From positions 2,666,001 through 2,730,000 of the forward strand of contig NC_009675.1 of the NCBI RefSeq assembly GCF_000017505.1: 64,000 bases of DNA. The letters are read 5' to 3'. How positions within the stretch are numbered: position 1 is the stretch's first letter; each line of letters opens with the position of its first letter. Positions 1 through 64,000 of this stretch are shown here, piece by piece. A program made the position numbers and the translations under genes. The stretch is from Anaeromyxobacter sp. Fw109-5. Lineage in GTDB: Bacteria; Myxococcota; Myxococcia; Myxococcales; Anaeromyxobacteraceae. The notes beneath the pieces were generated by a model. The model had not been told where the DNA came from. It searched no databases and saw nothing but the letters and a program-made list of their open reading frames with translations.

Positions 1-3000
1 GGTCGCCTCGAGCGTGTACCGTGCGCCCGCGAGCGCGTCCGCCGGGACGTCGAAGACCAGCGTCGCGCCACCCTCCGCGAGGGTCACGCCGCCATCCGCC
101 CTCGGCTTGTCCAGCAGCTGCACGGACACGCGCTCGAGGCCGACCGCGTCGCTCGCGACGGCCGTCGCCGTCACACGCGTCCCTGGCGACACCGTGATGG
201 AGGTAGTGCCGGTGCCTGCGGGATCACCCGGGTCGACCTCGAGGGCCGAGATGGTGGGCGGGGCGGTGTCGTCCGAGCTGGCGAAGGACGTCGTGCCCTC
301 CCCTGAACGTCCGTCGAGATCGTTGGCGACCGCCTTCACCTCGACGGTCTTCCCGCCAATCCCCATCGGCACGAACACGCTGCCGAGATACGGCGGGAGA
401 GGGAGCAGCTGCTGCAGGGTCCATTCGGCCTGGTCGGTCGGCTTCGCGTAGATCCGGACCTCGCGGATGCCGAACCCTGACGTGACCGTCACCTCGACCG
501 GAACGAACGTCCCCTCGAACCGCGTCACGGGGCCGAGCACGGCCACCGTCACGGCCGGGCCTCCCGGCGTCAGGTCGTCGCGCACCGTGACGGTGCGGGT
601 CGACGCGGGGCCGCGCCTGCCCTGTTCGTCGATCGCGACCGCCTGGAGCGTGAACGTCGTGTCGGACCCGACGGCAGGAGCCGTCAGCTCCGCCGCGATC
701 GCCGGCGCGTCCGCGACCACCTGCGTCGCGCTCTCGATCAACGTGTACTCCACCCTCGCCACGCGACCCGGCTCGGCCGGGATGGCGGCGATGGAGAGCG
801 GCGTCCCCTCCAGCACCGTGTCGGCGCTGCGGAGCTCCGCGAGGGCGGGGCCCTCCGTCGAGGAGACGAGCGCGACGCTCGCCTGCGCCGTGGCGACGTG
901 CCCGGCGAGGTCGCGGACGCGGAGGACGACCTCGGCGCTCGTCCCAGCCGCAGGCAGGTCCGCGTAGGACGGCAGGCGCGACTCGAGCGTCTCGACGATC
1001 CGGCCATCGACCAGCAGCTCGGCGGTGTAGGCGTCACGCGGATCCGGATCGACGACGGACGCGGACAGCGCCACCCGCCCGCCCGCCGGGGCGGACGCCG
1101 GAGCGGAGAGGCTGACGGACGGCGCAGCCGTCCCGAACGCGAGCCGCAGGTGCGCGTAGCCGTCGTCCTGCGAGACGAGCACGTCCGAGGCCCCAGCCAC
1201 GGGAGCGCCGGACAGCGCGGGGAAGAAGCCAGTGACGCCCGGCACCTCGCCCGCCCCGGCGCGCACGACCGAAAGGCCGTCCGTACGCGCGGACATCAGC
1301 CATCCGCCGCGCGCGACGGCGCGCGCAGGATCCGCGCCGAACGTCGAGCCGCCGTCGATCCGGAAGTCGTCGAACGTCGCGTACGCGGTCTGGTTGGCCG
1401 TGTACGAGCTCGTCGCGAGGCCGACGTACAGCGGGTCCCCCAGCGCGATGGTCTGCGTCGTGCCCTGCTGCGTCCAGGTGACGCCGTCGTTCGACCAGTA
1501 GCCGGCCAGCGAGTTGCCCGAGCGGGTGACGCGCAGCCACTTCGCGCCGCCCATCCCCACGCTGTTGCTGCTGCCGGTGCTCTGGTTCAGCCCCGTCCGG
1601 TACAGCAGCTCGGTCGTGCCCGTCGGACGGACGAGCATCGAGAGGTGCGGGCTTCCAGCCCCGAGGTCCTTGCGGACCATGAGGCCCGCCTTCGTGGAGG
1701 CGTGGACGCTCGTCAGCGAATCGACGCGCACGTCGACCGTGAAGTCGCCGCGGACCCTCTGCCACAGGTACGCGAGCTTGTCGGACGTGTTGTAGATGTC
1801 ACCGCCGTTCGCCTCCAGTCGCACCGCAGGGCTCGTCAGCGTCGGAGCCGGGGCGACGTCGCCGCCGACGTCGGTCTTCGTCCACGTCGAGGCGAGATCG
1901 AGCGGCGCATCGAGCGGATCGCTCCGGCCGCCGCTACCAGCCCCGTTGAACCGGAACGAGCGGAACACCCCAGTGGTCGGCGTCCCCGCGACGTAGGAGG
2001 CGACTGCGAGCCCCACCTGAACCGGTCCGGTCATGGGGACGACCTGATCCGAGCCGACCTGGGTCCAGCTCACGCCGTCCGCGGAGTGGAAGCCGCGGAA
2101 GACGTTCCCGAACCGCGTGATGCGGAGCCAGCGCGGCGGGCGCCCCGAGACGTTGGAGTACTGCTTGGCGGCCCCGGCGGACGGTCTCCACCCCCAGTGC
2201 GCATTTCCCTGCGCCTCGACGAGCATGGCGGCGTTGGCGCTGCCAGCCGTGAGGTCCTGCCGGACCATCAGGCCTGCCTTCGCATACTGGCTCGTGTATC
2301 CAAGCGACTCCACCTCCACGTCCATCGTGAAGTCACCCGTCACGCCGCCCTGGTGGACGAACGTGAACTCGTCGCTGGTCCCCGCGATACCCGCCGCGCC
2401 AGCGCCCTGAACCGCGATCGCGACGGGCACCGCGTACGGCCCCGGGAGCGACGTCTGGCCGATGTCGGTCTTGGTCCACCTGCGCGCGACATCGACGCCG
2501 CGCTCGAAATCATCGCTGCCGCTCACGAGCACGCCGACGGCGTCCGCGACGAGAGCGCCCGCGACGTCGACGGCGAAGCACTGGATGGAGGGACCGACGG
2601 TGCAGACCCGACCTCCGCCCGCGGCGGCGACGGACGTCGCATCGGCGGCAGCCACCCGCCCGATCGTCAGCGGCGCATACGCGGCGGCGACGTCCACGCT
2701 CAGGAGCTCTCCAGCGGCGAGGACGAACAGCCGATCCCCATCGGCCGCGATCGACGTGATGGGGCCGAGCGGGAGCGATGCGAGCACCCGCGCCTCGCCG
2801 TCGAGGAGCAGCACGCCCTCGTCGGACGCGACGGCGACGCCGCCGCGGAACCCGGCCAGCGCCACGACCTCACGGCGAAGCTCGAGCGAGGCATGCACGA
2901 CCGCCGGCTCAGCGAGGTCGCGCACCTCCAAGCGCCCGCGCCCGTCGTGCCGAAGCGCGACCGCGACGCCATCCTGCGCGAAGGCGAGCGCGACGGGCGT

Positions 3001-6000
3001 GTCGCCCAGCAGCGCGCTCGCGAGCACGCGATCGTCGTCGCGCGCGCGCACCTGCAGCACCCCATTGCCGTTCCAGTCCCGCGCGGCGAGCAGCAGCGTG
3101 TCGCCCTGCACCGCCAGCGCGGCGAGCTCGGGGAAGCCGGCTGGCAGATCGCGCACGATCTTCGGGGGGCCCGCCGCGAACCGGGTGAGGGTGCCGTCCA
3201 GCGAGGCGAGCGGATCCACGTAGCCCGGTACGCTCACCGTGACCTGGACCGGCGCGCCGTCCGGACCCTCGGGGAGCTCGAACGCCGCCGGGGAAGCGAG
3301 CTTCGGCTGCGTCCCCACGAGCGAGCCGCCGACGTAGACCGAGGCGGCGCCCGAGGAGACGGGGGCCGTCGCCGCGGCGAGCACGGTCGAGCCGCCAAGG
3401 AACTCGGGACCTGCCGGGTACGCGGCCACGCCGCCGTCGGGGACGGCGAGGAGCCGCCCCCCGATGGTCAACGCCTTCACGGCCGGCTTGCTCTCGACGC
3501 CGTTCCCGTCGACGGCCACGGCGCGCAGGATGGAGACGTTGCCCGCCGCGCCGGCCGGGACCGTGAACCGGGTGGTCCACGGCGCGCTGCCGAGCACGAC
3601 CTCGTCGCCGTCGAGCGCGATGCGCACGCTGGCGATCCCGGCGGGAGAGGCCGCGGAGACGGCGACGTCGATGGAGGCGCCCTCGACGAAGGTCGAGGAC
3701 GTCGGCTGGGTGATGCTCACGATCGGCTCGACCAGCGTCGGCTCCGCCGTCACCTCGACGCTCGCGCTGGCGGCGTTGCCCCGAGGATCGGCCGCGCGCG
3801 CCTCGAGCGTGAACGACGTCGCGGCGGACACGAGCGGCGCCGTCCACGACACCGTCCAAGGCGCGGCCGTCACGATCTTCTTGATGGTCGTGCCGTCGCC
3901 CTTCGGGAGCGTGAACTCCACCGACGCGACACCGTTCAGATCGCTCGCGCTCGCCGCGACCGACACCGTAGACCCCGCGGGCACACGACTCCCCTCGGCG
4001 GGGGCGACGATGCTGACGGTGGGCGCGGTGGCGTCGCGGCGGACGGTGACCGCGAGCGGCGCCGCCTGCCCCATGGCGCTCTTCGAGTCCAGCGCGAAGG
4101 CCGTGAACGTGTGCTGCACCTCCGCGACGTCGCCCGTGAGCGCCGCGGCGCGGAGCGGCGGGAGCCCGGACGCGTCCGGCACCGTGAACGAGACGTCGTA
4201 CTGGCTCGCGCCGTAGTTGACGCGCTTCAGCGGCGCGCCGTTCAGCCGCAGGTCCATCGACGCGACGCCGTTGTCGTCGTGACCGGTGACGGTCACCTTG
4301 AGCGGGGTCCCCTCCTCGACCACGCTGGTGCCGCTGACGAGCTGGATCGCGCAGGTGGGCGGCATGTTGTCGACGAGGTTCACGAGCACGATCTGCTCGC
4401 TCGCGTTCACGCCGTCGGACATGCGCGCCACGACCGTGGAGGTCCGCCCGAGGTCCGTGTTCGGCCAGGAGAAGCGGAACTTCCCGTCCGCGCCCCGGGG
4501 CTGGGAGACGCCGTCCACGAGCAGGGACGGGGTCGGGGTCTGCCCGCTGTCGGGATCGCTGCCGGACACCACGAACGTCCAGGTCACGCCCACGGCCAGG
4601 TCCACCGGCTGCGGGCTCGCGGGGAGCGACGTCGTGCTGCCGTCCAGCGCGACCGACACGGACGGCGCCACGACGTCGACGGCGCGGAACTGGTGACGGG
4701 ACTGAGGCGAGTAGACGATGGGGTTCTGCACCAGGTCGCGAACGCCCTCGACCCGCATCTCGTACAGCGAGGCGGAGCGGAGCGGCGCGCCGGGCGTGAA
4801 CTCGACGCCGATCGCGGCGCCGCTCGTGTCGGCGAGCACAGCGCGGGCGCCCTCGACCGGCGACCAGACGCCGCCGAGGTAGACGTACACGAGCACGCTG
4901 CCGGCGCTGGCGGGATCGATCGGCTCGCTGAAGGTGACCTTCAGCTTCGAGTCGATGGGGATCCGGGGCTCCGTCGGCGCCCACGCGACCGGGATGGGCG
5001 GCTCGTGATCGCGCCGGAGGATGGCGTTCGCCAGCACGAGCGGACTGGTCCCGGCCTGCTCCAGCTTCAGCGTGAGCGCCTTCGCGGCGCCGCCCGGGAC
5101 GGCGAGCGCGAACGAGGAGGTGATCGCGCCCGACGTGAAGCTGCTGGTCGCCACCACGGCCTCGTCCAGGTACGCGGTGAGACCGCGCGTGAAGCCGGTC
5201 CCCGTGACCGTGACGGTGCCTCCGACGAGGCCGACCTCGGCGGGGGTGATCGCGCTCACCGCGAGCGGCGAGACGTAGACGAAGCCGCCGTCGAGGGCGG
5301 CGGAGCCGCCGCTGCCGGCGATGACCTCGACGCGCGCGGGTCCGGCGGCGACGCCCGGGGGTGTCCTCACGAAGAGAGCACCGTCGGTCGGCGCTCCCTC
5401 CGGGACGACGGTCACGCCGCCGATCCGGACCTGCGTCACGGACGCGAGTCCGGCACCCGCGATCTCGACGAGCGTCCCGCCTGCGACCGGGCCGGAGCTG
5501 GGCGTCACGGACGCGATCGTCACGCCGCTGGGCGCGCCTCCACCGCGGACGTGGAACGTCCAGGGTCCGGAGACGTCACCGCCGAGGTAGGGCGTGGAGC
5601 CGAGCGTCACGCGCTCCGCGTAGACCCTCCCCTCCACGAGCGGCTGCGCCGGCGTGAACGTCACGGTGGTGCCCGCGATGCCCTGCGTGCCCGCGAGCGG
5701 GCTCCCGTTGTCCAGCAGCTCGAGCGACGTGCCGGCGACGACGGAGGGCGGGAGGCGGCCCGCGATCGTCACGTTCGCGGAGGCCCCCGCGGCGATGGCC
5801 TCGCCCGGCGCCGGAGAGAGCCCCGAGGCGACGGGGTACGGCAACGCGTAGGTGCGCGTCCACGACCAGCCGCCGAGGATCGCGACGCCGGCTCCGATGG
5901 CCGCGTGCGAGCCGGAGCCGACGGGAGTGAACGTACGCTCGGTGAAGCTGGTCGCGTCGACCCAGTGAGCCCGCTCGCGGCTGGTGGCGAGGAGCCAGGG

Positions 6001-9000
6001 GCCAGCGAGCGCCGCCGCCACGGGCTTCTGGTTGCCCGAGGCGTTCGCAGGCACGCTCCAGGATCCGACCTCGAACGGCGCGGTCGGATCGACCGCGTCC
6101 ACCACGTGGACGGCGCGATCGACCGCGACCGCGATCCGGCTTCCTTCCGACGAGATCGCTGCCGGAGACGCCGTGCTGTAGTTGCGCGCCCACCGCTCGC
6201 TCGCGCCGAGGAGCGAGAGCTGTCCATCGGCGAGGCTGCGCAGCTCGACGCGAGCGGTCGTCGCGTCCTCCAGCAGCACCGCGAGGTTTCCCTGGACGAC
6301 CTGCAACGCGCGGATGGTCGCGCCCGGCACGTACGTATCGGCGACCACCCGGAGCTGCCCGTCCACCATGCCCAGGAGCGAGAGCTCGTCCCCTCCGCCG
6401 AGGGCGACGAACGCGGCGCCGTCCCGCGCGGCGATCGCGTTCACCGACTCGCCGTACGGATTGAGCGACACCCGGCCGGTCTCGACGAGGGCGCACGCGG
6501 AGAGCGGCCCGGAGCCGCAGCCGTCGACCGCGTATTCGACGATCTCGCTGGGGCCGTAGCTCCCGCCGTCGACCGCGACGTACGCCTTTCGCCCGGACAT
6601 CGCGAACGCGCGGACCTGGGCGCCCGTCGGTACGCGAGCCTGCTGGAACGGCGAATCCGACGAGAGATCGTAGGCGGTCAGGTGATGGTCGCTGGCGACG
6701 ACGAGCGCGGTCCCGATCGTGGCGAGGCCCGTGGGGCGCTCCGCGATGGCGGTCCCGAGCGGCGCCAGCGTGAACGTGAAGCCGCCCTCGCTGGTGTCGA
6801 CCAGCGCACCGGCCGGCGTCCGCGTGGCGACCGCGAGGTCCACCGGGCCGGTGATGCCGTCGGGAGTCTCCGCGACGAGAGCGCCGTCCGCCTCGAGCGT
6901 CACGCTGCGGGCGTCCACACCACCGAACGTGACGACGGTCCCGCCGTACAGGCCCTCGCCCGTGATGCGCACGGCGACGCGACCATCGAACGGCGCGAAT
7001 GCCGGGGTGTACCCCGTGATCCGCGGAGGAACGAGGTACCGGTACGCGCCGAGCCTCAGGTCTCCGAGCCCGCTCACGTTGCGGACCTCGACGCCGGCGG
7101 CACCCGCGGCGCCGGGAGGCACCTGGACGCGCACCCACGTCCCGTCGCTCGCGAGCTCGAGCACCGTCGCCTGGACGCCGCCGAGCTCGACGGAGCATCC
7201 GGGGAGGAACCCGGTGCCGTGGACCTCGATCGTGTCGCCGCCCTCACGTAGGCCGCTGGGCGGCGACGCCCCCGCCACCATCGGTACGACCGCCGAGGAC
7301 GTCTTCGCCGTCCGGAACCGGACGTGCGCTTCCGCCCCGAGCGTCGCGCCCTGCAGATCCGCGAGCCCTGCGCCGACCTCGAGCAGGTACTCCGCGTCGA
7401 GCGCGAGCGGCGACGAAGGCGTGAGCGACAGGTTCGCGCCGCCCGCGTCGAGGGACACGTGGCGGGTGACGGCCACGGGTCCACCCTCGAGCCCGACACG
7501 CTCGAGGGTCACGGCGTCCGCCGTCGCCGGGTCGACGAGCTCCGTGAGGAGCACGTCGATAGGAGCGGAGATCGGCGCCACGCCGTCGTCCTGCGGGCGG
7601 GTGCCGCGGAGCTCCACGTGCGGGAGCGGCACCGTCGCGAGCGCCCCCGCGAGCGGCAGCCCGGCGAGCGTCGGGTCCTGGAGCGGGAGCTCGATCGCGG
7701 TCCCCTGCTGGTCGAGCACGAGCGTTCCGACGAGGAGGCTCTTGCCGAGGAACGCGAGGCTGCGGGCGTCGCCCGTCACGACCGCGCGCTCGAGGGGGGC
7801 GAGCGGCGGAGGCAGCCCCGCCGGGATGGCGAAGCGCTGGACCTTACCGCCCCCTGCCGCGACCCACGCGATCCCGCCCGCGATGGTGGTCTCCTCCGCC
7901 GAGACCCAGTCGCTTCCGAGCGGATCCGAGAGGACGAGCGTCCCGCCGTCGACCGGTGCGGCCGGGTTCGTGAGATCGATGACCGCGACCTGCTTCGCGC
8001 GACCGAGCGACAGGAACGCGCGCTTCCCCTCGGCGGTGATGTGGCGAGCCGGCGCCGTGATCGGCCTCTCGGCCAGCTCCGCGAGATCCCCGGTCCGGGC
8101 GTCGAACACGTGGAGCGTCGGCGCCGTCGCGCTCGCGCTCGTCGCGAGGAGCAGCTTCCCGTGGACCGCGAGGGCGCTCGCCCCGCCCGTGATCGTGCGC
8201 CGCGCGACGAGGAGCGGACGATCGGCCTCTCCCATCCGGAACACCGCGATCCCCTGCCCGTCGGCGACGAACAGGAGATCGCCCGCTGCCGCGACGTCGA
8301 CGGCGGCGCCGGACGTCCCGAGCGGATCGGGCAGCAGATGCGCCTCCGCAGGCAGAGACACATCGATGCGCTGGACGCCGGCAGGGCCGGCGGCGAGGTA
8401 CACCACGCCCCCGACCTTCGCCAGGCGCCGTGCGCCGCCCACGGAAGGCAGGGTGAGCTGCTTCACCACCGTCACGCGGTTTGGATCGGCCACGTCGGCG
8501 ACGAGGAGGCCTGCTTCGCTCGTCGTGCGGCCCTCGGCGAGCACGGCCCCCGAGGCGGCCGGGACGTCGACCGTGGCTCCGAGCGCGGCGTACGCGACGC
8601 CGCCATCGACGATCACGTGCGCCACCGGCCTCGTGTCGAGGTGCGCCACCGCGCCGGTGCCGTACAGGAACGCGTTCGAGAGGGTGAAGACCTCCCAGTC
8701 CCCCGGAACCGTCGACCCGTCGAGGCCGGGCCTCGCGATCCGGGCCTGGACGTCGACCGTGCCGGCGGCGTGCGCAGGCGCGACGGCGAGGGCGGTGTCC
8801 AAGGCCGTCACGACGACGTCGAAGGAGTCGGTGCCCCCGAAGTTCACGGCCATCCCGGGCCGGAAGCCATATCCGCGCAGCGTCACCTTGACGCCGCCCG
8901 CCTGCGGCGCGCGGTCGGGTGTCACCGACGTGACCCTCACGTGATCGCGGTAGAGGAACGCGCCGATCCGGAGCGCCGTGAGTCCACTCGGGTCCGTGAC

Positions 9001-12000
9001 CTCGATCGCCGCGAGCCCGGGAGCGAGCAGCGGCGCCGGCGGCACGTCGATCTTGATCCAGTTCCCCGTCGCGGAGACGGCGACGACGGTCGCCTCCTGG
9101 CCTCCCACCTTCACCACGTCGCCGAGGCGGAATCCGCTACCCGAGATGACGACATCCGGGGTCCACGCGTCGACGTACCCGTTCGCGGGCGCGATCCCGG
9201 TGATGGCGGGTTGCAGGCCGTCGCTCGTGACCTCGAACGTCGTATGGACGGGGACGGCGAGCGGGAGGGTGTCGAACCCCTTCACCCCGACGACGTCCAC
9301 GTAGACCGTCGCGCCGGGCGGCAGCGGCTGGGTCGGGCGGAACAGGATCGAGGAGCCCCGCACGGCGAACTCGACGTCGCGCGAACCGTCGACCGGCTGC
9401 GGCCCGAGCCCGTCCTGCCGGTCCGCCATCACCGAGAACGTCGTCGAGTCGACCGAGGTGGGCGCCACCGGCATCGTGAAGGTCACGCGGACGAGCGCGT
9501 CAGGAGCCGCGAGCGCTCCGTTCGACGGAGTCACTTCCACCGCCAGCAGCTTCGCGGCGGGGACCGCGACGAGGGTGCTCGTGCCTTCCGTGGCGACGTA
9601 GAGGGTGCCCCCCGACCACGTGAGCCCGCTCGCGGGCGCGCCGAGATCCGTGCCCTGGAGCGCGACTGGCGCGGCCTCCTGGGTCACGTCGAACACGAAC
9701 AGCTTCCGGCCCACCGTCACGTACGCCCGCCCGAACCGCACGGTCAGCCGGCTCGAGACGAGGCTCTCCCAGGACGTGAGGCTCTCGTCCACGGGGACCT
9801 TGCCGAGCAGGACGCCGTCGCGGCGATAGATCGACAGCCATAGCCCGTTGCCGGAGGCGCCCGACACGTCCGAGGTGAGCACGTAGAAGCGGTCGGGGCC
9901 GAGGTCGAGCGCCAGGGCATCCGACTCGAGCCCGACGGATTCGAGCAGGGGCAGCGTCGGGCTGGCCACGTCCACCTTCTGGATCCGCCCGGGCCCGGCG
10001 CCCGGGTCGGTCGTAGAGACGAACGCGGTCGCCCCCTCGAGCCGCACCCCCGTCGCCCTGTCGCCGATCATGAGCTGCGCGACGCGGAACGGGTGGTTCG
10101 CGTCGCTCACGTCCGCGAGGACGAGCCCCATCCCCTCGGCGGCGAGGAGCGCGAGGCCCCCTGAAACCTCGAGCCCACGGACCGGGGTCTCGGTCCGGAG
10201 GGATCCGAGCCAGATGGGATGCTCCTCGATGGTGACGTCGAAGAGCTCGAGGCCGTAGTAGCTCGGATTTCGAACTCCGACGTAGAGCGTCTCGCCGATG
10301 AGCTTCGTCTCGGACGCGAGCCGCGGCGGGAACCCGGGCAGATCCAGCTGCGTGCCGACGGGCAGGTCGTACGAGTAGGTGCCGGCGACCTCCACCTGAC
10401 CGTCTGGCCGGACGAGCTCGACCGCGACGAGCCCCGCCTCGTCGACGGCAGGGGCGGTGAACCGCAGGCGCGACAGGTCGACGACGTCGACGTCGACGCC
10501 GGAGCGCACCACGCCGCTCGCGTGGCGGATGACGACCTGCGTGCCGGGGGCGATCGGCTTGCCCGTCGGAGCCGACACGACGATGCGGGTGCCACCCTCG
10601 ATCGGCCCGTGCGTGGGTGCGACGGTGAGGCGGGAGCCCACGAGGTCGTCGAGGACCAGCACGGCCATCGGCAGCCGATCCGACGGGCCTCCGGCGTTCT
10701 CGACCACGAGATCCACGGGGCCCGCCGGCAGGAGCGGCGCGGTGACCTCGAGCTGCTCGTCGGAGACGACGTCGAAGGCCACCGCCTCCACGCCGCCGAC
10801 GAGCACGCGCGAGGTGCCCGTCAGGCCGGTGCCCGTCACGGTGAGCGTGGAGGGCGTCGCGGTGCCCTGGAGCGGCTGCGCGCGGGCGGTTCGAGGCGTG
10901 ACGTCCGCGATGCGGGGCGCCCGGCTGCCCGCCGCTCCGGTGCTGAACGGGAACCGGAACGGGATGAGGAGCCCGCCACCGCGCTGATCCGTGACGCTCG
11001 CGTCGACCTGGAGCTCGTAGGAGGTGGCCGGCGCGAGGGGCGACGTCGGCGTGGCGACGATCGCGTACGTCAGGGTCTGGTGATCCTCGCGGACGCTCAG
11101 CTGGAGCGGGATCGTCGCCCCCGCGGCGGAGACGAGGCGGACCGACGTCTCGTCCACGCTAGGCTCGGCGAGCGCGCGGTTGAAGCGGACCTCGAGCTGC
11201 GCGAGGTCGGGCGGCACGAGCGCGCCGCGCTCGGGCGTGGTCCCGGTGACGTACGTGAACGGCAGCGAGAGCTCCGTCACGGCGGTTCCGCCGGCGAGCA
11301 GCAGCCGGTCCGATACGGGCAGCGCGTCGAGGGCGGTCTCGGTGTTGCCGCCGCTGACGAGTCGCGGGTTTCTCGGATCGGACACGTCGATCAGCACCGG
11401 ACCGCCCGCCTCGCACGCGACGAAGAGAAGATCACCGGCGACTCGCAGCCTGAGCGGTGTGCCGGGCGTGTTGGAGAGGGTCTGGTCGAACGGGATCGCA
11501 CGGGCGAGCGTCGGGGCCGCCGGGTTCGACACGTCGACGAAGAGGACGCCCTCCCCTGCGGTCGACAGGATGGCCACTTCCTGCACGACGGCGACGTCGG
11601 TCACCGGCGCACCGACCGGGAACGTGCCCACCACGCTGGAGCCCGGGCCGTAGCCGTCGTAGATGGTGAGGCGGTTCGAAGGGGGACCCGCCGGCAGGAC
11701 CTTGGAGACCGAGTTGACCGGCGGCGGCTCCCACATCGTGGGCTCCTCCGGAGGACAGTGCTCGATGCCTCCGAACGAGCCGCTCGTCACGTACAGGCGC
11801 CCACCCGAGATGAGCGACGAGTACGGCCGCTCGGGGCCGAAGGTCGCCAGGAGCACCGGATCGCGCGGGTCGCGCGCGTCGAAGAGCTCGACGCGGCCGT
11901 CCGTGCTGACGGCGTCGGCCTTCTGGCCGGGGGCCCTGCACTCCGCCGCGAAACCCGAGGCCTTCACCACCAGCGCACCGGTCGGTGTCGACCGCACGCG

Positions 12001-15000
12001 AACGGCCGCCACGCCTTCCTGGCGCGGCTCGTGACTCATGACCGGCAGGTCTTCCTGCGTGGAGGCCGTCGGATCCGCGTGGCGGCTCGCGTCGAGGATG
12101 GTGAGGCCGCTCGTCCCGTTGGCGATGTAGAGGTTCGGCCCCCCGACCGCGACGTCGAGCGCGTCCGGCTCGATCTCGAGGTCATCCGGCAGCTGCACGG
12201 CGCCCACCGGCGCCGGTGCGTCGGGGTCGGGCATGTCGTCGCCGAACATCGACATCGGCGGCATGCCCGGGAGGATCCCGAGGTTGAACGCGCCCCAGAC
12301 GTCGGCGGACGCGTCGACCGCGTCCACGATCTGCGCCAGCGACGCGCGCGGACGACCCGCCAGCGTGACGTCGTAGGCGACGACCCGGAACGACTCCGGG
12401 ATGGTGGCCGCCCCGAGGTTCGCGCCGATGAACGGCTGCGGGAACGAGTTGCCGGAGAAGTGCGCACCGGGCGCCGCGTACACGAACAGGGGCGTCTGGA
12501 GATCCTGCGCGAGCGCTCGGGGCCGGACCGCGACCGCCTTCTCCTCACCGGAGTAGGGCAGCCCGTATCCCACGTCGCTCGGCGACACGCTCCGCTGCAG
12601 GCCGTCCGCCGAGACGACCGTGACCTCCGCCGGACCGAACGAGCCGGGAGGCGCGACTGCGGTCAGCTCCACCGTGGAGGTCACATTCACGCTGAGTGCT
12701 GGCAGCCCGCGGATCAGGACCCGAGTGGACCCGAGCGGCCCCGACCACGAGGGCAGGAACCCCTGCCCGGTCACGCGCACCACGCTCCCGCCGCGCGGGT
12801 TCAGGAAGCGCGGGATCGCGACGTCGGCGTACAGCGGGGCGGAGTAGAAGTACCCGCCCGGCCGCCGGTCGCGGACGCCACTCGGGTTCACCACCTCGAC
12901 GTCGGCGAGCCCTGGCGCGCCCGGAGGCGTCTCGATCGTGAGGCGGGTCGCCGAGGCCGCGAGCACGCGGGCCGGCTTCCCTCCGACGTTCACGGACGCG
13001 AGGAGCTCGAAGCCTTCGCCGAGGACCTCGATGACCTCGCCGCCCTCGGCCGGCCCGACGCGTGGCACCACCTGCGCGATCCGAGGCCACGGCCCGGGCG
13101 CGGACGCCGCCACGAAGCGGACCTCGAAGGGCGCAGCGAGGGCCTGGCCCTGGTGGCTCGTGAGCGTCGTGTCGATGCGCAGGCGGAGCTCGGCTCCGAG
13201 CGGGAGCTCGGCCGCTGGCCGGAACACGAGCGTGCTCACGAGCTCGGCAGGGCTGCCAGCCTCGAGCACGCCTGGGACCTCGACGCCATCGGCCGTGAGG
13301 GAGAACGCGGCCGGCGCCGTCGCTGGGTCGACGGTGGTCGAGAGGATGACGCTGATCGAAGGCAGATCGACGGGCACGATCTGGCCCGGCGTGACGCTGA
13401 TCGACTCGACGGCGAAGTCGACGGGATAGCCGAAGTCGACGGACCAGCCGAGCGATCCCCGATCCCGGATCGTCAGGAGCTGGCCGTACGCCATGGTGAC
13501 CGACCGCGCCTGACCGCCCTTCGCGCCGGACACGTAGTACTTCAGCGCGGGGTGCAGCACGTCGGACACGTCCACGACGGCGACCCCTGCGTCCCCGGCG
13601 GCCACGTACGCGAGGTCGCCGGAGAGCGCGAGATCCCAGGCGAACCCGCCGACGGACAGCGCCGCCCGCTCGACCGGGTTCGCTGGGTCGCGGACGTCCA
13701 GGATGACGAGCCCGCGGCTCCCCGCGGCGACGAACGCGAACCCGCCTCTGAGCTTCACCTCCTGCACGTCGAGCGAGCCCACCGAGGAGAGCGGCCGGGC
13801 GGCGCCGGAGACGTCGATGAGCTCGAGCGAACCAAACGCGATCTGGTCGGTGGCGAGGCTGGGCGAGGTCTCGCCTCGGAGCCCCACCCCGAGCGCAGCC
13901 AGGCCCTCCTCGACGGCGAGCACCTGCGCGGCAGGCGGAGCCTCGTGGGTCCCGACCGGGAACGGCGCGTGCTGGGGAGGTGACGAGATGTCCCACGTGC
14001 GGAGCCCGTCCGTGCCGGCCGCCGCGAGGAGCCGGTCTCCCCGGGCATCCAGGCCGAAGACGCTGCCCTGGGTCGAGCCGCCCCCGATCTGAACGGGCGC
14101 GGACGGGTTCGAGACGTTCACCTCGGCGAACGCCCCCTCCGCGATCCAGTGCGTATTGTCGACCGCGCGCCAGGTCCGTAGACCGACGTAGATGCGGTCC
14201 CCTCCCTCGGGCGGGTAGCTGATCGAGACCGCCTCGCCGCCGAGCGCGAGCCGGCCGATGACGCGGTCGTCGACCCGGTCGCCGTCGACGTCCACCAGCT
14301 CGTCTCGGAGGTCCGGCGGGATGTAGAGCCCCTCGAGCGGGGTCCCATCCTTCGCGTCGCGTGTGTACGTGCCGCTGAGATCGATCACCTGGAGGCCGCT
14401 CGCGCCCGCCGCCAGATAGGCGACGTTGTCGATGACGATCGCGTCGTAGATGCGTCCGTCGTAGGCCACGGCGGACATGGTGGGCCGATCGAACGTGAAG
14501 GCGCCCTCGAGCGTGTCGGTCTCTCCGTCGGGGTTCCGGACGGTGACGTCGGCCTGGCCGACAACTCCATTGGGCGTCGTCGCCTCGATGGTGTCGACGC
14601 CTAGGACGCGCACCTCGTCCGCGAGCACCCCCTGGAACCAGACCTGCACCGCCCCGACGGGCGAGAAGCCGGTGCCCTGGATCCGCACCCGCGTCGTTCC
14701 GGACGCGGGGCCGCGGTCCGGGGTGACGGAGAGCACCCTCAGCTCGTCCCGGTACACGAACGCGCCGACGCGGTCGAGCGACGTCCCCTCGACCGTCTCG
14801 AGCTGCAGCGTGACAGCGCCGGCCGGGTTCGCGGGCGCCTCGACGACCATCCTCGTCCCCGTCGGGTCGAGTTGCACGATCGCCGCAGGCTGGCCGCTGA
14901 ACCGGACGGCGACGTTGCCCGGAGCGGTGCCGAAGCCGGTCCCCTCGATCGTGACGAGCGCGCCGGCGCGCCCCTGGCGCGGCGACACGCTCGAGACGCT

Positions 15001-18000
15001 CAGCGGCACCGCGCTCGTGCTGCGCGCCGTCGAGAATTCGGCCGTGTAGGCCGCGGGCATCGGGGACCCCGGGCCGCCGTCCCGCGCCTCGTGGATGCCG
15101 TCGACGACGAGGCGGTAGCGCGCCGAGGTGGCGAGGGGCTGCGAGGGCGTGAGCGTGATGACGTCGCCGGCCGTCGTGACGGTCGCGTCGACCTGAGCGC
15201 CGTTGGCGGAGCCGTCCATGCGGAGGAGGCGGACGGTCGCGATGTCGGCGTCGAAGATCGGGCGGTTCGTCTCCACGCGAACCGCCGCCGAGACGAGCAC
15301 GCCCGAGGCCCCGTCGGGCGGATCGCTCGCCACCACGAGCGGGAACTGCAGCGGGACCACGACGAGGCCGTCGTTCGCCGCCACACCGGCGCTCAACGCC
15401 ACGTTGGTCGGGCTGACGTTGATCGTCTTGGCGACGCTCACGACCGCGACGTCGCGCTCCAGCGCCGCGCCCGCGAGATCCATCGCGGGGAAGAGGTCGA
15501 CCGCGTCGATGGAGCGGTGGTTCCCGGGGTCGGCGAGCGCCGTCACCTGCAGGAATCCGCCCCCCCCCGACCAGGCGCCGACACCGAACTGAGCGCCGGC
15601 GGACGCGAAGTAGAAGCCTCCGGCGCCGGTGGCGATCACCGGCGTCAGATCCGCGACGTACTTGGGCTCGGCCGGCGTCGCGAGCGACAGGCTCCGCAGC
15701 CAGCCATTCGCGGCCAGCCCGCGTCCCGCCGCGCCCGACAAGTCGGCGAAGCTGGCGGGGAGCGACGCGATCGAGCGGAGGCCGGGCTGAGCGAGATCCA
15801 CCACCAGCCCCGTGCCCCCCGCCTTCAGCGTGGTCGAGAGCAGCGCGTAGCGCCCCAGGGTGGCCACGCGGCGAATGGGGAGCGCCTGATGCGCGCCGTT
15901 CACGAGGTAGTCGCTCTGGTACCCGAGGAGCACCGGGTGCACCGGATCGGCGATCGAGAAGATCGCGACCCCCTTCGAGCCGGAGGCGACGAGGAGCAGG
16001 TCGTCTGCCACGGCCACCGAGGTGGCCTCGCCCTCGAACGGGACCGTCGCCAGGATCTCCGGCCCAGCCTTGTCCGAGCCGTCGACGACCAGGACGGCCG
16101 GCGCGCCCTCCCCGGCCATGTCCATGTTGGGCAGGACCTTGGCATTCGCCACGACGTAGGCGAGGTCTCCTCGGACGACGAGGTCCGAAGGGACGAGCGG
16201 AGGCGGCACGCTGAGGACACCCATGACCGAGGCGTTCCGCGGATCGCGGACGTCGACGAACGACAGCGCTCCCCAGAGGCTCTTCTCGCGCAGCTCGACG
16301 ACGTTGCGGGCGGACTCGTCGATGAGGGCGTCGGAAAGCACCCACGCGACGCCGTCGCGCAGCGCCACGCGCCCCGGCGGCATGCGCGGCAGGCGGAAGG
16401 CGGGACGCTCCTCGGTGCCGTCGAGCTTGGGATCGTGCCGCCCGACGATCGAGGTGACCTGCAGCTCGGAGTAGAAGAACGCGCCCGGCGCCACGGCCCG
16501 GCGGCCATCGGAGTTCTCGACGACCACGTCGGCGGGGCCGAACGAGCCGGGCGGCGTGTAGAACTGGATGTGACCCGGGGTGAGGACGCGCACGTCCACT
16601 GCGGGCACGCCCGCGAGCGTGACCGCCGCGCCGCGCTCGAACCCCGCGCCCGACAGCACGACCAGATCGCCGCCCGCGAGCTTGCCCGTCGCGGGCGAGC
16701 AGAAGTTGGCCTGCAGGAGGTCGAGGTAGGTGAAGCCGCCGAGCAACGAGCCTTGCAAGCCATCGGGGTTCACGATCGACACGAGGGCGGGGCCCAAGAC
16801 GCCCATGGGCGTCTTCGCCGAGACCCGCCCATCGGCGAGGACCTGGACCTCGGTCGCCTCACGATCCGAGAAGAAGACGCGCGCGCCCTCCTGGACGTTC
16901 AGCGCGGAGATGCTCACGGTCGTCCCGCCGTCGGCCGGTCCGGCGCTCGGAACGACGTCGCTCACGATGGGGAGAGGCGCGTCCACCGCACGCGTCCGGA
17001 ACGAGGAGACCACGCGCCGCTCGAGGGGGAGCTGCGCGTCCGTCTCGAGCCCGGTCCCGACGGTCAGGAAATAGGCCCTCGCAGGGCGGAGCTCCTCCAC
17101 GGGCCTCACGTAGATCCGCCGATCACCGACCTCGATCGTCGCCTCGACGACGGGCCCGATGGCGGGGTCCTGCTCGCGGAGTACGACGTTGGCCTGCGCC
17201 GACGCCAGCGTCACCGGGGCGGAGAGCTCGACCTCGATCGCGAGGTCGGGCGTCGAGAGCGCGACGTCGAGCGCGCCGTCGGGCGGCGTCATGCCGGTGA
17301 CGAGGAGCCGCGGCAGGACGTAGCCAGCGACGCTCGCGGGTCCGGCTCCGCTCTTCGGGTGAAGGGCCACCGCGCCCCCCGCCGCGATGCCCACGTCCGC
17401 AGCGGCGGAGAGGTTGGCGCGCACGACGGGCTTCGCGTCCGTCATCGCGTCGGACAGCGCCGACACGGTCATCAAACCCTTCACCGGGTGGGCGTCCTGA
17501 TCCACGAGCGCCGTGGACGTGACGACGGTGCGGCCGGCCACCGCGACGTCGACCATCCCGGACGCGCGGAGGTCGCGGCGCGCCGGGGCGTGCGACAGGA
17601 GTGAGCGGACGACCGGCTGCGCCGGGCGGGAGATGTCGATCACGGCGAGCTGCGATCCGCCGCCCGAGCACCCGACGAACGCGCGGTCGCCCTGGGCGGC
17701 GACGGTCACGGCTCCGGATGGCACGGCGACGAACCCGAGCTCCTTCAGCTCGGGGTCCCGAAGGTCCAGGATCCGCAGCCCTCCCGTATCGGCCGCGACG
17801 AGCAGCCGGTCACCGGCGACCGCGACGTCTCGCGCCACGCCGACGACGGGGATGTTGGTCAGCCGCACCGGCTGGGTCGGATCGGAGAGATCGACGACCG
17901 CCACGCCTGGCTCGCCGTTGGCGACGAACGCGAGGCGATCGCGCGCCGCGACGCCCCCGACCTCGGGCCCCACCAGCTCGATGGCGCCGCGCCGCTTCGG

Positions 18001-21000
18001 GACGACGGGATCGGCGACGTCGAACACCGCGAGCAGAGGACCGGAGAGCCGCCGGTCGATGCGGGAGGCGCGGGTCGTGACCAGGGCGAGACTGCCGTGG
18101 AACGTCGCGCTCGCTCCCGGGCCGTCGAGATCCAGCGCGCTGAACCCTTCGACTCCGCCCTCCAGGGCCCGCCCGATCCGGAGCCGGGACCACGGCTGGA
18201 ACGGCGGCGCCTCGGGCTCGCGCACGGCGGCAAGGAGTAGGCCGTCGGGCCGAACGGCCATCGGCCCCACGTCCCTGTCAGCCGAGGGCGACCACCGCTG
18301 ATCCTTCGGCCGCATGCCGAGCTCGACGCTGACGAGCTGCGACAGCTTCGTGTTGTTGGACCGGTCGTAGGCCTGGGCCTGGAACGTCTGGAGCTCGCCG
18401 GCGATGCGGGCGGGGAGCTCGCCCTGAGCGGCGCCCGCGACCCAAGGGTACTGGTGCAGCGGGCGGTTCGCGGGACCGATCGTCGTGGCCGCGGTGGAGC
18501 CGATGGTCACCCCGTCCACGAGGAAGTCGACCTTCGCAAGAGGGGGCGCGTTGTCCTCCGCCGCCGCCGCGAGCGTGAGCTGCTCGCCCAGCGTCACGAC
18601 GTCCCGATCGACGGGATCCACGAGCTCGACGGCGGGATCGACCGTGTCCTTCACCGTACCGATGACGACCGGCTCGGACACGGTCTCCTGATCGGCCGTG
18701 TCCGTGGCGATCGCGGTGAGCGTGAACATCCGGTTCGTCGCGCCCACCGGCGCGTAGAAGCTCCCGCGGAACACGTTCGGCGCGCCCGGGACGCCCGCCG
18801 AGGTGAACGCCGCATCCACCTTCTTGCCGTCCACGAGGAACGCGACCGATTTGACCCCGCCGTCCTCGTCGACCGCCTCGGCCTCGATGCGGACGACCTG
18901 GCCGTCGAACACGAGCGTGTCCTGGAGCGGCTTGACGATGTGGATGCTCGGCGGCTGATCGGGCACCACCGTTCGCACGGCCGGGGCGGACGCGGTCCGC
19001 TGACCAGCGACGTCCACGGCGTCGGCCCGGAGGACGACCTCCTTCCCGACCCACTCCTTGGGCGGCGTCCACATCACGCGGTACGGCAGCATGAGCCGCT
19101 GGTCGATCTGGGCGGGATCGTCGGCGTCGATCCCTGCGAAGAACTCGACGCGTGCGACCGCGATGTCGTCCCATCCCTCCGCGTCGATCCGCGAGGGGAT
19201 CCCAGCCACGAGCTTCGCGGGCGGGAAGAGCGTCACGCCCGGCGCCTCGTCGGGGATGGCGGTCACCGAGACGCTCGCGTGCCCCGTGAGGCCGGAGAGA
19301 TCGGTCGCGCGAGCGGTGATGGCGATGACCTTCCCCGCGTCGCCGCGCGCGACGGGGTACGTGAACCGGAACGGCGGCGACGGCATCGTCGCGACGGTCG
19401 TCCCGTTGACCTCGAACACCACCGACGCGACGCCTACGTCGTCGTCGGCCCTCGCCTCGATCTCGAGCTTCAGCCCCTCCGGGATCTGCGACGCGTTCCT
19501 GGGCGACAGGAAGCTGACGGTCGGCGGGGTGGTGTCCGCCTTCGCCAGCACGGTCACGGACGGCGCCGTCGAGACGTGACCGGCCGCGTCCCGGGCCTTC
19601 GCGTTCAGCACGAGCGTGCGCCCCGCGGAGCCGTGAGGCAGAGGAACCCGGAACCCGTACGGCCGGGTCGTGGAGAAGAAGCGCATCGTCCCGTTGAGGC
19701 CCCCGTCGACGGTGGCCTCCACCGAGGTCACCGCTGCGTCGTCCTGGGCCGCGACGACGAACGCGAAGTCGCGTCCCTCGGTGACCGTCTCGCCGTTGCG
19801 GGGCTCCGCGATCGCGACGGTGGGCGCCGCGTCGGACACGATGGGGAGCTGGACCACGTTGCTCCACACCTCGTGTCCGTACGTGTCCCTCGCCCGCGCG
19901 CGCAGGTGGAGCATCCTGCCCGGCTCTGCCGCGGGGACGGCGACGAGGAAGTTGAACGGCGGAGCGCGCATGGTGACGTCCGCCGGCACCCCGTCGACCC
20001 ACAGCTCGACGCTCGAGATGCCGACGTCGTCCTCGGCCGCGATCGCCACCGGCAGCTGGGTCAGCTCGACCGCCCGCCCGTACTCCGACGGGGAGATGAT
20101 CGCGACCCCCGGCTCGCGGTCGCGCACGATGTCCACGTAGTGGACGACGCGCGGCGTCGTGCGGTTGCCGGAGACGTCCCGGGCCTCCGCGGCCACGAAG
20201 TACGGCATCGTGGCGACGCCGTCGGGCAGCGTGGGCAGGCTCAGGTCGTACTGCACGACGGGCGCGTAGATGCCGCCGGGCGAGCCCGGCAGCATGTTCT
20301 TGGGCGGGAACCCGCCTGCGACGTACGCGAGCGCCAGCGCCGCCTCGCTCTGGCCGCCGTAGAGCTCGACCCGGTCCACGAGCACGTTGTCGGAGGCCTG
20401 GACCTGCACGCGCACCGGCGTACCCTCGACGACGTCGCGACCGAGCACCGGCCTGAGGAACTCGACGACCGGGGGGGCCTCGTCCGCCACGACCTCGACG
20501 TCACGACCCACGACGGTCTGGTTGCCCTCGAGGTCGGTGGCGACGGCTCGGACCGAGAGGCGCGACGAGCCGTGGGTGGGGTCGGGATCGAGCGCGACGA
20601 AGCCGGGAGGGAGGCTGACCTCGGCCCGGAACTGCCGGAGCCGGGTCACGTCGTCGAAGGGGGCGGTGACGGTGGGCGGGCTCGTGGCCGCCGCGGCTTC
20701 CACCGCGATCCGGATCGCGGCGTCCGCCGCCACCGGCAGGCCCGTCTCCGTATCGATCGAGATGACCGGGACGTCCTGCGAGTCCTTCGCGAGGATCCCC
20801 AGGGCGCGCTGGCCGTTCACGTACAGCTCCACCTGCGACACGCCGGTGTCATCGCCCGCCACCGCGAGGAAGGTGAGCTGGATGCTCCCCTCCGCGAGCG
20901 TGGCGCCGTTCGCCGGCGCGGCCACCGCGAGCGCGGGCGCCTGCGGGTGACGCGTCTCCAGGATGAGCCGCGAGCTCACCTCGTGGCCGCGGGTGTCCCA

Positions 21001-24000
21001 CGCGGTCACCACGAACACGGTCGGGGTTCCGTCGGCGCGCACCGGGGGCACGACGCTCGCGCTGAGGGTCGCCGAAGCACGGGGCGCCGCGGAGTAGTCC
21101 GCGTCGAGCACCGTCGCGCCGTCGTACACCACGCGCACCCGCGTGGCGCCGACGTCGTCGCCGACCCTGAACGAGACCGCGGCGGGCGTCGCCTGCAGGA
21201 CGCGGGCGATGCCCGACTCCAGCTCCTTCGCGCCGATCCGCTCGACGACGGCCGGAGAGCCGCTCGCGATGCCTGTGAACGCGATCGATGGCGGCGCGTC
21301 GGGGACCACCGTCACGTAGAGGGGGTCCGTCAGCGACGCGTTTCCGGCCCGATCCTGCGCGAGCGCGCTCAGGGGGACCGGCGCAGGGCCGGAGAGCGGC
21401 AGCGTCAGCGTGAGCCGCGACTGAGAGCTGCCGAGCGGCGGGACGACCTCCGCCTTTCGAGCGCCGTCGGCGAGGAGCTCGAGCCGCTCGACGACGACGT
21501 CGTCGCGATGCGTGACGATCACGTCGAAGGGCGCGCCGTCCACCGCGGGACCGGGCCGGCCGAGCGCGAGCGAGACCTCCGGCGGCTTGCGGTCCGGCAC
21601 GGAGGGGTGGAGCGTCGTGTACATCCCGACGGCGCCGGCCGTGTCGACCGCGATCGCCGTGAGGCGCGCCTCCGAGAAGCCCAGCCCCCCCGGCACCCGG
21701 ACGCGCTGGGTCTCGGTTACGGCGCCAGGGCGAACGCTTGGCTCGAACGCCTGGACGCCGATCGCCTGACCGAACGCGCGCGCACGGAGCTGAGGCGCGA
21801 TCGTCCCCTTCGTGTCCAGCAGCGCGAGCGCCGCGGTCTCGATCCCGGAGCCCGAGGGCAGCGTGAGGAGGACCTGCTCGACCTGGATCACCGCGTCCGG
21901 GAAGGACAGGTCCGCGGAGTGCGCCGGCGCAGCGAGCGCGACGGTGCCACGCCCGCCGGGGAACCTCCGCAGGAAGTCCAGCAGCCGGGCATCGCTCTCG
22001 AAGCCACTGCGTACGCGGTAGGCATACTGAACGCCTACCGTGCCCTCCACCCCGGGGGCGGCGAACGTGAGCTTTCCTGCGTCGCCGCTCTCGGGGGCTC
22101 GCCTGAGCGCCGCCGGGGCGCGCACGGTCAGCGCCCCTTCACCCGATGCCACCTCGAATCCTTGGTCGCCCCAGAAGGTCAGCACCGCGCGTGCGCCCGC
22201 GACCGCGCCCGGCGCCGCGATGGTCACGTCGGCCGCGCTCGCGGAGGTCACGTCCGAGGTCGAGAGCACGACGAAGCCGGCCCCGACACCGGCGTCGTCC
22301 GACAGCGTCAGCGGGACGATCTCCGGCTTCTCCTCGACGAGCTGGCTGCCCGTGATCGGGGCGATGAACGAGACGGTGGGTGGCGAGTCCTTCACGAGCT
22401 CTCGCGTGAGGCTCGTCTCGCCCACCCGCCCCTTGGCGTCCACGGCGCGGGCGGTGATCGTGATCGACCGCACGTCGTCCAGCGCGACGACCGCGGGCGC
22501 CGCCCACGTGACCGTTTCCCGCACGCTCGCGGCGGGATCGAACGGGGAGAGCGCGAGCGGCTCGCCGTCGACGTCGAGCGAGAGCGCGCTCACGACGCCG
22601 TCGTCGTACGCGCCGACGTGGATCTGGATGGTCGAGCCGCCGACGATCCGCGCCGCGTCCGGCACGCCCTGCAGGGTGATCGAGACTCGCGGAGGCGTCT
22701 GATCCTCGAACGCCGTGATCTCGACCTCGACCTCGCTCGTCGAGGTCCCGTTCCCGGCGGGATCGTAGGCTCGCGCGGAGAGCCGGTATCGCCCGGGCTC
22801 GACGCCGGCGAAGCGGACCGTGCCCTGGAACGATCCGACGTACCGGCGACTCACGAGGATCTCGCCGGGGCCGAGCGGATTCTCGGTCCGGATCTCCTCG
22901 AACCGCTCGGACTTCGGCGCCAGGAAGTCCTTGCCGTCGCCGGTCTTCAGCTCCCGCAGCTCGGTTCCCTGGAGCTGCACCGCGACGCGGCTCACGCGGA
23001 CGTCGTCCATGACCTCGACGCGCATGCCGAGCGAGCCGCCCTCGCGCACCTTGATCGGTCCCGTCGCGGGCGGACGCGGAGGGAGCGGCGCCGAGAGCGA
23101 CGCCGAGGGGGCCTCCGTATCGCGCCCGACGCTGAGCCGGACCGTCCCGGCGCCGTCCTGCAGCGCGGTGTCACGCGCGATGACCCCGACCTCGGGCTCC
23201 TCACCCTTGGAGACGATGGGGGCCCAGACGGTGAGCACCTTCTCGCCGCTCGCGTCGATGGGACTCCCCTTCGTCGGGAGCGTTCCCCAGAGCTTCCCGC
23301 CCGACACACCGGAGACCCCGAGGACCCCGTCGTCGTCCGCGAGGGTGTACGCGATGCGCACGTCCTCGCCTTCCTTGAACGGCGCGCCCGGCGGCGGGAC
23401 GAGGATCGAGACGGTAGGGGGAAGGTCCTTCACCGCCCGGAGCGTGAGATCGCGGCTCGCCGAGAGGTTCGCGGAGTCCTTCGCCACGGCCGTGAGCTCG
23501 AGCTCCTGACCCTGGGCCTCCGCGGGGATGGCGACCTTCCATTCGTACACGTGGTAAAGCTCGTCGGTGTAGCTCCGCTGTAGGACCGGCGAGACGCCGG
23601 CTCCCTGCAGCGTGACGCTCTGGAGCGCGACGTTGTCCGACGCCACCCCGACGACGATCACGTCCCGCCCCGCGAACACCCGCTCTCCCTCGGCGGGCGA
23701 GCGGAACGCGACGAGCGGTGGCTTCGTGTCCGGGACGACGGTCACCGCCAGCGTCGCCTCCGCCGACTGCGGCTCGGGGGCGGTGGGAGACGGTGACTCG
23801 ACGGCCACCGCTCGCAAGGTCAGGGCGGGGCGCGCGGCGCCCGTGTTCGAGAGGGTGAACCGGTACGGCGGGACGAGCTTCGTGCCGACGGCGACGCCGT
23901 CGGCGTAGAGCTCGACGCGTCCCACCGCCACGTCGTCCTCGGCCTCGACGAGGACCTCGAGCTTCGTGTGGGCGGTGACCTGCGCGCCGGGGACCGGGCT

Positions 24001-26928
24001 CACGATGCGGACGGTCGGAGGCGCGTCGGCGCGCGCGTGGACCAGCACCTCCGGCGCCCGGCCCACGTTGCCGCTCGCGTCCGTCGCGCGGGCCGAGATC
24101 CGGTGATCGGCGCCGGTCGCGAGCTGCGCCGCGCTCACCACGGCGTGGCTGATGAACGAGCCGCGCACGCCGGCGTGCTCGTCAGGCGAGTCATCCGTGT
24201 AGACGACGTTCCCATCGAAGAGGACCTCGACCTTCGCGACGCGGACGTCGTCGAGGCCTGCCACGCTGACGAGCAGGTCCTGGGTCTGGGTCACGTCGGC
24301 GAGCTCGCGCGGCGTGACGATCGCGAGCGTGGGCGGGTTGCGGTCGGTGGTGCCGTAGACCGTGAGCTCGTCACGGCTCTCGTTGCCGGCCGCGTCCCGG
24401 GCGACGGCGGCGACGAGGAGCGTCTGATCCTGCTCGGCGACGGGGATCTTGTACGTGACGTCGAACGCTCCCGCCGACGAGGCCCCGACGATCTGGCCGT
24501 TGACGGACCAGGTGACCATGCAGCTCGTGCCGCCGTCGTCGAGCACGCGCGCGGTGAGCAGCGCCAGCGAGCCCATCGGCAGGGACGCGTTCGCCTGCGG
24601 GGTCAGGATCTTGATCTGCGGAGGCTGGTCCTTCCGGACGGTCGCGTCGAAGGCGACCCGTCGCTCGTTCCCTCCGACGTCGATCGCCTGCACCTCGAGC
24701 CGGAACATCCTGCCGACCTGATCCGCCGGCGGCGCCCACGTGAAGCTGAACGGCAGGTCGCCTACCAGCGTCCCGGCGACCGTCCCGCCCACGAGGCGCT
24801 TCCTCGCGACGGCGGTGCCGTCGACGAGGAGCGCGGCGTCCACGCCGATCCCCATCGCGTCGTCGCCGATGTGGCCGGCGACCTCGAACGGAACGCCGGC
24901 GGTCGCGTCCACGATGGAGCCCACCGGCTTCTGCAGCGTGACGAGCGGCGGAGCGTCCGCCACGATGCGGACGAGGAGCGTTTCCGAGACGACGACGGCG
25001 CCCGCCCGGTCCACCGCCTCGGCCCGGAGGGACATCCCCGTGCCCGCCGCGTCCGGCTTCGGGATGTAGGTGATCTCCCAGACCGGCACGGCGACGCTCT
25101 CGGGCTTGAGACCCCGCGCCTGCTCCTCGTCCGTCTGCGGTTTCTGCCGCATCTCCAGGCGTGCGCTGGAGGAGGATCCGACCGGGACGTCGTCGACCGT
25201 GAAGCGAACCACCTGGTAGTCGTCCATGCTGCCAGAGAGGCCGTCACGGCTCGTGACCCGGAGCATGACCGGGAGGCCCTGGATCAGCATGGCGCCGGCG
25301 GAGGGCGCCTCCCACCTCGGCCCCTTCCCCGGGACCGGCGCGTCGGTGACCGGGACCGACACCTCGGGCGCCGTCGTGGAGGCGCCGGCGGTGTCGATCA
25401 CCTTCGCGGCGATCTTCATCACCGTTCCGCCGTACGGCGGCGCTCTGAGCTGCAGCACGTAGGGCGGCTCGGCGTCCTCGGCGGTGGGGACGCCGTTCAG
25501 CACGAAGACCACCTTCGCGATCCCGACGTCGTCCTTGGCCTCGGCCCGGACCTCGAGCGAGCCGCCGGCCTGAACCGAGGAAGGGACGCGGAGCTTGAGC
25601 TCCGGCGGCCCGTCGAGCGCGTCGACCCGGAGGCGAGCCTCGTAGCCCGCGTGGCGGGCGGTGACGATCGCGGACCCGGGCTTTCGGGAGGTGACCCGAC
25701 CGTCGGGGGAGACGATCAGCACGGAGGGATCGCTCGACGCATACGTGGTCCCGAGGGACCCCGGCGTCAGATCCACGCGGCGCCCCGTGCTGAGGACGCC
25801 CTCGAGCTTCAGCTGCGTGGAGCCGCCCACGCGAGGCACGGAGGCGCCCGCGGGTCCGAGCTCGACCGCGTCGAGCTGCGCGGTCGAGTCGACCACCACC
25901 TCCGCCTCGTGATCGGTGCCCGCGTACGAGACCCGGACGCGCGTGATCCCGTTGGCGCGAGCCATGACCTGACCGTCGCGCGTCACCGCTGCGATCGACT
26001 CGTCGAGGCTCGCGTACTCGACCCCCTTGCCCGCGCCGCTGAGGTCCACGTCACCGGCCGCGGCGAAGCGGGCGATCACCTTCAGCTGCTCGCGCTGGCC
26101 GAACCCTTCCGCGAGCAGCACCGGCGCGGGCATGACGGTGAGGCCGAGCAGGACGTCGAACCGCTCGGAGTCGGTGAACTCCACCGCGGAGGTATGGACG
26201 GCGCGCCCGAACGGATCTCGCAGCGCGACGTCCGCGATGACGACGCCGTCGAGCGGTGGGTCGAAGCGCGTCGGGAGCGCGAACGTGATCTTCCCGGGCG
26301 CGTCCGCTCGCGGGTACGCGAACACCTGCCGCTCGTGGACGAACATCGCGTCCGCCGCGACCTGGGCGAGGTTGCCGTTGACGGAGCGGAGCACCTGCGC
26401 CGAGACGCCGGTGACCGAGGCCTCGGCCTGCGCCACCTGACCCGAGTACGCCACCTCGACGAGCAGCGCGCCGGACGCGTCCCGTCGCACCTTGACCGGC
26501 TCCTGCCTCGCGAAGGCCGGCGCGCTCGCGCCCGCCACGATGCGCCCGTTGAAGGCCGCGCCGCGCGCGCCATCCGGCCCGATCGCCTGGGCCTGCACGT
26601 CGACGACGCCGTCCGCCGGAAATGCCGTCCCGAGCGGCACGTGGACGTGGAACGCGACGGCGCTCGCGTAGTCCCGATCGACGATCGCCTCGCGGAGGGA
26701 CGCGAACCCACCGGACGTCGGCGACGTTCCCTGCACCGTGACGTCCAGCTGCGCCGCCTGTCCGTCCACCTGGAACGCGAGATCGAGTCCCGTCGAACCG
26801 ACCTGGATGGGCGCGAGGGGGCGGACCGACACCACGGCGGGCGGTCCCGCCCAGGCGACCGCGGGCAGCAGCAGGCCGAGCGTGCATGCGGCGACAAAGG
26901 CCAAGGGTCTCGAGGCGCGACGCTTCAC
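1..26928 (-). CDS. Giant secreted multi-domain Ig/TIG/propeller protein (partial, C-terminus off the window)
   Basis: One reading frame runs from a GTG at 26928 to the left edge: 8,976 codons, no stop seen, end not reached. The frame was checked at many points and always gives protein-like sequence. The start has a GAGGGGG ribosome site 4-5 nt upstream and encodes a signal peptide (KRR n-region, hydrophobic core, AWA cleavage near residue 27). Domains in order: N-terminal region, two BIG2-type Ig domains (about 275-433), some 22 Ig-like repeats (about 433-2,860), about seven Big_5/TIG/TIG/LVIVD-propeller modules (about 2,880-7,410), four or so Ig domains, another propeller-like stretch, two DUF1349-like domains (about 8,139-8,528), then Ig. 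Cysteines are rare and no membrane segment was seen. A surface adhesin or extracellular matrix protein is inferred; the anchor is not visible. Cotranscription with the parvulin gene 20 nt upstream is likely. Confidence 0.9.
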   Translation of the reverse strand, partial: MKRRASRPLAFVAACTLGLLLPAVAWAGPPAVVSVRPLAPIQVGSTGLDLAFQVDGQAAQLDVTVQGTSPTSGGFASLREAIVDRDYASAVAFHVHVPLGTAFPADGVVDVQAQAIGPDGARGAAFNGRIVAGASAPAFARQEPVKVRRDASGALLVEVAYSGQVAQAEASVTGVSAQVLRSVNGNLAQVAADAMFVHERQVFAYPRADAPGKITFALPTRFDPPLDGVVIADVALRDPFGRAVHTSAVEFTDSERFDVLLGLTVMPAPVLLAEGFGQREQLKVIARFAAAGDVDLSGAGKGVEYASLDESIAAVTRDGQVMARANGITRVRVSYAGTDHEAEVVVDSTAQLDAVELGPAGASVPRVGGSTQLKLEGVLSTGRRVDLTPGSLGTTYASSDPSVLIVSPDGRVTSRKPGSAIVTARHAGYEARLRVDALDGPPELKLRVPSSVQAGGSLEVRAEAKDDVGIAKVVFVLNGVPTAEDAEPPYVLQLRAPPYGGTVMKIAAKVIDTAGASTTAPEVSVPVTDAPVPGKGPRWEAPSAGAMLIQGLPVMLRVTSRDGLSGSMDDYQVVRFTVDDVPVGSSSSARLEMRQKPQTDEEQARGLKPESVAVPVWEITYIPKPDAAGTGMSLRAEAVDRAGAVVVSETLLVRIVADAPPLVTLQKPVGSIVDATAGVPFEVAGHIGDDAMGIGVDAALLVDGTAVARKRLVGGTVAGTLVGDLPFSFTWAPPADQVGRMFRLEVQAIDVGGNERRVAFDATVRKDQPPQIKILTPQANASLPMGSLALLTARVLDDGGTSCMVTWSVNGQIVGASSAGAFDVTYKIPVAEQDQTLLVAAVARDAAGNESRDELTVYGTTDRNPPTLAIVTPRELADVTQTQDLLVSVAGLDDVRVAKVEVLFDGNVVYTDDSPDEHAGVRGSFISHAVVSAAQLATGADHRISARATDASGNVGRAPEVLVHARADAPPTVRIVSPVPGAQVTAHTKLEVLVEAEDDVAVGRVELYADGVAVGTKLVPPYRFTLSNTGAARPALTLRAVAVESPSPTAPEPQSAEATLAVTVVPDTKPPLVAFRSPAEGERVFAGRDVIVVGVASDNVALQSVTLQGAGVSPVLQRSYTDELYHVYEWKVAIPAEAQGQELELTAVAKDSANLSASRDLTLRAVKDLPPTVSILVPPPGAPFKEGEDVRIAYTLADDDGVLGVSGVSGGKLWGTLPTKGSPIDASGEKVLTVWAPIVSKGEEPEVGVIARDTALQDGAGTVRLSVGRDTEAPSASLSAPLPPRPPATGPIKVREGGSLGMRVEVMDDVRVSRVAVQLQGTELRELKTGDGKDFLAPKSERFEEIRTENPLGPGEILVSRRYVGSFQGTVRFAGVEPGRYRLSARAYDPAGNGTSTSEVEVEITAFEDQTPPRVSITLQGVPDAARIVGGSTIQIHVGAYDDGVVSALSLDVDGEPLALSPFDPAASVRETVTWAAPAVVALDDVRSITITARAVDAKGRVGETSLTRELVKDSPPTVSFIAPITGSQLVEEKPEIVPLTLSDDAGVGAGFVVLSTSDVTSASAADVTIAAPGAVAGARAVLTFWGDQGFEVASGEGALTVRAPAALRRAPESGDAGKLTFAAPGVEGTVGVQYAYRVRSGFESDARLLDFLRRFPGGRGTVALAAPAHSADLSFPDAVIQVEQVLLTLPSGSGIETAALALLDTKGTIAPQLRARAFGQAIGVQAFEPSVRPGAVTETQRVRVPGGLGFSEARLTAIAVDTAGAVGMYTTLHPSVPDRKPPEVSLALGRPGPAVDGAPFDVIVTHRDDVVVERLELLADGARKAEVVPPLGSSQSRLTLTLPLSGPAPVPLSALAQDRAGNASLTDPLYVTVVPDAPPSIAFTGIASGSPAVVERIGAKELESGIARVLQATPAAVSFRVGDDVGATRVRVVYDGATVLDADYSAAPRASATLSASVVPPVRADGTPTVFVVTAWDTRGHEVSSRLILETRHPQAPALAVAAPANGATLAEGSIQLTFLAVAGDDTGVSQVELYVNGQRALGILAKDSQDVPVISIDTETGLPVAADAAIRIAVEAAAATSPPTVTAPFDDVTRLRQFRAEVSLPPGFVALDPDPTHGSSRLSVRAVATDLEGNQTVVGRDVEVVADEAPPVVEFLRPVLGRDVVEGTPVRVQVQASDNVLVDRVELYGGQSEAALALAYVAGGFPPKNMLPGSPGGIYAPVVQYDLSLPTLPDGVATMPYFVAAEARDVSGNRTTPRVVHYVDIVRDREPGVAIISPSEYGRAVELTQLPVAIAAEDDVGISSVELWVDGVPADVTMRAPPFNFLVAVPAAEPGRMLHLRARARDTYGHEVWSNVVQLPIVSDAAPTVAIAEPRNGETVTEGRDFAFVVAAQDDAAVTSVEATVDGGLNGTMRFFSTTRPYGFRVPLPHGSAGRTLVLNAKARDAAGHVSTAPSVTVLAKADTTPPTVSFLSPRNASQIPEGLKLEIEARADDDVGVASVVFEVNGTTVATMPSPPFRFTYPVARGDAGKVIAITARATDLSGLTGHASVSVTAIPDEAPGVTLFPPAKLVAGIPSRIDAEGWDDIAVARVEFFAGIDADDPAQIDQRLMLPYRVMWTPPKEWVGKEVVLRADAVDVAGQRTASAPAVRTVVPDQPPSIHIVKPLQDTLVFDGQVVRIEAEAVDEDGGVKSVAFLVDGKKVDAAFTSAGVPGAPNVFRGSFYAPVGATNRMFTLTAIATDTADQETVSEPVVIGTVKDTVDPAVELVDPVDRDVVTLGEQLTLAAAAEDNAPPLAKVDFLVDGVTIGSTAATTIGPANRPLHQYPWVAGAAQGELPARIAGELQTFQAQAYDRSNNTKLSQLVSVELGMRPKDQRWSPSADRDVGPMAVRPDGLLLAAVREPEAPPFQPWSRLRIGRALEGGVEGFSALDLDGPGASATFHGSLALVTTRASRIDRRLSGPLLAVFDVADPVVPKRRGAIELVGPEVGGVAARDRLAFVANGEPGVAVVDLSDPTQPVRLTNIPVVGVARDVAVAGDRLLVAADTGGLRILDLRDPELKELGFVAVPSGAVTVAAQGDRAFVGCSGGGSQLAVIDISRPAQPVVRSLLSHAPARRDLRASGMVDVAVAGRTVVTSTALVDQDAHPVKGLMTVSALSDAMTDAKPVVRANLSAAADVGIAAGGAVALHPKSGAGPASVAGYVLPRLLVTGMTPPDGALDVALSTPDLAIEVELSAPVTLASAQANVVLREQDPAIGPVVEATIEVGDRRIYVRPVEELRPARAYFLTVGTGLETDAQLPLERRVVSSFRTRAVDAPLPIVSDVVPSAGPADGGTTVSISALNVQEGARVFFSDREATEVQVLADGRVSAKTPMGVLGPALVSIVNPDGLQGSLLGGFTYLDLLQANFCSPATGKLAGGDLVVLSGAGFERGAAVTLAGVPAVDVRVLTPGHIQFYTPPGSFGPADVVVENSDGRRAVAPGAFFYSELQVTSIVGRHDPKLDGTEERPAFRLPRMPPGRVALRDGVAWVLSDALIDESARNVVELREKSLWGALSFVDVRDPRNASVMGVLSVPPPLVPSDLVVRGDLAYVVANAKVLPNMDMAGEGAPAVLVVDGSDKAGPEILATVPFEGEATSVAVADDLLLVASGSKGVAIFSIADPVHPVLLGYQSDYLVNGAHQALPIRRVATLGRYALLSTTLKAGGTGLVVDLAQPGLRSIASLPASFADLSGAAGRGLAANGWLRSLSLATPAEPKYVADLTPVIATGAGGFYFASAGAQFGVGAWSGGGGFLQVTALADPGNHRSIDAVDLFPAMDLAGAALERDVAVVSVAKTINVSPTNVALSAGVAANDGLVVVPLQFPLVVASDPPDGASGVLVSAAVRVETNRPIFDADIATVRLLRMDGSANGAQVDATVTTAGDVITLTPSQPLATSARYRLVVDGIHEARDGGPGSPMPAAYTAEFSTARSTSAVPLSVSSVSPRQGRAGALVTIEGTGFGTAPGNVAVRFSGQPAAIVQLDPTGTRMVVEAPANPAGAVTLQLETVEGTSLDRVGAFVYRDELRVLSVTPDRGPASGTTRVRIQGTGFSPVGAVQVWFQGVLADEVRVLGVDTIEATTPNGVVGQADVTVRNPDGETDTLEGAFTFDRPTMSAVAYDGRIYDAIVIDNVAYLAAGASGLQVIDLSGTYTRDAKDGTPLEGLYIPPDLRDELVDVDGDRVDDRVIGRLALGGEAVSISYPPEGGDRIYVGLRTWRAVDNTHWIAEGAFAEVNVSNPSAPVQIGGGSTQGSVFGLDARGDRLLAAAGTDGLRTWDISSPPQHAPFPVGTHEAPPAAQVLAVEEGLAALGVGLRGETSPSLATDQIAFGSLELIDVSGAARPLSSVGSLDVQEVKLRGGFAFVAAGSRGLVILDVRDPANPVERAALSVGGFAWDLALSGDLAYVAAGDAGVAVVDVSDVLHPALKYYVSGAKGGQARSVTMAYGQLLTIRDRGSLGWSVDFGYPVDFAVESISVTPGQIVPVDLPSISVILSTTVDPATAPAAFSLTADGVEVPGVLEAGSPAELVSTLVFRPAAELPLGAELRLRIDTTLTSHQGQALAAPFEVRFVAASAPGPWPRIAQVVPRVGPAEGGEVIEVLGEGFELLASVNVGGKPARVLAASATRLTIETPPGAPGLADVEVVNPSGVRDRRPGGYFYSAPLYADVAIPRFLNPRGGSVVRVTGQGFLPSWSGPLGSTRVLIRGLPALSVNVTSTVELTAVAPPGSFGPAEVTVVSADGLQRSVSPSDVGYGLPYSGEEKAVAVRPRALAQDLQTPLFVYAAPGAHFSGNSFPQPFIGANLGAATIPESFRVVAYDVTLAGRPRASLAQIVDAVDASADVWGAFNLGILPGMPPMSMFGDDMPDPDAPAPVGAVQLPDDLEIEPDALDVAVGGPNLYIANGTSGLTILDASRHADPTASTQEDLPVMSHEPRQEGVAAVRVRSTPTGALVVKASGFAAECRAPGQKADAVSTDGRVELFDARDPRDPVLLATFGPERPYSSLISGGRLYVTSGSFGGIEHCPPEEPTMWEPPPVNSVSKVLPAGPPSNRLTIYDGYGPGSSVVGTFPVGAPVTDVAVVQEVAILSTAGEGVLFVDVSNPAAPTLARAIPFDQTLSNTPGTPLRLRVAGDLLFVACEAGGPVLIDVSDPRNPRLVSGGNTETALDALPVSDRLLLAGGTAVTELSLPFTYVTGTTPERGALVPPDLAQLEVRFNRALAEPSVDETSVRLVSAAGATIPLQLSVREDHQTLTYAIVATPTSPLAPATSYELQVDASVTDQRGGGLLIPFRFPFSTGAAGSRAPRIADVTPRTARAQPLQGTATPSTLTVTGTGLTGTSRVLVGGVEAVAFDVVSDEQLEVTAPLLPAGPVDLVVENAGGPSDRLPMAVLVLDDLVGSRLTVAPTHGPIEGGTRIVVSAPTGKPIAPGTQVVIRHASGVVRSGVDVDVVDLSRLRFTAPAVDEAGLVAVELVRPDGQVEVAGTYSYDLPVGTQLDLPGFPPRLASETKLIGETLYVGVRNPSYYGLELFDVTIEEHPIWLGSLRTETPVRGLEVSGGLALLAAEGMGLVLADVSDANHPFRVAQLMIGDRATGVRLEGATAFVSTTDPGAGPGRIQKVDVASPTLPLLESVGLESDALALDLGPDRFYVLTSDVSGASGNGLWLSIYRRDGVLLGKVPVDESLTSWESLVSSRLTVRFGRAYVTVGRKLFVFDVTQEAAPVALQGTDLGAPASGLTWSGGTLYVATEGTSTLVAVPAAKLLAVEVTPSNGALAAPDALVRVTFTMPVAPTSVDSTTFSVMADRQDGLGPQPVDGSRDVEFAVRGSSILFRPTQPLPPGATVYVDVVGVKGFDTLPLAVPVHTTFEVTSDGLQPAITGIAPANGYVDAWTPDVVISGSGFRLGDVVKVGGQEATVVAVSATGNWIKIDVPPAPLLAPGLAAIEVTDPSGLTALRIGAFLYRDHVRVTSVTPDRAPQAGGVKVTLRGYGFRPGMAVNFGGTDSFDVVVTALDTALAVAPAHAAGTVDVQARIARPGLDGSTVPGDWEVFTLSNAFLYGTGAVAHLDTRPVAHVIVDGGVAYAALGATVDVPAASGAVLAEGRTTSEAGLLVADVADPNRVTVVKQLTLPSVGGARRLAKVGGVVYLAAGPAGVQRIDVSLPAEAHLLPDPLGTSGAAVDVAAAGDLLFVADGQGIAVFRMGEADRPLLVARRTITGGASALAVHGKLLLATSASATAPTLHVFDARTGDLAELAERPITAPARHITAEGKRAFLSLGRAKQVAVIDLTNPAAPVDGGTLVLSDPLGSDWVSAEETTIAGGIAWVAAGGGKVQRFAIPAGLPPPLAPLERAVVTGDARSLAFLGKSLLVGTLVLDQQGTAIELPLQDPTLAGLPLAGALATVPLPHVELRGTRPQDDGVAPISAPIDVLLTELVDPATADAVTLERVGLEGGPVAVTRHVSLDAGGANLSLTPSSPLALDAEYLLEVGAGLADLQGATLGAEAHVRFRTAKTSSAVVPMVAGASPPSGLREGGDTIEVHGTGFLPGCSVELGGVQATVLELASDGTWVRVQVPPGAAGAAGVEVRNVSGLGDLRLGAYRYLVPPRITGYTPAFAPFDGRVAVRITGEGLYGGTVVTFGGVDARSVTLEADGALVAETPDGITGPVDLAVATRTPAGALVDTSEGGFTFTLAPLGTAIAERPTGLATIGTALVVASDHHLTAYDLSSDSPFQQARVPTGAQVRAFAMSGRKAYVAVDGGSYGPSEIVEYAVDGCGSGPLSACALVETGRVSLNPYGESVNAIAARDGAAFVALGGGDELSLLGMVDGQLRVVADTYVPGATIRALQVVQGNLAVLLEDATTARVELRSLADGQLSLLGASERWARNYSTASPAAISSEGSRIAVAVDRAVHVVDAVDPTAPFEVGSWSVPANASGNQKPVAAALAGPWLLATSRERAHWVDATSFTERTFTPVGSGSHAAIGAGVAILGGWSWTRTYALPYPVASGLSPAPGEAIAAGASANVTIAGRLPPSVVAGTSLELLDNGSPLAGTQGIAGTTVTFTPAQPLVEGRVYAERVTLGSTPYLGGDVSGPWTFHVRGGGAPSGVTIASVTPSSGPVAGGTLVEIAGAGLASVTQVRIGGVTVVPEGAPTDGALFVRTPPGVAAGPARVEVIAGSGGSAALDGGFVYVSPLAVSAITPAEVGLVGGTVTVTGTGFTRGLTAYLDEAVVATSSFTSGAITSSFALAVPGGAAKALTLKLEQAGTSPLVLANAILRRDHEPPIPVAWAPTEPRIPIDSKLKVTFSEPIDPASAGSVLVYVYLGGVWSPVEGARAVLADTSGAAIGVEFTPGAPLRSASLYEMRVEGVRDLVQNPIVYSPQSRHQFRAVDVVAPSVSVALDGSTTSLPASPQPVDLAVGVTWTFVVSGSDPDSGQTPTPSLLVDGVSQPRGADGKFRFSWPNTDLGRTSTVVARMSDGVNASEQIVLVNLVDNMPPTCAIQLVSGTSVVEEGTPLKVTVTGHDDNGVASMDLRLNGAPLKRVNYGASQYDVSFTVPDASGLPPLRAAALTGDVAEVQHTFTAFALDSKSAMGQAAPLAVTVRRDATAPTVSIVAPAEGSRVPAGSTVSVAASASDLNGVASVEFTLPKGDGTTIKKIVTAAPWTVSWTAPLVSAATSFTLEARAADPRGNAASASVEVTAEPTLVEPIVSITQPTSSTFVEGASIDVAVSAASPAGIASVRIALDGDEVVLGSAPWTTRFTVPAGAAGNVSILRAVAVDGNGVESKPAVKALTIGGRLLAVPDGGVAAYPAGPEFLGGSTVLAAATAPVSSGAASVYVGGSLVGTQPKLASPAAFELPEGPDGAPVQVTVSVPGYVDPLASLDGTLTRFAAGPPKIVRDLPAGFPELAALAVQGDTLLLAARDWNGNGVLQVRARDDDRVLASALLGDTPVALAFAQDGVAVALRHDGRGRLEVRDLAEPAVVHASLELRREVVALAGFRGGVAVASDEGVLLLDGEARVLASLPLGPITSIAADGDRLFVLAAGELLSVDVAAAYAPLTIGRVAAADATSVAAAGGGRVCTVGPSIQCFAVDVAGALVADAVGVLVSGSDDFERGVDVARRWTKTDIGQTSLPGPYAVPVAIAVQGAGAAGIAGTSDEFTFVHQGGVTGDFTMDVEVESLGYTSQYAKAGLMVRQDLTAGSANAAMLVEAQGNAHWGWRPSAGAAKQYSNVSGRPPRWLRITRFGNVFRGFHSADGVSWTQVGSDQVVPMTGPVQVGLAVASYVAGTPTTGVFRSFRFNGAGSGGRSDPLDAPLDLASTWTKTDVGGDVAPAPTLTSPAVRLEANGGDIYNTSDKLAYLWQRVRGDFTVDVRVDSLTSVHASTKAGLMVRKDLGAGSPHLSMLVRPTGTTELLYRTGLNQSTGSSNSVGMGGAKWLRVTRSGNSLAGYWSNDGVTWTQQGTTQTIALGDPLYVGLATSSYTANQTAYATFDDFRIDGGSTFGADPARAVARGGWLMSARTDGLSVVRAGAGEVPGVTGFFPALSGAPVAGASDVLVSQDDGYAHLRLAFGTAAPSVSLSAPASAPAGGRVALSASVVDPDPRDAYTAELLVDGRIVETLESRLPSYADLPAAGTSAEVVLRVRDLAGHVATAQASVALVSSTEGPALAELRSADTVLEGTPLSIAAIPAEPGRVARVEYTLIESATQVVADAPAIAAELTAPAVGSDTTFTLQAVAIDEQGRRGPASTRTVTVRDDLTPGGPAVTVAVLGPVTRFEGTFVPVEVTVTSGFGIREVRIYAKPTDQAEWTLQQLLPLPPYLGSVFVPMGIGGKTVEVKAVANDLDGRSGEGTTSFASSDDTAPPTISALEVDPGDPAGTGTTSITVSPGTRVTATAVASDAVGLERVSVQLLDKPRADGGVTLAEGGATLVFDVPADALAGARYTLEAT
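1345..2510 (-). other. Duplicated DUF1349-like (concanavalin-type fold) domains in the giant protein
   Basis: Two adjacent units of about 195 residues lie at 2,510-1,935 and 1,925-1,345. Both contain GDFT-x-D-V-x-V, then KAGLMVR-D, then a W-L-R-x-T-R-x-G-N stretch, then S-x-D-G-V-x-WT. This is the pattern of DUF1349-type beta-sandwich modules, often carbohydrate-linked. The family name is inferred from these motifs. The two copies are similar enough to indicate a local duplication. Confidence 0.65.
4690..18290 (-). other. Super-module array: Big_5-like + TIG + TIG + LVIVD-type propeller, about seven copies
   Basis: Paired TIG/IPT domains, recognisable by I-x-x-V-x-P-x-x-G-x-x-x-G-G-T starts and FxxG cores, begin near 16,975, 15,015, 13,085, 10,905, 9,215, 7,290 and 5,545. 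Each pair is preceded by a Big_5-like domain (P-x-D-G-A-x-x-V-x-x-x-x-x-I-x-V pattern). Each is followed by a stretch of propeller blades of the type AYVAAGxxGVxVVDVSDPxxP, typical of LVIVD repeats. Spacing between successive pairs is 1.7-2.2 kb, about 650 residues. A first propeller at 18,290-17,360 precedes the first pair. Confidence 0.75.
18350..25630 (-). other. Tandem Ig-like repeat array inside the giant protein (about 22 domains)
   Basis: Reading the giant frame, each unit of about 100 residues opens with a PPxVxxxxP-type linker (for example KPPLVAFRSP, TPPTVSFLSP, QPPSIHIVKP). It continues with a conserved D-D-x-x-V-x-x-V-x-x-x-x-D-G core and ends with an A-x-D-x-x-G segment. This is the pattern of bacterial Ig-like domains found in adhesins. 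About 22 units were counted between residues 433 and 2,860. One unit near 22,160-21,610 is longer and less regular. The units are clearly diverged from each other. Confidence 0.8.
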
Positions 26929-26948
26929 CGTACCCCCTCGCCCGCGCG

Positions 26949-27803
26949 CTAGCGCGGTCCCGCCAGCGACGGGAACTCGACGTCCGCGTCCCTGCGCAGA
27001 CGAGAGAGAAGCTCATCGAAGGCCTTGCGCTTCAGCTGCGGCACGAGGCGGTTCGAGACCTCCCCGCGCGCCTCCTCGAACGACGGGACCCGGCCCGGCC
27101 GCCGCTCTATGAGCTCCAGCACGGCGAAGCCGTCGGTCAGCTCGATGACCGGCGAGCGCGCCCCCACCGCGGGGAGCTCGAACGCAGCGGACTCCAAGCG
27201 CGCGTCCTTGCCGTCCCCTCGTCCGATCAGCCCGAGATCTCCCCCCCGCGCGCGCTCGGGACCGTCGCCGGACACCGCGACCGCCTCGAAGCGCTCACCG
27301 GCGCGCAGCCGCCCCGCGAACCGTTCCGCGCGCTCCCTCGCGCGCTCGCGATCGGAGCGCGACGCCCCCGGGTCGACCTTCGCGAGCACGCGCCGGACGC
27401 GGAGGCGCTCGGGCTGCGCGAGCTCGGCCCCGTGCGAGTCGTACCAGGCGCGGAGCTCGGCGTCGCTCGCGGATCCCCTCGCCTTCTCTTCCGCGGCGAG
27501 CAGCGCCTGGATCGCGAGCCGCTCCTCGAGCTCCTCCAACTCGCGACGGATCTCCGGGTCTTCGTGCAGCTTGCGCCGGCGCGCCTCTCGCGCGAGGAGG
27601 CGCTTGTCCACGATCGCCCCGACCATGTCGCGCCTGCCGGCCTCGGTCTCGAAGCGAGCCCGCAGCAGCGGCGGGAGCCGGCTCGCCTCCCGGTGCAGGT
27701 CCTCCGCCGTGACCACTCCGCCGTCGAAGCGTCCGACGACGTCGGCCGGATCGGAGCTGCTACATCCGAGGACGAGCGCTGCGAGCAGCACTGCTCGCTT
27801 CAC
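26949..27803 (-). CDS. Parvulin-type (PpiC/SurA-like) peptidyl-prolyl isomerase lipoprotein
   Basis: The 284-residue product starts VKRAVLLAALVLGC, a lipoprotein signal with lipobox LVLG|C, so it should be lipidated and exported. A helical N-terminal chaperone segment (about 25-130) is followed by a PpiC rotamase domain (about 135-245; ARGGDLGLIGRG, then ELTDGFAVLELIERRPG). The GTG at 27803 gives a normal lipoprotein signal but has a weak ribosome site. A GTG at 27848 has a GGAG 5-6 nt upstream and would add 15 residues, so the start is not certain. The stop is 20 nt before the giant gene, making an operon likely. A role in folding or secreting the giant protein is inferred. Confidence 0.85.
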   Translation of the reverse strand: MKRAVLLAALVLGCSSSDPADVVGRFDGGVVTAEDLHREASRLPPLLRARFETEAGRRDMVGAIVDKRLLAREARRRKLHEDPEIRRELEELEERLAIQALLAAEEKARGSASDAELRAWYDSHGAELAQPERLRVRRVLAKVDPGASRSDRERARERAERFAGRLRAGERFEAVAVSGDGPERARGGDLGLIGRGDGKDARLESAAFELPAVGARSPVIELTDGFAVLELIERRPGRVPSFEEARGEVSNRLVPQLKRKAFDELLSRLRRDADVEFPSLAGPR

Positions 27804-27879
27804 GCGGGAAGGTGCGCCGGCTGCGTCGACCCAACTCGTGTCGTTCACGCTCACTCCAGGAGGCCCGGGGTGAGTCGTC

Positions 27880-27907
27880 ACTACACTACGCGCCAGATTC
27901 GTCGCAA
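27880..27907 (-). promoter_or_regulatory. Candidate promoter for the parvulin-giant gene operon
   Basis: Read on the minus strand, TTGCGA (27907-27902) and TGTAGT (27885-27880) are separated by 16 nt and match the sigma-70 hexamers at 4 of 6 positions each. They lie about 75 nt upstream of the GTG start. Nothing else recognisable was seen in the roughly 300-bp divergent gap (27804-28106). Confidence 0.25.
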
Positions 27908-28106
27908 CGGGTGATTTCTCCATCAGTGATGAACGCGGTTGAGCCGCCGCGCGGGCGTCGGGTCGCCGACGATTCACGCCGGGTCGTCTCCACCCCTTGA
28001 TCGATCGGGTCCAGTGTGCTCTCTTCACGCTTCGTCATTTTTCCCCGCGGGCCCTCCAGGCGACCCCGAGGGATTTCCGCGCCCTGGTCTACGGAGTCAG
28101 CACACG

Positions 28107-29069
28107 ATGCGTCGCATCGCACTCGTCCTTGCAGTCACGGCCGCCGCCGCCTGCTCCAAGGGAGACAAGAACGGCGGCCCCATCGTCGCGAAGGGCGACG
28201 GGATCTCCGTGACGGCGGACGCGTTCAAGAAGAAGCTGGACGAGCAGTCGCCGTTCATCCGCGCGCGCTACTCCGCGCTCGAGCGGAAGAAGGAGTTCCT
28301 GGAGAACCTGATCCGGTTCGAGCTGCTCGCCAGGGAGGCGCAGGCGAAGGGGCTGGACAAGGATCCCGAGGTCCAGGAGACCCTCAAGAAGATCATGGTC
28401 CAGAAGCTCGTGCGCCAGGCCTTCGACAGCGAGGCCGGCAAGCCCGCGGACGACGAGGCTCGCAAGTACTACGACGAGCACCTGGACGAGTTCGTCAAGC
28501 CCGAGCGCGCCCGCGTCTCAGCGGTGATCTTCGCCGCGCCGGCTGGCTCACCGGACCGCGCGGCGAAGGCCGGCCAGGCGAAGAACGCGCTGGCGCGCCT
28601 GAAGGTGGAAGGTCCGAAGAACCCCCTCGCGTTCTCGAATCTCGCCCGGGAGCTCTCGGACGATCCGGTCACCAAGGCTGCGGGCGGAGACCTGGGTTAC
28701 CGCACGAAGGAGGAGCTCTCGGCGCAGCACTCGCCCGAGCTCGCCAACGCCGCGTTCGCGCTGAGGGAGGTCGGGCAAGAGTCGGGCGTCGTCGAGACGC
28801 CGCGCGGGTTCGCGATCCTGAAGCTCGGCGCGCGCCAGGCGCCGATCGACCGTCCGTTCGACGAGGTCAAGGCGCAGATCGCCGCGCGCATCGGGCGGGA
28901 GAGCCGGACGAAGGAGTTCGACAGCTACGTGAAGGGCCTCCGCGAGAAGGCGTCCATCGAGATCTTCGACGCCGAGCTCGAGAAGATCGCCATCACCGGA
29001 GCGCCGCCGCCCGGGGCGAGCGACGCGATGGCGGTGCCGGCCGCCGCCCTGGCGCCCGCGCGGCACTAG
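28107..29069 (+). CDS. Parvulin-type peptidyl-prolyl isomerase lipoprotein
   Basis: The 320-residue product begins MRRIALVLAVTAAAAC, a lipoprotein signal with lipobox AAAA|C, followed by a lysine-rich linker. The N-terminal helical region (about 35-125) contains LIRFELLAREAQAKGLDKD, typical of SurA/PrsA-like proteins. The PpiC domain follows (about 135-255; KAAGGDLGYRTKEEL, then VVETPRGFAILKLGARQAP). A GGAG lies 10 nt before the ATG. It is divergent from, and paralogous to, the parvulin upstream of the giant gene. Expected role is a periplasmic or envelope folding chaperone. Confidence 0.9.
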   Translation: MRRIALVLAVTAAAACSKGDKNGGPIVAKGDGISVTADAFKKKLDEQSPFIRARYSALERKKEFLENLIRFELLAREAQAKGLDKDPEVQETLKKIMVQKLVRQAFDSEAGKPADDEARKYYDEHLDEFVKPERARVSAVIFAAPAGSPDRAAKAGQAKNALARLKVEGPKNPLAFSNLARELSDDPVTKAAGGDLGYRTKEELSAQHSPELANAAFALREVGQESGVVETPRGFAILKLGARQAPIDRPFDEVKAQIAARIGRESRTKEFDSYVKGLREKASIEIFDAELEKIAITGAPPPGASDAMAVPAAALAPARH

Positions 29070-29090
29070 CGGAGCTCTTCAGCGGAGACG

Positions 29091-29118
29091 GGGCCGCGCG
29101 GCGCAGGCTGCGCGGCCC
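29091..29118. terminator. Hairpin between convergent genes, terminator-like
   Basis: GGGCCGCGC pairs with GCGCGGCCC around a short GC-rich interior. It lies between the convergent parvulin gene (+) and tsaE (-). There is no T-tract, so intrinsic termination is uncertain. Confidence 0.4.
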
Positions 29119-29140
29119 TGCCATTCCTGGCGGTGCAGGG

Positions 29141-29689
29141 TCATCCAGGCTCGGCGCCGCCGACGCGAGCGCGGCTCCCGCGCCCACCCCCGGGTCCCGG
29201 CCCTCTTCCAGCGAGCGCCCTCGCCAGCGCTGCGTGCCGGTCGCCGACGCCCACGAGCCCGACGTGGCGCACGGACGGCGCGCGGTCGTCGTGGGTGAGG
29301 GTGAGCGTGAGCCGCTCGGCCGGCAGCGCCGAGGGGATGCGGTCCGCCCACTCCACGAGCAGGGCGCCCTCCCCGCCCACGAGGTCGCCGAAGCCAGTCC
29401 CGTACAGCTCGTCCTCGTCGCCGATCCGGTACAGGTCGGCGTGGTGCACCGGGATGCGCCCGCGGTAGGTCGCCACGATGGCGAAGCTCGGCGAGGAGAC
29501 CTCCTCGGCGGGCACCGCCGCGCCCTCGCAGGCGCCGCGGACGAGCTGGGTCTTCCCGGCGCCCAGCTCGCCCACGAGCGCGACCACGTCGCCGGGCTGG
29601 AGCAGCGCTCCGAGCTTCTTCCCCAGCGCGAACGTGGCGCGCGCGGAGCGCGTCCTGCGCCGCGCCTCGAACCGCTGCTCCGCCGTCAT
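29141..29689 (-). CDS. tsaE: tRNA threonylcarbamoyladenosine biosynthesis ATPase TsaE
   Basis: The 182-residue product is a small P-loop ATPase that works with TsaB and TsaD in making t6A at position 37 of ANN-decoding tRNAs. Walker A is GELGAGKTQLVRG. The family motifs SSPSFAIVATYRG and HHADLYRIGDEDELYGTG follow, then the LLVEWADR segment. The chosen ATG at 29689 overlaps the nnr stop as ATGA, which implies translational coupling. A start 18 nt upstream is possible but less likely. The C-terminal 30 residues are Gly/Arg-rich and probably disordered. It is the last gene of the block. Confidence 0.93.
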   Translation of the reverse strand: MTAEQRFEARRRTRSARATFALGKKLGALLQPGDVVALVGELGAGKTQLVRGACEGAAVPAEEVSSPSFAIVATYRGRIPVHHADLYRIGDEDELYGTGFGDLVGGEGALLVEWADRIPSALPAERLTLTLTHDDRAPSVRHVGLVGVGDRHAALARALAGRGPGPGGGRGSRARVGGAEPG

Positions 29690-31221
29690 CGCCGCCACTC
29701 CGCCCACACCTCGCCGATGGCCTCGCCCAGATCACCGGCGAGGAGCCCACGCTCGCCGAGCCGGGCCGCGACGCGGTCCCCTGCCCGGCCGTGAACCCAC
29801 GCGCCGACGCGCGCCGCCGCCCCGGGCGGAAGGCCGCCGGCGAGGAGCGCGCCGATGAGCCCCGCGAGCACGTCGCCGGTGCCGCCCGTCGCCATCCCGG
29901 CGTTGCCGGTCGGGATCACCGCCGCGGGCCCGTGCGGATCGGCGACCACCGTGCGCGCCCCCTTCAGCACCACCGTCACGCCCCACTCTCGCGCCTTCGC
30001 GCGCGCGACCTCGATGCGGTCCGCCTGCACCTCGTCGATCGGGGTCCCGCACAGGCGCGCCATCTCGCCGGGGTGCGGCGTGAGCACGAGCGGTTCGCCC
30101 AGCGCGGCGAGCCGGCCGGGCTCGTCGGCGAGCGCGTTCAGCGCGTCCGCGTCGAGCACCGCCGGCAGCCGCGCCCGCTCGAGCAGCGCCCGCAGCAGCT
30201 CACCCGTCTCCTCGCCGCGCGGGATGCCCGGGCCGATGGCCAGCGCGTCCACGCCCTTCGCCGCCGCGAGGAGCGCCTGGAGATCTGCCCGGCCGAGCGG
30301 ACCCGCGCCGGGAAGCGCCACGCTCATCGCCTCCGGGCGGCCGAACAGCGCGAGCGGCAGCGCCTCGGCGCGGGCGGCGAGCGTGACGAGGCCGGCGCCG
30401 CCGCGCAGCGCGCCGGTGAGCGCGAGGTGGGCCGCGCCCGTCTTGCCGGGCGACCCGGCCACCACGAGCAGCCGGCCGGCGTCGCCCTTGTGGGCGTCGG
30501 GCGAGCGCGCCGGGAGGAGCGCCTGCGCCTGAGCCGCCTCGAGCAGCTCGCAGGTGAGCGGCACCCGCGCGGCGGCCTCGAGCGGGATGCCGATGTCGGC
30601 GACGATCACCTCGCCGGCGACGGACGGCCCCGGGTGGAGGACGAGCCCGCGCTTCTGGAAGGCGAAGGTGACGGTCCGGTCCGCCCGGACGCAGGCCGCG
30701 CCGAGCGGGCGGCCGGTGTCCGCCGACAGGCCGGACGGGACGTCCACCGCCACGACGCGCGCCCCCGCCGCGCGGGCGGCGTCGATCCGCTCGATGGCTC
30801 GCGCGAACGCGCCCTCCGGCGCGCGGGTGAGGCCGGTGCCGAACACGCCGTCCACCACCACGTCCCCGGGCCCGGCGTCCACGGTGAGCAGCTCGCCCGC
30901 CTCGTCGATCGGCACGCCCGCGCGCTCCGCCTCCTCGCGCGTCACGCGCGCATCGCCGGAAAGCCGCGCCGCCGGCACGATCGAGACGACGCGCGCGTCC
31001 CAGCCCTCCGCCCGCAGGACCCGCGCCGCCACGTAGCCGTCGCCGCCGTTGTTACCGCCGCCGCAGACGACGACGATCCGCCCGCCAGGCGCGCAGAGCG
31101 ATCGGACGGCCTCCGCGACGGCGCGCCCCGCCCGATCCATGAGGGCGAGCGAGGGCACGCCGAAGGCGTCGATGGCGGCGCGATCGATGGCGCGCATCTC
31201 AGCCGAGCCGACGAGCCTCAT
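29686..31221 (-). CDS. nnr: Bifunctional NAD(P)H-hydrate epimerase / ADP-dependent dehydratase
   Basis: The 511-residue product repairs damaged NADH and NADPH hydrates. The N-terminal YjeF_N epimerase domain (about 1-215) contains VVCGGGNNGGDGYVAARVL and the VVDGVFGTGL segment. The C-terminal carbohydrate-kinase-like dehydratase domain (about 225-511) contains VLTPHPGEMARL and NAGMATGGTGDVLAGLIGAL, the ADP-site signatures. The size matches fused bacterial Nnr proteins. The start overlaps the acpS stop by 4 nt and the stop overlaps tsaE. Confidence 0.95.
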   Translation of the reverse strand: MRLVGSAEMRAIDRAAIDAFGVPSLALMDRAGRAVAEAVRSLCAPGGRIVVVCGGGNNGGDGYVAARVLRAEGWDARVVSIVPAARLSGDARVTREEAERAGVPIDEAGELLTVDAGPGDVVVDGVFGTGLTRAPEGAFARAIERIDAARAAGARVVAVDVPSGLSADTGRPLGAACVRADRTVTFAFQKRGLVLHPGPSVAGEVIVADIGIPLEAAARVPLTCELLEAAQAQALLPARSPDAHKGDAGRLLVVAGSPGKTGAAHLALTGALRGGAGLVTLAARAEALPLALFGRPEAMSVALPGAGPLGRADLQALLAAAKGVDALAIGPGIPRGEETGELLRALLERARLPAVLDADALNALADEPGRLAALGEPLVLTPHPGEMARLCGTPIDEVQADRIEVARAKAREWGVTVVLKGARTVVADPHGPAAVIPTGNAGMATGGTGDVLAGLIGALLAGGLPPGAAARVGAWVHGRAGDRVAARLGERGLLAGDLGEAIGEVWAEWRR

Positions 31222-31607
31222 CGCGCCTCCTCCCCGTCGAGCACGACGGTCGCCGCGGCGACGCCGCCGTCGTGCGTGAGCGTCACGAGCACCCGCCGCA
31301 CCCCGAGGCGCGCCGCCGCCGTCGCGGCGACGCCGGCCAGCTCGAGGACAGGCGCGCCCGCCCCGCGCACCACCTCGACGTCGGTGAATCGGATCCCCGC
31401 TGGCGCGCCGAGCGCCTTCGACGCGGCCTCCTTCGCCGCGAAGCGCGCCGCGTAGCGCGTGGCGCGGTCGCGCGCCGCGTCGCAGTACGCCCGCTCGCGC
31501 GCCGTGAAGCAGCGCTCGAGGAAGCGGTCCACGCGCGCGGGCGGACCGGCGAGGATGCGCTCGATGCGCGCCACCTCCACCACGTCCATGCCGAGCCCGA
31601 GGATCAC
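31218..31607 (-). CDS. acpS: Holo-[acyl-carrier-protein] synthase
   Basis: The 129-residue product transfers 4'-phosphopantetheine from CoA to apo-ACP. The catalytic Mg-binding Asp lies in GLGMDVVEVARIERI at the N-terminus. The second metal ligand is in RFAAKEAASKALG, and the C-terminal VTLTHDGGVAAA corresponds to the family's final strand. Length is normal for AcpS. It overlaps nnr by 4 nt, and lies 58 nt after pdxJ, a common acpS-pdxJ pairing in proteobacteria. Confidence 0.95.
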   Translation of the reverse strand: MILGLGMDVVEVARIERILAGPPARVDRFLERCFTARERAYCDAARDRATRYAARFAAKEAASKALGAPAGIRFTDVEVVRGAGAPVLELAGVAATAAARLGVRRVLVTLTHDGGVAAATVVLDGEEAR

Positions 31608-31665
31608 GTTCCGCCCTCTCCCGCCCGCCGCCGCCCCTTACGACAGGGGCGAGCGGCGGGAGTCC

Positions 31666-32394
31666 TCACGGCCGCGCCTTCGCGATGAGCTCGCGCATCT
31701 CGCGGACGGCCCGCTCCATCCCGACCAGCACCGCCCGGCCCACGATGGAGTGCCCGATGTTCAGCTCCTCGATCTCGGGGATGGCCGCCACCGGCACCAC
31801 GTTCTGGTAGTTGAGGCCGTGGCCGGCCGCCACCTCGAGCCCCAGCTTCGCCGCCGCCTTGCACGCGTCGACGAGGCGCGACAGCTCCTTGCGCCGGTCG
31901 GAGGCGAGCCGCGCGTCGCAGTAGCGCCCGGTGTGGAACTCGACCGTGGCCGCCTCGGCACGGTGCGCGGCCTTCACCTGGTCGAGGTCGGGGTCGATGA
32001 AGAGCGACACCTTGATGTCCGCGTCGCGCAGGGTCTTCACCACCTTGCGCACGTTCTCGCGCCCGCCGAAGACGTCGAGGCCGCCTTCGGTGGTGAGCTC
32101 CTCGCGCCGCTCCGGCACGAGCGTCACCACGTCCGGCTTCACCTCGTAGGCGATCTTCACCATCTCCTGGGTCGCCGCCATCTCGAGGTTCAGCTTGGTC
32201 GCCACCGTTCTGCGCAGGATCTGGAGGTCTCGCTCCTGGATGTGGCGGCGGTCCTCGCGGAGGTGGATGGTGATCTGGTCCGCGCCGGCCAGCTCGGCGA
32301 GCACGACGGCGGCGACGGGGTCCGGGTAGGTGGTGCGGCGAGACTGGCGGAGCGTCGCGACGTGGTCGACGTTGACGCCGAGGCGGGCGGGCAT
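31666..32394 (-). CDS. pdxJ: Pyridoxine 5'-phosphate synthase PdxJ
   Basis: The 242-residue TIM-barrel enzyme condenses 3-amino-2-oxopropyl phosphate with 1-deoxyxylulose 5-phosphate to give pyridoxine phosphate. Signatures are [15 protein letters not shown] at the N-terminus, [29 protein letters not shown], and [14 protein letters not shown] with the catalytic late histidine. Length is typical. It precedes acpS in the same orientation. The gap to glmM contains two palindromic elements. Confidence 0.96.
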
Positions 32395-32420
32395 GGCGGG
32401 AATTTAACCCATCTTCTCGC

Positions 32421-32449
32421 CGGGGGGACGCAGACGGCGCGTCCCCCCG
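32421..32449. repeat. Intergenic palindrome, copy 1
   Basis: CGGGGGGACGC (32421-32431) pairs perfectly with GCGTCCCCCCG (32439-32449) around a 7-nt loop. A near-identical element lies about 77 bp downstream. It may be a REP-like unit or an attenuating hairpin between glmM and pdxJ. No T-tract follows on either strand. Confidence 0.6.
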
Positions 32450-32498
32450 GGCCCCCCGGCGCCGGCGCAGCCTCATCCGGCTGCGTCTGCGCTGCTGG

Positions 32499-32521
32499 GG
32501 GGACGCACGCGGCGCGTCCCC
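32499..32521. repeat. Intergenic palindrome, copy 2
   Basis: GGGGACGC (32499-32506) pairs with GCGTCCCC (32514-32521) around a 7-nt loop. It shares the flanking G-run and the cGGCGCGTCCCC core with copy 1, in the same orientation. A separate short hairpin, CGCAGC/GCTGCG, sits between the copies near 32466-32485. Confidence 0.6.
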
Positions 32522-32543
32522 GGACCCGGCTCGCGCGCCCTCG

Positions 32544-33953
<1,410 letters not shown>

Positions 33954-34075
33954 GGTGTTCCGTGCCTCGTTGCGGGAGGGGCGAGCGCGGGCGGCGCCGT
34001 TCACCTGCGCACGGGAGGTCGAGCTGGGTTCACGAGTCGGCATCGCACGCAACCTAGGGTTCATGGGGGTGGGCT

Positions 34076-34447
34076 TCAATGGACGTCCCGCCGGAGGTCG
34101 ATCGTCCCCTGCGCGGGCGTGATGGACTCGACGCGCAGGCCGAGCGGAAGGTGGAGCGCCTCGGCGCGGGCGTGCCACGCGACCGCCGCGGCGCCTCCGC
34201 GCGTCACGTCGATCCGGACCGGGCCGAGGCTGGCCGGGTCGAGCACGCGCAGCCGCGCCCACTGGCCGTTCACGGCGACGGTGACCTCGGTCGGGAGCCC
34301 CTCGACCTTCGGGACCCTGGGCGCGAGCACCGCCTCGACCGGGACCGTGTAGACGGCGGTCACGCGCCGCTCACCGCGCACGACGACGAACAGCGCGGCG
34401 GCGATGGCGACCGCGAGGAAGCCCAGGGCGAGATCAGAGCGCCGCAC
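34076..34447 (-). CDS. Single-domain YbbR-like protein (CdaR-type partner of CdaA)
   Basis: The 123-residue product starts at GTG 34447, behind GGGAGGGG at good spacing, and overlaps the cdaA end by 14 nt. One transmembrane segment (about 5-22; [18 protein letters not shown]) is followed by one YbbR-type beta domain ([11 protein letters not shown]..., [24 protein letters not shown]). Firmicute CdaR has four YbbR domains; this has one. In CdaA/CdaR systems the YbbR protein modulates cyclase activity. That role is inferred here from gene order and domain. Confidence 0.8.
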
Positions 34448-35324
34448 GCGGCCCCTCCCTTCCCGCCGCGCCGCGCACCCTCGCTCGGACGAGCGCGCCC
34501 AGGCCGCCGCCCCCGCCCCGCTCGGCGCCGACGAAGGCGCCGTAGAGGACCGCGCGCAGCGCCTTCTCGTCGAGGGCGCGCTGCAGCGCGCCGTCCAGCG
34601 CCACCGAGATCTCGCCACGCTCCTCCGACACGACCACCACCGCCGCGTCGGCCTCCTCGACGAGCCCCATGGCGGCGCGGTGGCGGGTGCCCAGCTCGGG
34701 GGCGGCGGGGGCGGCCGAGAGCGGCAGCAGGCACGCCGCCGCGGCGACGCGCGCGCCCTGCACCACCGCGGCCCCGTCGTGGATGGGGCTGGAGCGCTGG
34801 AAGATCGCGACGAGCAGCTCGGGGGTGACCGCCGCGTCCACCCGCAATCCCGAACCCGCCAGATCGGACAGGTCCGCGCTGCGCTCCACCACGACGAGCG
34901 CCCCGACTCGCCGGCGGGCGAGCTCCAGCGCCGCCTTCACGATGGCCTCGAGCGCGCCGAGCTGCGCGGCGCGGTCGTCCTTCCCCAGCCGCGCGACGAG
35001 CCGCGACAGACGCGACGAGCGGCCGAGCTCGGCGAGCGCCCGCCGCAGGTCCGCCTGGAACAGCACGATGACGCCGAAGATGAAGGAGTAGCTGAGGAAG
35101 TGGCCGAGCAGCCAGGACAGCGTGGCGAGCCCGGAGGCTTGTGCGCCGGCGTAGACCAAGGCGAGCAGCGACAGGCCGACGAGGATCGCGGTCGCGCGCG
35201 TGCCCCGGATGAACCGGAGCACGTGGTAGCAGACGAACGCGACGAGCGCGACGTCGACGAGCGCAAGCAGCGCGTCGCGCGCGGTGGCGTCAGGCCCGAT
35301 GAGGAACGTGAGGAGGGAATGCAA
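34434..35324 (-). CDS. cdaA: Membrane diadenylate cyclase CdaA (c-di-AMP synthase)
   Basis: The 296-residue product has three predicted N-terminal membrane helices (about 1-85) and a DAC (DisA_N) domain (about 105-260). The catalytic signatures are both present: SSPIHDGAAVVQG (DGA motif) and LGTRHRAAMGL (RHR motif). The reaction joins two ATP into c-di-AMP. The start is a TTG at 35324 with a weak ribosome site; family alignment would test it. The C-terminal tail is Gly/Arg-rich. It sits between folP and the YbbR gene, so osmotic and cell-wall signalling roles are likely by analogy. Confidence 0.93.
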   Translation of the reverse strand: MHSLLTFLIGPDATARDALLALVDVALVAFVCYHVLRFIRGTRATAILVGLSLLALVYAGAQASGLATLSWLLGHFLSYSFIFGVIVLFQADLRRALAELGRSSRLSRLVARLGKDDRAAQLGALEAIVKAALELARRRVGALVVVERSADLSDLAGSGLRVDAAVTPELLVAIFQRSSPIHDGAAVVQGARVAAAACLLPLSAAPAAPELGTRHRAAMGLVEEADAAVVVVSEERGEISVALDGALQRALDEKALRAVLYGAFVGAERGGGGGLGALVRARVRGAAGREGPRAAL

Positions 35325-35382
35325 CGGAGGACCCCGGCGCGCAGCAGTCTACACCGATGGCGGACCTCGCGCCGAGCGCTCG

Positions 35383-36225
35383 TCACGACGTCCGCGGCGC
35401 GTCCCGGATGGCCGCCGCCACCTGAGCCGCCTGGCGGGCGGCCGCCACGTCGTGGACGCGGATCAGCTCGACGCCCGCCAGGACGGCGGCCGTGACGGCC
35501 GCCAGCGTGCCGGGGAGCCGCTCCCCCACCGGCGCACCCGTGACCTTGCCGATGAAGCTCTTGCGCGACGGGCCCACGAGCAGGGGCCTCCCGAGCGCCC
35601 GCAGCTCGCCCAGGCGGGCGAGGAGCTCGAAGCCGTGCTCGGCGGTCTTCGCGAACCCGATCCCCGGATCGAGGATCACCCGCTCCGGCGCGACGCCAGC
35701 CGCCGCGACCCGGAGGAGCGCCTCGGCCAGCTCCGCGCGAACCTCCGCGACGAGGTCTCCGTAGCTCGCGCGCGACTGCATGTCCGCCGGGGTGCCGCGC
35801 GAGTGCATGAGGACGACCGGAGCTCCCGCCTCCGCCACCACGCGGGCGAGGGCGGGGTCGGCGAGGCCGGCGACGTCGTTCACGAGGTCGGCGCCGGCGG
35901 CGAGGGCGGCCCTCGCGACCGCGGCCTTGGTCGTGTCGATGGAGATGGGCAGCGCGAAGGCGCGGGCTCGCAGCGCCTCCACGACCGGCACCACTCGCCG
36001 GATCTCCTCGTCCTCCGCGACCGGCGGCGCGCCTGGCCGGGTGGACTCGCCGCCGAGGTCGACGAGATCCGCGCCTTCCTCGGCGAGACGGAGCGCGTGG
36101 GCCACCGCCGCGGCGGGGTCGAGGTAGCGCCCGCCGTCGGAGAACGAGTCCGGGGTCGCGTTGACGATCCCCATGATGAACGGGCCAGGCCCGTCGAAGA
36201 GCCTGGCCCCGATCCGCATGCGCAT
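35383..36225 (-). CDS. folP: Dihydropteroate synthase FolP
   Basis: The product of about 280 residues condenses p-aminobenzoate with hydroxymethyl-dihydropterin pyrophosphate in folate synthesis. Signatures are FIMGIVNATPDSFSDGG, LVDLGGESTRPGA, ISIDTTKAAVA, LVNDVAGLAD, VILDPGIGFAKTAEHGFELL, LLVGPSRKSFIG and IRVHDVAAARQA. Two in-frame ATGs (36225 and 36219) are close together; the first is used here. It is the gene after ftsH, an order common in bacteria. Confidence 0.95.
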   Translation of the reverse strand: MRMRIGARLFDGPGPFIMGIVNATPDSFSDGGRYLDPAAAVAHALRLAEEGADLVDLGGESTRPGAPPVAEDEEIRRVVPVVEALRARAFALPISIDTTKAAVARAALAAGADLVNDVAGLADPALARVVAEAGAPVVLMHSRGTPADMQSRASYGDLVAEVRAELAEALLRVAAAGVAPERVILDPGIGFAKTAEHGFELLARLGELRALGRPLLVGPSRKSFIGKVTGAPVGERLPGTLAAVTAAVLAGVELIRVHDVAAARQAAQVAAAIRDAPRTS

Positions 36226-36298
36226 CCGGTCCGTCCCTGCTCGCCCGCGTCGCGCGGGCACGAACGCGGCAGCCCGGCCGCGGCCGGGCCTGCCTGCG

Positions 36299-38203
<1,905 letters not shown>

Positions 38204-38306
38204 GGCTCGCTTTCCCCTTCGGTGGAGCGTCAGAACATCGGAACCGACGGGAATCGCCGCGTCTTCCGCGCGGGTCCCCGCCGGTCGGGCTCCGGAACGA
38301 GCGCCC

Positions 38307-38312
38307 TTTATA
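38307..38312 (-). promoter_or_regulatory. Candidate -10 element upstream of ftsH
   Basis: Read on the minus strand, TATAAA (38312-38307) stands out in GC-rich DNA, about 100 nt before the ftsH start. The matching -35 region is weak (3 of 6). No classic heat-shock sigma-32 pattern was recognised. Confidence 0.4.
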
Positions 38313-38349
38313 ACAGCCCCTCACCCCTTTTGCAGGGCTGCCGTCGGTC

Positions 38350-39660
38350 CTAGGGGGCGCTCTCCAGGCGAACGGAGAGACCCGCGCCTCCCGGCCCCAG
38401 CCCGGCCGCCACCACGGAGAGCTCGGGGATCGCCAGGACGTCGCTCTCCCGGGCGAGCAGGACCAGCCCATCCCGCCGCTCGCGCGGCACCTTCCGATCG
38501 ATGAGCCAGCGCTTCAGCGTCTTCGAGCCGCGACCGCCGTCCGGCCGCCAGCGATCCCCCGGACGCCTCGTTCGGAGCGAGAGCGGCCAGGGAACCGCGC
38601 CGACGTGCGCGGCGGCGATCTCGACCGCCCCGCCTCGCCCCGGGAGCGTGTACCTGCCCGGCGCCGCGACCTCCATCGGCGGGAGCGGGGTCGACCGCTC
38701 GCCGGGCAAGGCGATCTGGAGGCGACCGTAGCGACACCGCGCCACGAGCCCCTCGGGCAGCGTCGCCGTGCCAGGCCTGTCTCGCCGGACGAGCGCCAGG
38801 ATCGCGTCCACGTGGTGGAGCTCGAGACCGTCGCGGCGCCCCGACGCTCGGGCCCACAGGCGGCGAACGACGCGGCGCCTTGCCGCGACCGGCAGCGCCC
38901 GCAGGGGCTCGAGCGCCGCGCTCGCCGCCTCACCGGCGAGCGGCCGGGCAATACGCGCGAGCGCGCGCTCGTCCTCCCGGGCGAGATCGGCCGCCCGTGC
39001 GATGGCGCGCTCAGCCGCGGGCGCGAGCGCGGTGATCGCGGGCCAGACCTCGAGCCGGAGGCGGTTTCGCGCGAAACGCGGCGTCGCGTTCGTCGGGTCG
39101 GTTCGCCACGGGACCCCGCGCTCGGCGAGGTAGACCAATCCCTCGGCTCGCGAGCGATCGATGAGCGGGCGCACGATCGCGCCCCGCCGCGGCGGGATCC
39201 CGGCGAGGCCGCGGGCCCCCGCCCCTCGCAGCAGGCGCAGGAGGACCGTCTCCGCCTGGTCGGTACGGGTATGGCCGGTGGCGATCCGCGTCGCGCCCGC
39301 CCGGAGCGCCGCCGTCCGGAGCGCCGCATAGCGGGCTCGCCTCGCCTCGGCCTGGACGTTTCCTGGTCCGATACGCACCCGGACCGACTCGAACGTGACC
39401 CCCAGCCGCTCACAGACCGACTTGGCGCTTCCCGCCTCATCGGCCCCGCCCGGCCGGAGACCGTGATCCACATACAGCGCGGCGAGTGCCATGCCCGGGA
39501 GACAGCCGGCGTCGCGGAGCTCCGCCAGGGAGGCGAGGAGGGCCGTCGAGTCGGGGCCCGCCGACAGGGCGACGAGGACCCGGTCTCCGGCAGCCAGGAG
39601 CCGACGACGGCGGATCGTCTCGAGGACGGCGGCCGGGTAAGGATGGAGTTTCTTGCGCAC
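38350..39660 (-). CDS. tilS: tRNA(Ile)-lysidine synthase TilS
   Basis: The 436-residue enzyme makes lysidine at position 34 of tRNA-Ile(CAU), changing its decoding from AUG to AUA. The N-terminal PP-loop ATPase contains LVALSAGPDSTALL, where the usual SGGxDS reads SAGPDS. YVDHGLR, ARYAALR and GHTRTDQAETVLLRLLRG follow, then the substrate-binding and C-terminal TilS_C domains (RRPGDRWRPDG, then LKRWLIDRKVPRERRD). The start is a GTG at 39660. It precedes ftsH, as in many bacteria. Confidence 0.93.
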   Translation of the reverse strand: MRKKLHPYPAAVLETIRRRRLLAAGDRVLVALSAGPDSTALLASLAELRDAGCLPGMALAALYVDHGLRPGGADEAGSAKSVCERLGVTFESVRVRIGPGNVQAEARRARYAALRTAALRAGATRIATGHTRTDQAETVLLRLLRGAGARGLAGIPPRRGAIVRPLIDRSRAEGLVYLAERGVPWRTDPTNATPRFARNRLRLEVWPAITALAPAAERAIARAADLAREDERALARIARPLAGEAASAALEPLRALPVAARRRVVRRLWARASGRRDGLELHHVDAILALVRRDRPGTATLPEGLVARCRYGRLQIALPGERSTPLPPMEVAAPGRYTLPGRGGAVEIAAAHVGAVPWPLSLRTRRPGDRWRPDGGRGSKTLKRWLIDRKVPRERRDGLVLLARESDVLAIPELSVVAAGLGPGGAGLSVRLESAP

Positions 39661-39686
39661 TGGCCGAGCGGGCTCCGGAGTGGACT

Positions 39687-39692
39687 TTTATA
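39687..39692 (-). promoter_or_regulatory. Candidate -10 element upstream of tilS
   Basis: Read on the minus strand, TATAAA (39692-39687) lies about 27 nt before the tilS GTG. The best -35 candidates, 16-18 nt upstream, match only about 3 of 6 positions. Confidence 0.35.
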
Positions 39693-39923
39693 GTAGCGGC
39701 AGCCGGGCTCCGAAGAGATGCGAACGCAGCCGGGAATGAATGGCCGGACCAGCAGGTTTCAGAGGGCGAAACGACGCGAGGGAGGAACGCCGACGGACCT
39801 GCGCCCGAGTTGCCTTTTCCAAGCGGGAATGAGATCTTGGGTGCCTGAGTTGACGACGGCGAGGCGTGAGACAAGTTACAGGCGCTGGGCCTAGGGGTCC
39901 CCCCCCTCCCCCTCTGGGCCCAC
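39693..39923 (+). ncRNA. Possible small RNA or leader ending at a strong terminator (unassigned)
   Basis: No convincing protein-coding frame was found between the tilS promoter region and the terminator at 39924. The segment contains GCAGGT and ACCTGC arms that could pair. I could not match it to tmRNA, RNase P RNA, SRP RNA or a riboswitch from recalled motifs. The only reason to propose an RNA is the strong plus-strand terminator with no plus-strand gene before it. Confidence 0.25.
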
Positions 39924-39957
39924 GGAGAGCCGGCAGCGATGCCGGCTCTCCTCTTTT
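39924..39957 (+). terminator. Strong intrinsic terminator
   Basis: GGAGAGCCGGC (39924-39934) pairs perfectly with GCCGGCTCTCC (39941-39951) around a 6-nt loop and is followed by TCTTTT. No plus-strand protein gene precedes it. Confidence 0.85.
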
Positions 39958-40132
39958 CTGATCCAGCTCCGTCCACTGAGCGCGACCGGCTGCTCCGCGC
40001 ACCCTCTGCGCCACGCGGCGCTCATGAAGTCCCGTCAGCGTTAAGGGCCGCGCGCTGCGGTGACGTGGAGCACTTCGCTCGACGCATCCACGGTCCGTGC
40101 GACCCACTTCCCCTTCCGAGGTGGACAAGCGC

Positions 40133-40161
40133 TTGACCCCAGGAGCGTGGCAGCGTACAAG
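40133..40161 (+). promoter_or_regulatory. Sigma-70-type promoter for the small ribbon-helix-helix gene
   Basis: TTGACC (40133-40138) and TACAAG (40156-40161) are separated by 17 nt, with 5/6 and 4/6 matches. The predicted start site is about 25 nt before the ATG. This is one of the clearest promoters in the window. Confidence 0.6.
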
Positions 40162-40191
40162 GTCGCGGTTGTCCCACAGCATGGAGCAGCG

Positions 40192-40407
40192 ATGCCCGGC
40201 ACTGACAAGCGCAAGCAGTCTCTGTACTTCCCCGAGGACATGCTGAACGAGATTCAGGCCGAAGCGAACCGGCAGGACCGGTCGCTCTCGTGGATCGTTC
40301 AGCAGGCCTGGCGCATCGCGCGGGGCGAGATCATGCGGTTCCCCTCGGTGAACGACGTGCTCTCCGGCGTCGCCCGCGAGGACGAGCGCGAGGAAAAGGG
40401 CGGGTAA
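40192..40407 (+). CDS. Small ribbon-helix-helix-like protein
   Basis: The 71-residue product begins MPGTDKRKQSLYFPEDMLNE. An N-terminal basic beta-strand (KRKQSLYFP) is followed by two helices (EDMLNEIQAEANRQDRS, then LSWIVQQAWRIARGEI), the layout of a ribbon-helix-helix DNA-binding dimer. A charged C-terminal tail ends EDEREEKGG. GGAG lies about 6 nt before the ATG. It has its own promoter and terminator, so it is a single-gene unit. It resembles small uncharacterised proteins of myxobacteria. DNA targets are unknown; autoregulation is possible but not shown. Confidence 0.8.
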   Translation: MPGTDKRKQSLYFPEDMLNEIQAEANRQDRSLSWIVQQAWRIARGEIMRFPSVNDVLSGVAREDEREEKGG

Positions 40408-40443
40408 CCGCAACCCTTTTCGGTTCCTTTTCGCTTCTCACGA

Positions 40444-40485
40444 CGCGCCCGCGCCGGGGTCCGGCACGGGCGCGATCCGTTTTTT
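40444..40485 (+). terminator. Intrinsic terminator after the ribbon-helix-helix gene
   Basis: CGCGCCCG (40444-40451) pairs with CGGGCGCG (40467-40474), with further inner pairing, and is followed by six T residues (40480-40485). Confidence 0.85.
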
Positions 40486-40544
40486 GGCACTGGCGCGCTG
40501 AGGGAGATACCCTGGACGGGTAGTTCTCCCCCGCCCCCGCGCCG

Positions 40545-41900
40545 ATGCCCAGACCTCCTCCGCTCGCCGACCCGTCCGTCTCGTCCGACGAACCGCTCAC
40601 CGACGACCTTCACGGCCTGCCTCCCGAGCTGGATGACGAGGAGTTCGACGTCATCGACGGACCCGGCGGCGAGCTACCCACCGGAGACGAGCCGCTGCGC
40701 GGCCGTATGCCGCGGCGCACGGTCCTGCTGGCCGTCCTCGCCGCGGCGGCGGTGACGCTGGTCGCGGGCTCGCTCGTGGGCTACCGCCTCCATCACCGGC
40801 GCGCCGTGTTGCGCGAGGGCCTCGCGCGCGCAGGGGACCTGCTCGTCCTGGACACCTCCGCCGGCTACCGCGACGCCGCCTCGCTGCTCGAGCCGCTCGC
40901 GGAGCTCGACCCGCTCGAGGCGGGCGGAACGCGCGCCTTCGCGCTGGCGATGCTCGCGACCGACTACCGCGACGACGGCGCCGCCCGCGCGGCAGCCGCC
41001 CAGCTCGTCGAGCCGATGCGCGCCCCCGAGGCGCCGCCCCTCGCCCACGCCGCGACGGCAGCGCTCGCGCTCGGCCGCCGCGAGGCAGGCAACGCCATGA
41101 CCGCCGCGACGCGGGCCGGCGCCAACCTCGAGGCGTCCGTCCTCGCGGCCAGGGTCGCGCTCCAGGCGGGCAACCTCGCCGCAGCGGAGGAGCCTCTCGC
41201 CGCGGCCGCCGCGGCCGGCCGACCCGCCGCGCTGGCGCTGCGTGGCGACGTGCTGCGCCGCACGCGCCGCGATCTCGGCCAGGCGCGGGCCTCGTACGCG
41301 GCCGCGCTTTCCGCCTCGCCGCTGCACCCGCGCGCGTCCTACGGCCTGGCGAAGCTCGCGCTGTCCGGGCACGCCACGCCGGCGGAAGCGGAGAGCGCGC
41401 TGCGCCGCCTGCTCGCCGATCGCGAGCGGACCCCCGCGCCCGAGCGGGGACGTGCGGCGCTGCACCTCGCGGCGCTGCACCTTCGCGCCGGGGATCGCGC
41501 GGGTGCTCACAAGGCGCTCGACGGCGCCGGCCTCGACCGGGCAGCGCGTACCTGGGCCGAGCGTGCCGCAGCGGTCTCGGCCGCGCAGCGCGGCAGCTAC
41601 CGCGCCGTCGAGGGCGCGCCGGCAGGAATCCGGAGCGCCTCCGACGACGACCCGCCGCTGCTCGCCGCGATCGCGCCCGCTCCACCTCGGCCGGCCCCAG
41701 CGGCCGCGCCGAGACCTGTCGTGAAGAAGCAGGCGAAGGTCGCTGCGAGCCGCACGAAGGCGAAGGCGTCCGCGAAGCGACCTTCGGTGAAGCCCAGCGG
41801 CTCCCGCTCCACCCAGAAGCAGCCCGCCGCCGCGCCCTCCAGGCGCAAGGCGACGGCGGCGAAGCGTCCCTCGACCGGCGCGTCCTCGACGCGGCGCTAG
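40545..41900 (+). CDS. Membrane-anchored TPR-like protein with basic C-terminal tail, function unknown
   Basis: The 451-residue product has an acidic cytoplasmic N-terminus (about 1-55) and one transmembrane helix (about 59-78; TVLLAVLAAAAVTLVAGSLV). A long Ala-rich helical-repeat region follows (about 85-345) with TPR-like units such as GQARASYAAALSASPLHPRA. The C-terminus is rich in Lys, Ala, Pro and Ser (about 370-451), resembling histone H1-like or nucleic-acid-binding tails. The topology would place repeats and tail outside the cytoplasm, which is odd for a nucleic-acid-binding tail; a cell-wall role is equally possible. I do not recognise an ortholog. Confidence 0.7.
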   Translation: MPRPPPLADPSVSSDEPLTDDLHGLPPELDDEEFDVIDGPGGELPTGDEPLRGRMPRRTVLLAVLAAAAVTLVAGSLVGYRLHHRRAVLREGLARAGDLLVLDTSAGYRDAASLLEPLAELDPLEAGGTRAFALAMLATDYRDDGAARAAAAQLVEPMRAPEAPPLAHAATAALALGRREAGNAMTAATRAGANLEASVLAARVALQAGNLAAAEEPLAAAAAAGRPAALALRGDVLRRTRRDLGQARASYAAALSASPLHPRASYGLAKLALSGHATPAEAESALRRLLADRERTPAPERGRAALHLAALHLRAGDRAGAHKALDGAGLDRAARTWAERAAAVSAAQRGSYRAVEGAPAGIRSASDDDPPLLAAIAPAPPRPAPAAAPRPVVKKQAKVAASRTKAKASAKRPSVKPSGSRSTQKQPAAAPSRRKATAAKRPSTGASSTRR

Positions 41901-42261
41901 GAGCGCTCGACCCGAGCGATCGCGAGCAGCGCCTCGAGGCGAGCGTTCGCGTCGCCGCCGATAGGCGCGCCCGACGGGGCAGCAGCGACAGCCCGCCGGG
42001 GAAGCCATCCGCCAGCGTTCGGAGCGCGTCGCTCGGCGCGCGTGCAGCCCGATGGCGCGGCAGGTGCCCTCCCGGCGAGCCGACGACCGGCGCCCGGCCC
42101 GGATTGCTCGGGCGCCTGGCACGTCCCTGCCTCCCCAGCGGGCACGGCGCCGCTCCACCTCACTGGAATGCGCGTGTCTCGGGCACTCCGCGCGCGGCAT
42201 GCGGGCTGCAACCGGGGACCCCAAACGTGCTCGGGCCACTGGTGGCCACCGGAGGACTCCT
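41901..42261. other. Intergenic region with no recognised gene
   Basis: This 361-bp stretch lies between the TPR-like gene and amtB. It contains the amtB ribosome site (GGAGG at 42251-42255) and an imperfect sigma-54-like sequence near 42117-42130 whose GG-to-GC spacing is one base short. No coding frame or RNA gene was recognised. Confidence 0.5.
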
Positions 42262-43629
42262 TTGAGAAAGCTGCTCTTCGCCCTCGCCGCCGCGCTCCCC
42301 TCGGCGGCGCTCGCGGCCGACGGGATCGACACCGGCGACACCGCCCTCCTGCTCGTCAGCGCGGGGCTCGTGATGCTCATGACGCCCGGGCTCGCGTTCT
42401 TCTACGGGGGGCTCGTCCGGGCGAAGAACGTCGTCCACACCATGAACCTCTCCATCGTCGTGATGGGGATCGCGGGCGTGCTGTGGGCGCTCGTCGGCTA
42501 CAGCATCGCGTTCTCCCCCGGAGGCGCGCTCGACGCGGTGGTGGGCGGGCTCGGGTGGATCGGGCTGCGCGGCGTCGGCGGCGTCCCGGAGGCCTCGCTC
42601 GCCGCGACCGTCCCGCACTCCGCGTTCATGCTGTTCCAGGGGATGTTCGCCGTCATCACGCCGGCGCTCATCTCCGGGGCGATCGTCGAGCGCGTCCGCA
42701 TGAAGCCCTACGTCCTGTTCGTCGCCTTGTGGAGCCTCGTCGTGTACGCGCCGGTCGCTCACTGGGTCTGGGCCCCCGGCGGCTGGCTGCGGGGGATGGG
42801 CGTGCTGGACTTCGCGGGCGGGACGGTGGTCCACATCAACGCCGCCGCGGCCGCGCTCGTGGCGGCGTTCCTGCTCGGCAAGCGCCGCGGGCTAAGGACG
42901 CCCACGGTGTTGCCGCACAACGTCCCCTTCGCCACCCTGGGCATGGGCCTGCTCTGGTTCGGCTGGCTGGGCTTCAACGGGGGGAGCGCGCTCGGCGCGA
43001 ACGGCCTCGCGTCGTCGGCGTTCGTGAACACCTTCTTCGCGCCCGCCGCCGCGGCGCTGACGTGGGGACTCGTCGAGCTCTTCCGGCACGGCAAGATGTC
43101 CGGCGTCGGGCTCGCCTCCGGCGCCGTGGCGGGCATGGTCGCCATCACGCCGGCCGCCGGCTTCGTCCCTGCGATCTCCAGCCTCGCCATCGGCGCGCTC
43201 GCCGCGCTCGCCTCCTTCGGCGCGGTGCGCCTGCGCCCGAAGCTCGGGCTCGACGACTCGCTCGACGTGTTCGCGGTGCACGGCGTCGCGGCCACCCTCG
43301 GCGCGCTCCTCACCGGCGCGTTCGCGTCCACCGCCGTGAACCCGGCCGGCGCGGACGGGAGCCTCGCGCTGATCGGGAAGCAGGCCGTGGGCGTGGTCGT
43401 CACGATGATCTACTCGGGTGGCCTCTCGTTCGCGCTCCTCAAGCTCGTGTCCGTCGTGTCGCCGCTGCGCGCCGACGAGCAGGACGAGTGGACCGGCCTC
43501 GACCAGACCGAGGCCGGCGAGCGCGGGTACATCACCGCCGACCTCGAGTCGTCGCCCGGCACCGCGTTCGCTCCGCACCACGCCGCGCCGGTCGCGCGGC
43601 CTCATCCGGCGGGGCCCACGGCGGCGTAG
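42262..43629 (+). CDS. amtB: Ammonium channel AmtB
   Basis: The 455-residue product starts at TTG 42262, six nt after GGAGG, and has a signal peptide (LRKLLFALAAALPSAALAAD) followed by about 11 membrane helices. Family motifs are FFYGGLVRAKNVVHTM, the conserved twin pore histidines in VVHINAAAAAL (H191) and FAVHGVAATLG (H340), and LWFGWLGFNGGSAL. It conducts ammonium or ammonia across the inner membrane. The C-terminal tail (about 410-455) is polar. No glnK is adjacent, unusual for amtB. A perfect terminator follows. Confidence 0.95.
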   Translation: MRKLLFALAAALPSAALAADGIDTGDTALLLVSAGLVMLMTPGLAFFYGGLVRAKNVVHTMNLSIVVMGIAGVLWALVGYSIAFSPGGALDAVVGGLGWIGLRGVGGVPEASLAATVPHSAFMLFQGMFAVITPALISGAIVERVRMKPYVLFVALWSLVVYAPVAHWVWAPGGWLRGMGVLDFAGGTVVHINAAAAALVAAFLLGKRRGLRTPTVLPHNVPFATLGMGLLWFGWLGFNGGSALGANGLASSAFVNTFFAPAAAALTWGLVELFRHGKMSGVGLASGAVAGMVAITPAAGFVPAISSLAIGALAALASFGAVRLRPKLGLDDSLDVFAVHGVAATLGALLTGAFASTAVNPAGADGSLALIGKQAVGVVVTMIYSGGLSFALLKLVSVVSPLRADEQDEWTGLDQTEAGERGYITADLESSPGTAFAPHHAAPVARPHPAGPTAA

Positions 43630-43654
43630 CCCCCCCTCCGCCGCCGCCGGCTCG

Positions 43655-43689
43655 ACGGCCCGTCCGCTCCGCGCGGACGGGCCGTTTTT
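43655..43689 (+). terminator. Intrinsic terminator after amtB
   Basis: A 13-bp perfect stem, ACGGCCCGTCCGC (43655-43667) with GCGGACGGGCCGT (43673-43685), has a 5-nt loop and ends in a T-tract. Confidence 0.9.
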
Positions 43690-43887
43690 CGCTGGGTGAA
43701 CGTCGGCCCGCGGAGCCGCTCCGCGGCGCCCGTTTGCGCACCCCTCGCGCAGCAGCTTGCCCGACCGCCGCGCACGCGCGCGCCTGCGCGCGCCGAAACG
43801 GCCGGAAGGGCGCTCCCCCGGGTCGGCATGCACGGTGCAGTGGGAGCGATCGTCGGTTCACCCAACCTATTCCCGGAGGACATCTCG

Positions 43888-44649
43888 ATGAAGACCGCTG
43901 TCAGGGCGCTCCTCGCCGCCGCGCTCGTCGCCGCCGCGCAGGGCGCCCGCGCGACGCCGTCCACCGTCGTCTGGACGCCCGCGACCACGTACACCCAGCC
44001 GTATCTCGTCCCGCACCTCACCTACGACACGTACGTCTCCGAGAGGAGCGGGCTGGCCAACACGTACGGCCTCACGCTGGGCGTGCTTCCTTCCTCCGCC
44101 GTGCTCCAGGGCGAGGTCGGCTTCGACCTCTTCTACCCTGGCCTGACCACCGCGGACGGGCTGCAGCTGAACGGGAAGCTGACGCTGCCCGAGGGCCTCG
44201 CGGGCGCGTGGCAGCCGGCGCTGTCCGTCGGCATCGCCAACGCGGGGTTCCAGGAGGACGTGTCGGACTACCACCTGCTGCACGCGACCCTGAGCAAGGC
44301 GACGCCCGTCGGGACCCTCGGCGTGGGCGGCTACTACGGCGCGGGCAGCGAGGCGCTCTGGTCCGGCTCCGGCGGCGTCGAGCGGGCCGGGTTCATGGCG
44401 AGCTACGTGAGCCCGGACATCAAGGTCGGCCTCCCCGGCATCGACAAGCTGTCCGTCCTCGCCGACGTCGCCACCGGTGAGAACTGGATGGGCGCCGTGA
44501 GCGGGGCGGTCGCCGTCTACTTCACGCCGAACGTCTCGCTCCTCACCGGCCCGGTCTTCTTCCTGGACACGGACCTCTACGACTCGACCCTGGGGCAGGA
44601 CTGGATGTGGACGGCGCAGATCGACGTCGACATCCCGTTCATGAAGTAG
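43888..44649 (+). CDS. Predicted outer-membrane beta-barrel protein
   Basis: The 253-residue product starts at ATG 43888 behind GGAGGA. It has a signal peptide (MKTAVRALLAAALVAAAQGARA). The mature part alternates short amphipathic strands and Gly/Asp/Asn turns (GLTLGVLPSSAVLQGEVGFD, WQPALSVGIANAGF, AVSGAVAVYFTPNVSLLTGP) and ends WTAQIDVDIPFMK. This suggests an 8-12-strand barrel; strand count is not certain. It is downstream of amtB but separated by a terminator, so a functional link to ammonium uptake is a guess. Confidence 0.75.
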   Translation: MKTAVRALLAAALVAAAQGARATPSTVVWTPATTYTQPYLVPHLTYDTYVSERSGLANTYGLTLGVLPSSAVLQGEVGFDLFYPGLTTADGLQLNGKLTLPEGLAGAWQPALSVGIANAGFQEDVSDYHLLHATLSKATPVGTLGVGGYYGAGSEALWSGSGGVERAGFMASYVSPDIKVGLPGIDKLSVLADVATGENWMGAVSGAVAVYFTPNVSLLTGPVFFLDTDLYDSTLGQDWMWTAQIDVDIPFMK

Positions 44650-44675
44650 CCCGGCGCGCCGTCCGGCGCTCGCCA

Positions 44676-44708
44676 CGCGGGGCGCCTCCGGCGACGGGGC
44701 GCCCCGCG
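44676..44708. terminator. Hairpin between convergent genes
   Basis: CGCGGGGCGCC (44676-44686) pairs with GGCGCCCCGCG (44698-44708) around an 11-nt loop. It sits between the convergent barrel gene and the PilZ gene. It lacks a T-tract. Confidence 0.45.
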
Positions 44709-44724
44709 CTCGCCTCCGGAGCGC

Positions 44725-45213
44725 TCAAGGCGTGAGCTGCGCGAGCAGCGTGTCGAACACGAAGAGCTCGACCCGCTCCTTCTCCTCGGGGGAGAGCCCG
44801 ATCGACTGGAAGGAGACGCGCACGTTCCCGCCGTTGGGCTTCGCGTCCGTCACCCGGGCGCTGCCCGCGAGCGCCTCCGCGCCGGGGATGCGCAGCGAGA
44901 AGCGCACCTCCTCGCCGAGCGGCGGCGCCTTGGCGAGCAGGCAGGAGAAGCCGCCCGACGAGACGTCGAGCGTGATGGCGCGCTCGCGTGAGGTGTGGAG
45001 GTCGAGGTCGAGCTGCAGCGCGCGCGCGACCCGGATCGCCTGGCGCGGCGGGAGTCCCTGGGCGACCGTGAGCCGCTGCGCCGCGAGCAGCGCGCGGGCG
45101 AGCTCGTCGCGGCCGGCCCGGTACTCGTCGAGCTCTACCGCGGCCAGCGCGCCCTTGCGGGCCTTCTCGTGAAGGGTGCGGAAGGCTGCGAGCCAGGCGG
45201 CGAGGGTGGTCAA
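44725..45213 (-). CDS. PilZ domain protein
   Basis: The 162-residue product has an N-terminal helical segment (about 1-60) and a PilZ domain (about 65-160). The domain includes RVARALQLDLDLHTSRERAI, DVSSGGFSCLL (matching the D/NxSxxG motif) and a second half with VRVSFQSIGLSPEEKERVELF. The upstream RxxxR part of a c-di-GMP site is only partly evident, so binding is likely but unproven. It lies 120 nt downstream of kce on the same strand and may be read through from the kam operon. Confidence 0.85.
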   Translation of the reverse strand: MTTLAAWLAAFRTLHEKARKGALAAVELDEYRAGRDELARALLAAQRLTVAQGLPPRQAIRVARALQLDLDLHTSRERAITLDVSSGGFSCLLAKAPPLGEEVRFSLRIPGAEALAGSARVTDAKPNGGNVRVSFQSIGLSPEEKERVELFVFDTLLAQLTP

Positions 45214-45333
45214 GGGCGTCGCTCCAGGTGGCGCCGCGAGGCGCGTGCGAGAAGCGTCGGACGCTAGCGCCGCGCCGGCCGGATCGTCAAGCGCCGCGCA
45301 GGTCCGCCGGGCGCGCGCGCGGGCCCGGCCCGC

Positions 45334-46152
45334 TCAGGCGATCCCGAGGAGCCGGCGCGCCTCCGCGGGCGCGGCCGGCTCTCGCCCGGCGCGCTGCGCG
45401 AGCTTCACTGCGAGTGACACGAGCTCGTCCGAACCCTTCGCGAGCACCCCCTTCGCGGCGAACAGGTTGTCCTCGAGACCCACGCGCACGTGGCCGCCCA
45501 GCGCGAGCGCGAGCTCCGCCATGGGCAGCTGGAAGCGTCCCACGCCGGCGATGCTCCAGTGCGTCGGCTCGGGGAGCCCCTCGAGCAGGAACCTCACGTT
45601 CCGCTCGCTCGCCGACATGCCGCCGGGGACGCCCAGCACGAGCTGCACGTGGTAGGGGGCCGTGAGGTGCTTCTTCTCGAGGAGCCAGCGCAGCGTGTCG
45701 AGCATCCCCGCGTCGTAGACCTCGCACTCGGGGACGAGCCGCCGCTCGCGCAGGCGGCCTGCGATGCGGACGATGTCGGGCCGCGTGTTCTGGAACACCT
45801 CGTCCCCGAAGTTCATGGTGCCGAGGTTCAAGGTGCCCATCTCCGCGCCGTCCACGAGCGAGCCGAGCCGCTCGTCCACCGGCATCCCCACCGCCCCGCC
45901 GGTGGAGCACTGGATCACCACGTCGCTGCCCGCCTGGCGGATCCGGTCGATGATCTCGCGGAAGTGCTCGGGGCGCTGGGAGGGCCGGCCGTCGGGCCAG
46001 CGCGCGTGGAGGTGGACCGCCGCGGCCCCGGCGCGCCACGCGTCCACCGCCGCCTGGGCGATCTCCGCGGGCGTGTACGGCACGGCGGGGTTCTGCTCCC
46101 GGGTCACCTCGGCGCCGACGACGGCGGCGGTGACGATCACCTTCTCGGCCAT
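45334..46152 (-). CDS. kce: 3-keto-5-aminohexanoate cleavage enzyme (BKACE family)
   Basis: The 272-residue TIM-barrel enzyme cleaves 3-keto-5-aminohexanoate with acetyl-CoA to acetoacetate and 3-aminobutyryl-CoA in anaerobic lysine degradation. Family features are VTREQNPAVPYTPAEIA near the N-terminus, the zinc-ligand pair HLH (48-50), and GTLNLGTMNFGDEVFQNT. HVRVGLEDNLFAAKGVLAKG, which holds a conserved Glu ligand, is also present. Substrate assignment rests on its place in an operon with kamD, kamE and kal. It is 30 nt after kal. Confidence 0.93.
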   Translation of the reverse strand: MAEKVIVTAAVVGAEVTREQNPAVPYTPAEIAQAAVDAWRAGAAAVHLHARWPDGRPSQRPEHFREIIDRIRQAGSDVVIQCSTGGAVGMPVDERLGSLVDGAEMGTLNLGTMNFGDEVFQNTRPDIVRIAGRLRERRLVPECEVYDAGMLDTLRWLLEKKHLTAPYHVQLVLGVPGGMSASERNVRFLLEGLPEPTHWSIAGVGRFQLPMAELALALGGHVRVGLEDNLFAAKGVLAKGSDELVSLAVKLAQRAGREPAAPAEARRLLGIA

Positions 46153-46182
46153 GTGGCCTCCCCTCGCGGCCCGCCGGCGCCG

Positions 46183-46581
46183 CTAGCGCGCGGTCCGCTG
46201 CTTGTCCTTGGGCACGACGCAGGTGCCGCTCGCCCGGCAGACCACCACCGGCGCCGCGAGCACCTCCGCGGCGCTGTCCGAGAGGTCCCGCCGCGGCGCG
46301 ATGACCTTGCGCGCCTCGAACCTCATGGCGCGCGAGGTGGCCCCCGCCCTCACGATCTCGCCCTCCGCCTCGACGTAGTCCCCGGCGTACACGGGGGCGA
46401 GGAACTCCACCGCGTCGTAGGCGCGGAAGAGGCCCTCGTCGCCGTCGTGGCGCACGAGGAGCTCGGTCGCGACGTCGCCGAACAGGGCGAGCATGCGCGC
46501 CCCGTCCACCAGGTCGCCGCCGTAGTGCGCGTCGGCCTGCGACATGCGCAGCCGGAGGGTGACCTTCTCGTTGAGCGGCAT
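46183..46581 (-). CDS. kal: 3-aminobutyryl-CoA ammonia-lyase (hotdog fold)
   Basis: The 132-residue hotdog protein should remove ammonia from 3-aminobutyryl-CoA to give crotonyl-CoA. Visible features are [20 protein letters not shown], an early active-site segment, and [19 protein letters not shown], typical of hotdog CoA enzymes. Its ATG overlaps the kamE stop as ATGA, so it is translationally coupled. Assignment relies on operon context, since hotdog proteins are hard to separate by sequence alone. Confidence 0.88.
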
Positions 46582-47348
46582 CAGTGCATCTCCTTGCCCA
46601 TGCGCTTCAGGACCGCCCCGACGACGAAGTTCGCCACCTCCGACGGCCGCGTCCCCGGCCCGAAGCCGGCGTCGTAGCCGAGCTCGACGGCCAGGCGGTG
46701 GTCGATGCGGGGCCCGCCCAGGATGGCGGTCACCTGGCCCCGGATCCCGAGCCGCTCGAGCTCGACGATGAGCTGGCGCGCGTTCTCCTTGTGGACGTCG
46801 CGCTGCGTGACGACCTGGGAGACGAGCACGGCGTCCGCGTGGCGGTCCCTGCAGACGCGCGCGAGCTGCGCGTTCTCCACCTGGGCGCCGAGGTTCGCCG
46901 CCTCGAAGCAGGCGTAGCGCTCGAGGCCGTAGTCACCCGCGAACCCCTTCATGTTCATGATCGCGTCGATCCCGACCGCGTGCGCGTCGGAGCCGGTGCA
47001 GGCGCCGATCACCACGATGCGCCGGCCGACCTCGCGCGCGGCGTACTCGTTCAGCTCGTCGAAGCCCTTCTTGCGGACCACGACCTCGGGGACGGTGAGC
47101 GCGCCGTAGTCCACCGACACCGAGGTGCGGCCGTACACGACGAAGAAGGTGTAGCGCTCCGCCGCCGCCTCCATCGCCGCGACGTGCACCTGCTCCATGC
47201 CCATCTTGCGGGCGACCTCGGCCGCCGCCTCCCGCGCGCGCTCGCCCGGCGGGACGGGGAGGACGAACGAGAGCTGCACGACGCCGTCGTCGCGCCGGTC
47301 GCCGTAGGGGCGGACGATCTGCCCGGGCTCCCAGTCGTGCGGCCTCAT
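46581..47348 (-). CDS. kamE: Lysine 5,6-aminomutase, beta (B12-binding) subunit
   Basis: The 255-residue subunit binds adenosylcobalamin for the radical 5,6-amino shift of beta-lysine or lysine. The B12 motif DxHxxG is DAHAVG (121-126), and the conserved lysine of [15 protein letters not shown] (K134) corresponds to the PLP-binding lysine of the family. The ATG at 47348 is 2 nt after the upstream lipoprotein stop. The GTG at 47354 is an alternative start. Confidence 0.95.
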
Positions 47349-47350
47349 GC

Positions 47351-47896
47351 TCACGCGCGCCCTCCGATCTTGGCGCTCTGCACGAGCGCCCGGTAGGCCT
47401 CCACGGCCTCCGCGCTCGCCGGCGTGCGGGCGGTGAAGAAGAGCTGGTACTGCGTGCCGCCGTCGCAGGCGGCGTACGCCCAGACGTGCCAGCCGCCGGA
47501 GTCGCCCTCCAGCGTGACGGCCGGCACGCCGGCGAGCCGCGTCGGGTGGCGGCGGACGCGCTCCAGCGCGGCGCCCCGCTTCAGGAACTCCTCCGCGCCC
47601 GCGAGGCAGGCCTGCTCGTCGGCGTAGGCCGTCGTCGCGGTGGAGATCTCCATGCGGGCCGAGTCGTCGGGCGCCTCCAGCGTCATGTGCTGGTCGCCCC
47701 CCGACGCGCGCCAGGCCGCGGGCGCCTCGAAGTGGAGGGCGCGCACGGAGTAGACGAGCCATCCGTCGCGACCGCTCGGCGCGCCCTTCGGCGCGCCCGA
47801 GAGCGCCTGGCGGACGCCGGCGCAGCCGGAGAGCATCGCGACCGCGGCGCAGAGCAGCACCGCGGCGGCGCGCGGGGAAGACGCAGGGCGGCTCAT
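47351..47896 (-). CDS. Small lipoprotein inserted in the lysine operon, function unknown
   Basis: The 181-residue product has a lipoprotein signal (MSRPASSPRAAAVLLCAAVA, then MLSGC; lipobox LSG|C25). The mature domain (WLVYSVRALHFEAPAAWRAS, MTLEAPDDSARMEISTATT, GGWHVWAYAACDGGTQYQLF) resembles small DcrB- or PsbP-like surface lipoprotein folds, by pattern only. Its ATG overlaps the kamD stop by ATGA geometry, and its stop is 2 nt before kamE. It is therefore translated between the two aminomutase subunits. I know of no such gene in standard lysine fermentation operons. Confidence 0.85.
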   Translation of the reverse strand: MSRPASSPRAAAVLLCAAVAMLSGCAGVRQALSGAPKGAPSGRDGWLVYSVRALHFEAPAAWRASGGDQHMTLEAPDDSARMEISTATTAYADEQACLAGAEEFLKRGAALERVRRHPTRLAGVPAVTLEGDSGGWHVWAYAACDGGTQYQLFFTARTPASAEAVEAYRALVQSAKIGGRA

Positions 47897-49464
47897 CTCG
47901 CCTCCATGATCTCGAGGAACGGGTTGAAGTAACGGGGGCCGCGCTCGACGACGCCGGAGAGGCCCTTGCCGCCGTCCTCGGCGCGCGCGACGTCTCCGAA
48001 GCGCGCCTTCCCGATGGAGGCCATGAGGCCGTCGCGGGCGACCTCCTCGAGGAGCGCGAGCGCCCTCCCGAGCGTCTCCTGCGCGCGGCGCTGCACCACG
48101 CCGCCGGGGCGGAAGGAGATCTCGGCGCCCATCGACCGCCAGGCCCGATAGACGTAGTCGGCGCTCTTCAGCGCGACGTAGCGATCCATGAGGAAGGGGT
48201 TGTGCATCGCCTCGGTCATCATGCCCAGGAGCTGGATCCCCTGCCCCGTCACCCAGCCCACCACGTCCGCCATGACGTCGTAGGCGTGGCTGAAGAAGAT
48301 GTCGCCCTGCTTGTGCTTGGTGGGCGGCATGTACTTGATGGGCGCCGCCGGGAAGAGCGTGCGGACGAGGAGCGCCTGCGCGAGCTCTCGCGCGACGGTG
48401 TCCTCGCGCGACGGATCGATCTCGAACGAGTGGCCGAGGCCGATGAGCCGGTCGGGGAGGCCCGCGCGGTGGGCGAAGCTCTCGTTCACGAACTGCGAGG
48501 CGATGACGGTGTGGGCCGCCTCGTCGGCGTCGGCGGTGGTGATGTAGTTGTCCTCGCCGGTGTTGATCACCACGTCCGCGAGGGCGCAGATGCGGCGGGA
48601 GAAGTGCTGATCGCACAGGGTCCGCTTCATGTTGATGTCGCGGAACAGGATCCCGTACATCGCGTCGTTGAGCAGCATGTCGAGCCGCTCCCAGGCCGCC
48701 GCGAACGCGATCTCCGGCATGCACAGGCCGGAGGAGTAGTTGGTGAGGTGCACGTAGCGGCGGAGGCGGCGGGACTCCTCGTCCAGCGCCTCGCGCATGA
48801 TGCGGAAGTTCTCCTGCGTCGCGTACGTGCCGCCGTACCCCTCGGTGGTCGCGCCGTGCGGCACGTAGTCGAGCAGCGACTGCGCGGTCGAGCGGATCAC
48901 CGCGATGACGTCCGCGCCGGCCTGCGCCGCGGCGACCGCCTGCTCCACGTCGTCGTGGATGTTGCCCGTCGCGACGATGAGGTACTTGTGCGGCCGCGGG
49001 CCGGCGCCGAGCTCCTTCTTGAGGGCGTTCCGGCGCCGCACGCGCGCCTCGAGCTCCTGCACGTCGGCCCGAGCCTCCCGCCGCAGCTCCTCGAGCATGG
49101 CGCGCTCCTCGGCCTCGGGGAGCGGCTCGGGGTTCGCGGGCAGCGCGACGAGCCGCTCGACGACGCCCATGGGATCCGTCGCGCCCCGCCGCAGCGCGTA
49201 GCCCATCCAGTAGGCCGCGCCGCGGCCGAGCAGCTGCTTCTCGTGGAGCGCGTCCACCGCGAGGTTCACGAGCGGCACGCCCCGGGGGCCGGCGTCGTGC
49301 AGGCCGAACAGGCGCAGCACCGTGCGCTCGATGGAGACCGTCGTGTGGCGCTCCACCAGCTCGAGGACCTGCGCGGTGACGCGATCCGCGAGCGTGCGGC
49401 AGCGGTCGACGGCGGCGCGATCGAGCGGCAGGTCCGGGACGTGGCGACCGTCGGGAAGCAGCAT
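47893..49464 (-). CDS. kamD: Lysine 5,6-aminomutase, alpha subunit
   Basis: The 523-residue PLP/adenosylcobalamin enzyme subunit moves the amino group from C6 to C5. Recognisable parts are MLLPDGRHVPDLPLDR at the start, KYLIVATGNIHDDVEQA, VPHGATTEGYGGTYATQENF, VHLTNYSSGLCMPEIAFAAA, KYMPPTKHKQGDIFFSHAYD and MMTEAMHNPFLMDRYVALKS. The ATG at 49464 fits family length; 12 more residues upstream look non-coding. It heads the operon kamD-lipoprotein-kamE-kal-kce. kamA, kamB, kamC and kdd are not in the window. Confidence 0.96.
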   Translation of the reverse strand: MLLPDGRHVPDLPLDRAAVDRCRTLADRVTAQVLELVERHTTVSIERTVLRLFGLHDAGPRGVPLVNLAVDALHEKQLLGRGAAYWMGYALRRGATDPMGVVERLVALPANPEPLPEAEERAMLEELRREARADVQELEARVRRRNALKKELGAGPRPHKYLIVATGNIHDDVEQAVAAAQAGADVIAVIRSTAQSLLDYVPHGATTEGYGGTYATQENFRIMREALDEESRRLRRYVHLTNYSSGLCMPEIAFAAAWERLDMLLNDAMYGILFRDINMKRTLCDQHFSRRICALADVVINTGEDNYITTADADEAAHTVIASQFVNESFAHRAGLPDRLIGLGHSFEIDPSREDTVARELAQALLVRTLFPAAPIKYMPPTKHKQGDIFFSHAYDVMADVVGWVTGQGIQLLGMMTEAMHNPFLMDRYVALKSADYVYRAWRSMGAEISFRPGGVVQRRAQETLGRALALLEEVARDGLMASIGKARFGDVARAEDGGKGLSGVVERGPRYFNPFLEIMEAR

Positions 49465-49482
49465 GGCGCATGGATTAGGCCG

Positions 49483-49529
49483 GACGGCCCTCCAGGGCAA
49501 GGTTCCGACCGGGCCTCTGGAGGGCCGTC
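49483..49529. repeat. Inverted repeat overlapping the mtaB stop
   Basis: GACGGCCCTCCAG (49483-49495) pairs perfectly with CTGGAGGGCCGTC (49517-49529) around a 21-nt loop. The right arm includes two bases of the mtaB stop codon. It separates the mtaB operon from kamD. No T-tract was seen; it could slow transcription or be an operator for kamD. Confidence 0.5.
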
Positions 49530-50880
49530 ACCCGGCGTGCGGCGTGGGTCGTCCGGCGCGGACGCCCTCGCACGCGTCGCCGTCGTGGCCGGTCACGCGC
49601 ACGCGCGCGAGGGCCCCTCGCACGTCGCCCGCCGCCGGGTCGGCGCGCCACCGGACGGTGGCGTACTCGCGCGCGGTGCCGCGAGCGCGCCCGCCTTCCA
49701 CGCGCTCGACCACGACCTCGAGCTCCTTGCCCAGGAGCCCGTCGAGGAATGCCCGCCAGCGCCGCTCGGAGAGCGCGACCAGCTCGGCCGCGCGCGCGCG
49801 CGCCACGGCGCCGGGCACGGCCGAGGGGAGCGCCGCGGCCTCGGTGCCCGGGCGCGGCGAGAACCGGAAGACGTGGAGGTACGCGAGCGGCAGCGCCTCG
49901 ATGAGCGAGAGCGTCGCGCGGTGGTCGTCGTCCGTCTCGCCGGGGAAGCCGGTGACCACGTCCGCGCCGAGGCAGAGGCCGGGCAGCCGCGCCGCGCCCT
50001 CGAGCGCCGCGCGGCGGTAGCCATCCGCGCGGTACGGCCGGCGCATCGCCGCCAGGATCCGATCCGAGCCGCTCTGGAGCGGCAGGTGGAGGTGCGGGCA
50101 GAGCGCGGGCGCCACCGCAGGGTCGTCGAGGAGGTCGAGCGGGACCTCCAGGGGCTCGAGGGACGAGAGGCGCAGCCGGGCGCGCAGGCCGCCACCGACC
50201 GCGGCGCGGATGAGGTCCGCGAGCGTGCGGCGCGGCGAGAGATCGCGCCCGTACGCGCCGAGGTGCACGCCCGCGACGACGATCTCCGCGTGGCGCGCCC
50301 CGAGCAGCGAGAGGCGACCCAGCGCCTCGTCGAACGCCAGCGACCGCGCGGGGCCGCGGGCGAGCGGCACGACGCAGTAGCTACAGCGCGCGTCGCAGCC
50401 GTCCTGGATCTTCAGGAAGGGGCGCGTGTGCCGGGCGAGCACGAGCGGCGGCGGGCCCCACCCCGCCCCGCGGCTCGCCCCGGCGGCGCTCCCGGGGTCC
50501 GCGGCCGGCAGGCCGGCGAGCCGCAGGACCGTCCCGGCCACCTCCGCGTGCTCGCGCGCGCCGAGCACGGCGGCGACGCCCGGCAGCGCGCCGAGCACCT
50601 CGGGACGGAGCTCCGCGTAGCAGCCGGCGGCGACGATCCTCGCCCCCGGGTTCGCCCGTGCGGCGCGACGGATCGCTCGCCGCGCGGCCGCGTCGGCGTC
50701 GCCGGTGATCGTGCAGCCGCTCACCACGACGACGTCGGCGGGCTCCTCGTCGCGCGCCAGCTCGACCCGATCCCCGAGCGCGCTCGCCACCGCGTCGACG
50801 TCGGCGCGGCTCACGCGGCAGCCGAGCGCGACGAGCGCCACGCGCGGTCGCCTGGGAGCGCCGTCAGACGATGCGGCCAC
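49528..50880 (-). CDS. mtaB: tRNA ms2t6A37 methylthiotransferase MtaB
   Basis: The 450-residue radical SAM enzyme adds a methylthio group to t6A37. The N-terminal domain supplies three cluster cysteines ([31 protein letters not shown]). The radical SAM motif is CDARCSYC. The C-terminal part carries the TRAM-like segment ([15 protein letters not shown]). The GTG start at 50880 overlaps mnmA by 17 nt. Chemistry depends on t6A made by the TsaBDE system, and tsaE is also in this window. Confidence 0.93.
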
Positions 50881-51913
50881 CGCCGAGCACCTCGTCGCCG
50901 TCGTAGAAGACCGCCGCCTGGCCCGGCGCGACGCCGCGCACCGGCCGCGCGAGCCTCACCTGGCCGCCGCCGCCGTCGGGCGTCACGGTCCCCTCCTCGC
51001 CCTCGTGGCGGTGGCGCACCTTCACCCGCGCGGCCACGGGCCTCGGCGGCGGCGCGCCCGCGATCCAGCGCACCTCGGTCACCGCGAAGCGATCGCGCGA
51101 GGCTTCGCCCGCGCTGCCGACCACCACGCGGGCCGTCCCCGGCTCCAGCCGCACGACGTAACGCGGAGCCGGCCCGGCGAGGCCGAGCCCGCGCCGCTGG
51201 CCCACCGTGAAGCGGTGCACCCCGTCGTGACGCCCGAGCACCTCGCCCGCGGTGGACACGATCTCACCGGCCCGTACGCTCCCGGGCGCGCGCAGCGCGA
51301 CGAAGTCCCCGGCGTCGCCCTGCGTGACGAAGCAGATCTCCTGCGACTCGGCCTTCTCCGCGTTCGGCAGCCCCGCCTGCGCGGCGACGGCGCGCACGTC
51401 GCGCTTGGCCAGGTCGCCGACGGGGAACAGCACGTCCCGGAGGGCTTCCTGGCCGAGGCCGTACAGGAAGTAGGTCTGGTCCTTCGCCGGATCTCCGGCC
51501 CTGCACAGCGCGAACCGGCCGCCGCGCCGCTCCACCCGCGCGTAGTGACCCGTCGCGAGCTTGGCGCCGAGCGCCCGCGCGCGGGCGAGCAGCCAGTCGA
51601 ACTTCACGTCCGAGTTGCACGCCACGCAGGGGTTCGGCGTTCGGCCCTCGACGTAGTCGCGCACGAACGGCTCGATGACCCGCTCGCGGAAGCGCGCCTC
51701 GACGTTCGCGACGTAGAACGGGATGTCGAGCCGGCGCGCCGCCGCGCGCGCGTCCTCGAGGTCGTCCGGCGCGCAGCACGAGCGGCCGCGCCGCGCGTCC
51801 GAGTAGTCGGCGACGCGCATCGACACGCCGATCACGTCGTGCCCCTCGGCGACGAGGAGCGCGGCGGCGGTGGAGGAGTCGACTCCGCCGGAGAGGGCGA
51901 CGAGGACGCGCAT
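50864..51913 (-). CDS. mnmA: tRNA-specific 2-thiouridylase MnmA
   Basis: The enzyme of about 349 residues thiolates U34 of Lys, Glu and Gln tRNAs. It has the PP-loop [19 protein letters not shown], the first catalytic cysteine in [14 protein letters not shown], and the second near ESQEICFV. Downstream motifs are [20 protein letters not shown] and the C-terminal beta domain. The ATG at 51913 gives the standard N-terminus. It follows the receiver-kinase gene by 32 nt and overlaps mtaB. Confidence 0.95.
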
Positions 51914-51945
51914 CGGGGGCGGTGTACCCGCGCCGGGGCCCGGGA

Positions 51946-53202
51946 TCAAGCGAGGGAGGCTGCGGACGGCGCCTTCCCGGCCGTCGGCTGGTCCGCCGGC
52001 CGGACCGGGATCTCCAGCACGAACTTTGAGCCGGTGAACTGACGGGCGAGCGAGCCGGGCTGGGTGCGCGGGGGGCTCTCCACCCAGACGCGGCCGCCGT
52101 GCGCCTCGGCGATCCGGCGTGCGACCGGGAGCCCCAGCCCCGAGCCCGGCAGGCGCGCCTCGTCGGTTCCGCGCGCGCGCGCGTGGTGGAGCGGCTCGAA
52201 GATCCGCTCCTGCTCGAGGCTCCGGATGCCCGGCCCCTGGTCGTAGACCGTGTAGCGCAGCTTCCCGGGCTGCCGCGTGACCTCGACGAGCACCTCGCCC
52301 CCGTGCGGCGAGAACTTCACCGCGTTCGAGACGATGTTCGCGATCGCCTGGCGCAGCTTGCGCGGGTCGGCGATCACGGGCTCGCCGCCGGCGTGCGCCA
52401 CCACCACGTGCAGGCGCGCGTCGCGGATCATCGGGCGCTGCTCGGCGACCACCTCGTCGGCGAGCTGGTCCGGGTTCACCGCGCCCTCCATGATCGGCGA
52501 CTCGCCCGCCTGCAGGCTCGCGAAGTCGGAGAGGTTGTCCACCACGCGGGCGAGGCGGGTCACGGAGTGGATCATCGAGTCCACGATCCGCTTCTGCTGG
52601 GGCGACATCGGGCCGAGCTTCTCCGAGGAGAGGATGCGGAGGTAGCCGGCGAGCGGGGTGAGCGGCGTCGAGAGCTCGTGCGCGAGGTTGTGCATGAACG
52701 CGCTCTTCAGCTCGTCGAGCTCGAGGAGCCGGGCGTTCGCGCGCCGCGCCCCGGTGAGCGCCGCCTCGAGGTGCGCCGCCATCGTGCCGGAGAGGGTGCG
52801 CAACCGCTCCCGCTCGCCCTGCTCGGTGAGCCGCTCGCGCTTGCCGTCCATGTACTCGAGCAGCTCGGCCCCGAGCTGCCCGTCGTCGGCGGCGCGATCC
52901 ACGAAGCCGTCGGCGCCCGCCGCGATGGCGTCGTCGTGCTCGTCCCGCGACTCCCCCACCGCCACGATGGGGACGTGCTCGAGCGCCTTCTCCCGCTTGA
53001 GCCGCGCGGTGAGCTCGAACCCCTCCAGATCGGGCAGGTGCACGTCCGCCACGATGAGATCGGGCCGGGACGTGAGGGCACGCTCGATCCCCTCGAGCCC
53101 CGAGGCCGACGTGTCGACCGTGAACCCTTCACGCTCCAGGCGGGTCTTCACCCGCGCCCGGACCTCGGCGTCTCCCTCGATGCAAAGCACGCGGCGCGGC
53201 AT
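51946..53202 (-). CDS. Receiver-histidine kinase (REC-HisKA-HATPase), cytoplasmic
   Basis: The 418-residue product has an N-terminal receiver (about 1-120; phosphoacceptor Asp in [11 protein letters not shown]) and a coiled linker. The HisKA domain has [17 protein letters not shown] and the ATPase domain has N-box [14 protein letters not shown]1 YDQGPGIRS and G2 [11 protein letters not shown]. There is no membrane segment, so it takes input through its own receiver. The receiver-first order is the reverse of classical hybrids and is common in myxobacteria. Its position inside a tRNA maturation operon is odd; target and signal are unknown. Confidence 0.9.
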
Positions 53203-53220
53203 GGATGGCCTCGCCCTTGA

Positions 53221-54525
53221 TTATAAGCGTCGCCCCCGCGCATCCCACCAATGCACCAGCGCCTCGGTGAGCCGCGCCTCGTCGTTCTCCCGGGGCTCCG
53301 CGAGCACCCGCTCGAGCAGGTGACGGAGAGCCTCGCCGACGTGGGGGCCGGGACCGGCGCCCAGGATTCGCATCACCGCCCTTCCGTCGAGCGCGAGGTC
53401 CTGGGGCGTGAGCGGGTCGCGCTCGCGCCGGATGCGCGCGATCGCCTCGGAGAGCGCGTGGACCGCGCGCTGATCGCCGCCGACCTGCGCGCCCATCGCG
53501 GCGGCCTCGGCGCGCGCGAGCTCCAGCAGCAGCGGCGCTCGGGCCGGGCCGGCCGCGGAGAGCCACCGGCGGACGTCGGCGGGCGACGCGGGGAGCGCCC
53601 GGCTGCCGTCGAGCCGGCACACGTGCGCACGCACGAGCGCTGCCGTCTCGTCGGAGATCCGTCGCGACAGCCGGAGATCGAGGAGCGTCCGTCCGACGTC
53701 CTCCGCGGGCAGCGCGTGGAGGAGCGCGGCGAGCCGGAGCGCCGGCTCGCCGGGGGTCGCCGCCAGGACCGCCACCGCGTGGTCGAGCTCCCGCTCGGGC
53801 CGGCCGGCGAGCGCGGGGAGGACCGTGGCGAGGAGCCCGGTGGTACGCATGAGGTCGACGGCGCGGGGGGCGTCGGGCGCCACGACGAGGCGGGTCAGCT
53901 CGTCCGCGATCCGCTCGCGCGAGACCTTGCGCACGATCGGCAGCGCGCCGCGGATCGCCTCCTCCGTGGCGGGGTCGAGCGAATAGCCGAGCTGGGCCGC
54001 GAAGCGGACGGCGCGCATCGGCCGCAGCCCGTCCTCGCCGAAGCGGGCGACCGGGTCGCCGACGGCGCGGATCAGGCGGCGCCTCAGGTCGGCCTCGCCG
54101 CCGAACGGATCCCGGAGCTCGCCGGCCAGCGGATCGAGCGCGAGCGCGTTGATGGTGAAGTCGCGCCGGGCGAGGTCCGCCTCGAGGTCCTCGTGGAAGG
54201 TCACCGACTCCGGCCGCCGGCCGTCCTTGTACTCGCCCTCCCCCCGGAACGTCGTCACCTCGATCGGCTCGCCGCCCACGAGGACCGTCACGGTCCCGTG
54301 CTCGATGCCGGTCGGGATGACCTTGGGGAAGAGCGCCGCCACCTGCTCCGGCAGCGCGGGCGTCGCGACGTCGAAGTCGTTCGCGTCCCGGGCGCGGTGG
54401 AGGAGCAGATCGCGGACGGCGCCGCCGACGAGCCAGGAGCGATACCCGGCGTCGCCGAGCCGGCGCAGGACGTGGAGGACCGGGGCCGGGAACGTGGCGC
54501 GCGCGAGGGCGTCCGGGAGGGGCAT
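53221..54525 (-). CDS. CCA tRNA nucleotidyltransferase / poly(A) polymerase family
   Basis: The 434-residue class II nucleotidyltransferase has the GGAVRDLLLHRARDANDFDV signature with the metal-binding DFD. RRDFTINALALDP and RFGEDGLRPMRAVRFAAQLG follow, then the RNA-binding helices. The middle of the C-terminal half contains DHAVAVLAATP and LLHALPAED, HD-domain-like but with poor metal motifs. CCA addition is the most likely role, because the tRNA-Arg gene in this window does not encode CCA. A poly(A) polymerase cannot be excluded from sequence alone. It starts 4 nt after the upstream small gene. Confidence 0.88.
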   Translation of the reverse strand: MPLPDALARATFPAPVLHVLRRLGDAGYRSWLVGGAVRDLLLHRARDANDFDVATPALPEQVAALFPKVIPTGIEHGTVTVLVGGEPIEVTTFRGEGEYKDGRRPESVTFHEDLEADLARRDFTINALALDPLAGELRDPFGGEADLRRRLIRAVGDPVARFGEDGLRPMRAVRFAAQLGYSLDPATEEAIRGALPIVRKVSRERIADELTRLVVAPDAPRAVDLMRTTGLLATVLPALAGRPERELDHAVAVLAATPGEPALRLAALLHALPAEDVGRTLLDLRLSRRISDETAALVRAHVCRLDGSRALPASPADVRRWLSAAGPARAPLLLELARAEAAAMGAQVGGDQRAVHALSEAIARIRRERDPLTPQDLALDGRAVMRILGAGPGPHVGEALRHLLERVLAEPRENDEARLTEALVHWWDARGRRL

Positions 54526-54529
54526 TCGC

Positions 54530-54832
54530 TCAGTGCGTGAGGCCGCGCTCCTGCTCCGCGCGATCCAGGAGGCGGAAGTAGAGCCGGATGAGGGCGAGGC
54601 GTGCGTCGGGCGCGAGCCCGTCGACCGCGACGCGCGCCACCTCGAGGGAGTCCCGGCAGATGGAGAGCAGGACCTGGCCGATCTCGTCCGCGTCCTCGCG
54701 CTGCACGGCGCGGTCCGGGACCGCGAACGCCTCGCGGATCTGGTCCGCGTCGAACAGCAGGTGGTGGCCGCGCAGGCCCTCCTGGATCCGCTGGGACAGG
54801 TGCCCCGGCGCGTTCGACGCGAGCTTGTCCAT
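54530..54832 (-). CDS. Small conserved-looking protein, function unknown
   Basis: The 100-residue product begins MDKLASNAPGHLSQRIQEGL and ends in two amphipathic helices. No signal peptide, membrane segment or metal motif is seen. Its stop is 4 nt before the cca start, so it heads the cca-receiver/kinase-mnmA-mtaB operon. Codon use and absence of stops support a real gene; a purine-rich GGAGGGG lies upstream of the ATG. A role in RNA metabolism is only suggested by position. Confidence 0.7.
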   Translation of the reverse strand: MDKLASNAPGHLSQRIQEGLRGHHLLFDADQIREAFAVPDRAVQREDADEIGQVLLSICRDSLEVARVAVDGLAPDARLALIRLYFRLLDRAEQERGLTH

Positions 54833-55065
54833 CCTCGAGGCCCCTCCCGGCTGGCGCCACCATGCCCCCCGGCGTGGCCTCGCGCAAGCGCAGAAAGCGC
54901 GGGCTGGGTCGCTGGTATCGGGCGGTTTCGACCCGCCGGCGCGCGCCTGATGGTGGCCCTCGCGACCGCGGCGCACCGGGTCGCCGCGGTCGGGCCGTCG
55001 CTCGAGAGCCCCCGCAGGAAAGACCGGTCGCGTCGTCGCGGGATCGCCTCCCGCGGCGCCCGAGT

Positions 55066-55503
55066 CTAGGACGCGTGCGGCTGCGAGATCTCGCGCGCCG
55101 CGACGTCGCGCAGCGTGCGCCCGGCGATCTCCTCGTCCTCCTCGTCCGCGATGTCCGAGAGGCTGATGACGCCCTGCAGCTTCCCCTCGGTGTCGCAGAC
55201 CATGATGCGCGACTTGCGGTGCTCGCGCATGAGCCGCTCCGCGTCGCGCAGGTCGTCTCCGAGCCTGCAGCTCACGACCTCGCGCGTCATGACGCCGTCC
55301 AGCTTCGCGTCCGATGGGCGACCGTCCGCGAGGATGCGCAGCGCGAGGTCCCGATCCGTGATCGTGCCCACCGGCTCGTCCGACTCGTTGCAGATCGGCA
55401 CGAAGCCGATGTTCTCCTCCTTCATCAGGCGCGCGCAGTCGCGCGCCGTGTCGTCCGGACGGCAGCACATCGCCGACTTCATCACCGAGTCCACCGTGGC
55501 CAT
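55066..55503 (-). CDS. CBS-domain pair protein
   Basis: The 145-residue product is two CBS domains (about 5-65 and 72-130), with VMKSAMCCRPDDTARDCARL, GTITDRDLALRILADG, VMTREVVSCRLGDDL and GVISLSDIADEED. CBS pairs bind adenine nucleotides or related ligands. Here it is stand-alone, probably a small energy or redox-state sensor acting on a partner. A strong GGAGGAGGGG lies before the ATG. No partner gene is evident next to it. Confidence 0.9.
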   Translation of the reverse strand: MATVDSVMKSAMCCRPDDTARDCARLMKEENIGFVPICNESDEPVGTITDRDLALRILADGRPSDAKLDGVMTREVVSCRLGDDLRDAERLMREHRKSRIMVCDTEGKLQGVISLSDIADEEDEEIAGRTLRDVAAREISQPHAS

Positions 55504-55749
55504 CTGCCCCTCCTCCCCCGCGCCCGCGGGTGCGTACTTCCATACCCTGCGCCGACGTTGATACCCCCGCGCGACGGGTGCAACGCACGTTCGCGCGAGC
55601 GTGCGGCGGACAGCGCCTCGGCGGCAAGCCGGCTCGCGGCGTCCGCCCGAGGGCTCCTCGGGCGCGCGGGCTGACGGGGCGGATCGCCGCGCGGCCGGGC
55701 GGCGCTCGCGAAGGGTATGAGGGGAGCACGCTCCGGGGGCGAGGCGCCC

Positions 55750-58011
55750 CTACGACCGTTCCTCGATCGAGCGCCACAGCTCCTCGAGATCGGGCGGCTT
55801 CGGGAGGTGGCCGTCGAATCCCGCCTCCCGCGCGCGCTGCCGATCCTCCGGCTGCGCGTACCCGGTGAGCGCGATGAGCCGCGTCGAGCGGAGCGTGGCG
55901 TCGGATCGGAGCGCGCGAGCGACGTCGTGGCCGCTCATGTCGGGCAGGCCGATGTCGCAGAGCACGACGTCCGGCTTCAGCTCGCGGGCCAGCGCGATCC
56001 CCTCCCGGCCGTCGCTGGCGACGTGGGCTCGGTGACCCTCGAGCTCCAGGAGGTCCGCCAGCGTCTGCCCGGCGTCGAGGTTGTCCTCGATGACGAGGAT
56101 CCGCCGGGGGGCGGTCTCCGCACGGCCCCGGCGCCGGAGGGTGGTCGCGCCCGCGGCCGCGAGCGGCAGCCGCACGGTCAGCTCGCTGCCGCGCCCCGGC
56201 CCCTTGCTCCTCGCCCGCACCGACCCGCCGTGGAGCTCGACGAGCCCCTTCACGAGCGCCAGCCCGAGGCCGAGCCCTCCCTCGGTGCGCGCGAGGCCCT
56301 GCTCGCCCTGCGCGAACGGCTGGAAGATGCGCTCGAGGTCCTCGGGGATCATGCCGGCGCCGGTGTCGCGCACGGCGATCAGCCCATTCTCCTCGCGGCT
56401 CGCGACCTCCACCTCCACGCGTCCGCCCGCCGCCGTGAACTTCGCCGCGTTGTGGAGCAAGTTGCCGACGACCTGCGAGATTCGCGTCGCGTCCCCCTCG
56501 ACCCACACCGGTCCGAACGGGAGGTCGAGGCGCATCTCGACGCCGCCCTGCTCGAGCACCGAGCGGTGATCGTCGCACGTCTTGCGGACCACGTCCCGCA
56601 GGTCGAGCCGCGTCCGGGAGAGCTGGACCTTGCCCCTCGCGATGCGCTCCACGTCGAGCAGGTCGTCGACGAGCCGGGAGAGGTGCTCCGTCTGGCGCTG
56701 GATGACCTCCCTGGCACGCACCGCCGCCGGGCTCCCGGCGGGCGCGCGCTCGAGGATGAGGGTGCTGTTGCGAATGGGCGCGAGCGGGTTGCGGAGCTCG
56801 TGCGAGAGCACCCCGAGGAACTCGCTCTTGCGTCGATCGGCCTCGCGCAGCTTCTCCTCGACGCGCTTCCGCTCCGAGATGTCGCTGAACAGGATGGCCA
56901 CCCGTCGTCCCTCGGGAGGCCCCACGCGGAAGGCGTACACGTCGTAGACCCGGCCCAGCGCCTCGGCTCGGTTCTCGAACCTGATCGGCTCGCCGGTCAG
57001 GGCGACCCTGCCGTAGATCTGGAACCAGTGCTCCTCGTGCGCGGGCGCGAGCTCGCGCATGCGCTTGCCCGCCGCGTCGACGAGCCCGGTCTGCTTCTCG
57101 AACGCGCGATTGACCTCGACGAACCGGTAGTCCGCGGGGGCGCCCGCGGCGTCGAACAGCACCTCGATGATGCAGAAGCCCTCGTCGATGGAGTCGAACA
57201 GCAGCCTGTACCGCGCCTCCGACTCCCGAAGCGCCGCCTCGACCCGCCTGCGCTCCTCCTCGCCGCGCACGCGCTCGGTGACGTCGACCGCCGCGCTGCC
57301 GACGGTGTCCGCGTCCACCGGGAAGATCGTGATGAGCAGGGCTCTGTCCCGGAACGTCGCTTCGTAGCGTTCCCGGACCCCGGTCTCCAGCACGCGCACC
57401 ATGCGCTCGTGCACGCCGGCGGCCCGCGCTCCGAGGACCTCCCGGACGGTCCGCCCGATCAGGCCGTCGCGCGTCTTGGCGAGCAGCTCCAGCGCGCCCT
57501 CGTTCGCGTCGACGTAGCGCCAGTCCTCGATCTCGCACGTAGGTCCGCGCACCGCCTCGAGCAGCACGAGGTGATCGCGCATGTTCCTCGACACCGCGGC
57601 GGCGCGCGCATCGCTCCTGCACAGCGCCTCCTCGACGGCCGCCTCGCTCGCGGTCGCGTCGGCCGTGACGTCTCGCAGCGTGACGAGCAGCCCACACCCC
57701 GCCTCCATCGGAACCGGCGACAGGGTCCCCTCCCACCAGGTCTCGCGCCCGGCGACCCACCGCGCGTGCCGGGGCAGGTCGGTACGCTGTCCGGCCGGCG
57801 CGAGCGTTCGCGCCGCGATCGCGGCTTCGCGCGCTTGCGGGAGCAGCTCGAGGACGTCTCGGCCGATGGCCTCGTCCAGGGTGAGTCCCGTGGCGCGGAG
57901 CCACTCGGGGTTCGCGCGGAGGACGGTGCCGTCCGGCGCGACGAGGCACCGCCCGCTTCCTGCCTCGTCGAACAGCAGCTCCGCCAGCGCGTTCGCTCCG
58001 ACCGCGGTGAC
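55750..58011 (-). CDS. PAS-containing hybrid histidine kinase with C-terminal receiver
   Basis: The product of about 753 residues contains three PAS-like domains in the N-terminal half. HisKA (HELRNPLAPIRNSTL), HATPase (VVGNLLHNAAKF, VRDTGAGMIPED, GGLGLGLALVKG) and a terminal receiver (ILVIEDNLDAGQ, PDVVLCDIGLPDMSG) follow. No membrane helix is seen, so it senses a cytoplasmic signal. The GTG at 58011 is preferred, because an earlier start (58101) would include an implausible leader and span a -10-like sequence. No cognate regulator gene is adjacent. Confidence 0.9.
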   Translation of the reverse strand, partial: VTAVGANALAELLFDEAGSGRCLVAPDGTVLRANPEWLRATGLTLDEAIGRDVLELLPQAREAAIAARTLAPAGQRTDLPRHARWVAGRETWWEGTLSPVPMEAGCGLLVTLRDVTADATASEAAVEEALCRSDARAAAVSRNMRDHLVLLEAVRGPTCEIEDWRYVDANEGALELLAKTRDGLIGRTVREVLGARAAGVHERMVRVLETGVRERYEATFRDRALLITIFPVDADTVGSAAVDVTERVRGEEERRRVEAALRESEARYRLLFDSIDEGFCIIEVLFDAAGAPADYRFVEVNRAFEKQTGLVDAAGKRMRELAPAHEEHWFQIYGRVALTGEPIRFENRAEALGRVYDVYAFRVGPPEGRRVAILFSDISERKRVEEKLREADRRKSEFLGVLSHELRNPLAPIRNSTLILERAPAGSPAAVRAREVIQRQTEHLSRLVDDLLDVERIARGKVQLSRTRLDLRDVVRKTCDDHRSVLEQGGVEMRLDLPFGPVWVEGDATRISQVVGNLLHNAAKFTAAGGRVEVEVASREENGLIAVRDTGAGMIPEDLERIFQPFAQGEQGLARTEGGLGLGLALVKGLVELHGGSVRARSKGPGRGSELTVRLPLAAAGATTLRRRGRAETAPRRILVIEDNLDAGQTLADLLELEGHRAHVASDGREGIALARELKPDVVLCDIGLPDMSGHDVARALRSDATLRSTRLIALTGYAQPEDRQRAREAGFDGHLPKPPDLEELWRSIEERS

Positions 58012-58365
58012 GGGCGCGGGGCCTCTGGGAGGGGTCAGGTGCAAACGTGAAATCCTATACACCGCCGCGGGGAGAGGCGAACGGCCCGCGACGACACCCA
58101 AAGGCGGCGCGGCGAGCGGGTGCGTCTCCGGAGTCGCGCGGCTCCGGCGTTCACCCGGCGCGTGAAGCAGAAGGGCCGGTCGGCTCCCGGGCCGTCCAGC
58201 CCCCCGTCACATCGATGTCGGGCGTGCCGCGGGCGACTCGAACGCCGGGCTACGTGCGGGCGGCCGACGCGCGACGACGCAGCGAGCCGCCGTGACCCGC
58301 TCGTGACGGCCGCAGCACACATCCAGCTGGACGACCGCGGCGGCGCCGCGAGAAAGGAAGCGCGT
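58012..58365. other. Divergent intergenic region between the hybrid kinase and the desaturase
   Basis: A 354-bp gap serves both divergent genes. On the minus strand TATAGG occurs near 58058-58053, about 45 nt before the kinase GTG, with a weak -35. On the plus strand the desaturase has an AAAGGAAG ribosome site. No RNA or further coding frame was recognised. Confidence 0.4.
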
Positions 58366-59478
58366 ATGACCCCGTCGGCGCAATCGCGGTCCCTGCGTGC
58401 GGAGCTCGACTCCCTCCGGCAGGAGTTCGCGGCGAAGATCGGCCCCCGGGACGCCGAGTACATCCGGACCGTGAGGGCGGTCGCCCGCGTCTCCCGCGTC
58501 ACGGGACGCCTCCTCATCCACTTCAGCCTCGAGCCCGTCACGTGGGCTGCAGGCGTGTGCGCGCTCGCCACGTACAAGGTGCTCGAGAACATGGAGATCG
58601 GCCACAACGTTCTGCACGGGCAATACGACTTCATGCGCGATCCGACGCTCAGCTCGGCGACGTACGAATGGGACATGGTGGGCACCGCGAAGAGCTGGAA
58701 GCGGGCGCACAACGCGACGCACCACGTCTTCACGAACGTCATCGGGCGAGACCGCGACTTCGGCTACAACGCCTTCCGCTTCTCGGCGGAGGTGCCCTGG
58801 AAGCCGATCCACCTGCTCCAGCCGCTGGTGAGCCCGCTCAGCGGCCTCTTCTTCGAGTACTCCATCGGCGCCTACGATCTCGGTCTCCTCGACGGGCTGG
58901 GCCCCCGGCCCAGCGGAGCGGCTGGCGGAAAGCGCCGGCCGCGGCGCGAGATCGCCCGCGAGCTCTGGGCCTTCGCGCGGAAGGCCGCGCGAAAGGGATT
59001 CGTCGAGTACGTGTTCTACCCCGCCCTCGCAGGCCCGCTGGCGGCGAAGGTGCTCTGCGGGAACCTGCTCGCGAACACGATCCGGAACGGCTGGGCGTAT
59101 GCCGTCATCTACTGCGGTCACCTCACCGAGCAGACCGCCACCTTCCGCGAGGAGGGCCTTGAGGACGAGGACCGGGGCGGATGGTACGTCCGGCAAGTCA
59201 CGGGCAGCAGCAACTTCGAGGCGGGACGGCTCGTGCACGTGCTGAGCGGCCACCTCGGGTTCCAGATCGAGCACCACCTCTTCCCGAACGTCCCGGCGTG
59301 GCGCTATCCGGAGATGGCCCCTCGCGTGCGAGCCATCTGCGAACGCCATGGCATCCCCTACTCGACGGGCTCGCTCGCCTCGCAGTTCGCGAGCGCGATG
59401 CGCCGGCTGGTTCGGTTCGCCGTCCCGGGTGCGGAGCGTCGCGGCGGCGCCGACGGCGCCCGCGCCCACGCGGCTTGA
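58366..59478 (+). CDS. Membrane fatty acid desaturase (acyl-lipid type)
   Basis: The 370-residue di-iron desaturase has three histidine boxes: GHNVLH (first), HNATHH (second) and the third in QIEHHLFP. The third box is QxxHH, typical of front-end and delta-type acyl-lipid desaturases. Membrane helices flank the boxes. The reaction introduces a double bond in acyl chains using O2, implying at least microaerobic use in a mainly anaerobic gene context. The ATG at 58366 is preceded by AAAGGAAG. No electron-carrier gene is next to it. Confidence 0.92.
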   Translation: MTPSAQSRSLRAELDSLRQEFAAKIGPRDAEYIRTVRAVARVSRVTGRLLIHFSLEPVTWAAGVCALATYKVLENMEIGHNVLHGQYDFMRDPTLSSATYEWDMVGTAKSWKRAHNATHHVFTNVIGRDRDFGYNAFRFSAEVPWKPIHLLQPLVSPLSGLFFEYSIGAYDLGLLDGLGPRPSGAAGGKRRPRREIARELWAFARKAARKGFVEYVFYPALAGPLAAKVLCGNLLANTIRNGWAYAVIYCGHLTEQTATFREEGLEDEDRGGWYVRQVTGSSNFEAGRLVHVLSGHLGFQIEHHLFPNVPAWRYPEMAPRVRAICERHGIPYSTGSLASQFASAMRRLVRFAVPGAERRGGADGARAHAA

Positions 59479-59646
59479 TTTGCCCGTCGCGGAAGGACCC
59501 GGGATGGCGTCACGACCCATCCGTTCCCACCGTGGCGCCCGGAGCGCCGCCGCCGCACCGTAGACTCGCGCACCTGGTCGGCGCCGCGAGCCCGGCCCTC
59601 TCCGTTCAGAGAACGGCGTTCAGCGGAGCGAGTGCGGGATTTGGTG

Positions 59647-59720
59647 TGGCCCCGGGGCGACTCGAACGCCCGGCCTACGGTTTAGGAAACCGCCGCTCTG
59701 TCCAGCTGAGCTACGGGGCC
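59647..59720 (-). tRNA. tRNA-Arg (anticodon CCU)
   Basis: The 74-nt cloverleaf reads GGCCCCG acceptor, GCTC/GAGC D-stem, GCGGT-TTCCTAA-ACCGT anticodon arm (anticodon CCU), GGGCG-TTCGAGT-CGCCC T-arm and CGGGGCC acceptor, with A as discriminator. All stems pair. CCA is not encoded, so a CCA-adding enzyme is needed. It reads AGG codons, which are rare in such GC-rich genomes. Confidence 0.95.
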
Positions 59721-60000
59721 AAAAGGACTTCCGGGTCGCGGGATATAGCACAGGCGCGGCCCGAGCGCGCCCTTCGAGGAGGCCCCGCGTCGGGGCCGCG
59801 TAGCTCCCCCGCGCCGCCATGAGGCGAGCGTCCAACCGGAACGGCTCCGGCTCGCCGGAGACGATGCGCGCGGCGTCCGGGTGGCCGCGATTCGGGAGCA
59901 CGTTCTGCTCCCCGCCCGCTCGACACGGCCGACGTGCCGCCCGGAGCGGGCGCGAATCTCCTCGCTTCCCCGCGGCTCTCGCACGGGTGAGACTCCCGAC
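59721..60000. other. Divergent intergenic region between tRNA-Arg and the methyltransferase gene
   Basis: A 280-bp gap presumably holds the tRNA promoter (a TATAT sequence lies shortly upstream on the minus strand) and the promoter of the plus-strand methyltransferase-radical SAM cluster. No clear -35/-10 pair or operator was recognised for the latter. Confidence 0.35.
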
Positions 60001-60651
60001 ATGTCCCGCCCCCGCGCCGCTCCCCCGGACCTCGGCCACGCCCTCGCGGCGCGCTACTCGCCGCTCGCCTCCACCGCCGGATCGCTGTCGTGCGGCGACG
60101 TCCTGGAGCACGGGGCCCCACGCCCCGGCGAGACGGTGATCGATCTCGGCTGCGGCCGCGGGCGCGATCTCCTGCGCGCCGCGGAGGCGGTGGGCCCGGA
60201 CGGGCGCGCCATCGGGGTGGACGGCAACGAGGCGATGCTCGCGGCGGCCCGCGCGCTCGCCGCCGGCGCGCCCCGGGTATCGCTCGTGCGCGGCGACGTC
60301 GCCGCGGTGCCGCTGCCCGACGGGGACGCCGATCTCGTCATCTCGAACTGCGCCATCAACCACGCGCCGGACAAGGCAGCCGTGTACCGAGAGGTGCACC
60401 GTCTGCTCCGCCCGGGCGGGCGTTTCGTCGTCTCCGACGTGGTGTCGGAGACCACCCTCCCCGCCTCCGTCCGCGACGATCCCGAAGCGTGGGCAGCCTG
60501 CTACGGTGGGGCGATCCCCGAGGCCGAGTACCTCGCCGACGTCGCCAGCGCTGGCTTCTCGGACGTGCGCGTCCTGCGGCGAAGCGCTCCCTACGTGAAG
60601 GGCGGCGTGCGCGTCCTCTCCCTCACCGTGACGGCGCGCCGGCCGTCCTGA
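60001..60651 (+). CDS. ArsM-like class I SAM methyltransferase
   Basis: The 216-residue product has SAM motif I VIDLGCGRGRDLL and an acidic loop IGVDGN. The ArsM-type stretch SNCAINHAPDKAAVYREVHR contains C117, and WAACYGGAIPEAEYL contains C167. These two cysteines fall where arsenite-binding cysteines sit in ArsM, so it could methylate arsenite or another thiol-bound substrate. Other cysteines are C31 and C51. It starts at ATG 60001 with a weak ribosome site and ends 8 nt before the radical SAM gene. In this context it may modify the cysteine-rich peptides; that is inference. Confidence 0.85.
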   Translation: MSRPRAAPPDLGHALAARYSPLASTAGSLSCGDVLEHGAPRPGETVIDLGCGRGRDLLRAAEAVGPDGRAIGVDGNEAMLAAARALAAGAPRVSLVRGDVAAVPLPDGDADLVISNCAINHAPDKAAVYREVHRLLRPGGRFVVSDVVSETTLPASVRDDPEAWAACYGGAIPEAEYLADVASAGFSDVRVLRRSAPYVKGGVRVLSLTVTARRPS

Positions 60652-60659
60652 AGGACTCC

Positions 60660-62012
60660 ATGCGGCTCTCCCGCTCCACCATCGTGGCGCCCGTTCCAGG
60701 CGGCGACCAGGTGCTCCTCGTGCAGCCGCTCACCGGGCAGGCGGCGCTCCTGGGCGCCCCCGAGGTGAACGCGCTGCGCGCCCTAGAGGGCGGCGCAGGG
60801 CTCCCGGGCGCGCTCCAGGAGGCGACCCTGCGCGAGGCCGCGTTCGTCGTCGACACGGACGAGGAAGACCGCGCCCTGCTCGAGCGGGCGCGCGCCGAGT
60901 GGGCCGCCGAGGCGGTCCACTCGCCGACCCAGCTCGTCGTGGTCCCGAGCTTCGGCTGCAACCTCGCCTGCACCTACTGCTACCAGGAGGTGTTCGATCC
61001 CTCCGCGTCCGCGCTGATGCCGCCCGAGGTGGTCGAGGCGTTCTTCGCCTACGTGGACGCGCACCACGCGGGCGAGACCCCGAGGCCGTACGTGACGCTG
61101 TTCGGCGGAGAGCCGCTGCGCGACACGCCCGCCCACCACGACCGGATCGGACGCTTCCTGCGCGGCGCGGCGGCGCGCGGCCTCGAGCTGGCGGTCGTGA
61201 CGAACGGGCACGACCTCGAGGCGTTCCTGCCCGCGCTCGCGGCCGGTCCCGTGAAGGAGGTCCAGGTCACGCTCGACGGCCCGCGGTCGGTCCACGACGC
61301 GCGCAGGCCGCATTCGAGCGGGCGGGGCAGCTTCGACCGGATCGTGGCGGGAGTCGACGCGCTCGTCGCGGCCGCGATCCCAGTGAACCTTCGGGTGGTC
61401 GCCGACCGCCGCAACCTGGCCGCGCTCCCCGAGCTCGCCGAGCTGGCCGCCGCGAAGGGCTGGCTCGACCTGCCCGCCTCGCGCTTCCGGACGCAGGTGG
61501 GGCGGAACTACGAGCTGTTCGGCTGCGCCTCGCGACAGCGCCGCGAGGATCTCTTCGACCGCGTGGAGCTATGGGCAGGCTACCTCGAGCTCGCCGAAGC
61601 GCACCCGATCCTGCGGCGCTTCCACGCGCCGCGCTTCCACGGCATCGGCCACCTCGCCGAGACCGGCGAGCTGCCGGCACCGAACTTCGACGCCTGCCCG
61701 GCCACCAAGAAGGAGTGGGCCTTCGGACCGGACGGACGGCTGTACGGGTGCACCGCCACGGTGGGCCACCCCGCCCACGTGCTGGGCAGGTTCCATCCCG
61801 GGATCGAGCGGGACGACGAGGCCGTCGCCGCGTGGCGACGGCGCAGCACGCTCACGATCGCGCGGTGCGAGGGGTGCTCGGCCGCGGCGGTATGCGGCGG
61901 CGGCTGCGGGGCCATCGCCTGGGACCGGGACGGGACTCCGCTCGCGCCGGACTGCCGCCCGGTCGCGGAGCTGTACGGGCTCGGGGCGCGCTACTACGGG
62001 CTCGGCGCCTGA
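60660..62012 (+). CDS. Radical SAM/SPASM peptide-maturase-like protein
   Basis: The 450-residue product has an N-terminal segment (1-85; QPLTGQAALLGAPEVNALRA) like that of peptide maturases. The radical SAM cluster motif is CNLACTYC (C100, C104, C107), with GGEPL and the later barrel strands. A SPASM domain carries C346, C364, C403, C406, C412, C416 and C432, enough for two auxiliary clusters. SPASM maturases typically modify small peptides, forming thioether or carbon-carbon bonds. ATG 60660 is behind AAGGA. Two short cysteine-rich genes follow and are the obvious candidate substrates. Confidence 0.92.
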   Translation: MRLSRSTIVAPVPGGDQVLLVQPLTGQAALLGAPEVNALRALEGGAGLPGALQEATLREAAFVVDTDEEDRALLERARAEWAAEAVHSPTQLVVVPSFGCNLACTYCYQEVFDPSASALMPPEVVEAFFAYVDAHHAGETPRPYVTLFGGEPLRDTPAHHDRIGRFLRGAAARGLELAVVTNGHDLEAFLPALAAGPVKEVQVTLDGPRSVHDARRPHSSGRGSFDRIVAGVDALVAAAIPVNLRVVADRRNLAALPELAELAAAKGWLDLPASRFRTQVGRNYELFGCASRQRREDLFDRVELWAGYLELAEAHPILRRFHAPRFHGIGHLAETGELPAPNFDACPATKKEWAFGPDGRLYGCTATVGHPAHVLGRFHPGIERDDEAVAAWRRRSTLTIARCEGCSAAAVCGGGCGAIAWDRDGTPLAPDCRPVAELYGLGARYYGLGA

Positions 62013-62018
62013 AGGCGT

Positions 62019-62045
62019 GGATGTGGACCGGCTCGCTCCACATCC
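62019..62045 (+). other. Hairpin in the leader of the small cysteine genes
   Basis: GGATGTGGA (62019-62027) pairs with TCCACATCC (62037-62045) around a 9-nt loop, just after the radical SAM stop. A second hairpin, CGAACGG (62095-62101) with CCGTTCG (62108-62114), follows before the 61-aa gene. Neither has a T-tract; they may be mRNA processing or stability elements. Confidence 0.4.
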
Positions 62046-62147
62046 GGGGACCGGTCGACGGCTTGCGACCCCGTGTCGCGAACCCCAAGAGCCACGAACG
62101 GCTCGTACCGTTCGGCGCGACGATCCGGGGACTTCCTGGAGGCGAAC

Positions 62148-62333
62148 ATGGTCCCGGTGGCGAAGCAGGTGACCCTGGAGCTCTCTCCGAGAGACCTCAG
62201 GATCATGGTCCAGTCGCTCGTGAACTGTCTCGCGACGTGCCAGACGCACGCGGTGAAGCCGGACGCACCGTGCGAGGACTGCGACGCCGCCCGTGCGCTG
62301 AAGGAGAAGATCGAGTCCCACCTCGAGAGCTGA
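62148..62333 (+). CDS. 61-aa cysteine-containing small protein
   Basis: The 61-residue product begins MVPVAKQVTLELSPRDLRIM. Cysteines at 27, 31, 42 and 45 form CxxxC and CxxC motifs, and the C-terminus is charged and helical. ATG 62148 has GGAGG 6 nt upstream. The CxxxC/CxxC layout suggests metal or disulfide chemistry. It could be a maturase partner or a metallochaperone rather than a substrate. I know no named family for it. Confidence 0.8.
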   Translation: MVPVAKQVTLELSPRDLRIMVQSLVNCLATCQTHAVKPDAPCEDCDAARALKEKIESHLES

Positions 62334-62344
62334 AGGAACGCGCC

Positions 62345-62449
62345 ATGAAGCTGCTCACCAAGCTCAAGAAGCCCGCCTGCTGCGCCCCCGAGAAGGCCGC
62401 GCAGTGCTGCGCCAAGGCGTCCCGGCTCGTGTCGGGCTGCCACGACTGA
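62345..62449 (+). CDS. 34-aa cysteine-rich peptide, candidate RiPP precursor or metallopeptide
   Basis: The 34-residue product reads MKLLTKLKKPACCAPEKAAQ, then CCAKASRLVSGCHD. It has two CC pairs (12-13 and 21-22) and C32, with a lysine-rich N-terminus. AAGGA lies 5-6 nt before the ATG and it starts 11 nt after the 61-aa gene. Cysteine is 15% of residues, far above chance in non-coding DNA. Position directly downstream of a SPASM maturase makes it a candidate substrate; a CC-rich metal(loid)-binding peptide is the alternative. Confidence 0.75.
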   Translation: MKLLTKLKKPACCAPEKAAQCCAKASRLVSGCHD

Positions 62450-62536
62450 ACCCGCGGCGGGATCCGTCCCGCCTTCCCCCACTCCTCCCCCGCGACCGGC
62501 ATCGGCCGGCACGGGAGGGGCTTGCCCGGAGATCCG

Positions 62537-62872
62537 ATGTCCGCGTCCGTCGAGGAGATCAGCGCAGAGAGATACGACGAGCAGGTGCTCGGGGCCGAGA
62601 CCCCGGTGGTGCTCGACTTCTACTCCACCGAGTGCCCGCCGTGCGAGGCGCTCGCGCCCAAGCTCGAGGCCGTCGCGGAGCAGTTCGCGGGCAAGGTGCG
62701 GTTCCTCAAGATCTTCCGGCAAGCCAACCGCGAGCTCGCGACGCGGCTCGGCGTCACCGGCAGCCCCACCCTGCTGTTCTTAAAGCGTGGCCGCGAGGCC
62801 GCGGGGCGCATGACGGGTGAGGAGATCAAGCGCTCCGCCCTGAAGGCGGCCGTCGAGCAGCTCCTCGCCTAG
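62537..62872 (+). CDS. Thioredoxin with CPPC active site
   Basis: The 111-residue thioredoxin fold has its active site at STECPPCEAL (C33, C36), where classic thioredoxin is CGPC. The cis-proline loop is VTGSPTLLFLKRG. The N-terminal strand/helix and the LKIFRQANRELATRLG segment fit the fold. CPPC changes redox potential compared with CGPC. ATG 62537 follows GGAG at good spacing. It is followed 16 nt later by the thioredoxin reductase gene, so the two should work as a pair. Confidence 0.9.
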   Translation: MSASVEEISAERYDEQVLGAETPVVLDFYSTECPPCEALAPKLEAVAEQFAGKVRFLKIFRQANRELATRLGVTGSPTLLFLKRGREAAGRMTGEEIKRSALKAAVEQLLA

Positions 62873-62888
62873 CGGACGGACCGACGCC

Positions 62889-63809
62889 ATGAACGAGTGC
62901 TACGACATCGTGGTGATCGGCGCGGGGCCCGCGGGGCTCACCGCCGCCATCTACGCCGCGCGTGCCCGGCTCCGGACGCTGGTGCTGGACGAGAGCATCC
63001 CGGGCGGCCAGGTGAAGACGACGCACAAGGTGTCGAACTACCCCGGCTTCCCCGAGGACATCCACGGCGCGGAGCTCGCGACGGCGTTCTCGCTGCAGGC
63101 CGGGCGGTTCGGGGCCAAGATCCGGCGCTCCGTCGAGATCACGGACCACGAGCTCTCCGGGTTCGTGAAGACGCTCGAGCTCGACGAGTCCGAGACGATC
63201 GAGGCGCGCGCCGTCATCGTCGCCACCGGGGCGAAGCCGCGTCCCCTCGGACTCCCCGGCGAGGACACGTTCAAGGGGCGAGGGATCTCGTACTGCGCGA
63301 CGTGCGACGGCGCCTACTTCGAGGGCAAGGACATCCACGTCATCGGCGGCGGCAACTCCGCCGTGGAGGAGGCGCTGTTCCTCACGCAGTTCGCGCGCAG
63401 CGTCACGATCGTCCACCAGTTCGAGCAGTTCCAGGCCGAGCCGGCCTCCGCGCACGAGGCGCTCGGCAACCCGAAGATCCGCGTCCTGTTCGGCCACGAG
63501 CCGCGGGCGTTCCACGGCGAGACCGCGCTCGAACGGCTGGAGGTCGAGGCGCTGCGGACGAAGGAGCGGAAGGTGCTCCGCACCGACGGCGTGTTCGTCT
63601 TCGTCGGGATGGTGCCGCGGACGGATCTGCTCGCGAAGTACGTCGAGCTCGCGCCCGGCGGCTACGTGAAGACGACCGACGACATGGAGACCGAGGTCTC
63701 GGGCCTCTACGCGGCGGGAGACATCCGCGTGAAGAAGTTCCGGCAGATCACGACGGCCGTGTCCGACGGCACGATCGCCGCGCTGGCCGCCCAGAAGTAC
63801 CTCCGCTGA
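62889..63809 (+). CDS. Thioredoxin reductase-like flavoprotein lacking the NADPH 2'-phosphate motif
   Basis: The 306-residue FAD protein has GAGPAGLTAAIYAARA, SIPGGQV, VIVATGAKPR, a redox pair in SYCATCDGAYF (C136, C139), VIGGGNSAVEEALFLTQF and LYAAGDI. In NADPH-dependent thioredoxin reductases, HRRxxFRA follows the nucleotide loop. Here the same place reads HQFEQFQA, so the arginines that bind the 2'-phosphate are missing. Electron donor may be NADH, ferredoxin or another carrier. It is 16 nt after the CPPC thioredoxin. Confidence 0.9.
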   Translation: MNECYDIVVIGAGPAGLTAAIYAARARLRTLVLDESIPGGQVKTTHKVSNYPGFPEDIHGAELATAFSLQAGRFGAKIRRSVEITDHELSGFVKTLELDESETIEARAVIVATGAKPRPLGLPGEDTFKGRGISYCATCDGAYFEGKDIHVIGGGNSAVEEALFLTQFARSVTIVHQFEQFQAEPASAHEALGNPKIRVLFGHEPRAFHGETALERLEVEALRTKERKVLRTDGVFVFVGMVPRTDLLAKYVELAPGGYVKTTDDMETEVSGLYAAGDIRVKKFRQITTAVSDGTIAALAAQKYLR

Positions 63810-63853
63810 CGCCCGGCGCAGGCGGCGCGGACGCCCGCGCGGCCCGGCGCCGG

Positions 63854-64000
63854 TCAGAGCTCGACCCGCACCCCGAGCGCGACGCTCAGCACCTCCGACG
63901 CCCGGACGGTGCCGAGGTTCGAGACGAGATACGCGAGCGGGAGATCCACCGCCACCACCTCCGCGTACGCCCCGAGGTGCTCGAGCCTCCCGACCGGCCG
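63854..64000 (-). CDS. C-terminus of a minus-strand protein, possibly barrel-like (partial)
   Basis: From a TGA at 63854-63856 an open minus-strand frame runs to the window edge (49 codons including the stop). The C-terminus, DLPLAYLVSNLGTVRASEVL then SVALGVRVEL, alternates hydrophobic and polar residues like an outer-membrane beta-strand. The start lies off the window. It is convergent with the thioredoxin reductase gene. Confidence 0.45.
   Translation of the reverse strand, partial: RPVGRLEHLGAYAEVVAVDLPLAYLVSNLGTVRASEVLSVALGVRVEL

What the first reader, a model, noticed from the sequence alone, without database searches (positions are those of the whole stretch)
1..26928. A single gene of at least 26.9 kb for a secreted protein above 8,970 residues
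One minus-strand frame, with signal peptide and no stop, fills 42% of the window and leaves it on the left. Ribosome-site, lipoprotein-gene proximity and protein-like sequence throughout argue against a chance open frame. It belongs among the very large bacterial genes. Plus-strand readings of the same DNA are shadows.
Basis: seen in the sequence. Interest (0 to 1): 0.75.

Follow-up and report, generated by a model that had tools for sequence, protein, structure and literature searches.

The report
Giant protein paired with toxin gene
A soil myxobacterium carries one unbroken gene for a secreted protein of 12,684 amino acids, and this giant belongs to a conserved myxobacterial operon with a second giant, a toxin whose tip differs from strain to strain, so it is probably part of a weapon that bacteria use against each other.

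Summary
Confirmed and extended. The minus-strand frame is one real gene. It leaves the window on the left and ends at genome 2,654,874, giving 12,684 aa, a Sec signal peptide and no internal stop. Relatives in other myxobacterial families are collinear with residues 1 to ~10,190 at 40-46% identity, mostly as single frames of 9.7-11.5 thousand aa, with dN/dS 0.09-0.21 in every 1,000-codon block. The architecture is fixed: an Ig array, then seven [beta-propeller / Big_5 / TIG / TIG] modules (14 TIG domains in all six giants counted).

It is not a solitary surface protein. Usually it sits in an operon: parvulin lipoprotein A, giant, parvulin lipoprotein B, and a 4,000-6,100-aa Rhs protein. The Rhs tips are unrelated in 65 of 66 pairs while the cores are 33-84% identical: a polymorphic toxin. 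In 145 genomes of the order, all 34 with the Rhs partner also have the giant (37 have it; Fisher p = 5e-30). The pair stays linked when gene order is reversed. In the window's genome it fills a ~68-kb island, absent from same-genus relatives, that ends in orphan Rhs cassettes.

Best explanation: an extracellular scaffold that displays or delivers an Rhs toxin, with its own foldases. Delivery route and target are unproven.

The parts
1..26928 (-). Giant secreted protein gene, N-terminal 8,976 of 12,684 codons; continues outside the window to genome 2,654,874 (11,127 bp left of the window)
   Evidence: homologues; purifying selection
26848..26928 (-). Signal peptide, about aa 1-27 (MKRRASRPLAFVAACTLGLLLPAVAWA)
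   Evidence: aligned with hydrophobic N-termini of relatives; judged by eye
18481..26847 (-). N-terminal Ig array, aa 28-2816: two Big_2 and about 21 Big_7 domains
   Evidence: Pfam; repeat profiles; AlphaFold model of aa 26-600
4741..18171 (-). Seven modules [LVIVD-type beta-propeller, Big_5, TIG, TIG], about aa 2920-7396 (in modules 5 and 7 the propeller is inferred partly from position); 14 TIG domains, the same number in all six giants counted
   Evidence: AlphaFold model of the first module (pLDDT 88.3); Foldseek
3289..4359 (-). Second Ig block, aa 7524-7880, four Big_7 domains
1357..2343 (-). Two DUF1349 / concanavalin-like domains, about aa 8196-8524
76..1122 (-). Third Ig block, aa 8603-8951, four Big_7 domains
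26949..27803 (-). Parvulin (PpiC-type) lipoprotein A, 284 aa, lipobox LVLGC, stop 20 bp before the giant's start codon; conserved upstream of the giant in most relatives
27939..29069 (+). Third parvulin (SurA-like N-terminus plus rotamase), divergent from parvulin A; inside the island. Role in the system not established
29191..29214 (.). Right edge of the ~68-kb island (left edge about genome 2,625,420-2,627,140, outside the window). Also outside the window, all minus strand: giant C-terminus to genome 2,654,874; parvulin lipoprotein B 2,653,970-2,654,836; 6,109-aa Rhs partner 2,635,644-2,653,973; candidate immunity ORF 2,635,184-2,635,642; orphan Rhs cassettes 2,632,307-2,634,604 and 2,629,042-2,631,630; Y1 transposase-like ORFs

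Best explanation
The giant is the non-toxic partner of a two-giant, Rhs-type polymorphic toxin system of myxobacteria. Shown by computation: (1) one gene under constraint over its length, with a fixed domain order; (2) genome-wide co-occurrence and operon linkage with a 4,000-6,100-aa Rhs protein whose C-terminal tip is hypervariable; (3) in most operons, two parvulin lipoproteins next to it. Inferred: both giants pass the inner membrane by Sec; the parvulin lipoproteins act as dedicated foldases for the proline-rich beta-sandwich domains (909 prolines in the giant); the folded giant sits on the cell surface or in the matrix as a very long scaffold that binds target cells through its propeller/TIG modules and displays or releases the Rhs toxin; neighbours lacking the matching immunity protein are intoxicated, so kin are spared. 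The route across the outer membrane and the target are unknown.
For: Single constrained gene. Fixed architecture (14 TIG in all six giants, 8-9 Big_5). Operon parvulin A / giant / parvulin B / Rhs giant. Rhs identity of the partner (RHS_repeat, DUF6531, Rhs_assc_core). Polymorphic tips (core 33-84% identical, tips unrelated in 65 of 66 pairs); weak toxin-like matches (Ntox50, YwqJ-deaminase). Orphan Rhs cassettes with different tips plus candidate immunity ORFs. Co-occurrence 34/34 of partner-positive genomes, 37 with the giant, of 145, Fisher p = 5e-30. 27 linked pairs on one strand by position, 21 with the partner downstream and 6 upstream; equal copy numbers in the four two-copy genomes. 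Distances of giant and partner correlate, r = 0.96, Mantel p = 1e-4. ~68-kb island with an empty site in relatives. Published context: secreted ~4,000-aa Rhs proteins kill non-kin in Myxococcus without T6SS, delivery unexplained (PMC10433427).
Against: No experiment ties the giant to toxin delivery. No outer-membrane exporter was recognised in the operon. The distance correlation may partly reflect species history. Parvulins are absent next to the reverse-order operons that were read. Three genomes have the giant without a detected partner; in two the giant runs to or near a contig end, in the third (G104) the absence is unexplained. Toxicity of the tips and the immunity roles are inferred from pattern, and several tips have no family match.
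Confidence: 0.6

Rival explanations
1. The giant is a stand-alone adhesin or prey-binding surface protein that shares an island with an Rhs toxin but works independently of it.
For: Ig, TIG and propeller domains are typical of adhesive ectodomains. The first module matches plexin/MET ectodomains (propeller followed by IPT) and more weakly the Aureispira grappling-hook protein GhpA. Myxobacteria are predators.
Against: All 34 partner-positive genomes carry it, copy numbers match, and linkage survives reversal of gene order. Adhesin sticks often vary in repeat number; here the TIG number is fixed in all six giants compared.
Confidence: 0.2
2. The giant is a secretion, assembly or shell factor for the Rhs protein in the periplasm or at the outer membrane, rather than a surface scaffold that meets the target.
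For: Fixed architecture and parvulin lipoproteins beside it suit an assembly machine; most relatives' partners begin with a lipobox-like signal, judged by eye.
Against: No transmembrane or beta-barrel family was recognised in it. The domains are those of extracellular ligand-binding proteins.
Confidence: 0.12
3. A structural matrix or S-layer-like coat protein, or a carbohydrate-binding scaffold.
For: S-layer proteins (SbsC, EA1, Sap) are among the Foldseek matches of the N-terminal Ig string, and DUF1349 / concanavalin-like domains are present.
Against: Patchy island distribution, absent from the other eight genomes of the genus and 15 of the family; tight link to a toxin; low whole-chain TM-scores.
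Confidence: 0.06
4. Chance open frame or assembly artefact in GC-rich DNA.
For: High GC gives long shadow ORFs.
Against: Homologous single frames in other families, dN/dS well below 1 in every block, stops in all other frames.
Confidence: 0.01

Closest known systems
Large secreted Rhs kin-discrimination toxins of Myxococcus xanthus (Rhs4, Rhs5; PMC10433427)
   Same: About 4,000-aa secreted Rhs proteins with polymorphic tips in myxobacteria, on mobile DNA, delivery not by T6SS
   Different: Reported as single toxins on Mx-alpha prophages; the passages read name no giant partner or parvulins. Whether Rhs4/5 are orthologous to this partner was not tested
Bacterial teneurin-like proteins (PMC13018210)
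   Same: Lipoprotein-type Rhs/YD toxins in Myxococcaceae with variable tips and immunity genes; authors see no obvious delivery machinery; some of our partners match a teneurin TTR-like domain
   Different: No NHL propeller found in the partners scanned; they carry the Rhs-type DUF6531. Our term search of the paper found no mention of parvulins or giant partners
Contact-dependent inhibition (CdiA/CdiB), recalled from general knowledge
   Same: Long surface stick, polymorphic C-terminal toxin, orphan modules, immunity genes
   Different: Here the long protein and the toxin are two genes; no filamentous-haemagglutinin repeats and no CdiB-type transporter seen
Aureispira grappling-hook protein GhpA (PDB 9flw, 9fly)
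   Same: Very large extracellular protein of beta-sandwich domains in a predatory bacterium; weak Foldseek matches
   Different: No sign here of its system (known to us only from memory); whole-chain TM-scores are low
Giant surface proteins of other bacteria (PMC11573180, PMC12863079; genes up to 85,800 aa cited in PMC12057145)
   Same: Extreme length, secreted, repeated beta-domains
   Different: The passages read do not tie such a giant to an Rhs toxin and parvulin genes

Membership tests
Rhs polymorphic toxin system (the partner gene) | YD/Rhs repeats and the Rhs-associated core before the tip | tested here: met
   RHS_repeat, DUF6531, Rhs_assc_core above curated cut-offs
Rhs polymorphic toxin system (the partner gene) | Conserved core with hypervariable C-terminal tip | tested here: met
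   12 partners, 65 of 66 tip pairs unrelated while cores match
Rhs polymorphic toxin system (the partner gene) | Orphan tip cassettes downstream | tested here: met
   Two cassettes with 91% identical Rhs core and new tips
Rhs polymorphic toxin system (the partner gene) | Cognate immunity gene directly downstream | tested here: inconclusive
   152-aa, 186-aa and 170-aa ORFs follow the three tips; the first two gave no Pfam match, the third was not scanned
Rhs polymorphic toxin system (the partner gene) | Tip is toxic and is delivered into neighbours | not testable with these tools
   Needs experiment
Bacterial teneurin-like protein | FN-plug, NHL propeller and YD-shell superfold | tested here: not met
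   No NHL match in four partners; DUF6531 instead. A TTR_TEN1-4 match in 3 of 7 leaves distant kinship open
CdiA-type two-partner secretion exoprotein (the giant) | TPS domain and filamentous-haemagglutinin repeats, with a CdiB transporter gene | tested here: not met
   No such Pfam match in any part of the giant; none seen in the operon
RTX / type I secreted giant adhesin (the giant) | No Sec signal; RTX nonapeptides and C-terminal T1SS signal | tested here: not met
   N-terminal Sec-type signal; no RTX family match
Parvulin (PpiC/PrsA/SurA-type) isomerase, genes A and B | Rotamase domain above the Pfam cut-off | tested here: met

The most novel reading that the evidence does not exclude
A single ~10,000-residue extracellular polypeptide with a fixed set of modules is the dedicated display and delivery apparatus for a separate Rhs toxin: a split-weapon design in which stick and warhead are two genes, answering how some large secreted Rhs toxins reach neighbours without a type VI system.
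Probability: 0.3. Interest if true: 0.85.

Novelty: new variant of a known kind. Interest (0 to 1): 0.72.

Why it matters
How large secreted Rhs and teneurin-like toxins are displayed and delivered is an open question stated in recent papers (PMC13018210, PMC10433427). A second giant gene that is present in every partner-positive genome of the order, linked to the toxin gene wherever both lie on one contig, is a concrete candidate for the missing part. It also gives a conserved bacterial giant gene a testable role.

Tried and rejected
Chance ORF or shadow frame: rejected by homologues, selection and stops in other frames. Frameshift at the Arg-rich C-terminal tail: the other two frames around the end are not clearly better and no relative compared shares this tail, so it is left open. 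Membership of the giant in the RTX or CdiA families and of the partner in the teneurin-like family: tested, not met. A single-protein scan of genome contigs found nothing; the alignment scan then gave 16 named relatives. Two family searches failed on wrong coordinates and were replaced. Six reverse-order loci first looked like giants without a partner until the partner search showed it upstream. Literature searches for Rhs with prolyl isomerase or giant partners found no description of this pairing; subscription papers are not in the library.

Full report
What is in the window. ORF 1..26928 on the minus strand is open for 8,976 codons and leaves the window on the left. The window is G000:C1:2666001-2730000 of a complete 5,277,990-bp genome. 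With the fetched neighbouring DNA the frame ends at genome 2,654,874: 12,684 aa.

Is it real. Composition alone gives about 1e-90 for no stop over that length. All other frames hold stops. A search with the first 600 aa found no orthologue in the other 8 genomes of the genus or 15 of the family, but single-frame homologues in other families of the order. A profile search of 145 genomes found the gene in 37, with 33 of 41 matches lying in open frames of 9,682-12,712 aa; several of the short ones run into contig ends, and one complete genome has a frame change inside the gene (G111). Relatives are collinear with residues 1 to about 10,190 at 40-46% identity. Between the two closest giants dN/dS is 0.09-0.21 in each 1,000-codon block.

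Anatomy. Signal peptide; two Big_2 and about 21 Big_7 Ig domains; seven modules of [LVIVD-type propeller, Big_5, TIG, TIG]; more Ig blocks; two DUF1349-like domains; an LVIVD-rich region; and, only in the window's protein among the six compared, a C-terminal extension (about 10,380-12,684) of acidic double-disulfide repeats holding most of the 150 cysteines. TIG number is 14 in all six giants counted, Big_5 number 8 or 9. The first module folds with confidence (pLDDT 88.3, pTM 0.79) into a propeller followed by Ig-like domains; Foldseek matches plexin and MET ectodomains, with low whole-chain TM-scores. The N-terminal 575 aa are Ig-like beads with uncertain relative placement (pTM 0.45).

Operon. 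Upstream by 20 bp is parvulin lipoprotein A; downstream are parvulin lipoprotein B and a 6,109-aa protein with CARDB and Ig domains followed by an Rhs core. The same order occurs in relatives; two lack parvulin A next to the giant and one has both parvulins upstream. In the window's genome and several relatives parvulin B and the partner overlap by 4 bp. In four loci an extra 1,384-1,419-aa gene lies between parvulin B and the partner; one was scanned and has RHS repeats. In six pairs the partner lies upstream of the giant; four of these regions were read and show no parvulins nearby.

Partner is a polymorphic toxin. Twelve partners share a core at 33-84% identity while the last 200 aa are unrelated in 65 of 66 pairs. 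Some tips weakly match toxin families. Downstream of the window genome's partner are two orphan cassettes, 91% identical in the Rhs core but with new tips, each followed by a small ORF, interleaved with near-identical Y1 transposase-like ORFs.

Coupling. Of 145 genomes, 34 have the partner and all 34 have the giant; three have the giant alone (Fisher p = 5e-30). The Fisher test treats genomes as independent, which related genomes are not, so the p-value overstates the case; the nested pattern itself does not depend on it. Four genomes have two of each. By position 27 pairs are linked on one strand; the rest lie on different contigs of draft genomes. Distances of giant and partner correlate (r = 0.96), which species history may partly explain. 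In the window's genome the whole set lies in a ~68-kb island: in complete relatives the flanking genes are 0.7-1.3 kb apart.

Interpretation. The evidence shows genetic coupling and constraint. That the giant displays or delivers the toxin is inference from domain types, secretion signals and analogy. Published work on myxobacterial Rhs and teneurin-like toxins leaves delivery open and, in the passages read, does not mention this partner.

Noticed in passing
window 27939-29069 (+): A third parvulin, SurA-like, divergent from parvulin A. Its closest relative in the same genome is at 5,249,588 (54% identity), and the same-genus relatives have nothing closer than 57%, so it probably came with the island.
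   Followed up: partly
genome 2,625,420-2,695,210 (window right edge about 29,200): Island of ~68 kb; in three relatives the flanks are nearly adjacent.
   Followed up: partly
L007:1231-1659, L007:4493-4924, L120:17408-18340: Three Y1 (IS200-like) transposase-like ORFs, 98-99% identical, interleaved with the orphan Rhs cassettes; two are cut where Rhs homology begins. Possibly involved in cassette turnover.
   Followed up: partly
L121/L122 (G111): The giant of this complete genome changes frame near locus base 18,900; both halves are otherwise open. Natural break or sequencing error not decided.
   Followed up: partly
L105:1744-5895 and similar places in L106, L107 and L121/L122: Extra 1,384-1,419-aa gene between parvulin B and the Rhs partner; the one scanned has RHS repeats.
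   Followed up: partly
L006:6874-13800 (C-terminal extension of the giant): Acidic double-disulfide repeats (NF033662) and galactose-binding-like domains, ending in an Arg-rich tail; among the giants compared only this one has so many cysteines (150 against 21-41).
   Followed up: partly
A2 region of the partners: Teneurin TTR-like match in 3 of 7 partners, best E 1.4e-6, although no NHL propeller was found.
   Followed up: partly

Follow-up and report, generated by a model that had tools for sequence, protein, structure and literature searches.

Within the window, a 64,000-nucleotide stretch of Anaeromyxobacter sp. Fw109-5 DNA, six plus-strand open reading frames encode a short ArsM-like SAM methyltransferase (216 aa, 60001..60651), a radical SAM/SPASM peptide maturase (450 aa, 60660..62012), a 61-aa Cys4 protein modelled as a helical hairpin (62148..62333), a 34-aa precursor-like peptide, MKLLTKLKKPACCAPEKAAQCCAKASRLVSGCHD (62345..62449), a dedicated thioredoxin (111 aa, 62537..62872) and a thioredoxin reductase-like flavoprotein (306 aa, 62889..63809). 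All six lie where, and in the order that, a preliminary description of this DNA had placed them, and a codon-usage gene caller that we built on the cluster's four large genes predicts both small frames as well. A search for RNA elements returned a single tRNA, a promoter scan found no sigma-70-like site, and terminator-like sites (two, against 0.8 expected) carry no weight in our readings.

Counting the window, 27 loci encode the 34-aa peptide or a homologue. At all 27 the peptide ends in AQCCAKxSxxxxGCHD followed by a stop codon while synonymous sites vary, and we therefore regard the frame as a real gene. Eleven of these last 16 residues (62399..62446), the predicted modification and ligand region, are invariant; pN/pS over the 16 codons, summed over pairs, is 0.18, and the degenerate DNA pattern of the ending matches once in the window against none in 100 shuffles. 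The peptide had been described by its CC...CC...C pattern, and although it is indeed conserved its five cysteines are not equivalent: only C21, C22 and C32 are invariant, together with S, G, H and D of the ending, and the N-terminal CC is missing in two lineages. Pfam and NCBIfam gave no match to the peptide up to E 1, PDB profile searches with the 34-aa and 61-aa proteins gave nothing credible, the plasmid collection contained no match to the peptide, and viral_contigs none to the DNA pattern of its ending.

The supposed tie between peptide and SPASM gene holds across genomes. Among 195 genomes of the phylum the SPASM gene, at no less than 44% identity, occurs in 24, from seven families; strong peptide matches occur in 23 of these and in none of the remaining genomes, and the short ArsM in all 24 and as one orphan. 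The genome without a peptide match (G046) has the other cluster genes, and in G050 ArsM lies on a separate contig. The orphan, in G192, has no peptide or maturase within 19 kb or among the matches in its genome, so ArsM may work without the peptide. Outside the phylum the peptide search covered 398 Pseudomonadota genomes, and the sole weak match there (G446), which lacks the motif and has none of the cluster genes within 3 kb, was rejected as chance. Weak profile matches in G120, G148 and G190 (E 0.003-0.04) were likewise rejected, as neither the motif nor a cluster gene surrounds them; G052 and G193 contain second weak matches in the same E range. Three loci were left out of the comparisons: L116 (G003), intended as an ordinary-ArsM comparison, L118, a repeat of L095, and L112, a stretch of Rhodococcus plasmid.

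In four deep-branching genomes (L053, L054, L055 and L094) the genes form a tight operon in the order ArsM, peptide, SPASM protein and a thioredoxin fused to its reductase (the fusion was checked with Pfam in L094), and the peptide lies 7-73 bases upstream of the maturase in L053, L054 and L094. In L020, L021, L054, L062 and L094 the ArsM and peptide frames, as we called them, share 4 bases. Where thioredoxin and peptide are encoded separately, the thioredoxin follows the peptide without exception (20 of 20 loci), and the fused protein follows the maturase at its four loci. Gene order varies, the set being inverted or rearranged between lineages; it is thus the set that is conserved, and not the order that the preliminary description had expected to persist in related genomes.

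SPASM radical SAM proteins follow the pattern CxxxCxxC and CX9-15GX4C ... CX2CX5CX3C ... C, and the maturase contains these motifs (C100/104/107; C346, G359, C364, C403, C406, C412, C416, C432). Ten of its eleven cysteines are invariant in 29 aligned rows, and C432 is present in 28, with one gap. It matches PF04055 (57.5 bits) and the general SPASM-domain model TIGR04085 (41.3 bits, cut-off 27), while the Pfam SPASM model PF13186 missed it at E 0.001 and is absent from the matches listed up to E 1. Among the best 25 of 70 families only TIGR04085 scores above its cut-off; no peptide-maturase family does. The best-scoring named radical SAM families are TIGR04463 (126.3 bits, cut-off 525), TIGR04280, the geopeptide maturase (116.3, cut-off 400), and NF038107, CefB (108.7, cut-off 600); the SCIFF model TIGR03974 gives 77.9 bits against 425. 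On these scores we do not assign the peptide to the geopeptide, SCIFF or CefA systems. In the one TIGR04463 cluster inspected the CefA precursor gene has 680 codons, unlike the 34-aa peptide. In the plasmid collection the maturase had 30 weak matches, none covering 80% of the protein. G074 and G115 encode cousin maturases (30-32%) directly 3' of other small peptides, which end in CECCINV(D/S).

The closest structural relative of the maturase model (pLDDT 86.9) is CteB (5wgg; Z 27.2, rmsd 3.9, 400 aligned residues, 16% identity), and as modelled the maturase is CteB-like in fold. Its N-terminal domain (about residues 8-85, 60681..60914) has beta-beta-beta-alpha-alpha-alpha elements in the model, the CteB and TigE alignments start at model residues 4 and 1, and we infer that it is RRE-like. 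The system thus shares with CteB/CteA (ranthipeptide/SCIFF; PDB 5wgg, 5why) a maturase fold, with the alignment starting in the N-domain, a SPASM-type cysteine pattern and, in the deep branches, a small cysteine peptide adjoining the maturase. The Cys-X4-Ser spacing of the 34-aa peptide also resembles the Cys32-Thr37 thioether of the SCIFF peptide Tte1186a (PMC8172795). SCIFF and ranthipeptide precursors, however, are described as having about six cysteines within the C-terminal 45 residues (PMC8172795), whereas the window peptide has five in 34, three of them invariant, and the window cluster has ArsM and thioredoxin/thioredoxin reductase partners.

The ArsM-like protein matches the arsenite methyltransferase model NF008823 with 181.9 bits, below the cut-off of 263, and covers only profile positions 63-232 of 272. 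Alignment to the arsenic methyltransferase chains 4kw7 and 4fr0 pairs its C31, C117 and C167 with C72, C174 and C224, so that all three As(III)-binding cysteines are matched. C117 and C167 occur in 28 of 28 rows, one of which (L095) duplicates L010, and C31 in 24, which are all the rows that cover it. AS3MT works with C33, C62, C157 and C207, and its C33-C62 disulfide is reduced by thioredoxin (PMC9013690); the window protein resembles it in the aligned As(III) triad and differs in its length of 216 aa, its partial profile match and the lack of the fourth, N-terminal cysteine corresponding to C33, there being none before C31 and none in the 26 residues before its LSCG motif. A two-cysteine ArsM is known (cited in PMC9213503), so the missing cysteine need not be replaced. 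Other lineages have ArsM cysteines directly before LSCG. At 12 of the 24 loci scored, the window among them, the 26 residues before LSCG contain no cysteine (the L003 protein has one at residue 3, beyond those scored); the peptide is known at 11 of these 12, each time with the extra N-terminal CC. Where the peptide lacks CC, in two cases, the accompanying ArsM bears two or three upstream cysteines. The other ten of the 12 loci whose ArsM has upstream cysteines either encode a peptide with CC as well or have no known peptide; this pattern rests on few independent changes. By score alone the short ArsM of G068 (166.6 bits) barely exceeds ordinary ArsM-like genes (161.9 and less). The window's genome has one other strong ArsM-like match (206 bits; the next best has 59), in which glycine occupies two of the three arsenite positions and an in-frame TGA the remaining one.

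The thioredoxin meets PF00085 (74.2 bits, gathering score 23.5) and falls below the cut-off of TIGR01068 (67.7 against 96.8 bits); among 26 rows, one a duplicate, its active site reads ECPPCEAL in 24 and ECAPCEAL in two. Its partner barely reaches TIGR01292 (343.5 bits, cut-off 343.45), and the L094 fusion falls short of it at 290.1 bits. The redox motif CATC is present in all 25 rows that cover it (one of 26 is too short, and one is a duplicate), and in the same number of covered rows HRRDxxR is replaced by (H/N)Q(F/L)xx(F/L)Q. The NADPH motif VxxxHRRDxxRA is thus found in none of the 25, the window protein reading VTIVHQFEQFQA, and the reductase deserves the epithet "unusual" given to it earlier. 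The same motif is not conserved in DvTRi, a Desulfovibrio vulgaris thioredoxin reductase that does not accept electrons from NAD(P)H (PMC5627308). This likeness is one of motif, not of alignment, and the reductases of the present set differ in being encoded with, or fused to, a dedicated thioredoxin in a peptide cluster.

The 61-aa protein had been counted as a member of the set. It is a real, conserved frame: all 13 aligned sequences keep C27, C31, C42 and C45, and the model shows two helices (pLDDT 84.3), but it is present at only 16 of 32 loci, which rules it out as a second obligatory substrate and makes it accessory. It has no NCBIfam match and only below-cut-off Pfam matches; a PHROG match to a spanin family (E 0.0025) is a chance match between helices.

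Spread among soil myxobacteria, the whole looks like an unnamed, peptide-based mechanism for dealing with arsenic or another thiol-loving element. The preliminary description had offered a modified peptide with its own disulfide system and, as the alternative, a metalloid-handling thiol peptide. Its peptide-SPASM association and thioredoxin linkage stand, while the choice between the two does not, as the readings are not mutually exclusive. We favour joining them because the ArsM cysteine triad is kept, and tentatively propose that a RiPP-type thiol-peptide system is coupled here to the methylation of a metalloid. We are confident that peptide and maturase form a pair, and equally so that the thioredoxin and its reductase belong to the same pathway; whether the substrate would be As(III)-like we judge, from the sequences, to be an even call, and that the peptide provides ArsM with a carrier or thiol arm is possible, though doubtful. 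In the proposed scheme the RRE-like N-domain of the maturase would read the short N-terminal part (MKxL) of the precursor, and the CteB-like enzyme would modify the invariant C-terminal core. Most specifically, we would guess that a thioether joins C21 to the invariant S26, with the Cys-X4-Ser/Thr spacing reported for the SCIFF peptide, which would leave C22, C32, H33 and D34 free as ligands. The matured peptide would then hold a soft thiol-bound element, most probably As(III), and work in trans with a short ArsM that keeps three arsenite-binding cysteines and, in the window and closely related lineages, is without the fourth, resolving one. The thioredoxin pair, probably fed by a donor other than NADPH, would re-reduce the disulfide left by ArsM-type methylation, as thioredoxin does for AS3MT, and the 61-aa hairpin may be an optional metal- or thiol-binding helper. 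Against the coupling to arsenic stand the sub-threshold ArsM score, the orphan ArsM of G192, the missing peptide of G046, the separate contig in G050, and the lack of an arsenic gene among the named neighbour clusters at three or more loci (seven of the eleven such clusters were scanned).

Radical-SAM peptide systems are usually interpreted as makers of antibiotics or signals. A RiPP natural product or metallophore, its peptide cross-linked by the maturase and methylated, for example on cysteine sulfur, by the ArsM-like enzyme, with the thioredoxin pair only keeping thiols reduced during maturation and an OPT transporter moving the product, is the less probable but serious alternative. An OPT-family gene (PF03169, 286.8 bits) does lie 3' of the fusion in L053, with a gene of comparable size and start at that position in L054; the peptide/ArsM overlap at five loci fits as well, and AS3MT can methylate its own cysteines (PMC9013690), so the ArsM fold is capable of S-methylation. 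Yet there is no protease or exporter among the named neighbour clusters at three or more loci (an ABC-ATPase-like gene, at four of 32 loci, lies outside the scanned clusters), and the three arsenite cysteines have no obvious use in peptide methylation. The core, moreover, is nearly invariant across seven families, as is not the case for most secreted RiPPs.

Another reading, in which the peptide carries persulfide or disulfide, is radical-SAM-modified and is reduced by the thioredoxin pair, while the ArsM-like enzyme has sulfur, selenium or tellurium and not arsenic as its substrate, we consider unlikely. Its evidence is in the recurrent neighbours, namely a rhodanese (PF00581), an FAD oxidoreductase (Pyr_redox_2), DUF6132 and an ECF sigma factor with a zinc-finger domain, and in a PhsA-like reductase near the L014 cluster (435 bits, below the cut-off of 694); each of these recurrent neighbours, however, is found at no more than seven of 32 loci, with the four deep-branching loci outside these clusters. 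A DUF5714 gene recurs at six of 32 loci, not next to the cluster in the window, and matches part of the selenoprotein MbdU model (NF045648, named metal-binding; 141.3 bits, cut-off 600). That the peptide is an unprocessed, metallothionein-like metal binder beside an unrelated maturase is very improbable: it is cysteine-rich and, at 34 aa, not leader-like in length, but 23 of the 24 genomes that have the maturase also have the peptide, the two share tight operons in the deep branches, and only three of its cysteines are invariant, alongside S, G, H and D. The differences in gene order might suggest a chance adjacency of unrelated genes, an idea that we find scarcely credible, for the set persists through inversion and rearrangement over seven families, is fused and operonic in the deep branches, and co-occurs as SPASM gene, peptide and ArsM.

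Within metalloid-coupled peptide chemistry, a bolder version makes the matured peptide a cofactor of ribosomal origin, built by radical SAM chemistry. With As(III) or a similar metalloid bound to its three invariant cysteines, it would act as the detached thiol arm of the shortened ArsM and be recycled by an NADPH-independent thioredoxin pair. We give this a low probability; if true, metalloid methylation would take place on a peptide carrier, possibly with a peptide-bound organoarsenical as product. In the open-licence literature we found no article joining "geopeptide" with "radical SAM", or Anaeromyxobacter with SPASM and RiPP, and none combining arsenic, RiPP, cysteine-rich, radical SAM and precursor peptide; arsenite methyltransferase with radical SAM and RiPP returned only a selenoprotein review, the available portion of which does not describe the system. 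In seven families the comparison links a short peptide, almost invariant at its end, to an arsenite-type methyltransferase and a thiol-reducing pair of its own. Should this peptide act as carrier or cofactor, metalloid chemistry in anaerobic soil bacteria would have a cofactor made on the ribosome, which would give a handle on arsenic methylation without a standard ArsM, as in the window's genome.

All six plus-strand ORFs that the preliminary description had placed within 60001-63809 were found there. The window covers positions 2666001-2730000 of one 5,277,990-base contig, and 5' of the cluster it carries a plus-strand 370-aa ORF (58366-59478), which we take to resemble a fatty-acid desaturase, and a tRNA-Arg(CCT) gene on the opposite strand (59646-59720, minus), a possible insertion site.

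The 34-aa cysteine ORF (62345-62449, plus strand) is a gene. We assembled related loci with the radical SAM/SPASM gene (the maturase; 60660-62012, plus strand) as query, which in a collection holding one genome per species returned 25 loci, 24 at 61-84% identity and one, L027, at 29%, which was excluded. The scored set comprises 32 loci, the window and 31 others drawn partly from 195 genomes of the phylum Myxococcota; one comparison used these plus L095, which duplicates L010. The peptide is present at 27 of these loci, and 11 of its last 16 residues are invariant in all 27 (A, Q, C, C, A, K; S; G, C, H, D) while five vary. Across these C-terminal 16 codons pN is 0.08 versus a pS of 0.44, summed over all pairs. 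The N-terminal part is short and of variable length, begins with MKxL in 22 aligned sequences, and is devoid of its CC pair in L055 and L094. Searches of the peptide against Pfam and NCBIfam found no model. Beyond Myxococcota the peptide search covered 398 genomes of Pseudomonadota, and the single all-species scan relied on the patterns of one maturase. An additional copy of the genes for the 61-aa and 34-aa proteins occurs on a separate contig of genome G043 (L060, 27-299).

The peptide and the maturase follow one another closely across the 195 genomes. A maturase of at least 44% identity occurs in 24 genomes, and the 23 genomes with strong peptide-profile matches (E <=1e-12), which belong to families f1, f5, f6, f8, f11, f13 and f31, all lie within these 24. 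The hypergeometric value for this co-occurrence, 5e-29, ignores kinship and is therefore no true probability. Six further genomes have a maturase-like match at 28-33%, and none of the six has a peptide match. In G046 the maturase, the short ArsM-like methyltransferase (ArsM), the thioredoxin (Trx) and the thioredoxin reductase-like flavoprotein (TrxR) are present, and a genome-wide peptide-profile search found no peptide. The short ArsM is found in 24/24 maturase genomes; those of G068 and G070 score 167 and 178 bits, barely above ordinary ArsM-like genes (<=162), and were identified as such because they adjoin the peptide, since the score alone barely separates them. One extra genome, G192, has ArsM alone: its gene, close to the clade (L115, 8870-9511), has neither peptide nor maturase nearby.

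The arrangement of the genes was read from a crude gene caller, trained on four genes and uncertain in its start codons. ArsM, peptide, maturase, Trx and TrxR were called together at 19 of the 32 loci; several of the remaining 13 are clipped by a contig end or by the extent of the fetched stretch. Clear gaps are L010, without the peptide, and L016, without a TrxR called at the locus; for L012, the ArsM gene is found in that genome but on a different contig. Wherever peptide and Trx occur as separate genes (20/20 loci), Trx lies 60-209 bases 3' of the peptide in the same orientation. At 11 loci ArsM is co-oriented with the peptide and lies within 200 bases 5' of it, and by the called starts the two genes overlap by four bases in L020, L021, L054, L062 and L094. 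The peptide is divergent from ArsM-maturase in L011, L013 and L014, and the maturase is on the opposite strand in L017, L018, L020, L021, L023 and L024. The deep branches L053 (G070), L054 (G068), L055 (G193) and L094 (G006) share the order ArsM, peptide, maturase and then a Trx::TrxR fusion protein, whose domains were verified with Pfam in L094. The maturase of L055 was missed by the gene caller, and the maturase search puts it directly 3' of the peptide; in L053, L054 and L094 the peptide lies 5' of the maturase with a gap of 7-73 bases. This spacing and the fusion are the strongest signs that these genes serve one pathway, and the linkage makes a precursor-maturase relation well supported. 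An OPT-family gene lies 3' of the fusion in L053, with a lookalike at the same place in L054.

Invariant cysteines of the maturase (29 rows, one a duplicate) comprise three of the radical-SAM type, seven of the SPASM type and an extra one, C289; C432 is found in 28 rows, with one gap. C289 (window 61524-61526), the eleventh conserved cysteine, is outside the SPASM pattern, and the structural model places it in a loop of low confidence. This model (pLDDT 86.9) is closest to the SCIFF thioether enzyme CteB, over 400 residues at 16% identity (Z 27.2, rmsd 3.9). Residues 1-85 are predicted to form three strands and three helices, and PMC8172795 places an RRE in the N-terminal domain of CteB. Among the 25 best of 70 families, the top three NCBIfam models reach at most 126 bits against cut-offs of 400-600. 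The general SPASM-domain model TIGR04085 matches above its cut-off (41.3 versus 27), and Pfam SPASM (PF13186) gave no match. Maturase cousins at 30-32% identity in G074 and G115 lie directly 3' of a different small peptide ending CECCINV(D/S), which fits peptide modification by the wider group. The CECCINV(D/S) peptides, of 59-67 aa, form a further small-peptide family (L096, 4489-4692; L097, 9596-9775). As for the 34-aa peptide, the maturase might form a bond at C21-X4-S26, a guess from the spacing, which is like the Cys32-X4-Thr37 of Tte1186a (PMC8172795).

The 61-aa protein (62148-62333, plus strand) occurs at at least 16 of the 32 loci, a lower bound given that some are clipped, and it is predicted to form a two-helix hairpin with four invariant cysteines placed around the turn; the locus search did not find it at L053, L054 or L094. 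None of the recurring neighbours reaches a majority of the 32 loci. They were named by scanning one member per cluster, for seven of the 11 clusters present at three or more loci, and include an FAD oxidoreductase (7/32), an ECF sigma factor with a zinc-finger domain (6/32), DUF5714 (6/32), rhodanese (4/32), DUF6132 (4/32, with a lookalike cluster outside the scanned ones at five) and DUF6125 (3/32). An ABC-ATPase-like gene at four loci is one of the four unscanned clusters. By the gene calls, DUF5714 overlaps the maturase gene by four bases in L007, L008, L012 and L014. This gene (L007, 9350-10072; similar places in L005, L008, L012, L014 and L053) is related to part of the selenoprotein MbdU. 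A conserved 28-29-aa, one-helix, membrane-like peptide also lies by the cluster in distant lineages (L005, 12552-12641; L007, 14754-14843; L094, 7689-7775).

In the redox pair, the Trx (62537-62872, plus strand) has the active site ECPPCEAL in 24 of 26 rows and ECAPCEAL in two, and CATC is present in all 25 rows covered of the TrxR (62889-63809, plus strand). In the same 25/25 rows, VTIVHQFEQFQA-like sequences stand in place of the arginine motif VxxxHRRDxxRA. The motif is likewise not conserved in DvTRi, which NAD(P)H does not reduce (PMC5627308). Because the arginine motif is replaced, and by the parallel with DvTRi, the electron donor of TrxR is likely to be other than NADPH.

In the window ArsM (60001-60651, plus strand; METHYLTRANSFERASE), C31, C117 and C167, all kept across the family, align with C72, C174 and C224 of the solved arsenic methyltransferase (4kw7, 4fr0), presumably from Cyanidioschyzon. 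The window genome's other strong ArsM-like match (G000:C1:3720447-3721031, minus strand, locus L098) has Gly at the first two arsenite positions, whereas the third is an in-frame TGA codon, and likely encodes a selenoprotein; a published review lists an ArsM among selenoproteins, with the motif UxxG. In AS3MT, according to PMC9013690, C62, C157 and C207 hold As(III), a fourth cysteine, C33, participates, and the C33-C62 disulfide is reduced by thioredoxin. The window ArsM has no cysteine before C31. Cysteine is absent from the 26 residues preceding the LSCG motif at 12 of the 24 loci scored, a count that leaves out six of 30 entries not fitting the search pattern (L003, whose ArsM has a cysteine at residue 3, L004, L023, L053, L098 and L117). 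All 11 known peptides at these 12 loci have the extra CC. L055 and L094 have two or three upstream ArsM cysteines and a peptide without CC; of the other loci with an upstream cysteine, eight also have the peptide CC, and L022 and L115 have no known peptide. This pattern hints that thiols may move between ArsM and the peptide. From the cysteine triad, As(III) may be the substrate, and the overlapping genes, their co-retention and the cysteine pattern indicate that the peptide and ArsM may be linked.
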